From: Owenia fusiformis
Taxonomy: Eukaryota > Annelida > Polychaeta > Sabellida > Oweniidae
Direction of reading: 5' to 3'
NCBI GenBank assembly: GCA_903813345.2
Contig: CAIIXF020000004.1
Span: 16,479,513 to 16,543,512, forward strand
Length of the DNA stretch: 64,000 bases
The stretch's first letter is position 1. Every line of letters begins with the position of its first letter. The translations under genes were made by a program, and so were the position numbers. Below, in pieces: positions 1 through 64,000 of this stretch. The notes below the pieces were generated by a model. The model was not told the origin of the DNA, did no database searches, and was given only the letters and a program-made list of their open reading frames with translations.

Positions 1-480
1 ACATTTGAAAATAGGTAAGCAGCTTTTCCAGCTTCAAGAAAGTTATGTTGTCAATACTGCAACTGAAAATAGGTGTTCCACTCGGAAGGTGTTCTACCAT
101 TTTGATTGATAACTGGTATTCTGCTTCTAGAGGTGTTTAATTGAAAGAGATGTCTGAAAAAATAATGTTCATCTTATTATCTTCTTAAATTGACCTTATA
201 AATAATTTCAAGATAATGAACTTTGAAATGGGGTATACTTTATGCAGTAGGCAACATAACCAACAAGGGTGCACCTATCTGTCTATAGTTATTTGGAGAT
301 GTTTTTGAAAAGTTCCACCTATGGAGGTGTTCCACCCCAAGGTGTTCAACAAAACAAGTTTTACTGTATATCCTTCAATTAGGAGGAAAGATCTAATCAC
401 ATTTATTCACAGTTTAAAGTTTCTAATGTTACCCTTAAATTACACAATACTGTATCAGAAAATTGGCAAGACAAGGGGGT

Positions 481-876
481 TTAGAGTCCATTGCACTGCT
501 TCATTTCATCAGTAGAACTGCAAGAATAAGAAATTTGGAGACCATTGTGCAATAATATATGGAAAAGTATTTCATAATGTACATGAATGACATTTGTATA
601 TTTCAGATTTTTTAGTTTTTTGTGCAATAAGCCTGTGCCACCTTGTAATTTGAAGAATTTCAGCCATGTTAATCTTATTGAAAATAACATGGCAGAGAAA
701 CATCCAAATATAAGAGGCCACACACTTTATAAGCCAAACCAGAAGCAATCCAAGATATACAAATGTCATTCATGTACATTATGAATATACTTTTCCATAT
801 ATTATTGCACAATGGTCTCCCAATTTCTTATTTTTGCCGTTCTACTGACGAAATGAAGCTGTGAAATGGACTCTAA
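481..876. mobile_element. Small foldback (MITE-like) element with ~130-bp inverted arms
   Basis: TTAGAGTCCATT at 481 is mirrored by AATGGACTCTAA ending at 876. Arms 481-608 and 743-876 match with few mismatches; the loop is about 130 bp. The open frames on both strands here are mirror images of the arms. The TA at each edge would fit a Tc1/mariner-type target, but the palindromic edge makes the duplication ambiguous. Confidence 0.7.
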
Positions 877-1508
877 TGCTCCCTTTAATTTAAATTAATG
901 TGTTGCAGTTGAATATGTGCTTGAAAATGGGACCAGTTTTTTTTATTATGTTTTATACAAGTGATTTATCATGCAAAATATGAAAAACCAACAAAATTAT
1001 ATATTTTGATAGGGTTGCCATAGAAACCAAAAACAAAACTAATAAGTTATAACCTTGACTTCCAGCCAGTAAGATAGCAGCCCTTGCAAATTGAAATATT
1101 CCCATAAGGTATTGAGTAAATATACTTTTAGTCCTATCAACCCTATCCCAATAGAACTGTGGGCCTCAAAGTCACAACAGAGAAAATACGTTCTACACTG
1201 ACTTAAGAATTTGTGGAAAAAGTTCAAACCCATTTTAAAATTAAGTGAGTTGAATATGAGCCTTTAAATACAAATGTTATTTCAATTTAATAAAGATTTA
1301 ACCTTTAACATACACACCCCCATGAAAAATAACAGAAACAGGAATGTAAGGAGAAAGCTAATAAATCATTAAAATCACACTAGGCCAAAGGCAGTATTTT
1401 GTAAACTTCAACTAAAAATAATAAACAAACCAGATGTATTTTTTCAGGTAATTTACTACAAGTACAGTTTAGTATTGATGCAAGGGTAGCTATCTATTTT
1501 TGGCATTT
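877..1508. other. Intergenic AT-rich, nothing recognised
   Basis: Between the small foldback and the large palindrome; only short chance frames. Confidence 0.5.
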
Positions 1509-3127
1509 ATAGTGGGCTGTATAGCAAGGTTGGTCGGGGTCGGGAGCTGGGGATAATTTTATTGCTTTAATATAACCATATCATCATCCTACATTAGAAT
1601 CCACTCAGTCTAACATCAATTTCTGGTGCGAAAGTTGTCATTTTTGAGTTTTACCCCCCTTGACGACAAATTCTTGGGGGTACTATGACAAATGCTTATA
1701 ACTAAAGAAGTATTTATTTGATCATCTTCATTTTTGGCATGGGTAATGAACAGGTATGTAAAAGTAAAATTTGAAAATTTCATACAAATCGGGTGATTAA
1801 TCCATTCTAAAGATAATAATTCAGGTATTTTCAAGGGTCAATTTCAACATTTTCTGAATGTCGCCATGAAGTAAAAATGACATTATGACCCAATGACATA
1901 TTTATTGAATGTTTTTAGGCTTTAGAAAATAATTTGACTATATAAACTAAAATAAAAACATGAGAATTGTACCATATTGATAATTCTTCATCGCCATCCA
2001 GGCACAAATAAACTCCCCCTTCCCCATTTTCGAATATAAAGGTCTATACCTGAAACTTCCTCAAATAGCTATATTTCAGAAACTATTACAGCCTACATTC
2101 CAAAATTTATCATGGTGATTATACACATCATACTCTGCATAATAGACATATAATTGAGATTTATCCATTCTATATCTAATAATTAAGGTATTTTCAAGGT
2201 TCAATTTCAGCATTTTCGGAATGTCGCCATGGAGTAAAAATTACATGACCCAATGACATATTTATTAAATGTTTTTAGGCTTTAGAAAATAATTTGACTA
2301 TATAAGCTAAGATAATAACATAAGAATTGTACAATATTGATAATTCTTCATCGCCATCCAGGGATAAACCCCCCCCCCATTTGCGAAAAGAAAGGTTTCT
2401 ACCTGAAACTTTCTCAAATAGTTATATTTCAGAAACTATTACAGCCTCCATTCCAAAATTTCTCATGCTGATTATACACATCAAAATCTGCATATTATAC
2501 ATATAATTGAAGTCTTAACACTTTTTTGAGGGTGTAGCTAAGAATAATAGTATATTTATTAGACATCTTAGAAATCAAAATATATGTTTTAGAAGGTAGT
2601 CACAACACTACAAGAGAGATATTTTGGACTGTCATCATTTTTGAAAATATTACAAAAACATATTTATTATTATATTATGCAATAATCACCTATTTTCATT
2701 TGACAGAATTGAAATATATTATCCATCTAGTTTAAATGATTTCAGTATATGCATTTAATCCTGAGATGCACTTAGGTTTGATATTCATGAAGTAATCGTT
2801 TCTTTTTTGTTTGTAATTTAGTTTCTAAGCATTAAACTATAAGCATTAAATCTGTATGCTTTAGGATATACATAATCAATACCGATGACTAAACATTCAA
2901 TTGACAACATTCAGTCAATATGCTTGACAACATTCAATAATGATTAATATGTTCGACCAATAAGTTTTTGAATAACTTCACCAATACACTTTGCTTGAGT
3001 ATTCACTTCAACATTTGCTTCAAGTAGTTGAACATTGTTAGTTATCAACATCACCTGAAAAGATTTTATCTATGAAATTGTTGACTTCATTATCTGTCAT
3101 ATCATCATCAATTTCTTCATCTGATTC

Positions 3128-3720
3128 TTCGTTATAAATGTCTACCAACTCTTGTGGAAGAATGGCATATGGATTTTCAAGTTCGCCATTTTCTAGGATC
3201 CATCCATTTTCTGCTGGAACAAGGGATGACCTGCATGGAGGAAGGAGACTGATGTCTATCCCATCATAGTTGTTGATAGAGGCTTGAGGTTGAAATCTGT
3301 TCGCAAAATTTATGTATTGTACATGATTGATGTCTGTTTTTTCTTTTCACCGTACATGATGCACACAAATCTTTCGAGTTCTTGAAGATGCCTTTGGTCA
3401 AGAACTGTAGATTTTCCAAGTTCTTGAAAGATTGCATGCATGACCTCCCTCTTGATCAGCTGTTTCAGAAGGTTTATTTTTCCCTTTCTAATGAAGGCAC
3501 TGGTGGTATCACACCCTGTAAATAAAACAGTGGATAGATCAGGGTGGCTGTGATTGGATCACCCAAACCTGCTGCAACTGTCTTCACATAAATGAGGCGC
3601 CTCTTGTTTGAAACTCCAGTGTCAAACAGTACTTTGAGAAGTAGGTGTTTGATGTAATGTAGCAGGAGTATGGGTACATATGTGTCTGGAGATCTGACAA
3701 GTATAGTCTTGGCCTCAGCC
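3128..3720 (-). pseudogene. Inverted partial copy of the HEEADT/TGCDTTS-family gene (left palindrome arm)
   Basis: The minus strand reads RSPDTYVPILLLHYIKHLLL, then a degraded TGCDTTS region and the C-terminal LPPC/NGWILENGEL part. It mirrors 4063-4754. It has SPDTYV, one residue closer to the family's SPDTDV than the right arm, so the arms decayed independently. Confidence 0.65.
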
Positions 3721-3739
3721 TCTTGGTCTATTAAGGACC

Positions 3740-4754
3740 CAGAGAGAAGGTGTAGAGGTAAAATGCAGCCACTGCTAGTGAAAGGTCCCAAAACTAAAGT
3801 CCCAAAAAATTGGAAGGACTTCCTTTCAAATAGCAAAAACAAAATTCAGCTTTTCCAACTTATCCTCGCAGAGTGGAAGAAGGACAAATATGCAAAAAAT
3901 TCAGAACACGCCAATTTACTTTGTCTGTCAGGAGAATTGCTTCTTACTCACAAGTGATGGGTCACATGTTGTTATTGAGGAAGTCCTAGACCTAAGGTGC
4001 AACCATGATGAAGCTGACACAAAAATCATTCTCCATGCTTTATATGCATCAAGGCAGGTGGGGGCTGAGGCCAAGACCATACTTGTCAGATCTCCAGAAA
4101 CATATGTACCCATACTCCTGCTACATTACATCAAACACCTACTTCTTAAAGTACTGTTTGACACTGGAGTTTCAAACAAGAGGCGCCTCATTGATGTGAA
4201 GATAGCTGTAGCAGGTTTGGGTGATCCAATCACAGCCACCCTGATCTGTATTCACTGTTTTACAGGGTGTGATACCACCAGTGCCTTCATGAGAAAGGAA
4301 AAATAAACCCTCTGAAACAGTTGATCAAGAGGGAGGTCATGCATGCAATCTTTCAAGAACTTGGAAAATCTATAGTTCTTGACCAAGGCATCTTCAAAAA
4401 CTCGAAAGATTTGTGTGCATCATGTACGGGGAAAAGAAAAAAACAGACATCAATCATGTACGATACATAAATTTTGCAAACAGATTTCAACCTCAAGCCT
4501 CTATCAACAACTATGATGGGATAGACATCAGTCCCCTTCCTCCATGCAGGTCATCCCTTGTTCAACATTGTAAAAGATGTAACTACCAAGATTACATATG
4601 GAAGCAGTCTCACAAAGCCCAAATGGATATACCTTCTCCAGCAGAAAATGGATGGATCCTAGAAAATGGCGAACTTGATATACAATGGGCTGAAAATCCA
4701 AATGCCATTCTTCCACAAGAGTTGAATCAGATGACAAAATTGATAATGATATGA
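3740..4754 (+). pseudogene. Broken gene of the HEEADT/TGCDTTS family (transposon-associated, possible FEN/PIN-like nuclease)
   Basis: Three frame segments read on: 3740-3935 (VPKNWKDFLSNSKNK), 3890-4306 (138 codons with HDEADT at residues 39-44, SPETYVP at 68-74 and FTGCDTTSAF at 124-133) and 4413-4754 (LPPCRSSL, NGWILENGELDIQW). I recognise this order from an uncharacterised protein family abundant in invertebrate genomes, usually with SPDTDV and TGCDTTS. The acidic motifs EAD, D-x-D and GCD resemble FEN1/XPG metal-site spacing; that link is inference. Here D-T-D is changed to E-T-Y, at least one frameshift lies near 3900-3940, and a stop follows 4306. An inverted copy of the 3' half fills 3128-3720. 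Confidence 0.7.
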
Positions 4755-6312
4755 TAGATAATGAAGCCAACAATTTCATAGATGAAATATGTTCAGGTGA
4801 TGTTGATAACTAACAATGTTCAACTACTTGAAGCAAATGTTGAAGTGAATACTCAAGCAAAGTGTATTGGTGAAGTTATTCAAAAACTTATTGGTCGAAC
4901 ATATTAATCATTATTGAATGTTGTCAAGCATATTGACTGAATGTTGTCAATTGAATGTTTAGTCATCGGTATTGATTACGTATATCCTAAAGCATACAGA
5001 TTTAATGCTTATAGTTTTATGCTTAGAAACTAAATTACAAACAAAAAAGAAACGATTACTTTATGGATATCAAACCTAAGTGCATCTCAGGATTAAATGC
5101 ATATACTGAAATCATTAAACTAGCTGGATAAAATATTTCATTTATGTCAAATGAAAATAGGTGATTATTGCATAATATGAATATGTTTTTGTAATATTTT
5201 CAAAAATGATGACAATCCAAAATATCTCTCTTGTAGTGTTGTGACTACCTTCTAAAACATATATTTTGATTTCTAAGATGTCGAATAAATATACTATTAT
5301 TCTTAGCTACACCCTCAAAAAAAGTGTTAAGACTTCAATTATATGTATAATATGCAGATTTTGATGTGAATAATCAAAATGAGAAATTTTGGAATGGAGG
5401 CTGTAATAGTTTCTGAAATATAGCTATTTGAGATGGGGGGGGGGGGGGGTATTTATCCCTGGATGGCGATGAAGAATTATCAATATTGTACAATTCTTAT
5501 GTTATTATCTTAGCTTATATAGTCAAATTATTTTCTAAAGCCTAAAAACATTTAATAAATATGTCATTGGATCATGTAATTTTTACTTCATGGCGACATT
5601 CCGAAAATGCTGAAATTGAACCTTGAAAATACCTTAATTATTAGATATAGAATGGATAAATCTCAATTATATATCTATTATGCAGAGTATGATGTGTATA
5701 ATCACCATGAGAAATTTTGGAATGTAAGCTGTAATAGTTTCTGAAATATAGCTATTTGAGGAAGTTTCAGGTATAGACCTTTGTATTCGAAAATGGGGGA
5801 GGGGGGAGTTTATTTGTGCCTGGATGGCGATGAAGAATTATCAATATTGTACAATTCTCATGTTATTATTTTAGCTTATATAGTCAAATTATTTTCTAAA
5901 GCCTAAAAACATCCAATAAATATGTCATTGGGTCATAAAGTCATTTTTCCTTCATGGCGACATTCAGAAAATGTTGAAATTGACCCTTGAAAATAACTGA
6001 ATTATTATCTTTAGAATGGATTAATCACCCAATTTGTATGAATTTTTCAAATTTTACTTTTACCTACCTGTTCATCACCCATGCCAAAAATGAAGATGAT
6101 CAAATAAATACTTTTTTAGTTATAAGCATTTGTCATAGTACCCCCAAGAATTTGTCGTCAAGGGGGGTAAAACTAAAAAATGACAACTTTCGCACCAGAA
6201 ATTGATGTTAGACTGAGTGGACTCTAATGTAGGATGATGATATGGTTATATTTAAGCAATAAAATTATCCCCAGCTCCCGACCCCGACCAACCTTGCTAT
6301 ACAGCCCACTAT

Positions 6313-7787
6313 TATGGTAGGTAGTAGGCACCTATGTGAGCCATGTGCTATTTTATAAATAATTGAATGGTATAAAATATGCTATGAAATAAGATCTTAA
6401 AACTTTTACCAAGGAAACGGAAGAGATAAGAGGGGGGGTTACAGCGGTACACACTTTTTAAATAAATGTAATTTCATCTCCCATAATGTGCAAATATTAA
6501 CATAAAAATATGAAAAATGTTAACCATTTTATGAATTAATTAAAATCTTGATGAATTAAATACAAAACCCCATCATGTTGTTCTACGTTAATTAAACCCT
6601 CTGTCTTACGTTATTTATAACAGTCTCCTGCAAAACGCCCCAAAAAGTATCATCAGCTAGATTGTAGATTCATCAAATGAAATTATGATTGACTAGTCTG
6701 TGGTTAGGCTCAAGTTTGTAATAAGTTTGTTAGATATAAACTGTAAAAATCAATGATGGTATACAATATATGTGTTTGTTTACAACAGTTGTGCCAAATA
6801 TGTAATCAACATCACATATATGACATTCTACCCCGAAGCCCTAATCTGCTAATGCTATTCGCATGCCTTTAGTAGAATACTTGAATGTGTATATTACAAG
6901 CTAGTACATGTGTGTAATTTTACATATACATAACTTACCTTTCAAACTGTTCTTTATTCCACTGAACATTCTGTATTGCTGTTATAAATACTTATTTTAC
7001 CAGCTCTCAAGTTGGGCTATTTCCCTTGTGTTTCCTTTCTGTGGTTAGATTCTAAATCTCTGTGCCAATAGATCTCCCTTCTGCCTCTCACGTCTCAGTG
7101 TTTACCAGCTGTAGTCTTGCAGTCTTGAAGAGAGTTTAGATATCCTAATTAATTCAAATAGTGTTACTGTGTTATCATTTCAAGTTAGTATATCATATTA
7201 ACTGGAGTAGTACATGCTTGCAAGTACTTGTTTATACCTCAGGTCACTCCCTGCACATGAGGTAGTCTAACCATTTACCTTGCCTTGAAATGTTGTTGTT
7301 AGAGTTTTATTTAAAGGGTCGTGTTTGTTTCGCATGGTAATCCTTCGAAAGCGGACGCGCAGCCTGATGCTTACTCGACTCACTGGGTGATCTTGGGTGG
7401 GGGCAGAATTTTTTAGCCCAAAATGATTTAATTAATGGTCCTTTTTAAGGCCTTACTTTTTATAATTTTAAGCCAACTTATCAATTAAAAGGGGTGTCTC
7501 AGTACATATTTGTCTTTGCTGGTCAAGCAGCTGGTAATTACTGTAACATTAGTAAGTGGTAACTTATATTTTGTTCAAAAATCGGATAAAGAGAAAAATG
7601 TTAGATTTACTAATACTGACGTTGATTTGAATGATCTTGGCCATCATGACCATACATTTTTGTGAACGACCTGGTTTGGTTTAATCAAGATCGTTTGCTG
7701 GAACTGTTTTACTAATTAAAGAATAGGAGCAACTCATATAAATGTAGGCAATTAGTACTTTAACTTCGTTTTCACTGGGGAGTATCG
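6313..7787. other. Intergenic AT-rich, nothing recognised
   Basis: No coding frame, RNA gene or repeat structure seen. One GC-richer patch (7340-7410) is not identifiable. Confidence 0.5.
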
Positions 7788-7816
7788 TGATGCAACAACA
7801 CCGTGTTGTTGCATCA
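7788..7816. repeat. 29-bp near-perfect palindrome TGATGCAACAACAC-C-GTGTTGTTGCATCA
   Basis: 14-bp arms around one base. The half-unit GATGCAACAACAC recurs as direct copies at about 7999, 8021 and (GATGCAGCAACACC) 8053. May be the terminus of a small repeat family. Confidence 0.75.
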
Positions 7817-8308
7817 AGATGGCCAGACTTCCGGTGATAGATTTTCGTACAATACTTTGTTTCCCCAATTTAAACCCATTTCTAGGACGAGTTTCTCAAT
7901 AACCATACACGTGCAGTTAGCGCACGATCTATATTTAAAGAAACTGTCATGTAGCATCATCAAGAAGCAATAAGTTCACGGTTTTAGTTCCTCACTACTG
8001 ATGCAACAACACCAAACCGAAGATGCAACAACACTCCTCTAGATTTGAGCAATGATGCAGCAACACCAAGTATAATTTCAGAAGACCATAAATCTCGAGA
8101 GAAACAGATTTTTAAATGCTACTATTGCAACGCCGGGCCATTACCCATTTGCGCTCTTCTCAAGGCATTCAAAATACACGTCCTGCGGGCGAAGATTCTT
8201 TATATGTATTTTCAAAAATTTATACTTTTAAATATCATAATGTACTGGAAGTTGTTCTATAACATAGTTCAATCGCCTGGTAAGCCATAGTAACCCCATC
8301 TATTTTCA

Positions 8309-8860
8309 TACTAAATGTATAATAACATGAAAAAATAAATTTGATATTTATTGGCAAAATGAATAGTGGACAAAGATCTTTCGTTCTCGGTAAACATGAC
8401 GAGCTATTGGAAATTTTCTGTCATCCATCTGTGGAACAGTGATAAACTATATGATTTTGAGGAATATCATTTTTATCTACGAGGTGATATTGATATCTGC
8501 ATGAGAGAGCAAAGCGAACGAGTGCATATATCAATATCACCGAGCAGATTAAAATGATATTCTGAAAAAAATCATAGGATGTTCTTATTATCCTACACTT
8601 ACAAGGAGTGTACTAAATGTATGATATCATTGCAAAATGAAATTCATGCCTAACAGAGTCAATTTGGCGGGAAATCAACAAGCGGAGTATATCGTCACAA
8701 TATCCTCCGCATATTGGGTTTTCCGGAGTATATCGTCACGATATCCTCCGCCCGGAGTATATCGTAACGATATCCTCCGGATATTCATTTTGCTAATAAA
8801 TATCAAATTTATTTTTTCATGTTATTAAACATTTAGTACACTAAGTGTAGGATAACAAAG
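8309..8860. mobile_element. Compound foldback repeat with nested palindromes
   Basis: The outer arms 8309-8366 and 8773-8838 are inverted copies (ACTAAATGT, TTGATATTTATT). Inside are a ~110-bp palindrome (8459-8567, GGTGATATTGATATC mirrored), another copy of the terminal motif (8590-8640), and three tandem 27-bp palindromes (8684-8780). No transposase; a non-autonomous element or nested insertions. Confidence 0.6.
8684..8780. repeat. Three tandem palindromes CGGAG-TATATCGT-ACGATATC-CTCCG
   Basis: Near-identical 27-bp inverted repeats (CGGAGTATATCGT then ACGATATCCTCCG, with small changes) follow each other with short spacers. Each can form a ~12-bp hairpin. Confidence 0.75.
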
Positions 8861-9119
8861 GAAATACAATATACAATTGTAGACCTCTCTTTAGGTCAAC
8901 TGGCAGTTGATATGCCTCTTTAGACGTGTTGGATCTTAGAAATCTTACTCCTGGGATTCCTTTTATAGAATCTTTGAACTGAATTTACCCAATGCTGAAA
9001 TTGATAGTTTTTCCATACATAAATGTTGCCCTGATAGCACAGAAAAAGTAAACATTTCCGAATTTTCTCCGGCCCTACAGGCCTTGTTGCCCCTTTAAAG
9101 CGGGGCGACCTAGTCTTGA

Positions 9120-11100
9120 AACCAATGAAACAAGATTAAAATACAAACGTTCAAAGAAAGCTGATTTCAAAGCATATAATAGTGCAAGATATACGATTTC
9201 GAACATTCTGATTTAAACAATTTATATATATGAATCAGAGGAACTTGATCAAAACATGTTCTGGTATTTATTAAATAGGAGCCGAAAGAATAGTCATCCA
9301 AAATCTAACTTAATCAAACACCCTATTGGAGATGTCCTCTCAGATCCTAGAGAAATATGCATGGAATGGAAAAGTTACTTTGAAGAGTTAGCCACACCGT
9401 CCAATCCTGGCAGTTATCACTGTTATGCTGACGATTTTTATCGGCGAGTGAACCAGGAAATATTACTAATGAAAGCAATTCTTTTTAAACGACCCCATTA
9501 CAAGGAGTGAAATTGTTACCGCAATACAACAGTTAAATCTAAATAAAGCTACTGGAGCTGTATATCTGCCGACATTTGCGTCGGAAGGGGGAGGGCGTTG
9601 GCGGTGACTGCCTCCCTTTCCCCGGATTTTTTTTATTTAAAACCGAGCCTTGAATTGATCATCTCTAGTTTGTCAGTATCTAGACGTCTTGTAATGTCGC
9701 GTGTCGTGTAAATACTATAGGGCTATAGTGTCACAGGAACCCATACAGTTTGTAAATACTTTGAAGAATAAGACGTGCAAAATGTAAAAGTCAACGTTTT
9801 TAGTTAAAGTCAAGTTAAGTTTTCTAAAAACACAATTTTTTCTTGTTTTTAATTTATTATTGGAAATGGTGTGTACCCTGCGTGCAGAGTCTAGTTAAAC
9901 TACTGAAGACGAAGCTCTCTTTTAAGAAGTGAAGTCAACGAATGCAAAGGGTAAATGTTGTGCTGAGATATGTTCAGAACGCAACAGACAGGGTCTAAAT
10001 TTGAGGATTCTATTAGGGCATGCCCCCCGATCCCCCTAGATCCATACCCAAAAGTCACCTTCTCCCTTGGCAAATCCTTCTGACGCTACTGCCGATCATT
10101 CAAGGTGTCTCAGCCGTAATCGATTTTATTCATTTGATTCATTTCACATTGTCAATAATGAATACACGGCATCTTTATTTCGCACTGGAATACTAATTCC
10201 ACTTTTCACTGACTTTTGAAAGGCGACAAACGCAAATACTTTAGAAAAAGATGACCACCATGCATGGGATTACGCTTATGACGTCACCCAGAAAAATGTT
10301 TGATATCTTCTTGTTAAACAGAAGTAAAAAAGCCACACATTCTTAAACATATTCCCGAACTGCAGGGCGCATCCATACTCGTTTCCCAGTTTGATTTTCA
10401 ATCAAAACATCATACCTTGGAAATCCAAGATGGGGCGCATCTCTGAAATTATACTCTGTCCACTCTTACATGTTAGCACAAGAGGCAATAACCCATAATG
10501 TGGAATCATGGCGTAATGTCTACGTCACAACTATCGATATCAGTAAAGCTTTTGACGGTGTGGATTAACGGTCTGTTCTAGAAATTATATAACATTGGAA
10601 TCTGTGGCAAATTATGGCACATCCCTTTCGATTCCTTCAATACATATGCAAAGTACGTATAGGTGATGACTTTCGACGGGGGGTCCACCAGGGCGGAATC
10701 GATGCTTCTCTACCAGCTGTACAGTGCTGACGTCATAGTGGTATGTATATCGGTGCAAATATTAATCTGATATGAATGTGACATCCGGCGTATGCAGACG
10801 ATATGACAATCATGGCCACAGATATTAATACGTAGTATGAATATTCCCTTAAACGCGGTATACAATCTCTGAAGATATGAAATACATCCTGGAAAATGCA
10901 AAACCCTGACATTTGGAAGGAAAAGAAGAAATCATACAAATGACGTCATGATCAATGATATTCCAGTACAAACAACAAATAGCACTATTCATCTCGGCCT
11001 GCCCCTTACAAATAATTCTACGTCGGGTCCCAATTCATTACTGATAGTATTAACAAGGCATTACGTATACACTAGCTTAAACTCTCCAATTTTTAAGTGA
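9120..11100 (+). pseudogene. Non-LTR retrotransposon pol fragment, copy 1 (degenerate)
   Basis: The frame at 9256-9510 encodes FWYLLNRSRKNSHPKSN and CMEWKSYFEELATPSNPGSY, the linker before reverse transcriptase; coding traces start near 9120. Further on are broken RT pieces: the DKAFDGV-like motif A near 10540 with a premature stop, and the YADD region near 10790 with frameshifts. A ~600-bp block (about 9560-10165) interrupts it relative to the copy at 32560. Clearly dead. Confidence 0.75.
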
Positions 11101-11419
11101 CTGCTGTCCATCCCTCTTGATTAATAGACGAACTGTTGCAGTTGAGCCATTTTATTTTCCCTTGAAGTACAAAAAAGTATATTGATGTATCTGCTAGCTT
11201 AATGACATAATCTGTTGAGTTTAATGCAAATAAGTGCGAAAATTCAGAATGTTCGCCAAAAGTAGAAATTTGACATCCAGTAGTTTTGGCACGTGGACAT
11301 CACAAAAAGGTTTTCCAGCCAGGTATATCGACTATACCGCAAACAACATTATGCATGCATGCTGTGTGATAGAAATAATATGCAATCCATTTTTTATGTA
11401 TTTTACATGCTTCTTTTTA

Positions 11420-12743
11420 CACGCCTAACCATCGCGTAAGCAGTCGTCACCGTACAGCGTCAAAAAATACAGTAGTACAGTTTTCTGTACGGTGACGAAA
11501 ATTAACTGAGTTGAAGCAAAAACTATAATGAGGGTTTTAAAAAGATTAATTAGATGAAAATAAATACGATTTTGGGTGTAATAAAAACAGCATTCTCTTA
11601 GGAATGGTTTTAACTTTCTAATTATGATAAAAGTTTTTCGAGCACTGCTCGGATTTTTTCTGAGTGAATCGGCCCACATAATCAACTCGAGAGAAAAAAG
11701 TTGTTTTTTCACTTTTCGTTTGGTTATTATTTTCCCTGTCGTCTGAGAGTATGGATTATTTTTATGAGAATATGTATTTGTTATCTACACATTTTAGAAC
11801 AGATGAATATTCGGCAAATAATCATTCAGTGTATTTATTTAAAAAAGATCAGAACTATACGGTGACGCATCAGCTTGATTTCGATATTTCTAGTTTTCAT
11901 GGAATTAACTATTTGAAAGTTGACGTAATGCTTTGGTATCATTTGAACTAAACCAGGCTTTTCTCATATGACTAACAAAGATAGCCTACACAGCCATCTT
12001 TACCCCATGCAAGATTTTGCAATTTTCATCCTAAAAAGTCACACGTGCAAGATGAGATTTACTTGTGACATCCCTTGTTTTAAAACATCAATAACATAGC
12101 AACAAGAGAGTTTTTGGTTTCATGATCTTTACCGTATCATACATTTCAACCTTCCATTAAGCGGTGGAAGATATCGTTGAACTGTAGCGCCCATGCACTA
12201 TATATGAACAAATGATCATACTCCAGAGTTTCCATTTCATACAATCTTAGTCTCATTTAGTTCATCAAAGCATAGCGTCACCGTACAGCTGCTGCGTCAC
12301 CGTACAAATTTGATCTTTTTTAAATATACATAATGAATGGTTGTTTGCTGAATCTTCGCCCGTTCTAAAATGTGTAGTCAACAAATACATATTCTCATAA
12401 AAATAATCCATACTCTCAGACGGCAGGGAAAATAATAACCAAACGAAATGTGAAAAAACAACCTTTTTTCACTTGGGTCGATTATGTGGGCCGATTCACT
12501 CAGAAAAAATCCGAACAGTGCTCGTAAAACGTTTATCATAATCAGAAAGTTAAAACCATTTCTAAGAGGATGCTGTTTTTATTTCACATGAAATCGTTTT
12601 AGTTTTCATCAAATTATGATTTTTAAAACCCTTGTCATAGTTTTTGCTTCAAAGCAGTTAATTTGCGTTACCGTACAGAAAACTGTACTCCGCTATTTTT
12701 TGACGCTGTACGGTGACGCCTGCTTACGCGATGGTAAGGCGTG
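11420..12743. mobile_element. Foldback element A: CACGCC...GGCGTG ends, ~460-bp arms, TSD TTTTA
   Basis: The arms, about 11420-11880 and 12280-12743, are inverted copies starting CACGCCT(A/T)ACCATCGCG; subterminal GTCACCGTACAG motifs recur. Copy 2 (near 34248) preserves the empty site CTTCTTTTTACAGG, so the insertion is delimited exactly, with TTTTA at 11415-11419 and 12744-12748. Because the flanking bases are complementary, a 3-bp TTT duplication with ACACGCC ends is an equal reading. No transposase inside. Confidence 0.85.
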
Positions 12744-12748
12744 TTTTA

Positions 12749-13594
12749 CAGGTTTATAATTATTTGGAGAAGTAGTTTGTTAGCTGAACATTTTGTCATC
12801 TTTCATTTCAATATATTTGGTTGTTCATCGAATCACATTTGATTTAATTGTAATAATTTGGCAAGAGGTCGTGATAACATAGAAATATGTATGTAAATAT
12901 CCGTTGCTTGATTTCTTTTGAACGGAAATGTAAAAAAACATTGACTTGAAGTGAATGCATCATAGCAGACACAAATAAAAAAACATATAAAAACATATTT
13001 TATATGTCTCTGATCATAGTAAATACTTTATGTTACAATGAGGTAGGTTGGAAATATTTTATTTTTCTATTTACAACCATCCATTCGTATCATCGCACAA
13101 TTTTATAGGTGCGGTGTAGGGGAAAGTTCATATAAGTTAACTGGTTATGAATTGAATCTGGTATTATAAATAGTTAGTCAACATATACATTGAAACTTGG
13201 AGTTAAGACGAACCTCGGTGCTCTCATCTTTGTCTTTTTTGTAATTTCATTGGTATTCTATTTATATTATAATTAATTTAATACTTTTATGCTCTAATTG
13301 TATAACGTGATAACAATGCTCAGAGCACAGCCACCATTAATTAGTAGAAGTTATTCAGGCCCGTAGCCAGGATTTGCCAAGGGGGGGGGGGGGGTCACAT
13401 TTGGAAAAATTCCAGAGGGGTTCACTTGTGACAATTTTGGTCCAAAAATAGTCAAAATCACTTAAACAGTGCTCAGAATGGTAAAAAACTGCATGATTTC
13501 GAAATTTTTTGGCCATCGAACCCCCTGGCTACGTGCCTGAATTGTAGTTTGAAGAAATTAGTTCACATTTTGAAGATGCAGTAAGAAATGAGAG
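12749..13594 (+). promoter_or_regulatory. Upstream region of SLC5 copy 1 (promoter not defined)
   Basis: Conserved with 34254-34897 in front of copy 2, so the promoter probably lies here if exon 1 is the first exon. No convincing TATA box or 5' UTR junction is evident. A MITE-like insert (13358-13544) with GCCCGTAGCCAGG and CCTGGCTACGTGCC ends and a poly-G run is present. Confidence 0.35.
13358..13544. mobile_element. CGTAGCCAGG-type MITE with poly-G tract
   Basis: Starts CAGGCCCGTAGCCAGGA and ends CCTGGCTACGTGCCTGA, an imperfect terminal inverted repeat, with a 14-15 G run next to the 5' end. A trimmed relative at 34687-34840 before copy 2 lacks the poly-G and much of the right terminus. 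Related ends occur at 14567-14745, 42340-42385, 42545-42690 and 60371-60510. Confidence 0.6.
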
Positions 13595-13854
13595 ATGGCG
13601 TCCACCTTCCACTGGGCGGATTATATCGTGTTTATTGCATTTATTGTAATATCAATGGCCATAGGAGTATTCTATTCGTGTACCGGTGGAAAGCAAAATA
13701 CAAATTCAGAATATCTGTTAGCAGACAGAAAGCTTCACTTTTTCCCAACGTCAGTGTCGTTAATGGTGTCATTCGCATCATGCATAACAATATTGGGGTT
13801 GACGGCAGAGATGTACACCGGAGGCTCTCAATTCTGGCTTTACTGTGTCGGTAA
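13588..13854 (+). other. Upstream ATG and overlapping alternate frame at SLC5 copy 1 start
   Basis: An ATG lies 7 nt before the main start, out of frame, and opens 88 codons across exon 1. The protein has no recognisable features and is probably not made, but the ATG could lower translation of the main frame. In copy 2 one extra AG pair puts the equivalent ATG (34889) in frame, adding MRE. Confidence 0.4.
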
Positions 13855-13930
13855 CTCGTTGGCTGCTCTCATTGCTGAGAGGATATTTGTCCCGTTGATG
13901 TACCCCCTACATCTAACAAGCACATACGAA
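13595..13930 (+). CDS. SLC5 copy 1, exon 1 (residues 1-112)
   Basis: Encodes MASTFHWADYIVFIAFIVIS through TSTYE, which covers the first membrane helices. WADYIVF at the N-terminus and TSTYE before the donor are typical of SMCT proteins. The donor is GAA|GTAAGT. The start is the ATG in a good context (AGAG-ATG-G). Another ATG 7 nt upstream at 13588 is out of frame and opens an 88-codon overlapping frame. Confidence 0.93.
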
Positions 13931-16900
13931 GTAAGTAGTTTTTTATTGATTCGCATAGTGAGAGGCCATGTTCAATTGTATCAAATTCGGTTTAACACAT
14001 CCTTTAAATTTATTGAATGTGAAAAGATCTTTTAAGCCAAACAATTAAACATTATACCTAATAAATAATTCGCATGTTTCGAATGGGTTGTCGCTTGTTG
14101 AATACTGTATACAGTATAACCATTTGACCCAAATTTGTAAATCATTTGCAAAACGGTAACTTCCACACACGAAAGATGTTCAACACTAGTGACGGCAATA
14201 TCAAATAAACATATTTACTATTTGTAAAAACTAAAGTAAACCAGCATCTTTTTGTTTACACCCCCCCCCCTTCATGAGTTTAGGGGTCAGAAGTTTACAT
14301 TAGATGGCATATCAAAGCAAGTTTGAATCTTCATCTTGTTCCTTAATTTCAATAGTCCACAATTTTATGATTTGTATGATCTTTTAAATCGCCAAATACA
14401 AACAGGCTTTGATGATTGATTCAAAAGGGGTCTCCTGGTTGACAAACTTATGGAGGGGAGTGTACTTATGATCCCCGCTACTCTTATTATAATATTACTT
14501 ATTTGATGTTTTTCGGATGGCGCTCTTGGCAGAAATAATCTGCACTTATTAAATCACTATCAGGGACGTAGTCAGCTTTCAGTCAGGGGGAATGGTGCGA
14601 ATTTTACAAAAATTGATGCAACTTCCTTCAAAATTGAGCTAGACGCTTCAAATAAAAAGCACTTTAAAGCTATTTTCTTTTGGCTATATTTTCATTGGTT
14701 TGGGGAGAGGGTGCGATCGCTACGCCTCCTGGCTACGCCTATGCATATTATGTACAATCTTGTTAAATTGCACTGTGTATTGTAATTGTAATGGTGCTAG
14801 CCTGAAATAAAAAATTATTTATAAAAAATCTCAAGCATACTATCCATAAAACTTGTATAACTTCTACTGCAGTATCTGTACAGACGCTTCAAATCACGAG
14901 TAGCCCGCCAATCATGTATGGTCATCGGCAGTGTTGGATTCGTGAGTACTCGAGACACACATATTGTGTGATATGTAATTGCCTAAACCAGAAAAAAAAT
15001 ATTTAAAATATAGTGGATCAATAATGGATTTTTAGAATGTATCCAGGGTTAATTAATGTCAATAATTGACTTCGTTATCTCATCAAGGGGCAATATTTAC
15101 TAGGGATAGGGATATAAAATGAGTATAACAGCCATCCAGTTTATCATACAGTGCGTCTCAAAAGCCACAATTGTACTCTTTTCAATGATATGTCATTTGG
15201 TCATATGTGATCATGAATCACTGCCAGGATTATCATTGTTTTTTCGCACATGGAAGAAAGGGCTAAGTTAAAAACTTTCTTCAATCAACTGATCCTTATT
15301 GTCCAATCAGGTTTGTGTAATTGGGGTTGAGGATTAAATTCTGGTCACAACACCATAAAGCCTCGGTCACATTTGCTCTACGGCAGCTGTAGCTTCACAG
15401 AATCGGTATAGAATATCTAAGGTACTGCTTATCACTATATTTCATGCTACACATTTCTCTCGATTTTGGGAAGCAACGGTCGTCGATTAAATGTGAATGA
15501 AGCAATGAATAACAAAAGTTTCACACATAGTTTTACTAAAGACAATTTTTTGTGTTCATTAGTATCCATAAAGGTTCAGTGAACGACAAACCAAAGGGTT
15601 TTTGTGCACATTCGCACCCACAATTCAAGGGTAATTCAGAAAAAGATATCCAGGGTATGTCAAGGCATGTAATTTTTCATGAGTCAACTTTAATAAGATG
15701 AAAGACAATGATTTTGAACACTTAATTGTGCCACTTCTTTTTCAATAGCTACTGGTCATATGCACTGATTTTTGCAATCTCTAAAGCTTGGTACAGAGCG
15801 GACTTTGGCCTATTGTGCAAAAGGAATGATTATTCAGTGGTCCGTGGTCTCATATGAAAAAATGACACATCATATTGGAAAGAAGAGACACTTGGCTCAA
15901 ATGGTAAACTAAATGAAATTGGTGTTGTCATCACTAATTTTATATTTTACAATATTTTGAGACGTACTGTATACTGACTGGGTTGGGATAAGACTTCAAA
16001 TCTGTGATTGTTGATAAAGGTGGCCATTGTGGGCGTCGTCATGTATGCTCCTGCAATAGCTCTCGAGGCAGGTAAGAGGGTAATCATTGTAATTTTGCTT
16101 TTTTCCTATTACATTTCGATATATAACACTCTCTAGACTAGTAGTAGTACTAGTAGCATTTATGCAGTATGTCACTCAACATTTCAGTATCTGGTCTTCC
16201 GACGTGGGTCTCTATTTTAATCATGGCAGCAGTAGCAACATTCTATACAACACTGGTATGTCAGGCTCTTTCCAAGCAAATATATCTTGCAAACTTGTTT
16301 TGTTGAACTACTTGTATATTGTATTCTATGTATAAAAATAATTTAAGTATGCTTTATTCATGTTTCCAGATAAAATATTAAAGGTATAGCAAATACTAAA
16401 GACGAGTTGCGAGTATCTTTCTTAGAACACAATTGTTTGTCTCAAATATGTTTGATATGTCTCTATTTTCCGAAAGTGCAAAGTTCTGACTTTTCTATTA
16501 TATAGTAGCCCGGACAGAATTGATCAAGGGTCACTTTTTTCTTTGGTGACTTTTTGAATTTTCAATATTATCAAAATCTGATTACATATTTGAAATCTAG
16601 AGTAAAATTCTGACATACAAAAAAATATTTAAGGAGATTCTCTTAATTTATTGACAATGGAATGGCCAAAAAACTTAAAGTCCTGCGACCTTACCAATAT
16701 ACTGTACAAACAATGTACGATCCTTTTTTAAGTACCGGTACAAGTCAATTTAAAACAAAAGGTTCAAATGCAGTCATTCCTCATTATCTCATACCAAAGC
16801 AGCAGTAAAGACTCCATAGGCCCATGACGTTTTTTAAATATTAACTTTCAACTGAACATTCAAATTCATAAAACGAGGCATTTTTGAACAAATATGAGAC

Positions 16901-19900
16901 AAATGGTGAATTATGTATTTGCATCACTCATACTATGAACGCCAATAATATCTGATTCAATAAGTTGAGAGATGTTCCTTAAATATGTTTTTTGTATGTC
17001 AGAATTTTACTCTAGTTTTAAAATATGTAACCAGATTTTGATAATACTGAAAATTAAAAAAGTTATTAAAGAAAAGATGATCCTTGAACAATTCTGCCCG
17101 GGCTACTATGATAATGCTAGGAATTTTCTGCACGTAGGGAGTTCTCCAGATTATTGTTGTTCTTTCAAGTGATATATAATAACTGATTGTCTACATGTAC
17201 GATTGCAGGGAGGTATTAAAGCCGTTATTTGGACAGACGTCTTCCAATTCTTGATCATAATAATAGGAATGATCATCACATTAGCAATGGTAAATCACTT
17301 ACTAAGCGTTTTGCCTATCTTTTTTTATATTAATTGCAATTACTTTTCGAAATATGATGCTACATTTCTGGTAATATTGGATTTCATGAAGGAATCTTCA
17401 TTTTGTCTTTTACATATTGATCAATAAAATATTAATGGTAAAAACGGCAACCCTGAATTTTACTCATATCTCATATCATTTTAGGAAATAAATTCTTGAT
17501 ATTTGGTACATTTGTACATCATATTCTATTTCCTACCAGCGCACTTTTCATGACTTTCAGACTGCATATTCACCCTATGCAGACAGAGCCTGTGGGAAAT
17601 ATTGGGTGCGGAGCAAATGAGCGTAGGGTGCGGAGCTAACGGTTATTTTTTAATTTAAATTTGGGATATTTCTGAAACTAAGCCGTTTTGGGACTTCAAA
17701 TATACCAAGATATGTGTATTTGACACCAAATATCAATACAATTGTGAAAATAGTAGCGCAATTCATTCTATAGCGACGCAGTGTGCCTTAAACCTTTCCC
17801 AGACCTATATATTTTGAAATTATCCTTTTAATACTGAGTCCCCAGCATTCATAAAAAATGGTGTTCAATGTGTACTATCTATACAAATTATTTTTGCATC
17901 TTGGAAGCCAGGCAGTATCTGTGTGATTTTATAAAAATTCGGAAATTTTTTCAGATATGAGCCCCCTCTAAATATTGGGTGCGGAGCAGCTCCATAAACG
18001 TAGCTCCGCACCAAATATTTAGAGGGGCTCATATCTGAAGAACATTTCCGAATATTTATAAAATCACACAGATACTGCCTGCTCATTTGCGCCGCACCCA
18101 ATATTTCCCACAGGCTCTGTCTGCATAGGGTGATATTATCATTTGGTTATTATCTATCACTATATTTTTGGCGTATCCCCAGATGTAAAAATCAAATGGG
18201 GACACGATATCCGAGCTACGGGGTTACCACTCATTATCTGTTCTCCTGCTGATAATGTGGACGTTGAAGTGGTCATTAAGCCATTCTAGAGCATCGTCGG
18301 ATGTATAAGTCATGGTATAGTCTTGTTGGAACCACTTAACAGCCTATCACCTAATATAAGGCCTGCAAGAAATCTCTGAGAATCGCAATGACACAGTTAC
18401 TTTTCCTTGGCATAAGTAAGGAAAATGACCCAAAATAATCCTTTGCATACGGAGTGGAGTCTCGTGAAATGGCTTCTCCGCTACGTTATTAGGTACTTGG
18501 TTCCCCCAGACTATATAGTTCTTAGAGTTAATCTGTCCATCAAGTTTGAAATGGGCTTCATCAAAATGAGGAAGTCTAGGGTTGTCGCTTTTACTACCAT
18601 GAACTAGTATCAAAAATAGCAGTAATTGTTGACTCATTTTCATAAGTTTCGGTAAATTAATTGTAAGTCATTGTTGTTTCAAGGGTTGCAGTCGAGTTGG
18701 AGGCTTCGCAAATATGTGGAACCTGTGTCAGAGAGGTGGAAGAATCCAGCCAATAGAGTGATTGATTATAATTTATATTACGGACGCTGGTTGACAGACA
18801 TTATAATAAAGGATAGGTATCGTAATGGGGAACTGAATTCAACAATGTTTTTCTCTTAAACCAATCATTGAAAACATTCTGTAAAAAAACATGGTATTTT
18901 ATTTAATGTTGACTGATTGACAACAATTTAATGCAAAAATTATTTAGAAATATTTTATATAGCTGTTTTTGTTAACATTTTTTGTTTTTTTAGTGCAATT
19001 GTTTTTGCTCCTTTCTACCAATTCTTGAGAATGAAATAAAATGTCTTTCCGAACCTTGTTGGAACAAAATAGCATATACAACATGTTTTTAGACCTCTCA
19101 ATATTAATGTTATACAAAGGAATTTTTGGTTGATTTTAAAAAAGTATTCAAAAAATTAAAACGAATCCCCCCAAAATAGATAAAAAATCAAGAAAACCTT
19201 TTATTTCATTAATAAGATACTTTTTTAAAATCAACCAAAATTTCCTTTGTACAATTACAATATTGAGAGACCTAAATATGATGTGTTTATGTCGTTTTGT
19301 TCCAATGAGGTTCGGAAAGATGTTTCATTTCACTCTGGAAACATGATACCAAGAACAAACTTAGTGTTTGATGTGTTTTTAAAACGATATAGATGAAAGT
19401 ATGTATATCTATTTCAAATTATATTGTTACCATTCAAAAGATGGCCATTAAATTGACAATTTGTAAGATTTTCAGAAATTTTGATGACTGGTTTAGAGAA
19501 ACGTGTGTTCAAAAAGTTCGCCATATCGATACCCATTCTTTGAACTTATGATATACCAAATTAAAGATGATTAAGTTCCCTATCCATTGGTATATAATAT
19601 GACATATTTTCATCAAGAAAATCAATATTTATTTATGAAATACGAGTGTCCCATTTTTGGACCACCCTGTATGTATTTATTATATGTACAAGTTGGTCCA
19701 AAATAAATGGGACACTCGTATTTCAAAAATAAATATTGATATTATAAATGAAAACATATCATATTATATACCATTGGATAGGGAATTTACTTATCTTTAA
19801 TTTGGTATATCATAATTTCAAATTTATTATAATGCCTGTCAGCCAGCGTCCACAATACAAATGACGTCATTTTCGTTTCAAAAAGGTTTTTCAAAAACTT

Positions 19901-22900
19901 GTAAAATCCAAGTTTTCTGTCAAGATAAACAGAAGTCCAATATCTCCATTTATCCCACGATTAATGTGTTATCTGTACAATAACAGCTATTGATATTTCT
20001 GATATTATTAAAATCCGTGTGATATTTTCCAGAAAATGTTTATCAAACTCATATGCGTGTGATATCGTTTATCTCACGCATATCCGTGTGATATCACATT
20101 TGCATTTCGCGCCACAATATTGTTGGAAATTAGGTCAGATAATTTATTCTCTTTTGGGAAAATAGGTCTGCCAGTGTCCTGGAAATTGGATCGTAATCAT
20201 GGGATAAACCCAATATCACATAATTTCTCGTGATATAATTTTATCGCTTCTCTCACTCGTGTTGATATTTGATATCAACTCGGCGATAAAAATGATATCA
20301 CTCAAAATGATGTGATATTCTGTATCAATCTAATCAATTAAAGCCCTCAATCTTGGCATAAACTTGTTGATATTATCATTGATATGCTTTTGAAATGATA
20401 AGTTCCACTTCTCAACAATTCTGTCCTTAAGTGACTGAATGTAAGGGGTTCATGGTGCACCAACTTTGTTAGTTCTCCTCATACGTGGTAGTCGCAGAAG
20501 TTAGCATCGGGTGATCTGGTTGGAGGGGCAGTTATTAAGGGGATGAATCAAAACATCCTGCACAGAGGACCTATGCCTGATATCATATTCTGATCATCAC
20601 ATTTTCGAACAAGATGGGGCTCCAAGCCATAGATCACACAAGACAGTAAAACATTTAAAAGATAATGTGCCTCAATTCATAGCCCTAATAACTGCCCCCC
20701 CCCCCAGATCACCTGATGCGACTACCACGTATGGGGAGAACCAACAAAATTGATGTATCATGAACTCCTTACATCTATTCAGAATTGTGAAAAGTGGAAT
20801 TCTTTGTCTCAACAGCATGTCAATGACGCTACTGATCAGTTTAGACCAATATTGAGGGCTATAATTGATCAAAATGGAGAACATCGGTTTTTGGTGACAA
20901 AAAAATTGTTTTTTTGCAAGTTTTTGAAAACCTGTTTGAAACGAAAATGACGTCATTTGTATTATGGACGCTGGTTGACACGTAATACAATGAATTTGAA
21001 CTTATGATATACCAAATTAAAGAAAAGTAAATTCCCTATCCACTGATATATATATATATACTATGACATGTTTTCGTCAATAAAATCAATGTTTATTTTT
21101 GAAATATTAGTGTCCCATTTTTTGGACCACCCTGTATGTTTGAGTTTGTGTTCCAGCTTTGACTTGAACCCATTGACGAGACATACCTTCTGGGGCCTCA
21201 CTATTGGTGTTGGGGCAACCTGTACACATCTGTATGGAGTAAGCCAACCTGGAGTGCAGCGTTTTTCAGCAACACGATCACTCAAAGATGCCAGACTGTA
21301 AGCAGAATTTCTTAAAAATAATTATGTACATTAAGATATATTACCTTGAGCATCCAAAAAATAGCTAAGGCTAAACATAACACAATCTCATACATATAGT
21401 CATTTATTTCATTCGGGCATCCATAATATAGTTAAGGCTAAACCTAATATAATCTCATGCATTGTCAATTATTCCATTCGGCCATTCATAAAATAGTTAC
21501 CCTGAACCTAATACAATCTCGTTTCATTGTCAATTATTCAATTTGGGCATCCATAAAATAGCTCATGCTTTACCTAATACAATCTCGTTACATTGTCAAT
21601 TATTCAATTTGGGCATCCGTAATATATCTTATGTTTTACCTAATACAATCTCGTTACATTGTCAATTATTCCATCAGGCATCCATAATATAGCTTACGTT
21701 TTACCTAATACAATCTCGTTACATTGTCAATTATTCAATTTGGGCATCCGTAATATAGCTTATGTTTTACCTAATACAATCTCGTTACATTGTCAATTAT
21801 TCCATCGGGCATCCATAATATAACTTATGCTAAACCTAATACAATCTCATGCATTGTCAATTATTCAATTTGGGCATCCGTAATATAGCTTATGCTTAAC
21901 CTAATACAATCTCGTTACATTGTCAATTATTCCATTCGGGCATACATACCATGGCTTATGTTTTACCTAATACAATCTCGTTACATTGTCAATCATTCCA
22001 TCGGGCATTCATAATGTAACTTATGCTAAACCTAATACAATCTCATGCATTGTCAATTATTCAATTTGGGCATCCGTAATATAGCTTATGTTTTACCAAA
22101 TACAATCTCGTTACATTGTCAATTATTCCATCGGGCATCCATAATATAACTTATGCTTAACCTAATACAATCTCATGCATTGTCAATTATTCAATTTGGG
22201 CATCCGTAATATAGCTTATGTTTTACCTAATACAATCTCGTTACATTGTCAATTATTCCATCGGGCATCCATAATATAGCTTATGTTTTACCTAATACAA
22301 TCTCGTTACATTGTCAATCATTCCATCGGGCATTCATAATATAACTTATGCTAAACCTAATACAATCTCATGCATTGTCAATTATTCAATTTGGGCATCC
22401 GTAATATAGCTTATGTTTTACCTAATACAATCTCGTTACATTGTCAATTATTCCATCAGGCATCCATAATATAACTTATGCTTAACCTAATACAATCTCA
22501 TGCATTGTCAATTATTCAATTTGGGCATCCGTAATATAGCTTATGTTTTACCTAATACAATCTCGTTACATTGTCAATTATTCCATCGGGCATCCATAAT
22601 ATAGCTTATGTTTTACTAATACAATCTCATGCATTGTCAATTATTCAATTTGGGCATCCGTAATATAGCTTATGTTTTACCTAATACAATCTCGTTACAT
22701 TGTCAATTATTCCATCGGGCATCCATAATATAACTTATGCTTAACCTAATACAATCTCGTTACATTGTCAATTATTCCATCGGACATTCATAATATAACT
22801 TATGCTAAACCTAATACAATCTCATGCATTGTCAATTATTCAATTTGGGCATCCGTAATATAGCTTATGTTTTACCTAATACAATCTCGTTACATTGTCA

Positions 22901-25900
22901 ATTATTCCATCGGGCATCCATAATATAACTTATGCTTAACCTAATACAATCTCATGCATTGTCAATTATTCAATTTGGGCATCCGTAATATAGCTTATGT
23001 TTTACCTAATACAATCTCGTTACATTGTCAATTATTCCATCGGGCATCCATAATATAACTTATGCTTAACATAATACAATCTCATGCATTGTCAATTATT
23101 CAATTTGGGCATCCGTAATATAGCTTATGTTTTACCTAATACAATCTCGTTACATTGTCAATTATTCCATCGGGCATCTATAATATAGCTTATCTTTTAC
23201 CTAATACAATCTCATGCATTGTCAATTATTCAATTTGGGCATCCGTAATATAGCTTATGTTTTACCTAATACAATCTCGTTACATTGTCAATTATTCCAT
23301 CGGGCATCCATAATATAACTTATGCTTAACCTAATACAATCTCATGCATTGTCAATTATTCAATTTGGGCATCCGTAATATAGCTTATGTTTTACCTAAT
23401 ACAATCTCGTTACATTGTCAATTATTCCATCGGGCATCCATAATATAACTTATGCTTAACCTAATACAATCTCATGCATTGTCAATTATTCAATTTGGGC
23501 ATCCGTAATATAGCTTATGTTTTACCTAATACAATCTCGTTACATTGTCAATTATTCCATCGGGCATCCATAATATAACTTATGCTTAACATAATACAAT
23601 CTCATGCATTGTCAATTATTCAATTTGGGCATCCGTAATATAGCTTATGTTTTACCTAATACAATCTCGTTACATTGTCAATTATTCCATCGGGCATCTA
23701 TAATATAGCTTATCTTTTACCTAATACAATCTCATGCATTGTCAATTATTCAATTTGGGCATCCGTAATATAGCTTATGTTTTACCTAATACAATCTCGT
23801 TACATTGTCAATTATTCCATCGGGCATCCATAATATAACTTATGCTTAACCTAATACAATCTCATGCATTGTCAATTATTCAATTTGGGCATCCGTAATA
23901 TAGCTTATGTTTTACCTAATACAATCTCGTTACATTGTCAATTATTCCATCGGGCATCCATAATATAACTTATGCTTAACCTAATACAATCTCATGCATT
24001 GTCAATTATTCAATTTGGGCATCCGTAATATAGCTTATGTTTTACCTAATACAATCTCGTTACATTGTCAATTATTCCATCGGGCATCCATAATATAACT
24101 TATGCTTAACCTAATACAATCTCATGCATTGTCAATTTTTCAATTTGGGCATCCGTAATATAGCTTATGTTTTACCTAATACAATCTCGTTACATTGTCA
24201 ATTATTCCATCGGGCATCTATAATATAGCTTATGTTTTACCTAATACAATCTCGTTACATTGTCAATTATTCCATCGGGCATCTATAATATAGCTTATGT
24301 TTTACCTAATACAATATCATGCATTGTCAATTATTTAATTTGGGCATCCGTAATATAGCTTATGTTTTAACTTATATAATGTCGTCACATTGTACATTGT
24401 TCCATTCGAGTATTTATAATGTAGCTTATGCTTAGAGGTCGATTGCCCGGAAATATTAACACACATGTTAAACTTATATACATTTTTTTGTGGCTTGGTT
24501 GAATGGCTATAAATCTCAAGTTCCGATGTGCCTCAACAAGAAGACGATAGAGTGACAAGGATTATGTCAAGCGGAGTTTATATTTTTTGTGCAAATTTTC
24601 TTCTTGGATAAAAAAATTTCATTTTAATTCGATTAACTTACGATAGGTGGCAAAAGGTCTAAAGGTAGGTCATGTGACACAAAACAACGAATCATATGAC
24701 ACGAAAACAATGATTCATTCACCAGATGGCGTAGTTAAATGAGGTCAATTTTGTGACAAACGAAAACCGTTTAGCTTAGCTTAAATTTTGCTCACGCAGT
24801 CGAACGAAACTGAAACTTCTTTCGTCGATATCTAGGTGAGTGATTTTTTTCAAGCTCCGGTATTTTGACAAAAGTAAGTTCAGGTCGTAGCCATTCCTCG
24901 GGGCAGGTTTGAGGCATCAACAATTTATTTTGAAGTTTTTCTAAGGAATTATTCCCGATTTCCGGCTACTGCATCTCATCTTAACTCAATACAATCTCGT
25001 TACATTGTCCATTGTTCCATTCGGGCATCAATAATAGCTTATGCTTAACCTAATACAATATATCAATGCAACCGACCGATCATTTGTTCTTACAGGACCA
25101 TGCTAACAGTTATTCCCGCCGTTTGTGTGATTTATGCGCTGACAGCTCTTGTAGGGCTCACGGTGTATGCCTATTACTCTCACATTCAATGTGACCCTAT
25201 GGTTATTGGAGCTGTTACTAATATAAATCAGGTAGGTTTACTGCAAGGACTCGATGCGCTGAAATTTGAGGATTCATATCATTAAACTTTGTCATTAAAG
25301 CATGCATATGAAATATAGTTTCAATTTTTAGATATTCCCCTACTTTGTAATGGACGTACTTGCAGTTCCAGGCGTACCAGGGATATTTCTCGCAGCTATG
25401 TTTAGCGCAGCATTGAGGTGATTTTTAACATTTTAAAATTATTAGTAAAGATCTTGAACTTTCGCGTCTGTGGAGTAAAGATAGGATTAACGATGTTGTA
25501 ATTCTGGATGCTTTGTTCTTCTTTCAATTTCTAGTCATACGCAAATACACTTTTGGAGAGATTTTAGGGACAGATTTTTCATGGTTCTTCACAATCATGT
25601 TTCTTCTGAAAATAAACCTGAAATATATTTATCAGGATATATTTACAATACGCCGTACGTTTTATAAAGACAAAAATTAATTCAGTGTTAAACTGCTAAG
25701 CAGACGCATTAGCGCCACTGGGGGTCATCTAGCAACGAAGGCACGATGTCTTCGTTTCAGAATATTTTCCAAGCAATAATTTGGATCATTCAATATTCTT
25801 TGGCCTTCATCCGAGGTGATTCTCAAGAATTCAACAACACTTTTACGACCAGAACTTTGGACACATCCAGGGGACCGTTCAGGTGAAATGTTTTGGGAAC

Positions 25901-28900
25901 GAGTCCAGAATAAGATAAAAGCCCGCTTTGACTGTTACCTGAACTGTATTTCAGTACGATATCATCACTTGTAAATTCCCTTGCTGCAAATGTCTGGGAG
26001 GACGTTCTTAGAGATCGTTTTCCAAATACAAGCCCTGCTAGGGCGACGCATATTACCAAGGGATTGGGTACGTTATATATTTTTGAATTTCGCTTATGTA
26101 TATAGAGTTATCACATTTAGGCCGCATGGGCTTACTGTTCGCTGCCGTGTGGATACTTTGGGTGGGATACTGCATTTATATACAGTGGGCAAAACAAATA
26201 GTTTTACAGCAATCTCCAATCACACCAAATATAATATTTCATTAATCAAGTTAAATATTAATGCCCAAAATTAGCCAGCGGGCCACATTATTGTGGCGAA
26301 CGATGAGCATCGATTGTGACAGCTACTTTAAATAAAATACAACAGTGCAGTTAAGCTGTGTCTTATGACTCATCCCAGGGTAAATTATAAGATATGCAGG
26401 GCTCTTATATTGTTTTAAAATATATATTAAAATGATTGATTTAAAGATACAATTTTGCGTTATTTTAGTGATTGTACTCGGGATTTTGTCGACTGTGATG
26501 GCGTTTATTGCTATGAAGATTCCTGGTCAAATCTTGCAGGTACACATCCAGAAAATTTGTTTTGAGTTTCAGCAAAGCAGGACTGTTAAGTAACAATAGA
26601 AAATGCTTGTCGAATAGTGGGAGTATAAGGTAGTTTTGCATATCTTTTAAGAAACTAAGATCTTCAAAGTTACTTTATCTCTAACATATTCCACACATTC
26701 TGGTATGCCAGATCCCCTCTTATCTGCCGTTTGCGAGGAAGGAAAAAGACAAAGGGGGCGCGGCTATCGCGATGTATTCCACAAATTAGGTACTGTCCAT
26801 TTTTGAACAGGCTGGATTTTCACGCTTTCAAACCTTAGTAAAAAGTAACAAAATACTCAATTATATGGTCTGGTGTATAGATATATAATTCAGTATACTT
26901 ACATTGTAGTAAAATAGTAAGTGAAAATTATACAGTTTGGACTCTTCCACTCACAGGTCACCATGGCATTGAGCGGAGCAGTTGGAGGGTCGGTTGTTGG
27001 GATGTATTGTCTTGGGGCCTTTACGACCAGCTGCAACTGGAAGGTAAGCCTGGATCGATGAACTTCCGCCGAAGGAAAGTTTTCTTTTCATCATTTTCAC
27101 CAACAATGCAAAGAGGTTGATTTGTACCTCGTGAATTTCGTAACGTCTTGGTTGCGTTGTGTGAACGTCCTGGTTGTTGACGTGAGGATTTATTATTCGA
27201 TTATTCGATTATTGGAGCTGCTGGATATATTTGCTCGTGACTGACTAGCTTTCAGTAACCTGATGCTAATATTAACATATGGGTAAAACATTTGCCGGAT
27301 ACAAATCCACATTTTGTTGGGGAAAATGATGAAAATAAAAATTCCTCCGACGAGTATTTAGTTTTCTTTCATTTATATATTCACGGACTTTCTGCAAGTT
27401 TGTTATTTGGTCGACCATATAAAAGTGGGAGACTGTATTTATTCTGTTCATTTATTTTGTTCAGGGTGTAACAGTGGGAGGATGGGTCGGTTTTGCTTTC
27501 TTATTGTGGATCGCTTTGGGGGCGTTCACGATCAAATCCACGAAACACATCCTTCCCCCTGCGTCAACCAACGGATGTTATGTTGAAAACGTCAGCGAAC
27601 TCTTTAATGAAACTATTACAACGCCATATTCAACCAATGAATATCAGATTGGCCTCTCCAATTCCAGCACTGTTTCGCCTGTACCAGCGGTCGAGGAGTA
27701 AGACGCCATTTTTATTTATATTATCCAAGACTTATAATTTCTAAATTGCTTTGGGGCTACTTGCTTGAATTAATTTTTATTCTTCCCAAGCATGATCTTT
27801 ATGATGTAAAACGTATTCATTACATTCTTAGCCCTAATGTCTGCAACGTTGTTTTAACCTTTTCTACGCGTATGGGGGGTCATTCGGATACCCCTCAGCG
27901 AATTTCTATACTTGTCTGATTTCTATAATGTTGGTATTGTTGTAAACGTTATTTGATGATCTTTTCAGAAGAGTATTCATTTTTCAGAAAAATAAGTCCA
28001 CAAAGGTCAAATCGAGTTCAATATGACCTAGCGGTGCAAATTTGTGACATTTTGTAAAACATTGTTGATTTTCTTTCAAAATGTTTTTTGTGCCAAAAAT
28101 GCTGTAAATTCTCTTTCAAATAAACAATCCAAGACAATGGCTTTTCTAGAACTGAAGTTTTGCACTTTCAAAGATGGCAGGTATTGGGAAAACCCATTGA
28201 AATCAATGTAATGTAATAAGCAACAATATCAAGTTCACCTTGTTTTTGTCTTTGACATTCATATTTCAAGATGCACTACATATAACGGAGGCACAAAAAC
28301 TAGAAAAAGTACTATCAGACATTAATGGTTAAATTATGAGCTATCAATTTGAACGTGAATCGTAAAAATGTCGTTTCTAGAAAAAGGGTTACCTTCTGAT
28401 TTATCTTTTATGCATGCACGATATTACATTTTCAAGGGGACCCTTGGACAAGTTTTACTCAATTTCTTACACCTGGTATGGCTTGATAGGAATCATTGTG
28501 ACGTTTACAGTAGGGATGCTTGTAAGCTTGGTGACAGGTATTACCAGTATTTCATTAAACATACAGCAAAACTAGGCTACGGGTAATCAGTGTTTCAAAG
28601 AGTTAAGGCAAAACGGGCCGTAATACCAATTCTGGTTTTAAAAGTATCTAGGATGATGAAAAGATTCAGTATAGTAGTATCAGGTAAAAGTAGTATCAGG
28701 GTTTCTGTTAGATTTTCTGATCATTCGTTCTGTTTGTAGGATTTAGTGATAAAGACGATGTTGATGAAGCAACGTATATTAAATGGCCGGATTTACTGTT
28801 CTGTTGTCTCCCTGAATCGTACAGGGTGAGATTATGGAGAAAAATTACAGTAAGCATTACATACACTCTATCAATTAAAAAGAATTCTTGCTTGTAGTCC

Positions 28901-29915
28901 ATGATCTGATTTTTCTAAGAGCTCTATTTAAGCAGTTTTTTGTCCGGATGTCCGCCACAAAAACCAACTACTGCATAATATTCCTATATATATCCTCTAC
29001 ACTGGGTTCTATTACATTTTTCGGGTAACAGGGGCTTTCACTTAGAAAGTGATGATTTGAGCAAGGATGTATTGACTTAACATGGGGACATGCAGTATTG
29101 ACTTAGCATGGGGATATCATCATCTTCCTAAGTCATCAAATATATGTATTTGGGTAACGTTTTTGTCACCCTGTACCTTCTATACATGTCGCATTACCCT
29201 TTTTCAAGTATTAGACAGTGTTTTTATTACGTTATAACACTTAATTTCACACCAAAACACTGCGCCATGTGGGAACCATCTTTTTGACATTTTCGAAATT
29301 CTATATTATCTTGCTAATCAAAAATGCTTTCTTTTTATCAAAGTTATATCATACTTGAACTGCAGTTATGTGGTAAAAAGTCAAAAATACATTGTAAAAA
29401 GGGAATCTTGTGCGACCCCATTTCATAGGCAAAAGCCCCTGTTACAATCAAAACTAAATATGCTTTCTTAATAGGGAAGTCAATCTTTGAAACGGTATGT
29501 TCATTTTTTGTGGCGAAATTCCGGACAACGACTCTTAATTTTTCTTGGGGCAGGTTTGAGACTATTGGTACCTTAAGATAAAAGCTATATTGGCCTTTCC
29601 ATATTTTAGTGGACTTTCCTATTAAGAAAAGTGATTAATGCCCATTTTCTCAATAAATATACAATATTAATAGGGGGTTTAAAGATACCACAAAGACAGG
29701 ATTCTGTATTAACCAACCGTGTATCTAATTATAGTAGGCACTTCCCAAATTCGTCACGCCCTAATGTCACTTAAAATGTTCATGCTGCTTGTTAGGGCTC
29801 ACGAAATCTTGATAACAAGGATGGAGATGCTAGGGAGAATGCAGAGCCTGTTGAAATGGAGAGTCTGATGGTAAAAAAATGGAATGAAGACTTAGAACCA
29901 AGCAAAAGGAACTGA
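13595..29915 (+). CDS. SLC5-family sodium-coupled monocarboxylate transporter, copy 1 (complete, 16 exons)
   Basis: Coding exons: 13595-13930, 14873-14941, 16020-16071, 16188-16255, 17209-17289, 18684-18757, 21157-21297, 25096-25231, 25332-25417, 25955-26067, 26469-26539, 26957-27043, 27465-27697, 28437-28537, 28740-28849 and 29796-29915. All junctions are GT-AG and keep phase; the total is 1878 nt, 625 residues plus stop, close to the ~610 usual for SMCT1/SMCT2. Seen: the SSF-family core GGIKAVIWTDVFQ at residues 176-188, NPLTRHTFWGLTIG and YGVSQPGVQRFSATRSLKDA in exon 7, and a Ser/Thr-rich LSTISS at the exon 9/10 junction where SLC5 proteins bind the second Na+. The family moves lactate, short-chain fatty acids and nicotinate with Na+ across the plasma membrane; the substrate here is inferred. 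The C-terminus ends PSKRN, without the PDZ ligand of mammalian SMCT1. About 13 membrane helices are expected from the family. Exons were assigned by reading; transcripts would confirm them. Confidence 0.93.
14567..14745. mobile_element. CGTAGCCAGG-type MITE relative in SLC5 copy 1 intron 1
   Basis: CAGGGACGTAGTCAGC at the left and CTGGCTACGCCTATG at the right form imperfect inverted ends. Copies in the same intronic place occur at about 42545-42690 and 60371-60510, so it predates the duplication. Confidence 0.55.
14873..14941 (+). CDS. SLC5 copy 1, exon 2 (residues 113-135)
   Basis: Too short for an ORF scan. The acceptor is TGCAG|TAT and the donor TTC|GTGAGT. The 23 codons start YLYRRFKSRVARQSC, the usual continuation of TSTYE in SLC5 transporters. 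The same exon is found in copies 2 and 3. Confidence 0.93.
16020..16071 (+). CDS. SLC5 copy 1, exon 3 (residues 136-152)
   Basis: Encodes VAIVGVVMYAPAIALEA; the YAPAIALE motif is diagnostic of SMCT-type SLC5 members. It ends in phase 1 at GTAAGA. The acceptor is a poor TTGATAAAG, whereas copy 2 has TTGATTTAG at the same place. Skipping this 52-nt exon would break the frame. Confidence 0.9.
16188..16255 (+). CDS. SLC5 copy 1, exon 4 (residues 153-175)
   Basis: The acceptor is ACATTTCAG|TATCTGG, phase 1, and the donor CTG|GTATGT. Encodes VSGLPTWVSILIMAAVATFY and TTL, the helix before the SSF signature. Intron 3 is only 116 bp and ends in TAG/TAC trinucleotide repeats. Confidence 0.93.
17209..17289 (+). 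CDS. SLC5 copy 1, exon 5 (residues 176-202)
   Basis: Encodes GGIKAVIWTDVFQFLIIIIG and MIITLAM. This is the most conserved segment of the sodium:solute symporter family (GG-I-KAV-W-TD-FQ). The acceptor is GATTGCAG|GGA and the donor ATG|GTAAAT. Confidence 0.95.
17571..18132. mobile_element. Foldback element B: CACCCTATGCAGAC ends, 41-bp perfect TIRs, TSD ATATT
   Basis: Lies in copy 1 intron 5. The first 41 bp (CACCCTATGCAGACAGAGCC and on) are perfectly inverted at the right end. ATATT flanks both sides (17566-17570 and 18133-18137). A second, inner palindrome spans about 17910-18080 around GAGCCCCTCTAAATATT and GGTGCGGAGC. No coding capacity. In copy 2 this part of the intron is deleted, so no empty site is available. 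Confidence 0.83.
18168..18660 (-). pseudogene. Mariner-like transposase remnant in SLC5 copy 1 intron 5
   Basis: The minus frame 18347-18643 encodes FDEAHFKLDGQINSKNYIVW followed by EKPFHE, the first catalytic Asp region of mariner-type DDE transposases. Continuing on the minus strand, broken pieces read WFQQDYTMTYTSDDALEWL, HFNVHIISRR and PRSSDIVSPFDFYIWG, equivalents of the QQD and SPD-DFF-WG motifs. Stops (after NEW) and substitutions show it is dead. A short leftover of the same element persists in copy 2 intron 5 (about 50355-50460). Confidence 0.8.
18684..18757 (+). CDS. SLC5 copy 1, exon 6 (residues 203-227)
   Basis: Encodes GCSRVGGFANMWNLCQRGGR and IQPI plus two bases. It matches the VGGF...W...GGRI stretch that precedes FNPDP in SLC5 proteins. 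The phase requires the TTTCAAG acceptor at 18683; the nicer TTGCAG 8 nt downstream would shift the frame. The donor is A|GTGATT. Confidence 0.88.
19980..20345. repeat. GATATC-rich palindrome cluster inside the mariner left arm
   Basis: Repeated CCGTGTGATATC/GATATCACACG and GTTGATATTTGATATCAAC palindromes. Resembles the 8459-8567 palindrome in its GATATC core and flanking TTTTATC; perhaps the same foldback family inserted here. Confidence 0.5.
20604..20753 (+). pseudogene. Mariner/Tc1-like transposase C-terminal fragment
   Basis: 50 codons contain EQDGAPSHRSHKTVKHLKDN, then APPPRSPD: the QDGAPxH and SPD elements of the DDE catalytic centre. The normally following DFFLWG is corrupted (ATTTYGENQQN, then stop). 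The long minus-strand frame at 20672-20956 is antisense to it. Confidence 0.75.
21157..21297 (+). CDS. SLC5 copy 1, exon 7 (residues 227-274)
   Basis: The acceptor is GTTCCAG and the donor CT|GTAAGC. Encodes FDLNPLTRHTFWGLTIGVGA and, further on, YGVSQPGVQRFSATRSLKDA, both classical SMCT/SMVT motifs. The acceptor lies about 20 bp past the terminal repeat of a mariner-like element (19689-21137). Confidence 0.95.
21345..24447 (+). repeat. Intronic satellite with nested higher-order repeat (65/130/520 bp)
   Basis: About 48 tandem copies of a 64-66-bp unit (TTGGGCATCCGTAATATAGC ... CTAATACAATCTCGTTACAT) fill most of SLC5 copy 1 intron 7. Two variants alternate: A (66 bp, AATTTGGGCATCCG, CTCGTTACATTG) and B (64 bp, CCATCGGGCATCCA, CTCATGCATTG), giving a 130-bp dimer. 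Between about 22900 and 24100 rare variants (CATCTATAATATAGCTTATC; CTTAACATAATAC) recur exactly 520 bp apart, so four dimers form a larger unit. Edge units are more diverged. A stray unit sits at 24985-25070, next to exon 8. Confidence 0.92.
24448..25095. other. Non-satellite stretch before SLC5 exon 8
   Basis: About 540 bp of ordinary AT-rich sequence interrupts the satellite, followed by one stray unit (24985-25070). No coding potential or recognised element was seen. Confidence 0.5.
25096..25231 (+). CDS. SLC5 copy 1, exon 8 (residues 274-319)
   Basis: The acceptor is TTCTTACAG and the donor CAG|GTAGGT. Encodes TMLTVIPAVCVIYALTALVG, then a short loop with YYSHIQCDPM matching the YY-CDP extracellular motif of the family. 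It follows the 3.8-kb intron 7 that holds the satellite. Confidence 0.94.
25332..25417 (+). CDS. SLC5 copy 1, exon 9 (residues 320-348)
   Basis: Intron 8 is only 100 bp; the acceptor is TTTTTAG. Encodes IFPYFVMDVLAVPGVPGIFL and AAMFSAAL. PG-PG-F-A-FSAALS is the conserved helix that contributes to the Na2 site together with exon 10. Confidence 0.94.
25955..26067 (+). CDS. SLC5 copy 1, exon 10 (residues 348-386)
   Basis: The acceptor is GTATTTCAG and the donor G|GTACGT. Encodes STISSLVNSLAANVWEDVLR and continues to the ATHITKGL stretch. STISS-NSLAA is the family's Na+-site motif and EDV-RFP the following cytoplasmic link. Confidence 0.94.
26469..26539 (+). CDS. SLC5 copy 1, exon 11 (residues 386-409)
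   Basis: The acceptor is GTTATTTTAG and the donor CAG|GTACAC. Encodes VIVLGILSTVMAFIAMKIPG and QILQ, one membrane helix aligned with the region before the ALS-FGMVGGP helix of mammalian SMCTs. Confidence 0.92.
26957..27043 (+). CDS. SLC5 copy 1, exon 12 (residues 410-438)
   Basis: The acceptor is CACTCACAG and the donor AAG|GTAAGC. The 29 codons start VTMALSGAVGGSVVGMYCLG; the AVGGSVVGMYCLG helix corresponds to VGGPLMGLF-LG in mammalian SMCTs. Confidence 0.93.
27465..27697 (+). CDS. SLC5 copy 1, exon 13 (residues 439-516)
   Basis: The acceptor is TTTTGTTCAG. Encodes GVTVGGWVGFAFLLWIALGA, then KHILPPASTNGCY and an extracellular loop with N-glycosylation sequons (NVS, NET, NSS). Long glycosylated loops at this place are typical of SLC5A8/A12. 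The donor is GA|GTAAGA; reading on gives an immediate stop, so the exon does not extend. Confidence 0.94.
28437..28537 (+). CDS. SLC5 copy 1, exon 14 (residues 516-550)
   Basis: The acceptor is ATTTTCAAG and the donor G|GTATTA. In phase it encodes GPLDKFYSISYTWYGLIGII and VTFTVGMLVSLVT, matching the last helix of SMCTs (YSLSY-Y---G---T--VG--VS--TG). The longer open frame across this position is a different, spurious frame. Confidence 0.93.
28740..28849 (+). CDS. SLC5 copy 1, exon 15 (residues 550-586)
   Basis: The acceptor is TGTTTGTAG and the donor ACA|GTAAGC. Encodes the cytoplasmic tail GFSDKDDVDEATYIKWPDLL, then FCCLPESYRVRLWRKIT. Charged and soluble in character; position and phase fit the transporter tail. 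Confidence 0.9.
29796..29915 (+). CDS. SLC5 copy 1, exon 16 (terminal, residues 587-625 and stop)
   Basis: The acceptor is TGCTTGTTAG. The 39 codons start GSRNLDNKDGDARENAEPVE and end PSKRN with TGA at 29913-29915. Highly charged tail. Phase 0 agrees with exon 15. No clear AATAAA was seen just after it; an 80-bp tandem repeat follows from 29929. Confidence 0.86.
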   Translation, partial: GSRNLDNKDGDARENAEPVEMESLMVKKWNEDLEPSKRN

Positions 29916-29928
29916 GCGAGCCTAAAGG

Positions 29929-30150
29929 ACATGGGGCACAAACATTTTGATACAATTTTTAAAGTAGACTCTGAAGTGTGATTAAGGACTGACAATAGAT
30001 GACGAAGAACATGGGACACATACTTTTTGATACAAGTTTTAAAGGAGACTCTGAAGTGTCATTTAGGGCTTACAATAGATGGCGAAGAACATGGGACACA
30101 TACATTATGATACAATTTTGAAAGGAGACTCTATTTAGAGTGTCATTGTG
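29929..30150 (+). repeat. 80-bp tandem repeat (2.8 copies) just after the SLC5 stop codon
   Basis: Units start at 29929, 30009 and 30089 with ACATGGG(G/A)CACA and share TTTTGATACAA, GGAGACTCTGAAGTG and CAATAGATG-CGAAGA. They begin 13 bp after the TGA, so they are likely part of the 3' UTR if transcription continues. Confidence 0.8.
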
Positions 30151-30504
30151 GAGCAGTTGGGGGGGGGGGCATTGTTGAAATGCATTGTCACGAAAATTTA
30201 CAAGGAGCTGCAACTGGGAGGTAAACTAATCAAGATGAAACATAGGGAGGTTAGGTCACACGTTTATAGGAGAACATTCACGCGAGCGTGTAATTAATAT
30301 TTTGACCCCAGAGTATACTGTTTATCTCTCAATTCATTAATCTCAGTCCCAGGGACCTATTTACAATTATTTTAGTAAACACTACAAATGGGAGAAATAA
30401 TCCATAGAAGACCATAATTCTACACGTTCACGTACGTAACTTAACCTCCCTATTAACATTGAATGTCACAGCAGACAAAAAAGTTTGTTGGCAATTTTGA
30501 ATGT

Positions 30505-31840
30505 TATAAAGGAGGAGGGACAGTATCGCAACAGATTTCGGACAGTCATATGTTGGAATTTAGCTATTTTCTGAGGATTTAAACAAGTGCATATGTTAGG
30601 TCAATGCATTACCTCAAGGAAAAGCACTCATAGAGATGATAAAATAATTTCGACTTTGAGACGGGGAAGATGCAACCCACCACATGTTTTTTCTGAAGTG
30701 TTGTTCTGTTTTTCAACCTATTTCACCCCTGCTTTTTTAATTTTTCTTGCATCAATATGTTGCGTTTTGACACACAGTAGGCCCTTTTAAAGGCTTCCTA
30801 GTCAACTCGTACCCAAGACAACTCGTACCCAAGACAACTCGTACCCAAGACAACTCGTACCCAAGCTTATTTTCAGTATTATGGGTGCATATTAGGAATG
30901 AAATTGTGTTTGTAATGCTTTCATGTTATAAGGTGAATCAAATAAGGCTCAATATTTTTTTGAATTTAGACAACATTTTTTCTCAATGGATCAGTAAAGC
31001 ATTTTGTTTATTAAATAAAAGAAGTGCTTGAAGCGCTTGTTCTCAAAATTTTTTTGTCAAACATATATATAAATAAATATAATTACAACGTTAGATCTGA
31101 CACTTGTTCCAAACACTCATAAACATACAATATTTTGAAAAATGATTATAAACATATGTCTCTTCACTTGAACATCCTGAATCTGTGACCAATATAAAAT
31201 AATAGTCAATATAAATTGACACTCAGCTCAAAATGTCATAAAATTAAATCAATTTCTTCCGAAAATTCTTCTTCAAACTTTAAACTATTCTGAACAGTAT
31301 GTTACAATTATAATATGTATAGCTATTCACATTCCCAGTCCAATGCTTGATTCAAAACAAAATATATACTTGGGTACGAGTTGTCTTGGGTACGAGTTGT
31401 CTTGGGTACGAGTTGACCAGTTACCTTTTAAAGGAATAAGTGATTCCTTCGGGGGTTTTAAAGGTATCCATTATGGTTGACCAAAATTAGCTGAAAGCTG
31501 ATCGCATGAGTTTCTGCAATGGGAAAATAATATGGGAAATATTGTTTTCCACTTTATCTAAAAGGGGTAACTGTGTGTCAAATCACAACATATTGTTGCA
31601 AGAAAAATTAAAAAAGCAGGGGTGAAAGGGGTTGAAAATCAGGAAAACATTTCAGACGAAACATGTGGGTGGGTTGTTTGCATCTTTCCTGTCTCAAAGT
31701 CGAAATTATATTATCATCTATAGGAGTGCTTTTCCTGTAGGTTATGCATTGGTCTTACATATGCACCTGTTTAAATCCTCAGGAAATCCAACATTATGAC
31801 TGTCCGAAATCTTGCGATACTTTCTCTCCTCCTATTACAC
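30505..31840. mobile_element. Foldback element downstream of SLC5 copy 1, with CAACTCGTACCCAAGA repeats
   Basis: The left arm ~30505-30860 is mirrored by ~31372-31835 (GATTTCGGACAG, AAAGCACT, TTTTTAATTTTTCTTGCA). At the inner ends the 16-bp unit CAACTCGTACCCAAGA is repeated four times (30803-30866), facing three inverted copies (31371-31415). The loop is about 500 bp and AT-rich. The outer ends are blurred, so no target duplication can be given. Confidence 0.75.
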
Positions 31841-32559
31841 ATTGAATTACTTTCCTGTCATGTTACTGGTAGATGAGAAAAAGTCAATAAATTATCACTT
31901 CACTAACCTCATATATCTTAACTATATGTAAGGTTTATTCCCTTGGCTAGGGGGATTTCAGATGTATCATGTTGAAATTGATTAGTTTTTCTTTGACATC
32001 TACTAAAAATTTACTGAGAATTTTCAACAGGAAGTGTGAAGTTGTCTGGTTTAGATTATCACAAATACATTTCGGCAACCCGTTCAAAATTAGGTGCATG
32101 AAGATGAGCTTGCAAGAGAAGTCCAGACCTAATAAAGACGGTTAAAAGGAATTTCTAAATAACGAGGCATGGCATTTAGTTTTGAAGTTGATAAGATAGA
32201 AGCGGGGCTTCCACTACCTCTTACTATTATTTAAATCTTGAAATTGGCTGACCAATTGTATGACCTGGTGAAAAGTTATTCCAAAGAGCAACTCCATTGA
32301 AAATTGTTGATTTCTTAGCCAAAGCACTTGTTTGGAGGGGAATCTTATAACCCCTGTGACTCCTTAATGATCGCACTTGAATGTCGTTCTCAAAAGATCT
32401 GACAAGATTACAAATGAAAGGAGGAAAGCTGTTACATCTTGCTATATATATTTTTATCTTACTGTTCTGTCAGATGATGCAAAATGTAGCACATATTTAT
32501 TATTTATTCACTTACATGGTTGTGTTATGTGGGTGGAAGTAGCATCAGAGGAATGAATC
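31841..32559. other. Intergenic, nothing recognised
   Basis: AT-rich sequence without coding frames or clear repeats, between the foldback element and the retroelement fragment of copy 2. Confidence 0.5.
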
Positions 32560-33901
32560 AGAGGAACTTGATCAGAACATGTTCTGGTATCTATTAAATA
32601 GGAGCCGAAAGAATTGTAATCCCAAATCTAATTTAATCAGAAACGATAATGGAGATATCCTCTCGGATCCAAGCGAAATATGCATGGAATGGAAAAGTTA
32701 TTTTGAAGAGGAACTTGATCAGAACATGTTCTGGTATCTATTAAATAGGAGCCGAAAGAATTGTAATCCCAAATCTAATTTAATCAGAAACGATAATGGA
32801 GATATCCTCTCGGATCCAAGAGAAATATGCATGGAATGGAAAAGTTATTTTGAAAAGTTAGCCACTCCGTCAAATCCTGGTAGTTATGATGACGATTTTT
32901 ATCAACGAGTGAACAATGAAATATTAGAAATGAAAACAATTTCAAATTTACAAGAAAACGTGTTTTTAAACGACCCCATTACAAAGAGTGAAATTATTAC
33001 AGCAATACATCAGTTAAATCTAAATAAAGCTGCTGGAGATATCTTTATTTCGTACTGGAATACTAATTCCACTTTTGAAAGGTGGCAAACGCGATCCTTT
33101 AGAAAAAGATGACCACCGTGGGATTACGCTTATGACGTCACTCAGAAAAACGTTTGATATCTTCTTGTTAAACAGAAGTAAGCCGGAAATTCTTAAACAT
33201 ATTCCCCAACTGCAGGGCGCATCTCTGAAATCATGCTCCTCTGTCCACTCTTACAGGTTAGCACAAGAGGCAATAACCCATAACGTGGAATCAGGACGTA
33301 ACGTCTACGTCACAACAATCGATATCCGTAAAGCTTTTGACGGTGTATGGATTAACGGGCTGTTCTACAAGTTATATAACATTGGAATCTGTGGCAAATT
33401 ATGGTGCATCCTTTTTGATTCCTACAATACATATAAATGCAAAGTACGTATAGGGGAACAGTTTTCTGATACTTTTGACGTTCGACGGGGGTCCACCAGG
33501 GCGGAATTTATAGTATGCTTCTCTACCAGCTTTACAGTGCTGACGTCATAGAGGAACTTAGTGGTATGCATATCGGTGCCAAGATTAATGATATTGATGT
33601 GACATGTCCGGCGTATGCAGACGATATGACAATCATGGCCACATATATTAATAGTATGAATATTCTTTTAAACGCGGTATACAAGCATAGCCTCAAGTGG
33701 AGATATGATATACACCCTGGAAAATGCAAAACCCTGACATTTGGAAAGAAAAGAGGAAATCATACAAATGACGTCATGATCAATGATATTCCAGTACAAA
33801 CAACAAATAGCACAATTTACCTCGGCCTGCCAATTACAAATAATTCTACGTCGGTTCCCAATACGTTACTGATAGTATTAACAAGGGATTACGTATACTA
33901 G
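32560..33901 (+). pseudogene. Non-LTR retrotransposon pol fragment, copy 2 (frameshifted, internally duplicated)
   Basis: Three overlapping frames: 32579-33112 (linker FWYLLNRSRKN to LNLNKAAGD), 33075-33551 (GGKRDPLEKDDHRGIT, motif A TTIDIRKAFDGVW) and 33515-33901 (CPAYADDMTIMA, RT catalytic YADD at residues 34-37). The motif B region (RRG-HQGG) is split by a frameshift near 33490. About 148 bp at the start are tandemly duplicated, so FWYLLNRSRKNCNPKSN occurs twice. A chunk of RT between LNKAAG and the KGGKRDP motif is missing in both copies. Better preserved than copy 1. The clade cannot be named safely. Confidence 0.82.
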
Positions 33902-34897
33902 CTTTAACTCTCCAATTTTTGAAGTGACTGCTGTCCATCTCCCTTGATTAATACAAATGTAGACGAACTGTTGCAATTGAGCCATTATATTTTCCTGTGA
34001 AGTACAAAAAAGTATATTAATGTATCTGCTAGTTGATGACCTAATCTGCTGAGTTTAATGCAAATAAGTGCGAAAATTCAGAATGGTCGCCAAAAGTAGA
34101 AATTTGACATCTAGCAGTTTTGGCACGTGGACATCACAAAAAGGTTTTCCAGCCAGGTATATCGACTATACCGCAAACAACATCATGCATGTTGTGTGAT
34201 AGAAATAACATGCAATCCATTTTTATGTATTTTTACGCTTCTTTTTACAGGTTTATAATTATTTGGAGAAGTAGTTTGTTAGCTGAACATTTTGTCATCT
34301 TTCATTTCAATATATTTGGTTGTTCATCGAATCACATTTGATTTAATTGTAATAATTTGGCAAGAGATCGTAATAACATAGAAATATGTATGTTAATATC
34401 AGTTGCTTGTTTTCTTTTGAACGGAAATGTAAAAAAACATTGACTTGAAGTGAATGCATCATAGCAGACACAAATAAAAAACATATAAAACATATTTTAT
34501 ATGTCTCCGTCATAGTAAATACTTTATGTTACAACGAGGTAAGTTGGAAATATTTTATTTTTCTATTTACAACCATCCATTCGTATCATCGGCACAATTG
34601 TATAGGTGCGGTGTAGGGTAAAGTTAAGTTAACTGGTTATGAATTGAATCTGGTATTATAAATAGTTAGTCAACTCTATACATTGAAATGGGTCCGAAGC
34701 CAGGATTTGCCAAGGGAGTCACTTTTTGAAAAATTCCAGATGGTTCACTTGTGACAATTTTGGTCCAAAAATAGCCAAAATCACTTAAAAAGTGCTCAGA
34801 ATGGTGAAAACTGCATGATATTGAGAGAATTTTTGGCCTGAATTGTAGTTTGAAGAAATTAGTTCGCATTTTGAAGAAGCAGTAAGAAATGAGAGAG

Positions 34898-35233
34898 ATG
34901 GCGTCCACCTTCCACTGGGCGGATTATATCGTGTTTATTGCATTTATTGTAGTATCAATGGCCATAGGAGTATTCTATTCGTGTACCGGTGGAAAGCAAA
35001 ATACAAATTCAGAATATCTGTTAGCAGACAGAAAGCTTCACTTTTTCCCAACGTCAGTGTCGTTAATGGTGTCATTCGCATCATGCATAACAATATTGGG
35101 GTTGACGGCAGAGATGTACACCGGAGGCTCTCAATTCTGGCTTTACTGTGTCGGTAACTCGTTGGCTGCTCTCATTGCTGAGAGGATATTTGTCCCGTTG
35201 ATGTACCCCCTACATCTAACAAGCACATACGAA
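34898..35233 (+). CDS. SLC5 copy 2, exon 1
   Basis: Nearly identical to copy 1 exon 1, with donor GAA|GTAAGT. The ATG at 34889 is in frame and would add MRE in front of MASTF. Identity with copy 1 continues about 160 bp into intron 1 and stops near 35393. Confidence 0.9.
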
Positions 35234-38200
35234 GTAAGTAGTTTTTTGTTGATTCGCATACTAAGAGGCCATGTTCAATTGTATCAAATTCGGTTTAACA
35301 CATCCTTTAAATTTATTGAATGTGAAATGATTCCTTTAAAGATCTTTTAAGCCAAACAATTAAACATTATACCTAATAGATAATTCGCATGTTTCTGTCA
35401 TGTTATGTTTTCTACAGTCTCATGTAAAATTAGAATGCATCATTTTTATGGCTTTTCACATATATTCTTATCATTTTTATATTTGTTGAGACGAATGACA
35501 TGTATATTTTATTTGAATGCACCTTTCTTCATTTAAATGGTCTACCGAAACACCTGGCTTTAGCTATATTGTATCTTAAGCTATCTTTGAGAGTTAACAT
35601 CAGCTGCCCCTAGTCAGATCGTCGAGTTGGCCGAGAGGGCTTATGCGCCAGCACGTTCAGGCTAGGCGATTGGGCGCCGTAACCACGAGGTTGCGAGTTC
35701 GAGACGCGGTGTGCTCCGTGCGTTTATTCATTTATGTAAGCTTGATAAAATGAATCTTACAGTGAAGATGATACAAGTATACCGACGGCGACAATGTGTG
35801 TTATATAGTTAAAATATATGTGGCAAGGATGTAGATTCATGTAGAAGACATTTGGCTTTCAACCAGGTCAACCAGGTAAGTATATCGACTGCTTAGTCAA
35901 AAGGTAAATACGTTTGGTGCTCGGAGTGAGTCACTAGAGACCTTAAGTTATACGGACGACCTGTACGTGTACCTGTAAATACACGTACACGTACAGGTTT
36001 TTTTAAATGTTCCTTTTGTGCGCCTAAAACAAGTCCTTAGTCACTCGTCGACGGGTACGTGTACGAAACAAGGAATTAGTGGGTATCAGGTGATGAAAGT
36101 ATGATATTTTAAATCGGCCTACACACATATCCATAGTGATTCTGTATGGGGGAAGTGTAATTTGCTTAAGGCATACAGATATACCAATGCGTGTTAGGTG
36201 TTTGGGTGAGGTAAAGATTTATTTATTTATTTCCAATTGTTGCTATGTAGATATTTATCTCTTGATAATTGTCTCTTGATAATTTGAGGAGATTTGTTTG
36301 TGTGTTAATCTGCTTGATTGCTTGTTTGTTTTATGTAGTGGTTCTTACTATAAAGCACGGTGGTCTGTCTACCTACCAACATGTCGTTCAGCCTGTTAGC
36401 CTGTCGTTCTGACTGCCAGCCTATCGGTCTGCCAGCCTGTCCGTCTGTCACCCTGTCGGTCTGCCAGCCTGCTGGCATATCGTTCTGTCTGCCAGGCTGT
36501 TGCTCTGTCTGCCAGCCTGCCAACATTCCGGTCTGTCAGCCTGCCAGCATGTCGTTCTGTCTGCCAGTATGTCAGCCTGCCGGTCTGCCAACATGTCGGC
36601 CTGTAAAATTGCCGGTCTGCCAGCCTGCCGGCATTCCGGTCTGTCAGACTCCCAGCCTGTCGTTCTGTCTGCCAGCCTGTCGGACTGCCAGCCTGTCGGT
36701 CTGCCAACCTGCCGGTCTGTCTGTCTGTCTGTCCGTCCGTCCGTCCGTCCGTCCGTCCGTCCGTCCGTCCGTCCGTTCGTCCGTCTGTCCACCCGCCCGC
36801 CCGCCTGTCTGTCTACAGTAGTTCGGCCTACTTTTTTCGTTCATGAAGTATTATCTTCAATTTTGAAAAATTCAAAGATGAAATAAATAGTACATAGTTA
36901 TGTAATACTGATCTCACTCACAATCTTTCGCGTACAGGTTCACAACAAGACGACAAAAACGCCCGGCGCTATTGAATTTACACGTCAACGGGATTATAAA
37001 ACAAGTCAGACGTGTCGAATGGAGCATAAAGTTACATGATTTGTTGCACGCGCATTATGTTTCACGTACAGGTACAGGTACATGTTACTATTTGGTGCAA
37101 TCTTAAGGTCTCTACTATCACACCCGGTGATCGTGAATATGGGACGGAGGGGGGGGAGCAGGCAATTTCTGCTAGGAAATTCAACAAATCTGGAAGATTT
37201 ATTTTTTCAAGAAAAAGTTTACTATTGAATTGCTAAATGGATAGGCACACGGTATGGTAGAATATGTTAGGTTTTCTGGATTTTTTTCTGAAACGATACG
37301 CATCTAAGGTATGAGATCTATTAAAAAAGGCGCAAGGCCATCAACAGGCACAAATCAACGTTTTTGCTATAAATCAAGCAACAATGGTCTGGACGACCTG
37401 TAATAAATACTTGTAAGTGATGTTATCATAACTAAATTAATGTCATTGCTGAATTTATAAAATAAGTTTCCATATGTGAAATAAAAAATAATCGAAAATA
37501 ATGAATTTGGGACGGAGGGGGGGGGGAGGGGACGGAGGGGGGGAGCAATATGTATATAAGACATGATTAGAGATGTTTCGCGACTTTAAGTCCTTTTACT
37601 CCAAATGTCCCCATTTTCTCAGTCTCCAGGGGTATATCATCCAGTTTCTTACTTAGTTAATGAGTTCATTTTTCAAATACAAGAATTCGTGTGAAGTTGT
37701 TTCACTTTATAGAATTATTACTCCCCCCCTCCGTCCCCTCCCCCCCTCCGTCCCATTTTAATTATTTTTGATTATTTTTTATTTTACGTATGGAAACTTA
37801 TTTTATAAATTCAGCAATGACATTAATTTAGTTATGATAACATCACTTACAAGTATTTATTACAGGTCGTGTAGTCCATTGTTGCTTGATTTATAGCAAA
37901 AACTTTGACTTTTGCACGTTGGTTGCGTTGCGCCTTTTTTAATAGATCTTATATCTTAAAAGAGTATCGGTTGAAAAATAATCCTAGAATACCTAACATA
38001 TTTTATCATACCGTGCGCTTATTCAATTTGCAATTCAATCGTAAACTCTGTCTTGAAAAAATAATTTTACCAGATTTGTTGAATTTTCTAGCGGAAATTG
38101 CCTGCTCCCCCCCTCCGTCCCATTTTTACGATCACCGGGTGTGACTATTGCTATTCGCTGAACTTCAGTGGTGCAATAGTGAAGTCCATGTTCTAAGTTA

Positions 38201-41200
38201 TATGATAGTTGAAGAAAGAATGTGAATAATATCGTTTTAAATTTTTAAATATTTGATATTTCATAGTACACGGTACATAGTTGCAAAAGTTGATCAATAC
38301 AGGGTACAAGGAATGTAAATTGTTCAATAGTACAGGGAGCGAGAAAGTAAGCTGATCATACAGACATACAGTGAAAGTAATGCTAAAAAGGCCGCCTGTT
38401 GATGCTTTGAGGTGTCATCAATTGTTATTTAATCCAAATAAAGTAAACATTATTTTGTAGATTTAGACAATGGCTTTCAGGTCGTATGCATTTTAGTCAT
38501 TAAATTAACAAGAACACTAGATAATACGTGTTACTAAGGTATCAAATTGAAATAAAATAACGAAATTAAATATTAACACGTTAAATTAAATGACTATCCG
38601 CTATCAGTATTAATGCCTATCCGCTACTCAGAATAATTAAAATTGCCTGAACTACATGTGAAGAATCTTTCTACATAACCCCTCGAATGGTCTAATTCAC
38701 TACCGTCCTCAAAAACCGATCATTTAATATGTTTTGTTCAAATTCACAAAAATACAGTTGAATAACATACTAGAAAACGTATCCACCTATAACACGATGA
38801 CACGCAGTTTAAATAACTGTTAACTGTTTTTTTTGGTACCTATCAATGTAACATTTTCGAAGGGAAACTTACATGCTCCCTGTACGTTGATATATTTACT
38901 GAAATGTATCGTGTATTGCATTCGAGTTTTGCTTCACTGCGCCCACTATTATATATCTTTGCCTACAGTGTTTTTTTGCCAACAATATTCTACAAACTGC
39001 TTGATGAATCAATTCTATGTCTGGTAGAACACTAGAAATAAATGTAAAATGTATTTTACGTTCAGAAATATGGGATTAAACCCACGTCCTCCATTTGCAA
39101 CTTAGCTGTACCCTGTTTCCCTTTTAATCGTGGTCACGGGGTAGGGTAGTGTGAATTATAAATATTCATTAGATCAACTTGGGCGACCGTTTTATATATG
39201 ACAGACACATGTGATAAGTGATTATACAATACCTAAATCTTCATCACATGAAGGGTGTCTCAAAAAAATGTACCCAAAAGTATATCAAGAGCACAGATAA
39301 ACCAATCAATATTTTCAGACATTTTTTGCATGGTCATGTAGCCAAAACATGAAAGTTTTCTCCCCAATACACCATTTTTATTTTAGTCTCTTCTTTTTGA
39401 TGCTTTAACCATTTGCCTTTTACAGCACATAATCGATGTAACCTCATATTTCGATGACAGCCTGTATCCGTACTGCTACATTGTTCATCACATTTGATAA
39501 TAATTCCGGTGGATATGTTTTGGAATTCTCTTTGGATGTTGCCCTTAAGTTGTTCTCGGTCTTTTTGCTTGGAATGAGCATTAAAACACTCCTTCAAATA
39601 GCCACAGAGAAAGATGTTTGAGGATGACGATGGCAGCTATCAATATGAATATTTATATAAAAAAGGCTATATACATCCAAGAGGATGTCAAGCCGAGATG
39701 TGTAAAGAATATGTAAATGTAAATTATAGATGAATAAAAAAAATATATATTGGCACGTTCGAAAACAAATTTTAAAGACTCATTTGCCATTGAACTGAAT
39801 CTCCCAATGTTCGCGTTAGGTTTATGAGTTTTCTCTACAAGTTTGGATCGAGTTACTTCAATAGTATTACCGTAGGTTTAAAATGATGATATTGAACTGA
39901 TGTTACGCCAGTTCCACGATTTTAAGTTCACGTGATCGCATCCTGCAATTTGATCGGAGATGATGCGAGAGATGACGTAATGGGGAATCCCCAAGTACGA
40001 TAGAATATTAAAGAATTGTGGGTGCTACTCACTTCTTCTGACCTCTACACTTCATGATTAAATAATGAGCCTCATAAGTGGCCAATACATCAATTCAGTG
40101 CTAAATATAGGTCAGCAAGATACTAGTGTGTATATAAATGTAATAATACAAGCAGTATACTCATTTTGAAAAATCAGATGAATTAATTTTTTTCATGGGG
40201 AGATCACAATGGCAAGCGCATTACTTCCTTTACACTTCTCTTCAAAAGATTGGCAACCTCAGGCACGGGTTGGGATTGTCTAATTCTTTTTTCAAATCTG
40301 TGCCCCTCCGTTTTGTTTTATTTCAAACAAAAAAAGTCTTGCTAAGTCCCCGGGGCTGATAAGTCCTCAAAAGCAAATATTAAATATTAGAAACATTTTG
40401 AAATGAGTTATTATTGAAAGCATATGTATCATTTATAAACACAAGCATTTGATCTAATGGGTATTTATTATCCATCACTTTTAAAGGAAAAATAAATCCA
40501 TTGCGAAAAAATCAGTTTTGTTTTTGCAGATGCACGTTCATCTCGGAGATCATTTTAAGATTAAATTGTTGCTGTTTCAGTGTATTTAGTGTTTTCTCTA
40601 TTTTCAAGAATATCAAACTTTAGTGGATCGTGTTAATGTCATTAATTATATATGTTTAGCAAATAAATGGATCAAGGGAGGCAATTAGGTGAGTATGTCT
40701 CTGGTACTAGATACAAGTGTAAGCTAAAAAGGTACACACATTACTTGCAGTGGAGAGTTCTGTCCAATAAAAAAGCCAGTTGCAGTCATCTTTTGCTGAG
40801 GAAAGCAAAGGCATAAGGAGGATTATATCAAATAAGTCTAGATTTATTAAGTATTTCGAATGAGTATTTTTTTTACAGTTAGGGGGAAAAGTTCATCATA
40901 AAGAATATTATCACGTGATGTACCAATATGCATTGCTTCCTGATAATCACTTTTTATTTTCTAAAAAAACTGATCCACTGATAATTGCCAACAGATTATC
41001 GAGATTTTTAAACTTCAAAGACCTAATTACAGATGGCCTGCGGTTGAATCTAATCTACTTATTAAATAAAGAGCCCATTGGTTCCTCTTGGTTTACATGG
41101 GAATGACGATTTTCAAAAATTCATCTTTAGAAGAAAGGGAAATTGGGAAAATTTGGAGTCAAGTTACATTTTCATCAATATTATAAGTATTTTCTTCGCA

Positions 41201-44200
41201 GGATATGTAAATAAAAATTCAAATATAAAGAGGAAGCAGGGAGCTAAGGTTGCCAAACTTTTGGAGGGGAGTGTATTTGCCAGACAGACGAGAGGATTAG
41301 CCTACAACAAGTTTCAAATCGTGTGTCTAAAAAGGATTTGACAGCATTCTTTAATAAGATAATAAAATGTTCATTTCTCAAAAACAAATTAACTTTTATA
41401 CATGTTATAATGATTAACAAGTTCATCTAAAATGTTTTTATTTCTCAAAACGTTCATGATTCTCGTCATTAATGATAAAATCAGCGGAAAGGTGATAGAA
41501 AATGGAATGTTTTTAAGTTTTTAAGTTTTTATTTTCAATTCAAAGAAAGCACAACAAATAAGTTTTTCAGCATTAGTTGTTCTTTATTTGTTGCAAGGCA
41601 TTGAAATTTAAAAGAGATGTTTAATGTTAGAGCCTACAGAGCACAGTGGATATTTTGTTATTTCAATTTGTTGGTTTTTTTAAATTTCAGCCTATGTTTC
41701 ATTCCATTAATACAATACTATTTGTCATCTGTCACTTCTATCGTCAGTACCAATTGAGAGTATTCGTGCAGCCATTACGACTTTTATTGTGCGCCATGAT
41801 TAAATAAGTATTACATTCTTCAAAAATATTTGGTTTTGAATATACTAGTATTCAGAAACTAACTGTAAGTTCATGAGGTCATTATGAACTCCTCTATTAT
41901 AAAATGAAATGGCAGATAAAATTATTTTGATTTGGATTCTTTTCAAAAATCATCTAAAAGTGTGGGAATAGCATGCCAGAATTTGACATATCTTTGAATG
42001 ATGAATTGGGAATGACGATTTTTCAATAGTAGCTCGTTAAAAAATATGTTCCTTAGGGATATGTTGTAATTTGCCCTTTACAAAAGTTGTCTCAATGTAT
42101 GCTAACCCTTGATTTGGATTTCATTGAACAATTAAACAATTGTTATATAAAATGTATGATTTTGCTACCAGATTTCAATATCTTTCAGTAAAAGATTCAC
42201 CAAAAACTATTTCAATATAGAAAATCAAATTGTTGCCAAACTTTTGGAGGGGTGTAAATTGTATGTATGACAAATACAAAAAATGCTTTTATGTGAGGTA
42301 CACCGATGAAGGGGGAGATTTGTGGATACATAAAAAATCGAACCCCTGGTCACCAATTGCTGGCTACGCCACTGTTAAGGCTTGATTGATTCAAAGGGGT
42401 CTCCTGGATGACAAACTTATGGAAGGGAGTGTACTTATCCACGTGGCTCATGTTTTAGACTTCCCGCTACTCTTATTATAATTTTACTTATTTGATGTTT
42501 TTCGGATGGCGCTCTTGGCAGAAATATTCTGCAACTTATTATTAGGGGCGTAGTCAGTAATTTCCTTCAAAATTGAGCTAGAAGCTTCAAATAAAAAGCA
42601 CTAAAAAGCTCTTTTCTTTCTCTATCTAATATTCTCATTCGTTTTGGGAGAGGGTGCGATCGCTACGCCTCTTGGCTACGCCTATGAATATTATGTACAA
42701 TCTTGTTAAATTGCACTGTGTGTTGTAATTGGAATGCTGTTAGCCTGAAATAAAAATTATTTATAAAAATTCTCAAGCATACTATCCATAAAACTTGTAT
42801 AACTTCTACTGCAGTATCTGTACAGACGCTTCAAATCCCAAGTAGCCCGCCAGTCTTGTATGATCATCGGCAGTGTTGGATTAGTGAGTACTCGAGACAC
42901 ACATATAGTGTGATACAATGCCTAAACCAGAAAAAAATATTTAATATATAGTGGATCAATAAATATTTTTTGAATGGATTTTTAGAATTTATCCAGGGTT
43001 AATAAATGTCAATAATCGACTTCGTTATCTCAGCAAGGGTCAATATTTACTAGGGATAGGGATATAAAGTGAGTATAACAGCCATCCAATTTATCTTAAA
43101 GTGCGTCTCAAAAGCAACATTTGTACTCTTTCCAATAATATCTCATTTGGTCATATGTGATCATGAATCACTGCCAGGATTATCATTGTTTTTTCGCACA
43201 TGGGAGAAAAGGCTAAGTTATGAACTTTCTTCAATCAACTGATCCTTATTGTGCAATCAGGTTTGTGTAATTGGGGTTGTGGATTAAATTCTGGTCACAA
43301 CACCATAAAGCCTCGGTCACATTTGCTCTACGACAGCTGTAGCTTCACAGAATCGGTATAGAATACCTAAGGTACTGCTTATCACTATATGGGTCAATTT
43401 ACGATAATTGATATTTCAAAAAATACAAAATTCGAAAATTAAAATATTCATATGACTATCTTTTTTTCTTTAATTGTAGAGGAAACACATTATATTTTAT
43501 AAATTCGTAAGCGGCACCATTGGAACTAAATTGGCATTTCGTTACCTGAGCAATTGTCAAAGGAATAAAAAATTAACATATTTTCATTAATCGTTCAAAA
43601 AGTCTGGTTTAATTTCAAATAAGATATTATTTAACACATTTGTGTGTGTCAAACAAGCAATAAACATGTTTCCTTGGATATTAGTATTGAATTGCAAAAA
43701 TTAAAATGTAAATAAGTCAACGTTATCGTTTGAAATTATTAGCCGCAAATTATTTTGAAAGACCCCTATGTCAAAACCGATAACTTAGAAATGGGCAAGA
43801 TACGTTCATACAATTTTACATATATACAGTTCCTCTCCGATGCCCTCACTATTTTTTTTAGTTCAAACTTCACAAACTATCAATGTAGTATATGGTATAA
43901 TGCTCGGTTACGGTAAGGCACAACACATAGGTTGGCCTTTCGATTTTACATGCAAGCTTAAACCCCCTAATATTACTTCTCCTACGAAGAAATGTAAAAA
44001 AGAAGGATTGATAAGGAGAGCTATTTAGAAGTGTCTAGCTTTTTTTATTCTGTAAGTGATCATCATGGAATTTAGACACATTTTTTAGAATGAGGTGATT
44101 TTGACATCCTGAAATATTGTATTTGTATTATCAAAAGTTCGTTTCTACAACGTTTTTTTTGTGAAGCAATGAAATTCCATTTTCTATTTTTAACCGTTAC

Positions 44201-47200
44201 CTTTTGCTTAATAAAATAAAAACCTCGTACGAGCAAAATGATATGTGTCTAAGCTAGATGATGAAGTAAAGTATCTTTTAAGATTTTTTAGAATTGGTTC
44301 CACTATTCTGGTCATTCTTGTCAGTAGGAGAAATATGTTACTGAGCAAACCTAGAATCTAACTAATTTAGCGAAGAATAGGGCTTTTTAAACAGGAGACT
44401 AAATTGGGGGCTCGTGCGATCTTGAATGTCATCCTTTCTATTTGACCTTCAAGATTTGACCTTCCGTGACTTTTTCAAGGTCAAAAAAGGTCAAAAAGAT
44501 CTTTTTTTCAACTTGCTTCAAATTGACCATTTTTTTCAAATCATGTACAAGTTATCAGAAGTTCAAATCTGACTTTAGATTTGAGATTCGACCTTCATTG
44601 ACGTTCTCAAGGTCAAAAGGTATTTTTTCAACTTGCTTCAAATTGACCAATTATTTTTTCAAAATCAACAGGAGTTCTCAAAAGTTCAAATTCGGTTATA
44701 GATTTGACCTTCAATGACATTCTCAAGGTCATAAAATATTTGACCTTCTCAAGGTCAAAAATGTCATTTTTCAACTTGCTTCAAATTGACCAATTCAGTG
44801 TTTCAAAATCAACTACAAGTTCAAATCTGACTTTGGATTTGATATTTCACCTTCAATGACCTTGTCAGGGTCAAAAAATGTTTTTTCAACTCGCTTCAAA
44901 TTGACCAATTTTTATTCTTAAAATCATCTACAAGTTCTCAGAAATTCAAATTTGACTTAAGAGTGAACTCATAACATTGTGAGCTACTAGATGGTGACAT
45001 TTTGTCATGTTAATGCCTTGTTTTCGTCTCCACCCTCTGAATTTTCAGGGTCACCCCAGGTGTTGGTTTAGTTTAATGTTTTATATGTGGGCAGGGGAAT
45101 GGGTTCGAGCCCCCCCCCCCTTTACTAAAAGCTGGCTATGGGCATATTGCTCATATTGCATGTGAAGTATTAAACATTGCAATGGATGCAATCATTTTCA
45201 TTGGAATCGATATGAAAGTGTTCTGGCACTTAAAATGACTAAGATGTGCAAGCAACAATTATCATTTCTGGTGAAGGCCAAACATTCATCATAGGGAACG
45301 ACAAACAGCATTCAAAATATAATATCATGAAAAAACACGCAGTGTGGGCAATGGGGGAATGAGAAACATCATTCAAAGTGGTATGGTTATGTGTCGGTCA
45401 TGAAAATAAAAAGAAAGCATAGCATGTTGAATAGAACTGTAAAGGTTTCATGCATCGCTATTCCCACAAAGTTATAACATGATCATATGTGAAACTGAGA
45501 GTGAAATATATTGTTTTTTGGTTTGGCAATGACTCATTCTTTGCTGTAATTTTAATACAAACATAAAAATACGAATACAACTAAGTTTTGATTGTACGTT
45601 TATATTGCACATGATTTTAAAGTCATTTTGTATCCTCCAACACATACTTAATGAAGTTTTACAATGACAATTCAAATAATTCAAAAGTTGAATAATGATG
45701 ATCTTAACACTTTTATTAAGCACTTTCATTTCTCAAAATAATAATCTAAAAATATTTTTTCCCAAAGATGATATTTTAATGTTTGAAGGATACAAAATAT
45801 TGGACAGCCTAATCTAGTCAACTTGAATTCACGACAGAAATACCTACACTCAATCATATATCTCCATTGTCTGCAATCGAAGATGTGTTATCAAAATGTA
45901 CCTTCTGGCGTAGCTTTCACCAAAATAATACATCAATAGTGTATATTAATATGGCCGATGTGTTGGAGGATACAAATATTTGACAAATTGTATACATATA
46001 GTATAACATACTTAATTTTGTGACCAAGACATATCAAACATCCCGTTTTCAAGAGCTGGTAGCACATACCTTTTATTAGCATGCTCAAAAATATCAACGC
46101 AATCGATACATTTTAGGTTAAGGAATTCGAGTTTATATTTGCCGAAAAAATAAAATATTTCTTAATTGTCAAAAAATCCATCATTAAAGTGATCTTTTTT
46201 TAAAAGAAAAGCAATATTCCAAACAGGTACCTTGTGGTAATGATTGCTTAAATTCTGGTCAACAAAACATAACACATTGCATGTCCATGAAATCAACATA
46301 TATGTCGCAGTCTCTAGTACAACAACAGATTTTTAAAATATCAATTATCGTAAATTGTCCCATATTTCATGCTACACATTTCTCTCGATTTTGGGAAGCA
46401 ACGGTCGTCGATTAAATGTGACTGAAGCAATGAATAACAAAAGTTTCACACTTAGTTTTACCAAGGACAATTTTATGTGTTCATTAGTATCCATGAAGGT
46501 TCAGTGAACGACAAACCAAAGGGTTTTTGTGTACATTCGCACCCACATTTCAAGGGTAATTCAGAAAAAGATATCCAGGCTATGTTAAGGGGCATGCATG
46601 TAAGTTTTCATGAGTCAACTTTCATAAGATGGAAGACAATGATTTTGAACACTTAATTGTGCCACTTCTTTTTCAATAGCTACTGGTCATATGCACTGAT
46701 TTTTGCAATCTCTAAAGCTTTGTACAGAGCGGACTTTGGCCTATTGTGGAAAAGTAATGATTATTCAGTGGTCCGTCGTCTCATATGAATAAATGACACA
46801 TCATATTGGAAAGAAGAGACACTTGGCTCAAATGGTAAACTAAATGAAATTGATTTTGGGACCACTAATTTTATATTTTACAATATTTTGCGACACACTG
46901 TATACTGACTTGGGCTGGGATAAGAATTCAAATCTGTGATTGTTGATTTAGGTGGCCATTGGTGGCGTCGTCATGTATGCTCCTGCAATAGCTCTAGAGG
47001 CAGGTAAGAGGGTTATCATTGTAATTTTGCTATTTTCCTATTACATTTCGATATATCACACTCTAGTAGACTAGTAGTAGTACTAGTAGTATATCTGCAG
47101 TATGTCACTCAACATTTCAGTAACTGATTTATCACACTCTCTAGACTAGTAGTAGTACTAGTAGTATATCTGCAGTATGTCACTCAACATTTCAGTAACT

Positions 47201-50200
47201 GGTCTATCACACTCTCTAGACTAGTAGTAGTACTAGTAGTATATCTGCAGTATGTCACTCAACATTTCAGTAACTGGTCTATCACACTCTCTAGACTAGT
47301 AGTAGTACTAGTAGTTTATCTGTAGTATGTCACTCAACATTTCAGTAACTGGTCTTCCGACGTGGGTCTCTATTTTAATTATGGCAGCAGTAGCAACATT
47401 CTATACAACACTGGTATGTCAGGCTCTATTAAAGCACATATTATATCTTGCAATCTCGTTTCTGGTTGAACTATATTGTATTCTATGTATAAAAATAATT
47501 TAAGCACACAAAGTAATGAATTGCAAGTGATTTAAGGGAATCCTGTCTTGTATGCGTTTTTCATGTATCCAGATAAAAAAATTTAAGGTATAGCAATTAC
47601 TAAAGACGAGCTGAGAGTATCTTTCTTAGAAAATTATTGTTTTGCTCAAATATGTTTGATATGTCTCTATTTTCTAAAAGAGCAAAGTTCTGACTTTTTC
47701 TATTATATAGTAGCCCGGACAGAATTGTTCAAGGGTCACCTTTCTTTAGTAACTTTTTTAATTTTCAGTATTATCAATATCTGATTGCATATTTGAAATC
47801 TAGAGTATAATTCTGACACAAAAAAATATTTAATGAGAAACTTCTAATTTATTGACATTGCAGGCGTTTATAGTATAACTGACGCTTTGATTAAACACAA
47901 GAGAGTGCTATGCTACGATGTTCCTGCTTGCCTTTTAACTCACTCGGTCAGTTAGTCATGTTGGTACCAACCTTTACATTCTTCGATGGTTTGAACACCA
48001 CTATAGCCAGAGCGGTCGACCTTTAAGCGCTACCTGCTGTACGCACTACTCTGCCCTTGTTGGTAAAGGGATGGTGAACAAACCCTCGGTGAATGTATTA
48101 GCCATTGTCAAATAAGTCATTGGTTAATGTTGTCTCCCCTGTGCCCATTTGTCATTTCTCCTCAGCCAGAGCCAGCGGGAGGCTTCATTTTCTGCAGATT
48201 CAACTGCTCTGTTCGCTCTCTTGAGCCATGAGGGTGGGAGTCCTACATTCTTGAACATTCGGTTGAGAGATGTTGATGGAAATCCTCTACAACCTACTTC
48301 AACGGGATAGTAATGAACTTTCCACCCTTTGGCCTCTATCTCCTCAACCAGATCTTGGTACTTTGCGCTTTTGAGTTGGTGTGCTACCTCAATGCGATCT
48401 TCCCAAGGTACTGTCAGTTCTATCATGACAGCAATTCTTTTACCCTCTGAGAATAAAAGCATATCTGGTCTTTGGTTTGTTGTCGTGATACAGCTGGGAA
48501 ATGTGAGTCTTTGGAGCTCCCAGTCCTGTGCTTGTTGTAAGATGCCATATCTTCCTCGAGAGGTGTGCCTGCTACCGCTAGGCAAAACCTTCCCTTTAGG
48601 ATTTGCGTTAGCACCCACCAAATGTTTCTCTAAGGGTTGCAGAGCTCAGAGCTCCACAGTGGATACATGATGCATCTTCATTAAAACCCCAGGTAGTGAG
48701 ATTGGCAGGAGATGGTAAAAGATCAGATATTGCTCTTAATAAGAAGCTAATCTTGCCCTGCTCCATATCCCATATGTCTTTCCATGAGAGCTGTCGATCG
48801 AGTGTAGACTCCCAGTGGGTCCATGCACCTTGTTTGACTAATTGTGCTAACTTCACCTGTCTACCCTTTTCCTCTGATTGCCTTATCTCCTTTACTACAA
48901 GCTTCCTTCTTGTCTCTGTGTTGGCATCTTTCCACCTGGATGTGCCATAGTTTCCAAGGCCCATCCTACCTTTACAAACGACACCTACTATGTCTTTATG
49001 ACGGAGTTGGCTTTCAGCAATACCGATTGCCTGTTGAGGATTCCATCCCCTCCCATTCGATATTGTTTCTCCCGAGCTAGTAACTTTATTGTCCTTTGAA
49101 GAGCGTAGAGTGGTTACTGCTCTTACTTTGGCTGCTTTGTACTCTTCAAGTACTGAAGTTACCGGGAGGCTGAGCTTGGGAGATTTACTGAATAGAATAC
49201 TGACGCAAATACATAATTCATCATCTTACTTCATATTTGTTCAAAACGGCGTAATATTTCGTTAAATTGGAATGTTCAGTTGAACGTTAATTTTTAAAGA
49301 TTGGCATAAGCCTATAGGGTCATGCTGCCACCATTACAATCCTGATAGAATACAGCAACTGACCAATCATAAATGTGCGGGGTGTGATGAGAATAGGTCC
49401 AGTCTTTTCAAAAGGTCCAAACAGCCTTCTCAGAGGCCATTGAAACGCTGAAGAACAATTCACATGCATGCCATGGATGGGTTAAAAGGCTTGTGACTGG
49501 GAAAGACATTAAACTGTGGCAAATATGACCCTATAGATGCAATGGTTAAACGAACTAGGGCTGCTAATCAAATATGGGTAACAATGGAATGGCCAAAAAA
49601 CTTTATGTCCTGCGACCTTACCAATAAACTGTACAAACAATGTGCAATACTTTTTTTAAGTACCGGTATACATACAAGTCAATGTAAAACAAAAGGTTTA
49701 AATGCAGTCATTCCTCATTACCTCATACCAAAGCAGCAGTCTACACGAATCCATAGGCCCATGACGTTTTTTTAAATATTAACATTTAACTGAACATTCA
49801 AATTCATAAAACAAGCCACCATTTTGAACAAATATGAGACAAATGGTGAATTATGTATTTGCGTCTCTCATACTATGAACGTCTATAATGTCAGTAAGAG
49901 ATGTTCCTTAAATATCCTTTGTATGTCAGAATTTTATTCTAGTTTAAAAAATGTAATCAGATTTTGATAATACTGAAAATTAAAAAAGTTATTAAAGAAA
50001 AGGTGATCGTTGAACAATTCTGTCCGGGTTACTATGATTATGCAAGGAACTTTCTGCACGTAGGGAGTTCTCGAGATTATTGTTGTTCTTTCGCGTAATA
50101 TTTTATAACTGAATGTTTACATGTACGATTGCAGGGAGGTATTAAAGCCGTTATTTGGACAGACGTCTTCCAATTCTTGATTATAATGATAGGAATGATT

Positions 50201-50940
50201 ATCGCATTAGCAATGGTAAATCACGTACTAGGCGTTTGCCTATCATTTTTTATATTAATTGCAATTACACTTTTCGAAATATGATGGTACATTTCGGATA
50301 ATTTGAATTTCATGAAGCCGAAATCTTCATTTTGTCTTTTACATATTGATCATTAATCTGTCTATCAAGTTTGAAATGAGGGAGTCTTGGGTTGTCGTTT
50401 TTTGACTACCATGAAGTAGTATCAAAACAGCAATAATTGTTGACTCATTTTCATAAGTTTTGGTAAATTAATTGTAAGTTATTGTTGTTTCAAGGGTTGC
50501 AGTCGAGTTGGAGGCTTCGCAAATATGTGGGACCTGTGTCAGAGAGGTGGAAGAATCCAGCCAATAGAGTGATTGATTATAATTTATATAATGGACGCTG
50601 GTTGACAGACATTTTAATAAATTTGAACTTATGATATACCAAATTAAAGATGAATAAATTCCCTATCCATTGGTATATAATATGACATATTATGATGTTT
50701 CCATCAAGAAAATCATAATTTATTTATGAAATACGAGTGTCCCATTTTTGGACCACCCTGCATGTATATACTGTATGGATGTTTGAGTTTGTGTTCCAGC
50801 TTTGACTTGAACCCATTGACGAGACATACCTTCTGGGGCCTCACTATTGGTGTTGGGGTAATCTATACACATCCGTATGGAGTAAGCCAACCTGGAGTGC
50901 AGCGTTTTTCAGCAACACGATCACTCAAAGATGCCAGACT
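34898..50940 (+). CDS. SLC5 sodium-coupled monocarboxylate transporter, copy 2 (exons 1-7 only)
   Basis: Coding exons: 34898-35233 (or from the in-frame ATG at 34889), 42815-42883, 46952-47003, 47346-47413, 50135-50215, 50495-50568 and 50800-50940. Sizes and phases equal those of copy 1 exons 1-7 (336, 69, 52, 68, 81, 74 and 141 nt) with no stops, so this part could be functional. Exon 1 differs by one residue from copy 1 (FIVV for FIVI); exon 7 differs at IGVGVIYTHPYG. Exons 8-16 are not seen: after exon 7 come satellite, an N gap, then copy 3's intron 1. Introns differ strongly from copy 1: intron 1 is 7.6 kb against 0.9 kb, intron 2 is 4.1 against 1.1 kb, while introns 5 and 6 are shorter (279 and 231 bp). 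The missing end is either lost or unassembled. Confidence 0.85.
35617..35722 (+). repeat. tRNA-like sequence (SINE head or tRNA pseudogene)
   Basis: TTGGCCGAGAGGGC (35627-35640) resembles a class II tRNA A box, and GGTTGCGAGTTCGAGAC (35689-35705) a B box. The ends do not form an acceptor stem and no clear anticodon arm is seen. Most like a tRNA-derived SINE or decayed tRNA-Leu/Ser gene; present only in copy 2 intron 1. Confidence 0.45.
35960..36003 (+). repeat. 13-bp hairpin CCTGTACGTGTAC / GTACACGTACAGG followed by T-run
   Basis: Perfect inverted repeat with a 12-base spacer, then TTTTTTT. The matching site in copy 3 (about 54803-54842) has a shorter stem through loss of one GTACAC step. 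Probably fortuitous GTAC-type repeat expansion; terminator-like in look only. Confidence 0.5.
36361..36815. repeat. GTCTG/CCAGCCT minisatellite and (GTCC)n microsatellite
   Basis: Degenerate repeats of CTGYCAGCCTGYCGGT run into (GTCT)n(GTCC)n near 36713-36790. Because the unit lacks stops, several frames on both strands stay open (CLPAC-type plus, QTDR-type minus); these are not genes. Same tract at 55199-55645. Confidence 0.88.
37119..38143. mobile_element. Foldback element C: CACACCCGGTGATCG ends, ~430-bp arms, TSD ACTAT
   Basis: Arms 37119-37549 and 37718-38143 are inverted copies. ACTAT occurs at 37114-37118 and 38144-38148; copy 3 keeps the empty site CTCTACTATTGCT at about 55968. Each arm has the G-rich motif GGGACGGAGGGGGGGG near its outer end and in two copies near its inner end, so G-quadruplex-prone tracts sit at both ends of the stem. 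No open frame of note. A 3-bp CTA duplication with TCACACCC ends is an equal reading. Confidence 0.88.
39248..39610 (-). pseudogene. Mariner/Tc1-like element end with transposase C-terminus, copy 2 intron 1
   Basis: GAAGGGTGTCTCAAAAAAAT at 39248 looks like a mariner terminal repeat (GGGTGTCTCAAAA). The minus frame 39334-39597 encodes REQLKGNIQREFQNIS and later CHRNMRLHRLCAVKGKWL, like the last ~60 residues of mariner-type transposases. Truncated; the copy at 57069-57419 is nearly identical. Confidence 0.6.
39611..42380. other. SLC5 copy 2 intron 1 interior, nothing recognised
   Basis: About 2.8 kb AT-rich sequence repeated in copy 3 (57420-60210). The conserved small frame at 40915-41106 (MMYQYALLPDNHFLFSKKTD) is similar in both but not recognised, and conservation simply follows the recent duplication. 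Near 42340-42385 lies a TTGCTGGCTACGCCACTG MITE end. Confidence 0.5.
42815..42883 (+). CDS. SLC5 copy 2, exon 2
   Basis: The acceptor is TGCAG|TAT and the donor TTA|GTGAGT. Encodes YLYRRFKSQVARQSCMIIGS and VGL; same length and phase as copy 1, with R-to-Q, V-to-I and F-to-L changes. Confidence 0.9.
43391..46361. mobile_element. 2971-bp insertion with GGGTCAATTTACGATAATTG terminal repeats, copy 2 intron 2
   Basis: The ends GGGTCAATTTACGATAATTG and CAATTATCGTAAATTGTCCC form ~26-bp inverted repeats with one mismatch. Copy 1 holds the empty site CACTATATTTCATG (about 15436). ATAT flanks both sides; as it is palindromic, a 4-bp ATAT or a TA duplication fit equally. Inside: a small frame (GYGKAQHIGWPFDFTCKLKP, 43840-44028) not recognised, an AGGTCA-rich minisatellite (44440-44990), and no transposase. 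The copy at 61217-64000 is cut by the window end. Confidence 0.8.
44440..44990 (+). repeat. Minisatellite of ~115-145 bp units rich in TCAAGGTCA
   Basis: Four to five units share GACCTTCAATGACATTCTCA, AGGTCAAAA, CAACTTGCTTCAAATTGACC and GTTCAAATCTGACTTTAG. Unit heads are near 44460, 44588, 44705 and 44849. Each carries AGGTCA half-sites in both orientations. The copy at 62270-62820 is nearly identical. Confidence 0.82.
46952..47003 (+). CDS. SLC5 copy 2, exon 3
   Basis: The acceptor TTGATTTAG is better than copy 1's; the donor is G|GTAAGA. Encodes VAIGGVVMYAPAIALEA. Confidence 0.9.
47054..47354 (+). repeat. Fourfold 75-bp tandem duplication of the exon 4 splice acceptor, copy 2
   Basis: Units start at 47054, 47130, 47205 and 47280 (76, 75, 75, 75 bp). 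Each contains CACTCAACATTTCAG|TAACTG, i.e. the 3' splice site and first bases of exon 4. Copy 1 has one unit. Only the last continues into the exon; splicing to any earlier one reads into TAG within about ten codons (CACTCTCTAGACTAG). Confidence 0.9.
47346..47413 (+). CDS. SLC5 copy 2, exon 4
   Basis: Encodes VTGLPTWVSILIMAAVATFY and TTL. Its acceptor and first bases are repeated three more times upstream (47054-47279), so the true acceptor at 47344-47345 is the last of four near-identical ones. Only this one leads into the full exon. Confidence 0.88.
48124..49190 (-). pseudogene. 3' end of a REL-type non-LTR retroelement-like gene, in copy 2 intron 4
   Basis: Minus frames: 49190-48965 (HKDIVGVVCKGRMGLG), 48964-48608 (QGAWTHWE, then SFLLRAISDLLPSPANLTTW and CIHCG) and 48621-48124 (DWELQ, RPDMLLFSEG, IELTVPWEDRIE, VEVGCRGF, SRWLWLRR). 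I recognise this C-terminal order from a retroelement family common in animals: a Cys/His zinc-binding stretch followed by a PD-(D/E)XK-like nuclease (D53 and E68 of the last frame). The region between CIHCG and the nuclease is shortened and frameshifted, and no RT core is present, so it is 5'-truncated and dead. Copy 1 intron 4 lacks the insertion (site near 16658). Confidence 0.75.
49195..49862. repeat. Inverted repeat flanking a conserved intron 4 stretch, copy 2
   Basis: TACATAATTCATCATCTTAC to GTTCAGTTGAACGTTAA (49195-49300) mirrors 49770-49862 (AACTGAACATTCAAATT ... GAATTATGTATTTGCG). Copy 1 has only the right-hand half (16845-16925), so the left arm came with the copy 2 insertion. Confidence 0.6.
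50135..50215 (+). CDS. SLC5 copy 2, exon 5
   Basis: GGIKAVIWTDVFQ core intact; the end reads MIGMIIALAM. The acceptor is GATTGCAG and the donor ATG|GTAAAT, as in copy 1. Confidence 0.92.
50495..50568 (+). CDS. SLC5 copy 2, exon 6
   Basis: Same 74 nt as copy 1 with N-to-D (MWDLCQRGGR). The TTTCAAG acceptor and the out-of-frame TTGCAG 8 nt downstream are both conserved. The donor is A|GTGATT. Confidence 0.87.
50800..50940 (+). CDS. SLC5 copy 2, exon 7 (last exon seen)
   Basis: 141 nt, as in copy 1, keeping NPLTRHTFWG and YGVSQPGVQRFSATRSLKDA. The donor CT|GTAAGC is intact, so a downstream exon 8 is expected but is not in the window. Confidence 0.92.
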
Positions 50941-50992
50941 GTAAGCAGAATTTCTGAAAAATAATTTATGTACATTAATATATATTACCTCG

Positions 50993-52488
50993 AGCATCCA
51001 CAAAATTGCTAAGGCTAAACATAACACAATATCATACATTGTCATTTATTTCATTCGGGCATCCATAATATAGTTAAGGCTAAACCTAATACAATCTCGT
51101 TACATTGTCAATTATTCCATTGGGACATCCATAATATAACTTATGCTAAACCTAATACAATCTCGTTACATTGTCAATTATTCCATTCGGGCATACATAC
51201 CATGGCTTATGTTTTACCTAAAACAATCTCGTTACATTGTCAATTATTCCATCGGGCATCCATAATAAAGCTTATGTTTTACTAATACAATCTCGTTACA
51301 TTGTCAATTATTCCATCGGGCATCCATAATATAGCTTATGTTTTACCTAATACAATCTTGTTACATTGTAAATTATTCTATTCGGGCATTCACAATATAG
51401 TTTATGTTTGACCTAATGCAATCTCGTAACATTGTCAATTATTCCATCGGGCATCCATAATATAGCTTATGTTTTACTAATACAATCTCGTTACATTGTC
51501 AATTATTCCATCAGGCATCCATAATATAGCTTATGTTTTACCTAATACAATCTAGTTACATTGTAAATTATTCTATTCGGGCATTCACAATATAGTTTAT
51601 GTTTGACCTAATGCAATCTCGTAACATTGTCAGTTATTCCATTCGGACATTAATAATATACCTGTTGCTTAATCTTAGACAGTCTCGTTACTTTGTCAAT
51701 TTTTCCATTCGGACATCCATAATATAACTTATGCTAAACCTAATACAATCTCATGCATTATCAATTATTCCATTCGGCCATTCATAAAATAGTTACCCTG
51801 AACCTAATACAATCTCGTTTCATTGTCAATTATTCCATTTGGGCATCCATATATAGTTAAGGCTAAACCTAATACGATCTCGTTTCATTGTCAATTATTC
51901 CATTCAGGCATCCATAATATAACTTATGCTAAACCTAATACAATCTCATGCATTGTCAATTATTCCATTCGGGCATACATACCATGGTTTATGTTTTACC
52001 TAATACAATCTCGTTACATTGTCAATTATTCCATCGGGCATCCATAATATAGCTTATGTTTTACCTAATACAATCTCGTTACATTGTCAATTATTCCATC
52101 GGGCATTCATAATGTAGCTCATGCTTAACCTAATACAATCTCGTTACATTGTACATTGTTCCATTCGGGCATAACTTAATACAATATTCTCGTTACATTG
52201 TCAATTTTTCCATTCGGACATCCATAATATAACTTATGCTAAAGCTTATACAATCTCGTTACATTGTCAATAATTCAATTTGGGCGTCCATAATATAGCT
52301 TATGTTTTACTAATACAATCTCGTTACATTGTCAATTATTCCATCGGGCATCCATAAAATAGCTTATGCTCAACCTAATACAATCTCGTTACATTGTACA
52401 TTGTTCCATTCGGGCATCCATAATGTGCCTTATGCTTAACTCAATACAATCTCGTTACCTTGTCCATTGTTCCATTCGGCATCCATAA
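50993..52488 (+). repeat. Intronic satellite, copy 2 (runs into the N gap)
   Basis: Same 64-66-bp family as in copy 1 intron 7, starting about 50 bp after exon 7. About 22 units, more heterogeneous, without the regular A/B alternation; several have variant tails (TACATTGTACATTGTTCCATTCGGGC). The array ends at the gap, so its true length is unknown. Confidence 0.92.
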
Positions 52489-52988
52489 NNNNNNNNNNNN
52501 NNNNNNNNNNNNNNNNNNNNNNNNNNNNNNNNNNNNNNNNNNNNNNNNNNNNNNNNNNNNNNNNNNNNNNNNNNNNNNNNNNNNNNNNNNNNNNNNNNNN
52601 NNNNNNNNNNNNNNNNNNNNNNNNNNNNNNNNNNNNNNNNNNNNNNNNNNNNNNNNNNNNNNNNNNNNNNNNNNNNNNNNNNNNNNNNNNNNNNNNNNNN
52701 NNNNNNNNNNNNNNNNNNNNNNNNNNNNNNNNNNNNNNNNNNNNNNNNNNNNNNNNNNNNNNNNNNNNNNNNNNNNNNNNNNNNNNNNNNNNNNNNNNNN
52801 NNNNNNNNNNNNNNNNNNNNNNNNNNNNNNNNNNNNNNNNNNNNNNNNNNNNNNNNNNNNNNNNNNNNNNNNNNNNNNNNNNNNNNNNNNNNNNNNNNNN
52901 NNNNNNNNNNNNNNNNNNNNNNNNNNNNNNNNNNNNNNNNNNNNNNNNNNNNNNNNNNNNNNNNNNNNNNNNNNNNNNNNNNNNNNNN
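52489..52988. other. Assembly gap (500 N)
   Basis: Exactly 500 N, a placeholder size. The left side is satellite; the right side is unrelated single-copy-like sequence. Open frames drawn across it are meaningless. Confidence 1.
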
Positions 52989-54719
52989 TTGATGTTCTGT
53001 TACATATTGGTGAAGCAGTCTTTGGGATATGGCCTAAATTTCTGAATTTCCACTATGTCCCTGTAAAACCCAACTTAAAAACATGTATGTTATTTGTCAT
53101 TTTTCATTATGAATCAACCATAAATGTATTTTTTCTTGTTTACATACAGAATGAACTTTTTGTTTTCAAATATTGAAAGATGGTACTGCATTTATTTTTT
53201 CATGACATGGAGGAAACAAATGCGTGTCAATTTACACTGTAATATCCCACACACTTATATTTCAAGGGTAGTTTTGAAGAATAATCAAGAAAATCCATGT
53301 TTTCAAATGAATTCATCCTTGTCAAAGAACGTAAATGAGGATATGCGGTTTAAAAAACGAACAACATGTTTTAAGTTCTTACAATTCTTGTTTAAAACAA
53401 ACATTTCGAAAGTTGTGATTTCGAATGTAATATCCAACTCAATGAAATTTGTTGATATTTGTGAATTTTTTCTTTCGGAATGCACATTGCTGGATCACAG
53501 AACCTTGCCTTGTTCGAGATGCACAAAAAGGGTATTGTTAATACTTGACGTCGTTCGGATATTCGGATGTGACTGACGTTTTCGTTAATCTCCAACCACT
53601 GTAACTTCCAACTTAATTTTTGAAAGCCAAATATGATAGTCATGAATCGATATTTAAGTCACACGTGGATGCATACATCATGTGTCTTCATTACCTGTCG
53701 AATACATGCCGACTTTCATTTATTTAAATATACACAGTTAACTCAAATCATCAATTCTCGAAACGGTTTATCATATAACCTGACCTGAGTTTAATGTTTC
53801 ATTTTAATTTATAATTATGGTATCGGATTTGAGTATGATTTTAGTCGAGGCTTAAAAAAAGCAATAAAACTGCGTGAAACCTTTTGTGAAAATTCGAACG
53901 ATTTTTCAAGAATCCTCCTTCAAAGTGTTACCCCAGTGCTCCCTGGGAGTGGAAATTTTGTCTTGTGTAATCAAAATAATAGCGGGTGGTTTGAATTTTT
54001 GTTTGAGTTTAGAGCTCAGCATCTATAAATTTAAAAATGTGTCGCCTCATTGAGAGGTACATGCAGATTTTGGCGATATATCTTTATAAAAGGCTAAATT
54101 TTGTGCAAAAACAGGAGTTGACACGCTTACATTTGGAATTGAAATGTCCTACATAATTGTCGACTCGTGTTTAAAAGTCATGAAAACAAGGTTGAACACA
54201 AAATAATAACTTAGTTACTGTCTATTTAGCATGGGATCACTGAGGGAAATATTATTAATGACTTAAATCGTTAACAGTTAAGTTGTATTCCAAGAAACTT
54301 ATCAATTTAGAAATTCAAAATGTTCAATTTTGTTTTTTAATTGTAAAAATGGCACCTGTAGAGAACAACGTTTTACAAAATTATTTAAAAAGGAGATATT
54401 AACTGATGTAACATTCGTTGGCACGTGTCAGGGAGTAAATAAGAAGAATATGCATTTGATTCTATATCTTGTTCCCAAAGGAGTTTGTTAAGGAGCGGTA
54501 TATCTTAACGTACTTTTATCATCCCGAACTCAAAAATTTCGAATCCTTATTTAGACAAAGTTTTGTTGAGAATGGATTAAAGATGAACTCAAAATTAATA
54601 CGTTAAAAGATGTATTATCATCTTAATAACCACCTCACAAATTATTTTGGAAATCAAAGATGTACGATTTTTGAGATTTTTATTTTCGAATGTTGACTTA
54701 GTTACTTGGCTTGACTGTT
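52989..54719. other. Post-gap sequence unrelated to either SLC5 copy, nothing recognised
   Basis: About 1.7 kb without match to the flanks of copies 1 or 2. It holds a 150-codon frame at 53124-53576 (MYFFLFTYRMNFLFSNIERW) with no recognisable domain, and AT-rich composition that makes it probably chance. Confidence 0.5.
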
Positions 54720-55198
54720 GTAAGTATATCGACTGCTTAGTCAAAAGGTAAATACGTTTGGTGCTCGGAGTGAGTCACTAAAGACCTTAAGATATACGGA
54801 CGACCTGTACGTGTACCTGTAAATACACGTACAGGTTTTTTTTAATGTTCCTTTTGTGCGCCTAAAACAAGTCCTTAGTCACTCGTCGACGTGTGCGTGT
54901 ACGGAACAAGGAATTAGTGGGTATCTGGTGATGAAAGTATGATATTTTAAATCGGCCTACACACATATCCATAGTGATTCTGTATGGGGGAAGTGTAATT
55001 TGCTTAATGCATACAGATATACCAATGGGTGTTAGGTGTTTGGGTGAGGTAAAGATTTATTTATTTATTTCCAATTGTTGCTATGTAGATATTTATCTCT
55101 TGATAATTGTCTCTTGATAATTAGAAGAGATTTGTTTGTGTGTTAATCTGCTTGATTGCTTGTTTGTTTTATGTAGTGGTTCTTACTATAAAGCACGG

Positions 55199-55645
55199 TG
55201 GTCTGTCTGCCTGCCAACATGTCGTTCAGCCTGTTAGCCTGTCGTTCTGACTGCCAGCCTATCGGTCTGCCAGCCTGTCCGTCTGTCACCCTGTCGGTCT
55301 GCCAGCCTGCTGGTATATCGTTCTGTCTGCCAGGCTGTCGTTCTGTCTGCCAGCCTGCCAACATTCCGGTCTGTCAGCCTGCCAGCATGTCGTTCTGTCT
55401 GCCAGTATGTCAGCCTGCCGGTCTGCCAACATGTCGGCCTGTAAAATTGCCGGCCTGCCAGCCTGCCGGCATTCCGGTCTGTCAGACTCCCAGCCTGTCG
55501 TTCTGTCTGCCAACCTGTCGGACTGCCAGCCTGTCGGTCTGTCAACCCGCCGGTCTGTCATGATCAGACCGTCTGTCTGTCTGTCCGTCTGTCCGTCCGT
55601 CCGTTCGTCCGTCTGTCCGCCCGCCCGCCCGCCTGTCTGTCTACA
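55199..55645. repeat. GTCTG/CCAGCCT minisatellite, copy 3
   Basis: Counterpart of 36361-36815 with a shorter (GTCC)n tail and TCATGATCAG inserted before it. Length differences between the two support slippage. Confidence 0.88.
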
Positions 55646-57068
55646 GTAGTTCGGCCTACTTTTTTCGTTCATGAAGTATTATCTTTCTAAATCCTAAGTT
55701 TTGGGCTCAAACAATTTTGAAAAATTCAAAGATGAAATAAATAGTACATAGTTATGTAATAGTGATCTCACTCACAATCTTTCGCGTACAGGTTCACAAC
55801 AAGACGACAAAAACGCCCGGCGCTATTGAATTTACACGTCAACGGGATTATAAAACAAGTCAGACGTGTCGAATGGAGCATAAAGTTACATGATTTGTTG
55901 CGCGCGCATTATGTTTCACGTACAGGTACAGGTACAGGTTACTTTTTGGTGCAATCTTAAGGTCTCTACTATTGCTATTCGCTGAACTTCAGTGGTGCAA
56001 TAGTGAAGTCCATGTTCTAAGTTATATGATAGTTGAAGAAAGAATGTGAATAATATCGTTTTAAATTTTTAAATATTTGATATTTCATAGTACACGGTAC
56101 ATAGTTGCAAAAGTTGATCAATACAGGGTACAAGGAATGTAAATTGTTCAATAGTACAGGGAGCGAGAAAGTAAGCTGATCATACAGACATACAGTGAAA
56201 GTAATGCTAAAAAGGCCGCCTGTTGATGCTTTGAGGTGTCATCAATTGTTATTTAATCCAAATAAGGTAAACATTATTTTGTAGATTTAGACAATGGCTT
56301 TCAGGTCGTATGCATTTTAGTCATTAAACTAACAAGAACACTAGATTATACGTGTTACTAAGGTATCAAATTGAAATAAAATAACGAAATTAAATATTAA
56401 CACGTTAATATAAATGACTATCCGCTATCAGTATTAATACCTATCCGCTACTCAGAATAATCAAAATTGCCTGAACTACATGTGAAGAATCTTTCTACAT
56501 AACCCCTCGAATGGTCTAATTCACTACCGTCCTCAAAAACCGATCATTTAATATGTTTTGTTCAAATTCACAAAAATACAGTTGAATAACATACTAGAAA
56601 ACGTATCCACCTATAACACGATGACACGCAGTTTAAATAACTGTTAACTGTTTTTTTGGTACCTATCAATGTAACATTTTCGAAGGGAAACTTACATGCT
56701 CCCTGTACGTTGATATATTTACTGAAATGTATCGTGTATTGCATTCGAGTTTTGCTTCACTGCGCTCACTATTATCTATCTTTGCCTACAGTGGTTTTTG
56801 CCAACAATATTCTACAAACTGCTTGATGAATCAATTCTATGTCTGGTAGAACACTAGAAATAAATGTAAAATGTATTTTACGTTCAGAAATATGGGATTA
56901 AACCCACGTCCTCCATTTGCAACTTAGCTGTACCCTGTTTCCCTTTTAATCGTGGTCACGGGGTAGGGTAGTGTGAATTATGAATATTCATTAGATCAAC
57001 TTGGGCGACCGTTTTATATATGACAGACACATGTGATAAGTGATTATACAATACCTAAATCTTCATCA

Positions 57069-57419
57069 CATGAAGGGTGTCTCAAAAAAATGTACCCAAA
57101 AGTATATCAAGAGCACAGATAAACCAATCAATATTTTCAGGCATTTTTTGCATGGTCATGTAGCCAAAACATGAAAGTTTTCTCCCAAATACACCATTTT
57201 TATTTTAGTCTCTTCTTTTTGATGCTCTAACCCTTTGCCTTTTACAGCACATAATCGATGTAACCTCATATTTCGATGACAGCCTGTATCCGTACTGCTA
57301 CATTGTTCATCACATTTGATAATAATTTCGGTGGATATGTTTTGGAATTCTCTTTGGATGTTGCCCTTAAGTTGTTCTCGGTCTTTTTGCTTGGAATGAG
57401 CATTAAAACACTCCTTCAA
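57069..57419 (-). pseudogene. Mariner/Tc1-like element end with transposase C-terminus, copy 3
   Basis: Duplicate of 39248-39610 with a few residue changes (STEIII, KGKGLEHQ). Same terminal motif GGGTGTCTCAAAAA at its plus-strand left edge. Confidence 0.6.
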
Positions 57420-60400
57420 ATAGCCACAGAGAAAGATGTTTGAGGATGACGATGGCAGCTATCAATATGAATATTTATATAAAAAAAGGCTATATACATC
57501 CAAGTTGATGTCAAGCCGAGATGTGTAAAGAATATGTAAATGTAAATTATATATGAATAAAAAAAAATATTGGCACGTTCGAAAACAAATTTTAAAGACT
57601 CATTTGCCATTGAACTGAATCTCCCAATGTTCGCGTTAGGTTTATGAGTTTTCTCTACAAGTTTGGATCGAGTTACTTCAATAGTATTACCGTAGGTTTA
57701 AAATGATGATATTGAACTGATGTTACGCCAGTTCCACGATTTTAAGTTCACGTGATCGCATCCTGCAATTTGATCGGAGATGATGCGAGAGATGACGTAA
57801 TGGGGAATCCCCGAGTACGATAGAATATTAAAGAATTGTGGGTGCTACTCACTTCTTCTGACCTCTACACTTCATGATTAAATAATGAGCCTCATAAGTG
57901 GCCAATACATCAATTCAGTGCTAAATATAGGTCAGCAAGATACTAGTGTGTATATAAATGTAATAATACAAGCAGTATACTCATTTTGAAAAATCAGATG
58001 AATTAATTTTTTTCATGGGGAGATCACAATGGCATGCGCATTACTTCCTTTACACTTCTCTTCAAAAGATTGGCAACCTCAGGCACGGGTTGGGATTGTC
58101 TAATTTTTTTTCAAATCTGTGCCCCTCCGTTTTGTTTTATTTCAAACAAAAAAAGTCTTGCTAAGTCCCCGGGGCTGATAAGTCCTCAAAAGCAAATATT
58201 AAATATTAGAAACATTTTGAAATGAGTTATTATTGAAAGCATATGTATCATTTATAAACACAAGCATTTGATCGAATGGGTATTTATTATCCATCACTTT
58301 TAAAGGAAAAATAAATCCATTGCGAAAAAATCAGTTTTGTTTTTGCAGATGCACGTTCATCTCGGAGATCATTTTAAGATTAAATTGTTGCTGTTTCAGT
58401 GTATTTAGTGTTTTCTCTATTTTCAAGAATATCAAACTTTAGTGGATCGTGTTAATGTCATTAATTATATATGTTTAGCAAGTAAATGGATCAAGGGAGG
58501 CAATTAGGTGAGTATGTCTCTGGTACTAGATACAAGTGTAAGCTAAAAAGGTACACACATTACTTGCAGTGGAGAGTTCTGTCCAATAAAAAAGCCAGTT
58601 GCAGTCATCTTTTGCTGAGGAAAGCAAAGGCATAAGGAGGATTATATCAAATAAGTCTAGATTTATTAAGTATTTCGAATGAGTATTTTTTTTTACAGTT
58701 AGGGGAAAAAGTTCATCATAAAGAATATTAGAAAAATCACGTGATGTACCAATATGCATTGCTTCCTGATAATCACTTTTTATTTTCTAAAAAAACTGAT
58801 CCACTGATAATTGCCAACAGATTATCGAGATTTTTAAACTTCAAAGACCTAATTACAGATGGCCTGCGGTTGAATCTAATCTACTTATTAAATAAAGAGC
58901 CCATCTGTTCCTCTTGGTTTACATGGGAATGACGATTTTCAAAAATTCATCTTTAGAAGAAAGGGAAATTGGGAAAATTTGGAGGCATTGGAAATGAAGT
59001 CAAGTTACATTTTCATCAATATTATAAGTATTTTCTTCGCAGGATATGTAAATAAAAATTCAAATATAAAGAGGAAGCAGGGAGCTAAGGTTGCCAAACT
59101 TTTGGAGGGGAGTGTATTTGCCAGACAGACGAGAGGATTAGCCTTCAACAAGTTTCAAATCGTGTGTCTAATAAGGATTTGACAGCATTCTTTAATAAGA
59201 TAATAAAATGTTCATTTCTCAAAAACAAATTAACTTTTATACATGTTATAATGATTCACAAGTTCATCTAAAATGTTTTTTATTTCTCAAAACGTTCATG
59301 ATTCTCGTCATTAATGATAAAATCAGCGGAAAGGTGATAGAAAATGGAATGTTTTTAAGTTTTTAAGTTTTTATTTTCAATTCAAAGAAAGCACAACAAA
59401 TAAGTTTTTCAGCATTAGTTGTTCTTTATTTGTTGCAAGGCATTGAAATTTAAAAGAGATGTTTAATGTTAGAGCCTACAGAGCACAGTGGATATTTTGT
59501 TATTTCAATTTGTTGGTTTTTTTTTAATTTCATTTTAATACAATACTATTTGTCATCTGTCACTTCTATCGTCAGTACCAATTGAGAGTATTCGTGCAGC
59601 CATTACGACTTTTATTGTGCGCCATGATTAAATAAGTATTACATTCTTCAAAAATATTTGCTTTTGAATATACTAGTATTCAGAAACTAACTGTAAGTTC
59701 ATGAGGTCATTATGAACTCCTCTATTACAAAATGAAATGGCAGATAAAATTCTTTTGATTTGGATTCTTTTCAAAAATCATCTAAAAGTGTGGGAATAGC
59801 ATGCCAGAATTTGACATATCTTTGAATGATGAATTGGGAATGACGATTTTTCAATAGTAGCTCGTTAAAAAATATGTTCCTTAGGGATATGTTGTAATTT
59901 GCCCTTTACAAAAGTTGTCTCAATGTATGCTAATCCTTGATTTGGATTTCATTGAACAATTAAACAATTGTTATATAAAATGTATGATTTTGCTACCAGA
60001 TTTCAATATCTTTCAGTAAAAGATTCACCAAAAACTATTTCAATATAGAAAATCAAATTGTTGCCAAACTTTTGGAGGGGTGTAAATTGTATGTATGACA
60101 AATACAAAAAATGCTTTTATGTGAGGTACACCGATGAAGGGGGAGATTTGTGGATACATAAAAAATCGAACCCAATCGAACACCAATTGCTGGCTACGCC
60201 ACTGTTAAGGCTTGATTGATTCAAAGGGGTCTCCTGGATGACAAACTTATGGAAGGGAGTGTACTTATCCACGTGGCTGATGTTTTAGACTTCCCGCTAC
60301 TCTTATTATAATTTTACTTATTTGATGTTTTTCGGATGGCGCTCTTGGCAGAAATAATCTGCAACTTATTATTAGGGGCGTAGTCAGTAATTTCCTTCAA

Positions 60401-60645
60401 AATTGAGCTAGAAGCTTCAAATAAAAAGCACTTAAAAGCTCTTTTCTTTCTCTATCTAATATTCTCATTCGTTTTGGGAGAGGGTGCGATCGCTACGCCT
60501 CTTGGCTACGCCTATGAATATTATGTACTTATCTTGTTAAATTGCACTGTGTGTTGTAATTGGAATGCTGTTAGCCTGAAATAAAAATTATTTATAAAAA
60601 TTCTCAAGCATACTATCCATAAAACTTGTATAACTTCTACTGCAG

Positions 60646-60714
60646 TATCTGTACAGACGCTTCAAATCCCAAGTAGCCCGCCAGTCTTGTATGATCATCG
60701 GCAGTGTTGGACTC
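60646..60714 (+). CDS. SLC5 copy 3, exon 2 (partial gene)
   Basis: Identical in length and frame to the other exon 2 copies and closest to copy 2 (KSQVARQSCMIIGSVGL). The acceptor is TGCAG and the donor CTC|GTGAGT. It lies in a 9.3-kb block (54720-64000) repeating 35878-46180 of copy 2. No exon 1 precedes it after the gap; exon 3 would lie beyond the window end. Confidence 0.85.
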
Positions 60715-61216
60715 GTGAGTACTCGAGACACACATATAGTGTGATACAATGTCTAAACCAGAAAAAAATATTTAATATATAGTGGATCAATAAATATTTT
60801 TTGAATGGATTTTTAGAATTTATCGAGGGTTAATAAATGTCAATAATCGACTTCGTTATCTCATCAAGGGTCAATATTTACTAGGGATAGGGATATAAAG
60901 TGAGTATAACAGCCATCCAATTTATCTTAAAGTGCGTCTCAAAAGCAACATTTGTACTCTTTCCAATAATATCTCATTTGGTCATATGTGATCATGAATC
61001 ACTGCCAGGATTATCATTGTTTTTTCGCACATGGGAGAAAAGGCTAAGTTATGAACTTAATCAACTGATCCTTATTGTGCAATCAGGTTTGTGTAATTGG
61101 GGTTGAGGATTAAATTCTGGTCACAACACCATAAAGCCTCGGTCACATTTGCTCTACGGCAGCTGTAGCTTCACAGAATCGGTATAGAATATCTAAGGTA
61201 CTGCTTATCACTATAT

Positions 61217-64000
61217 GGGTCAATTTATGATAATTGATATTTCAAAAAATACAAAATTCGAAAATTAAAATATTCATATGACTATCTTTTTTTCTTTAAT
61301 TGTAGAGGAAACACATTATATTTTATAAATTCGTAAGCGGCACCATTGGAACTAAATTGGCATTTCGTTACGTGAGCAATTGTCAAAGGAATAAAAAATT
61401 AACATATTTTCATTAATCGTTCAAAATGTCTGGTTTAATTTCAAATAAGATATTATTTAACACATGTGTGTGTGTCAAACAAGCAATAAACATGTTTCCT
61501 TGGATATTAGTATTGAATTGCAAAAATTAAAATGTAAATAAGTCAACGTTATCGTTTGAAATTATTAGCCGCAAATTATTTTGAAAGACCCCTATGTCAA
61601 AACCGATAACTTAGAAATGGGCAAGATACGTTCATACAATTTTACATATATACAGTTCCTCTCCGATGCCCTCGCTATTTTTTTAGTTCAAACTTCACAA
61701 ACTATCAATGTAGTATATGGTATAATGCTCGGTTACGGTAAGGCACAACACATAGGTTGGCCTTTCGATTTTACATGCAAGCTTAAACCCCCTAATATTA
61801 CTTCTCCTACGAAGAAATGTAAAAAAGAAGGATTGATAAGGAGAGCTATTTAGAAGTGTCTAGCTTTTTTTATTCTGTAAGTGATCATCATGGAATTTAG
61901 ACACATTTTTTAGAATGAGGTGATTTTGACATCCTGAAATATTGTATTTGTATTATCAAAAGTTCGTTTCTACAACGTTTTTTTGTGAAGCAATGAAATT
62001 CCATTTTCTATTTTTAAACGTTACCTTTTGCTTAATAAAATAAAAACCTCGTACGAGCAAAATGATATGTGTCTAAGCTAGATGATGAAGTAAAGTATCT
62101 TTTAAGATTTTTTAGAATTGGTTCCACTATTCTGGTCATTCTTGTCAGTAGGAGAAATATGTTACTGAGCAAACCTAGAATCTAACTAATTTAGTGAAGA
62201 ATAGGGCTTTTTAAACAGGAGACTAAATTGGGGGCTCGTGCGATCTTGAATGTCATCCTTTCTATTTGACCTTCAAGATTTGACCTTCCGTGACTTTTTC
62301 AAGGTCAAAAAAGGTCAAAAAGATCTTGTTTTCAACTTGCTTCAAATTGACCATTTTTTTCAAATCATGTACAAGTTATCAGAAGTTCAAATCTGACTTT
62401 AGATTTGAGATTCGACCTTCATTGACGTTCTCAAGGTCAAAAGGTATTTTTTCAACTTGCTTCAAATTGACCAATTATTTTTTCAAAATCAACAGGAGTT
62501 CTTAAAAGTTCAAATTCGGTTATAGATTTGACCTTCAATGACATTCTCAAGGTCATAAAATATTTGACCTTCTCAAGGTCAAAAATGTCATTTTTCAACT
62601 TGCTTCAAATTGACCAATTCAGTGTTTCAAAATCAACTACAAGTTCAAATCTGACTTTGGATTTGATATTTCACCTTCAATGACCTTGTCAGGGTCAAAA
62701 AAATTTTTTTTCAACTCGCTTCAAATTGACCAATTTTTATTCTTAAAATCATCTACAAGTTCTCAGAAATTCAAATTTGACTTAAGAGTGAACTCATAAC
62801 ATTGTGAGCTACTAGATGGTGACATTTTGTCATGTTAATGCCTTGTTTTCGTCTCCACCCTCTGAATTTTCAGGGTCACCCCAGGTGTTGGTTTAGTTTA
62901 ATGTTTTATATGTGGGCAGGGGAATGGGTTCGAGACCCCCCCCCCTTTACTAAAAGCTGGCTACGGGCATATTGCTCATATTGCATGTGAAGTATTAAAC
63001 ATTGCAATGGATGCAATCATTTTCATTGGAATCGATATGAAAGTGTTCTGGCACTTAAAATGACTAAGATGTGCAAGCAACAATTATCATTTCTGGTGAA
63101 GGCCAAACATTCATCATAGGGAACGACAAACAGCATTTAAAATATAATATCATGAAAAAACACGCAGTGTGGGCAATGGGGGAATGAGAAACATCATTCA
63201 AAGTGGTATGGTTATGTGTCGGTCATGAAAATAAAAAGAAAGCATAGCATGTTGAATAGAACTGTAAAGGTTTCATGCATCGCTATTCCCACAAAGTTAT
63301 AACATGATCATATGTGAAACTGAGAGTGAAATATATTGTTTTTTGGTTTGGCAATGACTCATTCTTTGCTGTAATTTTAATACAAACATAAAAATACGAA
63401 TACAACTAACTTTTGATTGTACGTTTATATTGCACATGATTTTAAAGTCATTTTGTATCCTCAAACACATACTTAATGAAGTTTTACAATGACAATTCAA
63501 ATAATTCAAAAGTTGAATAATGATGATCTAAACACTTTTATTAAGCACTTTCATTTCTCAAAATAATAATCTAAAAATATTTTTTCCCAAAGATGATATT
63601 TTAATGTTTGAAGGATACAAAATATTGGACAGCCTAATCTAGTCAACTTGAATTCACGACAGAAATACCTACACCCAATCATATATCTCCATTGTCTGCA
63701 ATCGAAGATGTGTTATCAAAATGTACCTTCTGGCGTAGCTTTCACCAAAATAATACATCAATAGTGTATATTAATATGGCCGATGTGTTGGAGGATACAA
63801 ATATTTGACAAATTGTATACATATAGTAAAACATACTTAATTTTGTGACCAAGACATATCAAACATCCCGTTTTCAAGAGCTGGTAGCACATACCTTTTA
63901 TTAGCATGCTCAAAAATATCAACGCAATCGATACATTTTAGGTTAAAGAATTCGAGTTTATATTTGCCGAAAAAATAAAATATTTCTTAATTGTCAAAAA
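61217..64000. mobile_element. Same terminal-repeat insertion in copy 3 (right end outside window)
   Basis: Begins after CACTATAT with GGGTCAATTTATGATAATTG and is collinear with 43391-46180. The frame 61581-61853 extends the small 43840 frame at its start because two T residues are missing near 61680, showing the frame is not under evident constraint. Confidence 0.8.

Follow-up and report, generated by a model that had tools for sequence, protein, structure and literature searches.

Three young CAC-ended foldback MITE families with 5-bp target duplications in Owenia fusiformis, probably moved by one transposase lineage

Do three foldback elements lying within one 64,000-nucleotide stretch of the Owenia fusiformis genome (the window) owe their mobility to the same transposase? 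The original prediction gave the elements, here FB1, FB2 and FB3 (Table 1), CAC...GTG ends, 5-bp duplications and a common gene-free design, and held that a duplicated locus supplies the empty site of two of them. On re-check, the coordinates, ends and duplications of all three were exact. The empty sites of FB1 and FB3 were located, both within the duplicated part of the window, and the shared design was borne out by a common arm layout and by a Pfam scan in which the two longest ORFs of each family consensus had no match. For FB3, the joined 60-bp flanks align with the empty locus over 120 bp at 98.3%; no empty site for FB2 was found within the window. A whole-window scan with criteria modelled on FB1–FB3 (CAC...GTG, 14-bp TIR with at most three mismatches, exact 5-bp TSD, spacing 80–4000 bp) returned exactly these three elements and nothing else, and seven register-shifted controls gave 0, 0, 0, 0, 0, 0 and 1 matches.

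Table 1. Positions of the FB elements and associated sites in the window, and of long FB-ended pairs elsewhere in the genome
Feature	Position	Strand	Remarks
FB1, foldback element	11420..12743	.	1324-bp internal-deletion copy; family consensus 1486 bp; ends CACGCCTWACCATCGCG
FB1 target-site duplication (TSD), TTTTA	left 11415..11419, right 12744..12748	.	
FB1 left arm	11420..11875	+	88% complementary to FB1 right arm
FB1 right arm	12287..12743	-	
FB1 empty site, single TTTTA	34243..34247	.	paralogous copy of locus
FB2, internal-deletion copy	17571..18132	.	562 bp; near-palindromic family, consensus 849 bp; ends CACCCTATGCAGACAGAG
FB2 TSD, ATATT	left 17566..17570, right 18133..18137	.	
FB3, foldback element	37119..38143	.	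1025-bp copy; family consensus 1020 bp; ends CACRCCCGGTGATCGTGAA
FB3 TSD, ACTAT	left 37114..37118, right 38144..38148	.	
FB3 empty site	55968..55972	.	paralogous locus copy; position inferred from ungapped alignment of joined flanks
Long FB1-ended pair	C2:15143000-15146645		3646 bp; coordinates only
Long FB1-ended pair	C1:27029342-27032391		3050 bp; coordinates only
Long FB1-ended pair	C3:20167235-20169512		2278 bp; coordinates only
Long FB3-ended pair	C1:53875241-53877722		2482 bp; coordinates only

A search of the 498-Mb genome revealed that each element is the single window copy of a multi-copy family. About 40 best candidates were scored in this search, a depth at which rarer members would stay hidden, and 60 copies, 20 per family, were fetched from the best matches. 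The divergence of these copies from their consensus is 0.12–0.47% for FB2, 0.10–1.67% for FB3 and 0.54–2.22% for FB1; for the copies read, the three families are young. Counted genome-wide, there are 212 FB1 and 653 FB3 ends. TIRs, uniform length, a TSD, lack of coding capacity and multiple copies, the features of a non-autonomous cut-and-paste element, are all present, and FB1–FB3 are new non-autonomous families (foldback MITEs) of an already known kind.

All 60 fetched copies have CAC...GTG ends, and none of their 40-bp flanks are identical. The table of insertion sites called for by the original prediction, compiled from these copies, gave a TSD of exactly 5 bp in 57 of 60 across all three families (6 bp in two, 4 bp in one), versus 1.34 of 60 for random flank pairing. 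The same prediction had cautioned that a 3-bp duplication with one more TIR base would be equally valid; this fails because the outer TSD bases are complementary at only 22 of the 60 five-bp sites, which settles the length as 5 bp. Descent from EnSpm/CACTA elements, in which the TSD would be 3 bp and the TIR one base longer, requires exactly those complementary bases; it is refuted as to TSD length and highly improbable as a whole. It does have in its favour that PMC12730594 gives EnSpm CAC...GTG ends, like those of the FB families, and a 3-bp TSD, and that PF02992 transposases occur in the genome, nine of them equal in score and with an open frame of 608 codons. Six of the 16 PF02992 matches were read, comprising four loci of two multi-copy families and two single loci (L126 and L127). 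The two families, delimited at their right ends only, terminate in 5'-CCCCGGCGAAATG and 5'-CCTTGTCGAAAT, not CAC, and the two single loci showed no convincing element ends. An FB2-like right end (2/14 mismatches) does lie about 110 bp before a 397-codon ORF in L126; it was rejected as a boundary of that ORF, being in the wrong orientation to enclose it and having no left partner within 2.5 kb. A weak FB2-like stretch (9418-9468, E 2.7e-4) was also seen in L125, outside the PF02992 element.

The three families have a layout in common, with a family-specific motif repeated at the outer and inner end of each arm. There are 8, 6 and 6 motif copies at these positions (about half of them independent, since the arms are inverted duplicates), where shuffles give at most 0.01. 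The TIRs of FB1 and FB3 agree at 11 of 17 positions, the best among the variants compared and a figure without a control, and FB2 agrees with FB1 at 7 and with FB3 at 6 of 17, CAC counted. An unbiased word test of the three arm sets found no common GC-rich word beyond chance. Although all three motifs contain RCGGWG, this word was picked post hoc, and it was rejected as a shared subterminal motif given the chance level of the unbiased test.

An AT-rich palindromic target, TSNY-ATWAT-RNSA, is common to the families and clear in two of the three family pairs. The observed correlation of target profiles was reached by 14 of 2000 random controls for FB3–FB1 and by 11 of 2000 for FB3–FB2; for FB1–FB2 it was reached by 204 of 2000, and these two profiles are not clearly alike. 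At the five-bp sites of the 60 copies, GC content is 18.7% in the TSDs versus 31% in the flanks. Three unrelated transposases, whose CAC ends and 5-bp TSDs match only by chance, would fit the differences in arms, motifs and most TIR positions as well as the FB1–FB2 target comparison. Such a coincidence is nevertheless unlikely: the layout is shared, as are the target profiles in two of three pairs, and the combination of CAC ends with a 5-bp TSD is, to our knowledge, uncommon among eukaryotic superfamilies. FB1–FB3 are probably three separate non-autonomous foldback MITE families, served in trans by a DDE transposase of 5-bp stagger, with one lineage for all.

Longer or coding relatives were sought through the ends. 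A pattern search for FB2 TIRs with a differing interior gave 47 matches, of which 27 were fetched (7 + 3 + 17), and 14 further loci brought the set to 41. Sixteen of the 41 loci had a right end that could be accepted, the elements being 218–1309 bp long. The 5-bp TSD is exact in six of these (L064, L069, L105, L109, L115, L117) and has one mismatch in five (L104, L107, L110, L111, L113); two or three mismatches occur in the remaining five (L065, L068, L095, L108, L118). Weaker or unsuited matches were dropped in L062, L070, L112 and L116, as was a second match in each of L068 and L107. A 5554-bp pair in L062 was rejected: its right end belongs to a separate FB2 copy, and the flanks of the pair are not alike. 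A Pfam scan of 26 ORFs from the 41 loci, each 110 aa or longer, showed a single transposase domain, a 140-aa piggyBac-type fragment (PF13843) in L066. It was rejected as an FB2 transposase; the ~1.5-kb stretch that holds it (2441-3932) is read as a probable separate insertion, because L061 and L062 lack it. At least four FB-ended pairs of 2.3–3.6 kb are known by coordinates only. No autonomous element or transposase with FB ends was found in the 41 loci, the flanks of 40 of 147 hAT matches or the two PF02992 families. Four TIR strings (12, 11, 12 and 11 letters) used as literature queries returned no transposon paper, as judged by titles and the opening of abstracts.

Mobilization by hAT5, a hAT group defined by its 5-bp TSD (PMC12730594, PMC9004415), is unlikely. 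The TSD length is right in 57 of 60 FB copies and hAT transposases abound in the genome (147 PF05699 matches). Against this, the 3' flanks of 40 of the 147 contained no FB end at up to 3/14 mismatches within the 0.8–1.5 kb covered, beyond which ends would escape; at 4/14 mismatches, the same flanks gave 11 and 9 FB-like ends versus 23.1 and 11.2 in shuffled flanks. Right ends were also delimited for six multi-copy hAT families, and none of these starts with CAC. Three of them end 5'-TAGAGGCTG, TAGGGCTG or CAGAGGCG, which resemble typical hAT ends, and the other three 5'-GATGGGACGG, CTAGAGCTC or ATGTGATG.

A non-autonomous Transib or RAG-like (RAGL) origin is possible, if doubtful. The CAC termini and 5-bp TSD reported for these elements in PMC7204232 are both present in the FB families, and the occasional 4- and 6-bp FB TSDs agree with a length that is 'almost always 5 bp'. 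The opening CACACCC of FB3 is also that of the AanRAGL TIR element CACACCCAAACCT (PMC9435367), possibly by chance. Membership is weakened because the FB TSDs are AT-rich, opposite to the GC bias that PMC8289069 reports for ProtoRAG, Transib and RAG, and because the genome has no detectable Transib/RAG1 match, a result without a positive control. The PF12940 profile matched neither this genome nor any control genome, so the lack of a match carries little weight. An HzTransib C-terminal segment had no match in the genome and a joined query of three such motifs had one (E 5.4), both without a positive control.

Taken together, these data suggest a model of FB mobility. In it, a transposase of the DDE type, provided in trans, would bind to the CAC terminus and, we infer, to the family-specific motif repeated beneath it, and would cut both element ends. 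The ends would be joined with a 5-bp stagger to a short palindromic target whose 5-bp core is AT-rich, and gap filling would produce the 5-bp duplication. One CAC-recognizing enzyme lineage, for which the CMC/Transib branch or hAT5 is the likeliest placement, may serve all three families. The single transposase group of the original prediction thus draws support from the 5-bp TSDs, the CAC...GTG ends, the arm layout and, in two of three pairs, the targets. It is put forward as plausible and not as established because the search for autonomous partners with the same ends, also proposed there, identified none for any of the three within the loci examined.

A more speculative version, which we hold to be improbable, is that at least three foldback families were recently driven by an undescribed transposase lineage, either close to the CMC/Transib branch or divergent within hAT, which recognizes CAC termini and makes 5-bp staggered cuts at AT-rich palindromes (TSNY-ATWAT-RNSA). 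If true, RAG/Transib would have a CAC-type, 5-bp relative whose target bias runs the other way. We know of few eukaryotic transposase groups that make 5-bp duplications, and it was from one such group that V(D)J recombination arose. Three young CAC-ended families with hundreds of intact ends and a measured target logo provide a direct route to the moving enzyme, and allow one to ask whether CAC and 5 bp always mean RAG-like chemistry.

Among known systems, Foldback/Galileo-type elements, members of the P superfamily with 7–8-bp TSDs, have similar long inverted arms and internal repeats but differ in TSD length and termini, an exact 7- or 8-bp TSD occurring in 0 of 60 FB copies. EnSpm/CACTA (CMC) elements are alike in their CAC...GTG termini and also carry subterminal repeats, as the FB families do, whereas the FB TSD is 5 bp, not 2–4, and the two PF02992 families delimited here have other right ends. 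With hAT5, compared by TSD only, the 5-bp duplication is shared and this genome is rich in hAT transposases, but the six delimited multi-copy hAT families lack CAC ends. Transib/RAGL elements have GC-biased rather than AT-rich TSDs and no Transib/RAG1 homolog was detected here (without a positive control), but these elements and their non-autonomous derivatives resemble the FB families in both the 5'-CAC termini and the 5-bp TSD.

The original prediction placed three foldback elements, FB1, FB2 and FB3, at 11420-12743, 17571-18132 and 37119-38143 of the window, and these positions proved exact, with CAC...GTG ends and 5-bp duplications present at all three. When the window was scanned by criteria derived from FB1-FB3 themselves, these three were the sole matches, and seven register-shifted controls yielded one match in total. 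FB1 and FB3 each have an empty site with a single copy of the target-site duplication (TSD) in the window's duplicated part, as had been claimed for two elements, and no empty site for FB2 was found there. In the window, FB1 and FB2 are both represented by a version with an internal deletion. Among the matches listed are diverged duplications within the window, for the most part 80-95% identical, and insertions, FB1 and FB3 among them, show up as gaps in these. A long tandem repeat array (21339-24434 and 50983-52488) is common to two paralogous loci, the second copy adjoining a stretch of N. The large inverted repeat at 1509-6312 (arms of ~1.7 and ~0.5 kb, 93-95% identical; internal ORFs of up to 174 codons) has outer ends that start AATAGTGGGCTGTATAGC, without CAC, and is an element distinct from FB1-FB3.

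Each of the three elements is a member of a multi-copy family. In the genome (498,259,871 bases, 525 contigs), FB1, FB2 and FB3 each have at least 40 matches, with only the ~40 best candidates scored. Exact words of the terminal inverted repeats (TIRs), counted for two families, mark 212 FB1 ends and 653 FB3 ends, against 0 for reversed-pattern controls. Twenty copies per family, fetched from the best-matching places and thus biased to young, full-length copies, gave consensus lengths of 1486 bp (FB1), 849 bp (FB2) and 1020 bp (FB3), with divergences from consensus of 0.54-2.22, 0.12-0.47 and 0.10-1.67%, respectively. For each consensus, neither of the two longest ORFs had a Pfam match at E 0.1. 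Pairing 100 listed ends per family produced 31 pairs for FB1, 24 of them 1324-1494 bp long, and 35 for FB3, 27 of them 988-1040 bp long. Four oversized pairs among the ends listed (3646, 3050 and 2278 bp for FB1; 2482 bp for FB3) could represent autonomous elements, or else copies that carry nested insertions. FB3 ends also bound a second size class, of ~1.47 kb, with CACGCCC at both termini.

Positions of duplicated segments in the window and of the larger FB3-ended size class (C1, a contig of the genome)
Feature	Position	Partner	Scope
Duplicated pair	window 9230-14080	32553-35395	among matches listed
Duplicated pair	parts of 14413-24434	parts of 42383-52488	among matches listed
Duplicated pair	window 36619-38648	55457-56472	among matches listed
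~1.47-kb FB3-ended class	C1:3457365-3458837		
~1.47-kb FB3-ended class	C1:9818441-9819907		
~1.47-kb FB3-ended class	C1:16701933-16703400		

Tabulating 20 or more insertion sites per element, as the original prediction had proposed, returned a TSD of exactly 5 bp adjoining the ends in 57 of the 60 fetched copies (19/20 in each family), with 6 bp in two (loci L021 and L045) and 4 bp in one (L016). Randomly paired flanks matched in a mean of 1.34 of 60 cases and shifted right flanks in 0-2, and no two copies had an identical 40-bp flank. A 3-bp duplication with one extra TIR base had been held equally valid; this reading fails at 38 of the 60 five-bp sites (57 fetched and three window copies), because the outer TSD bases are complementary in only 22 (FB1 6/20, FB2 8/20, FB3 8/20). 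The observation on FB1-FB3 is confirmed and strengthened.

Target preference was profiled on both strands of 60 empty sites (the fetched and three window copies, minus the three non-5-bp copies). The sites form a palindrome in which T, C/G, any base and a pyrimidine precede the 5-bp AT-rich core ATWAT and are mirrored beyond it, with a GC content of 18.7% in the TSD, 40.5% in the five bases on either side and 31% in the flanks. At 2, 3, 5 and 6 positions from the centre, the information reached 0.093, 0.23, 0.12 and 0.158 bits, above the 0.087 that marks the 95% level of maxima for random flank windows, and the values 0.23 and 0.158 also exceeded the top random value of 0.141. The profile of FB3 correlated with those of FB1 (0.47; 14/2000 controls as high) and FB2 (0.44; 11/2000), while likeness between FB1 and FB2 was not clear (0.25; 204/2000). 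These correlations lend modest support to a common enzyme group.

Each family consists of two long inverted arms. A motif specific to the family lies near the outer end of every arm and recurs at its inner end. Allowing one mismatch, CGTCACCGTACAG has 8 copies in FB1, GGGTGCGGAGC 6 in FB2 and GGGACGGAGGGGGGG 6 in FB3, about half of them independent because the arms are inverted duplicates; for these motifs, chosen from repeats already seen, shuffled controls gave at most 0.01. They are putative transposase-binding sites. No GC-rich word was common to the three arm sets beyond chance. Over the first 17 TIR positions, agreement was 11 for FB1-FB3, 7 for FB1-FB2 and 6 for FB2-FB3, taken as the best of variants with CAC counted in and no control.

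The FB2 TIR is part of a diverse group: its 14 bp occur with a different interior at 47 places, and a related 24-mer has 204 matches with up to three mismatches. A right end was accepted for 16 of 41 loci read from the 47 places and 100 listed 24-mer matches, at a distance of 218-1309 bp from the left end in every case; the 5-bp TSD was exact in six of these and had one mismatch in five. The 41 loci have 26 ORFs of 110 aa or more, in which the sole transposase domain was a piggyBac-type fragment (PF13843) in L066 that looks like a separate insertion. L061, L062 and L066 have FB2-like left ends within a larger diverged repeat of >4 kb, of which L061 and L062 are without the fragment.

The genome contains 147 matches to the hAT profile PF05699. 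For 40 of these the 3' flank was searched (20 of ~1.5 kb, 20 of ~0.8 kb); no FB end was found with up to three mismatches of 14, and ends with four were rarer than in shuffled flanks. For six multi-copy hAT families the right end could be inferred from the point where copies cease being alike, and none has a CAC terminus; three have hAT-like termini and three have others. A two-copy hAT family (L073, L079) ends 5'-GATGGGACGG, its right end at ~265 and ~263 of the downstream strand. The word ATGGGACGG is common to this end and to FB3 consensus positions 21-29, beneath the terminus, possibly by chance. Six of 16 matches to the CACTA-like profile PF02992 were read. CAC was absent at the right ends of a two-copy family and of a nine-copy family (two copies read), whose equal-scoring copies have an open 608-codon frame, and the ends of two single loci were not clear. 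This nine-copy PF02992/DUF1258 family (L122, L123 and seven further places) has the right end 5'-CCCCGGCGAAATG and looks recently active, judging from the 99.9% identity of L122 and L123. Searches for Transib/RAG1, run without a positive control, gave no match to PF12940 or to a 52-aa HzTransib segment (via PDB entry 6pqn, found with query motifs), and one match at E 5.4 to a joined query of three HzTransib-type motifs.

The proposal that one transposase group moves FB1, FB2 and FB3 gains from target profiles alike in two of three pairs, whereas the enzyme was not found in our searches; we regard it as plausible and fairly probable, if unproven. The three are apparently new foldback MITE families and are modestly unusual, non-autonomous families with 5-bp TSDs being of an already known kind. 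Such TSDs are described for the hAT group hAT5 (PMC12730594; PMC9004415), and an assignment to CACTA has been made for MITEs that end in CAC...GTG and have TSDs of 2 bp (PMC6004678). Protostome RAG-like (RAGL) elements are described as starting with CAC and having 5-bp TSDs (PMC7204232), and the TSDs of ProtoRAG, Transib and RAG as GC-biased (PMC8289069). Set against these accounts, the FB families are like Transib/RAGL in termini and TSD length but unlike them in TSD composition (18.7% GC versus GC-biased), and it is because of this difference that they are not filed as Transib.
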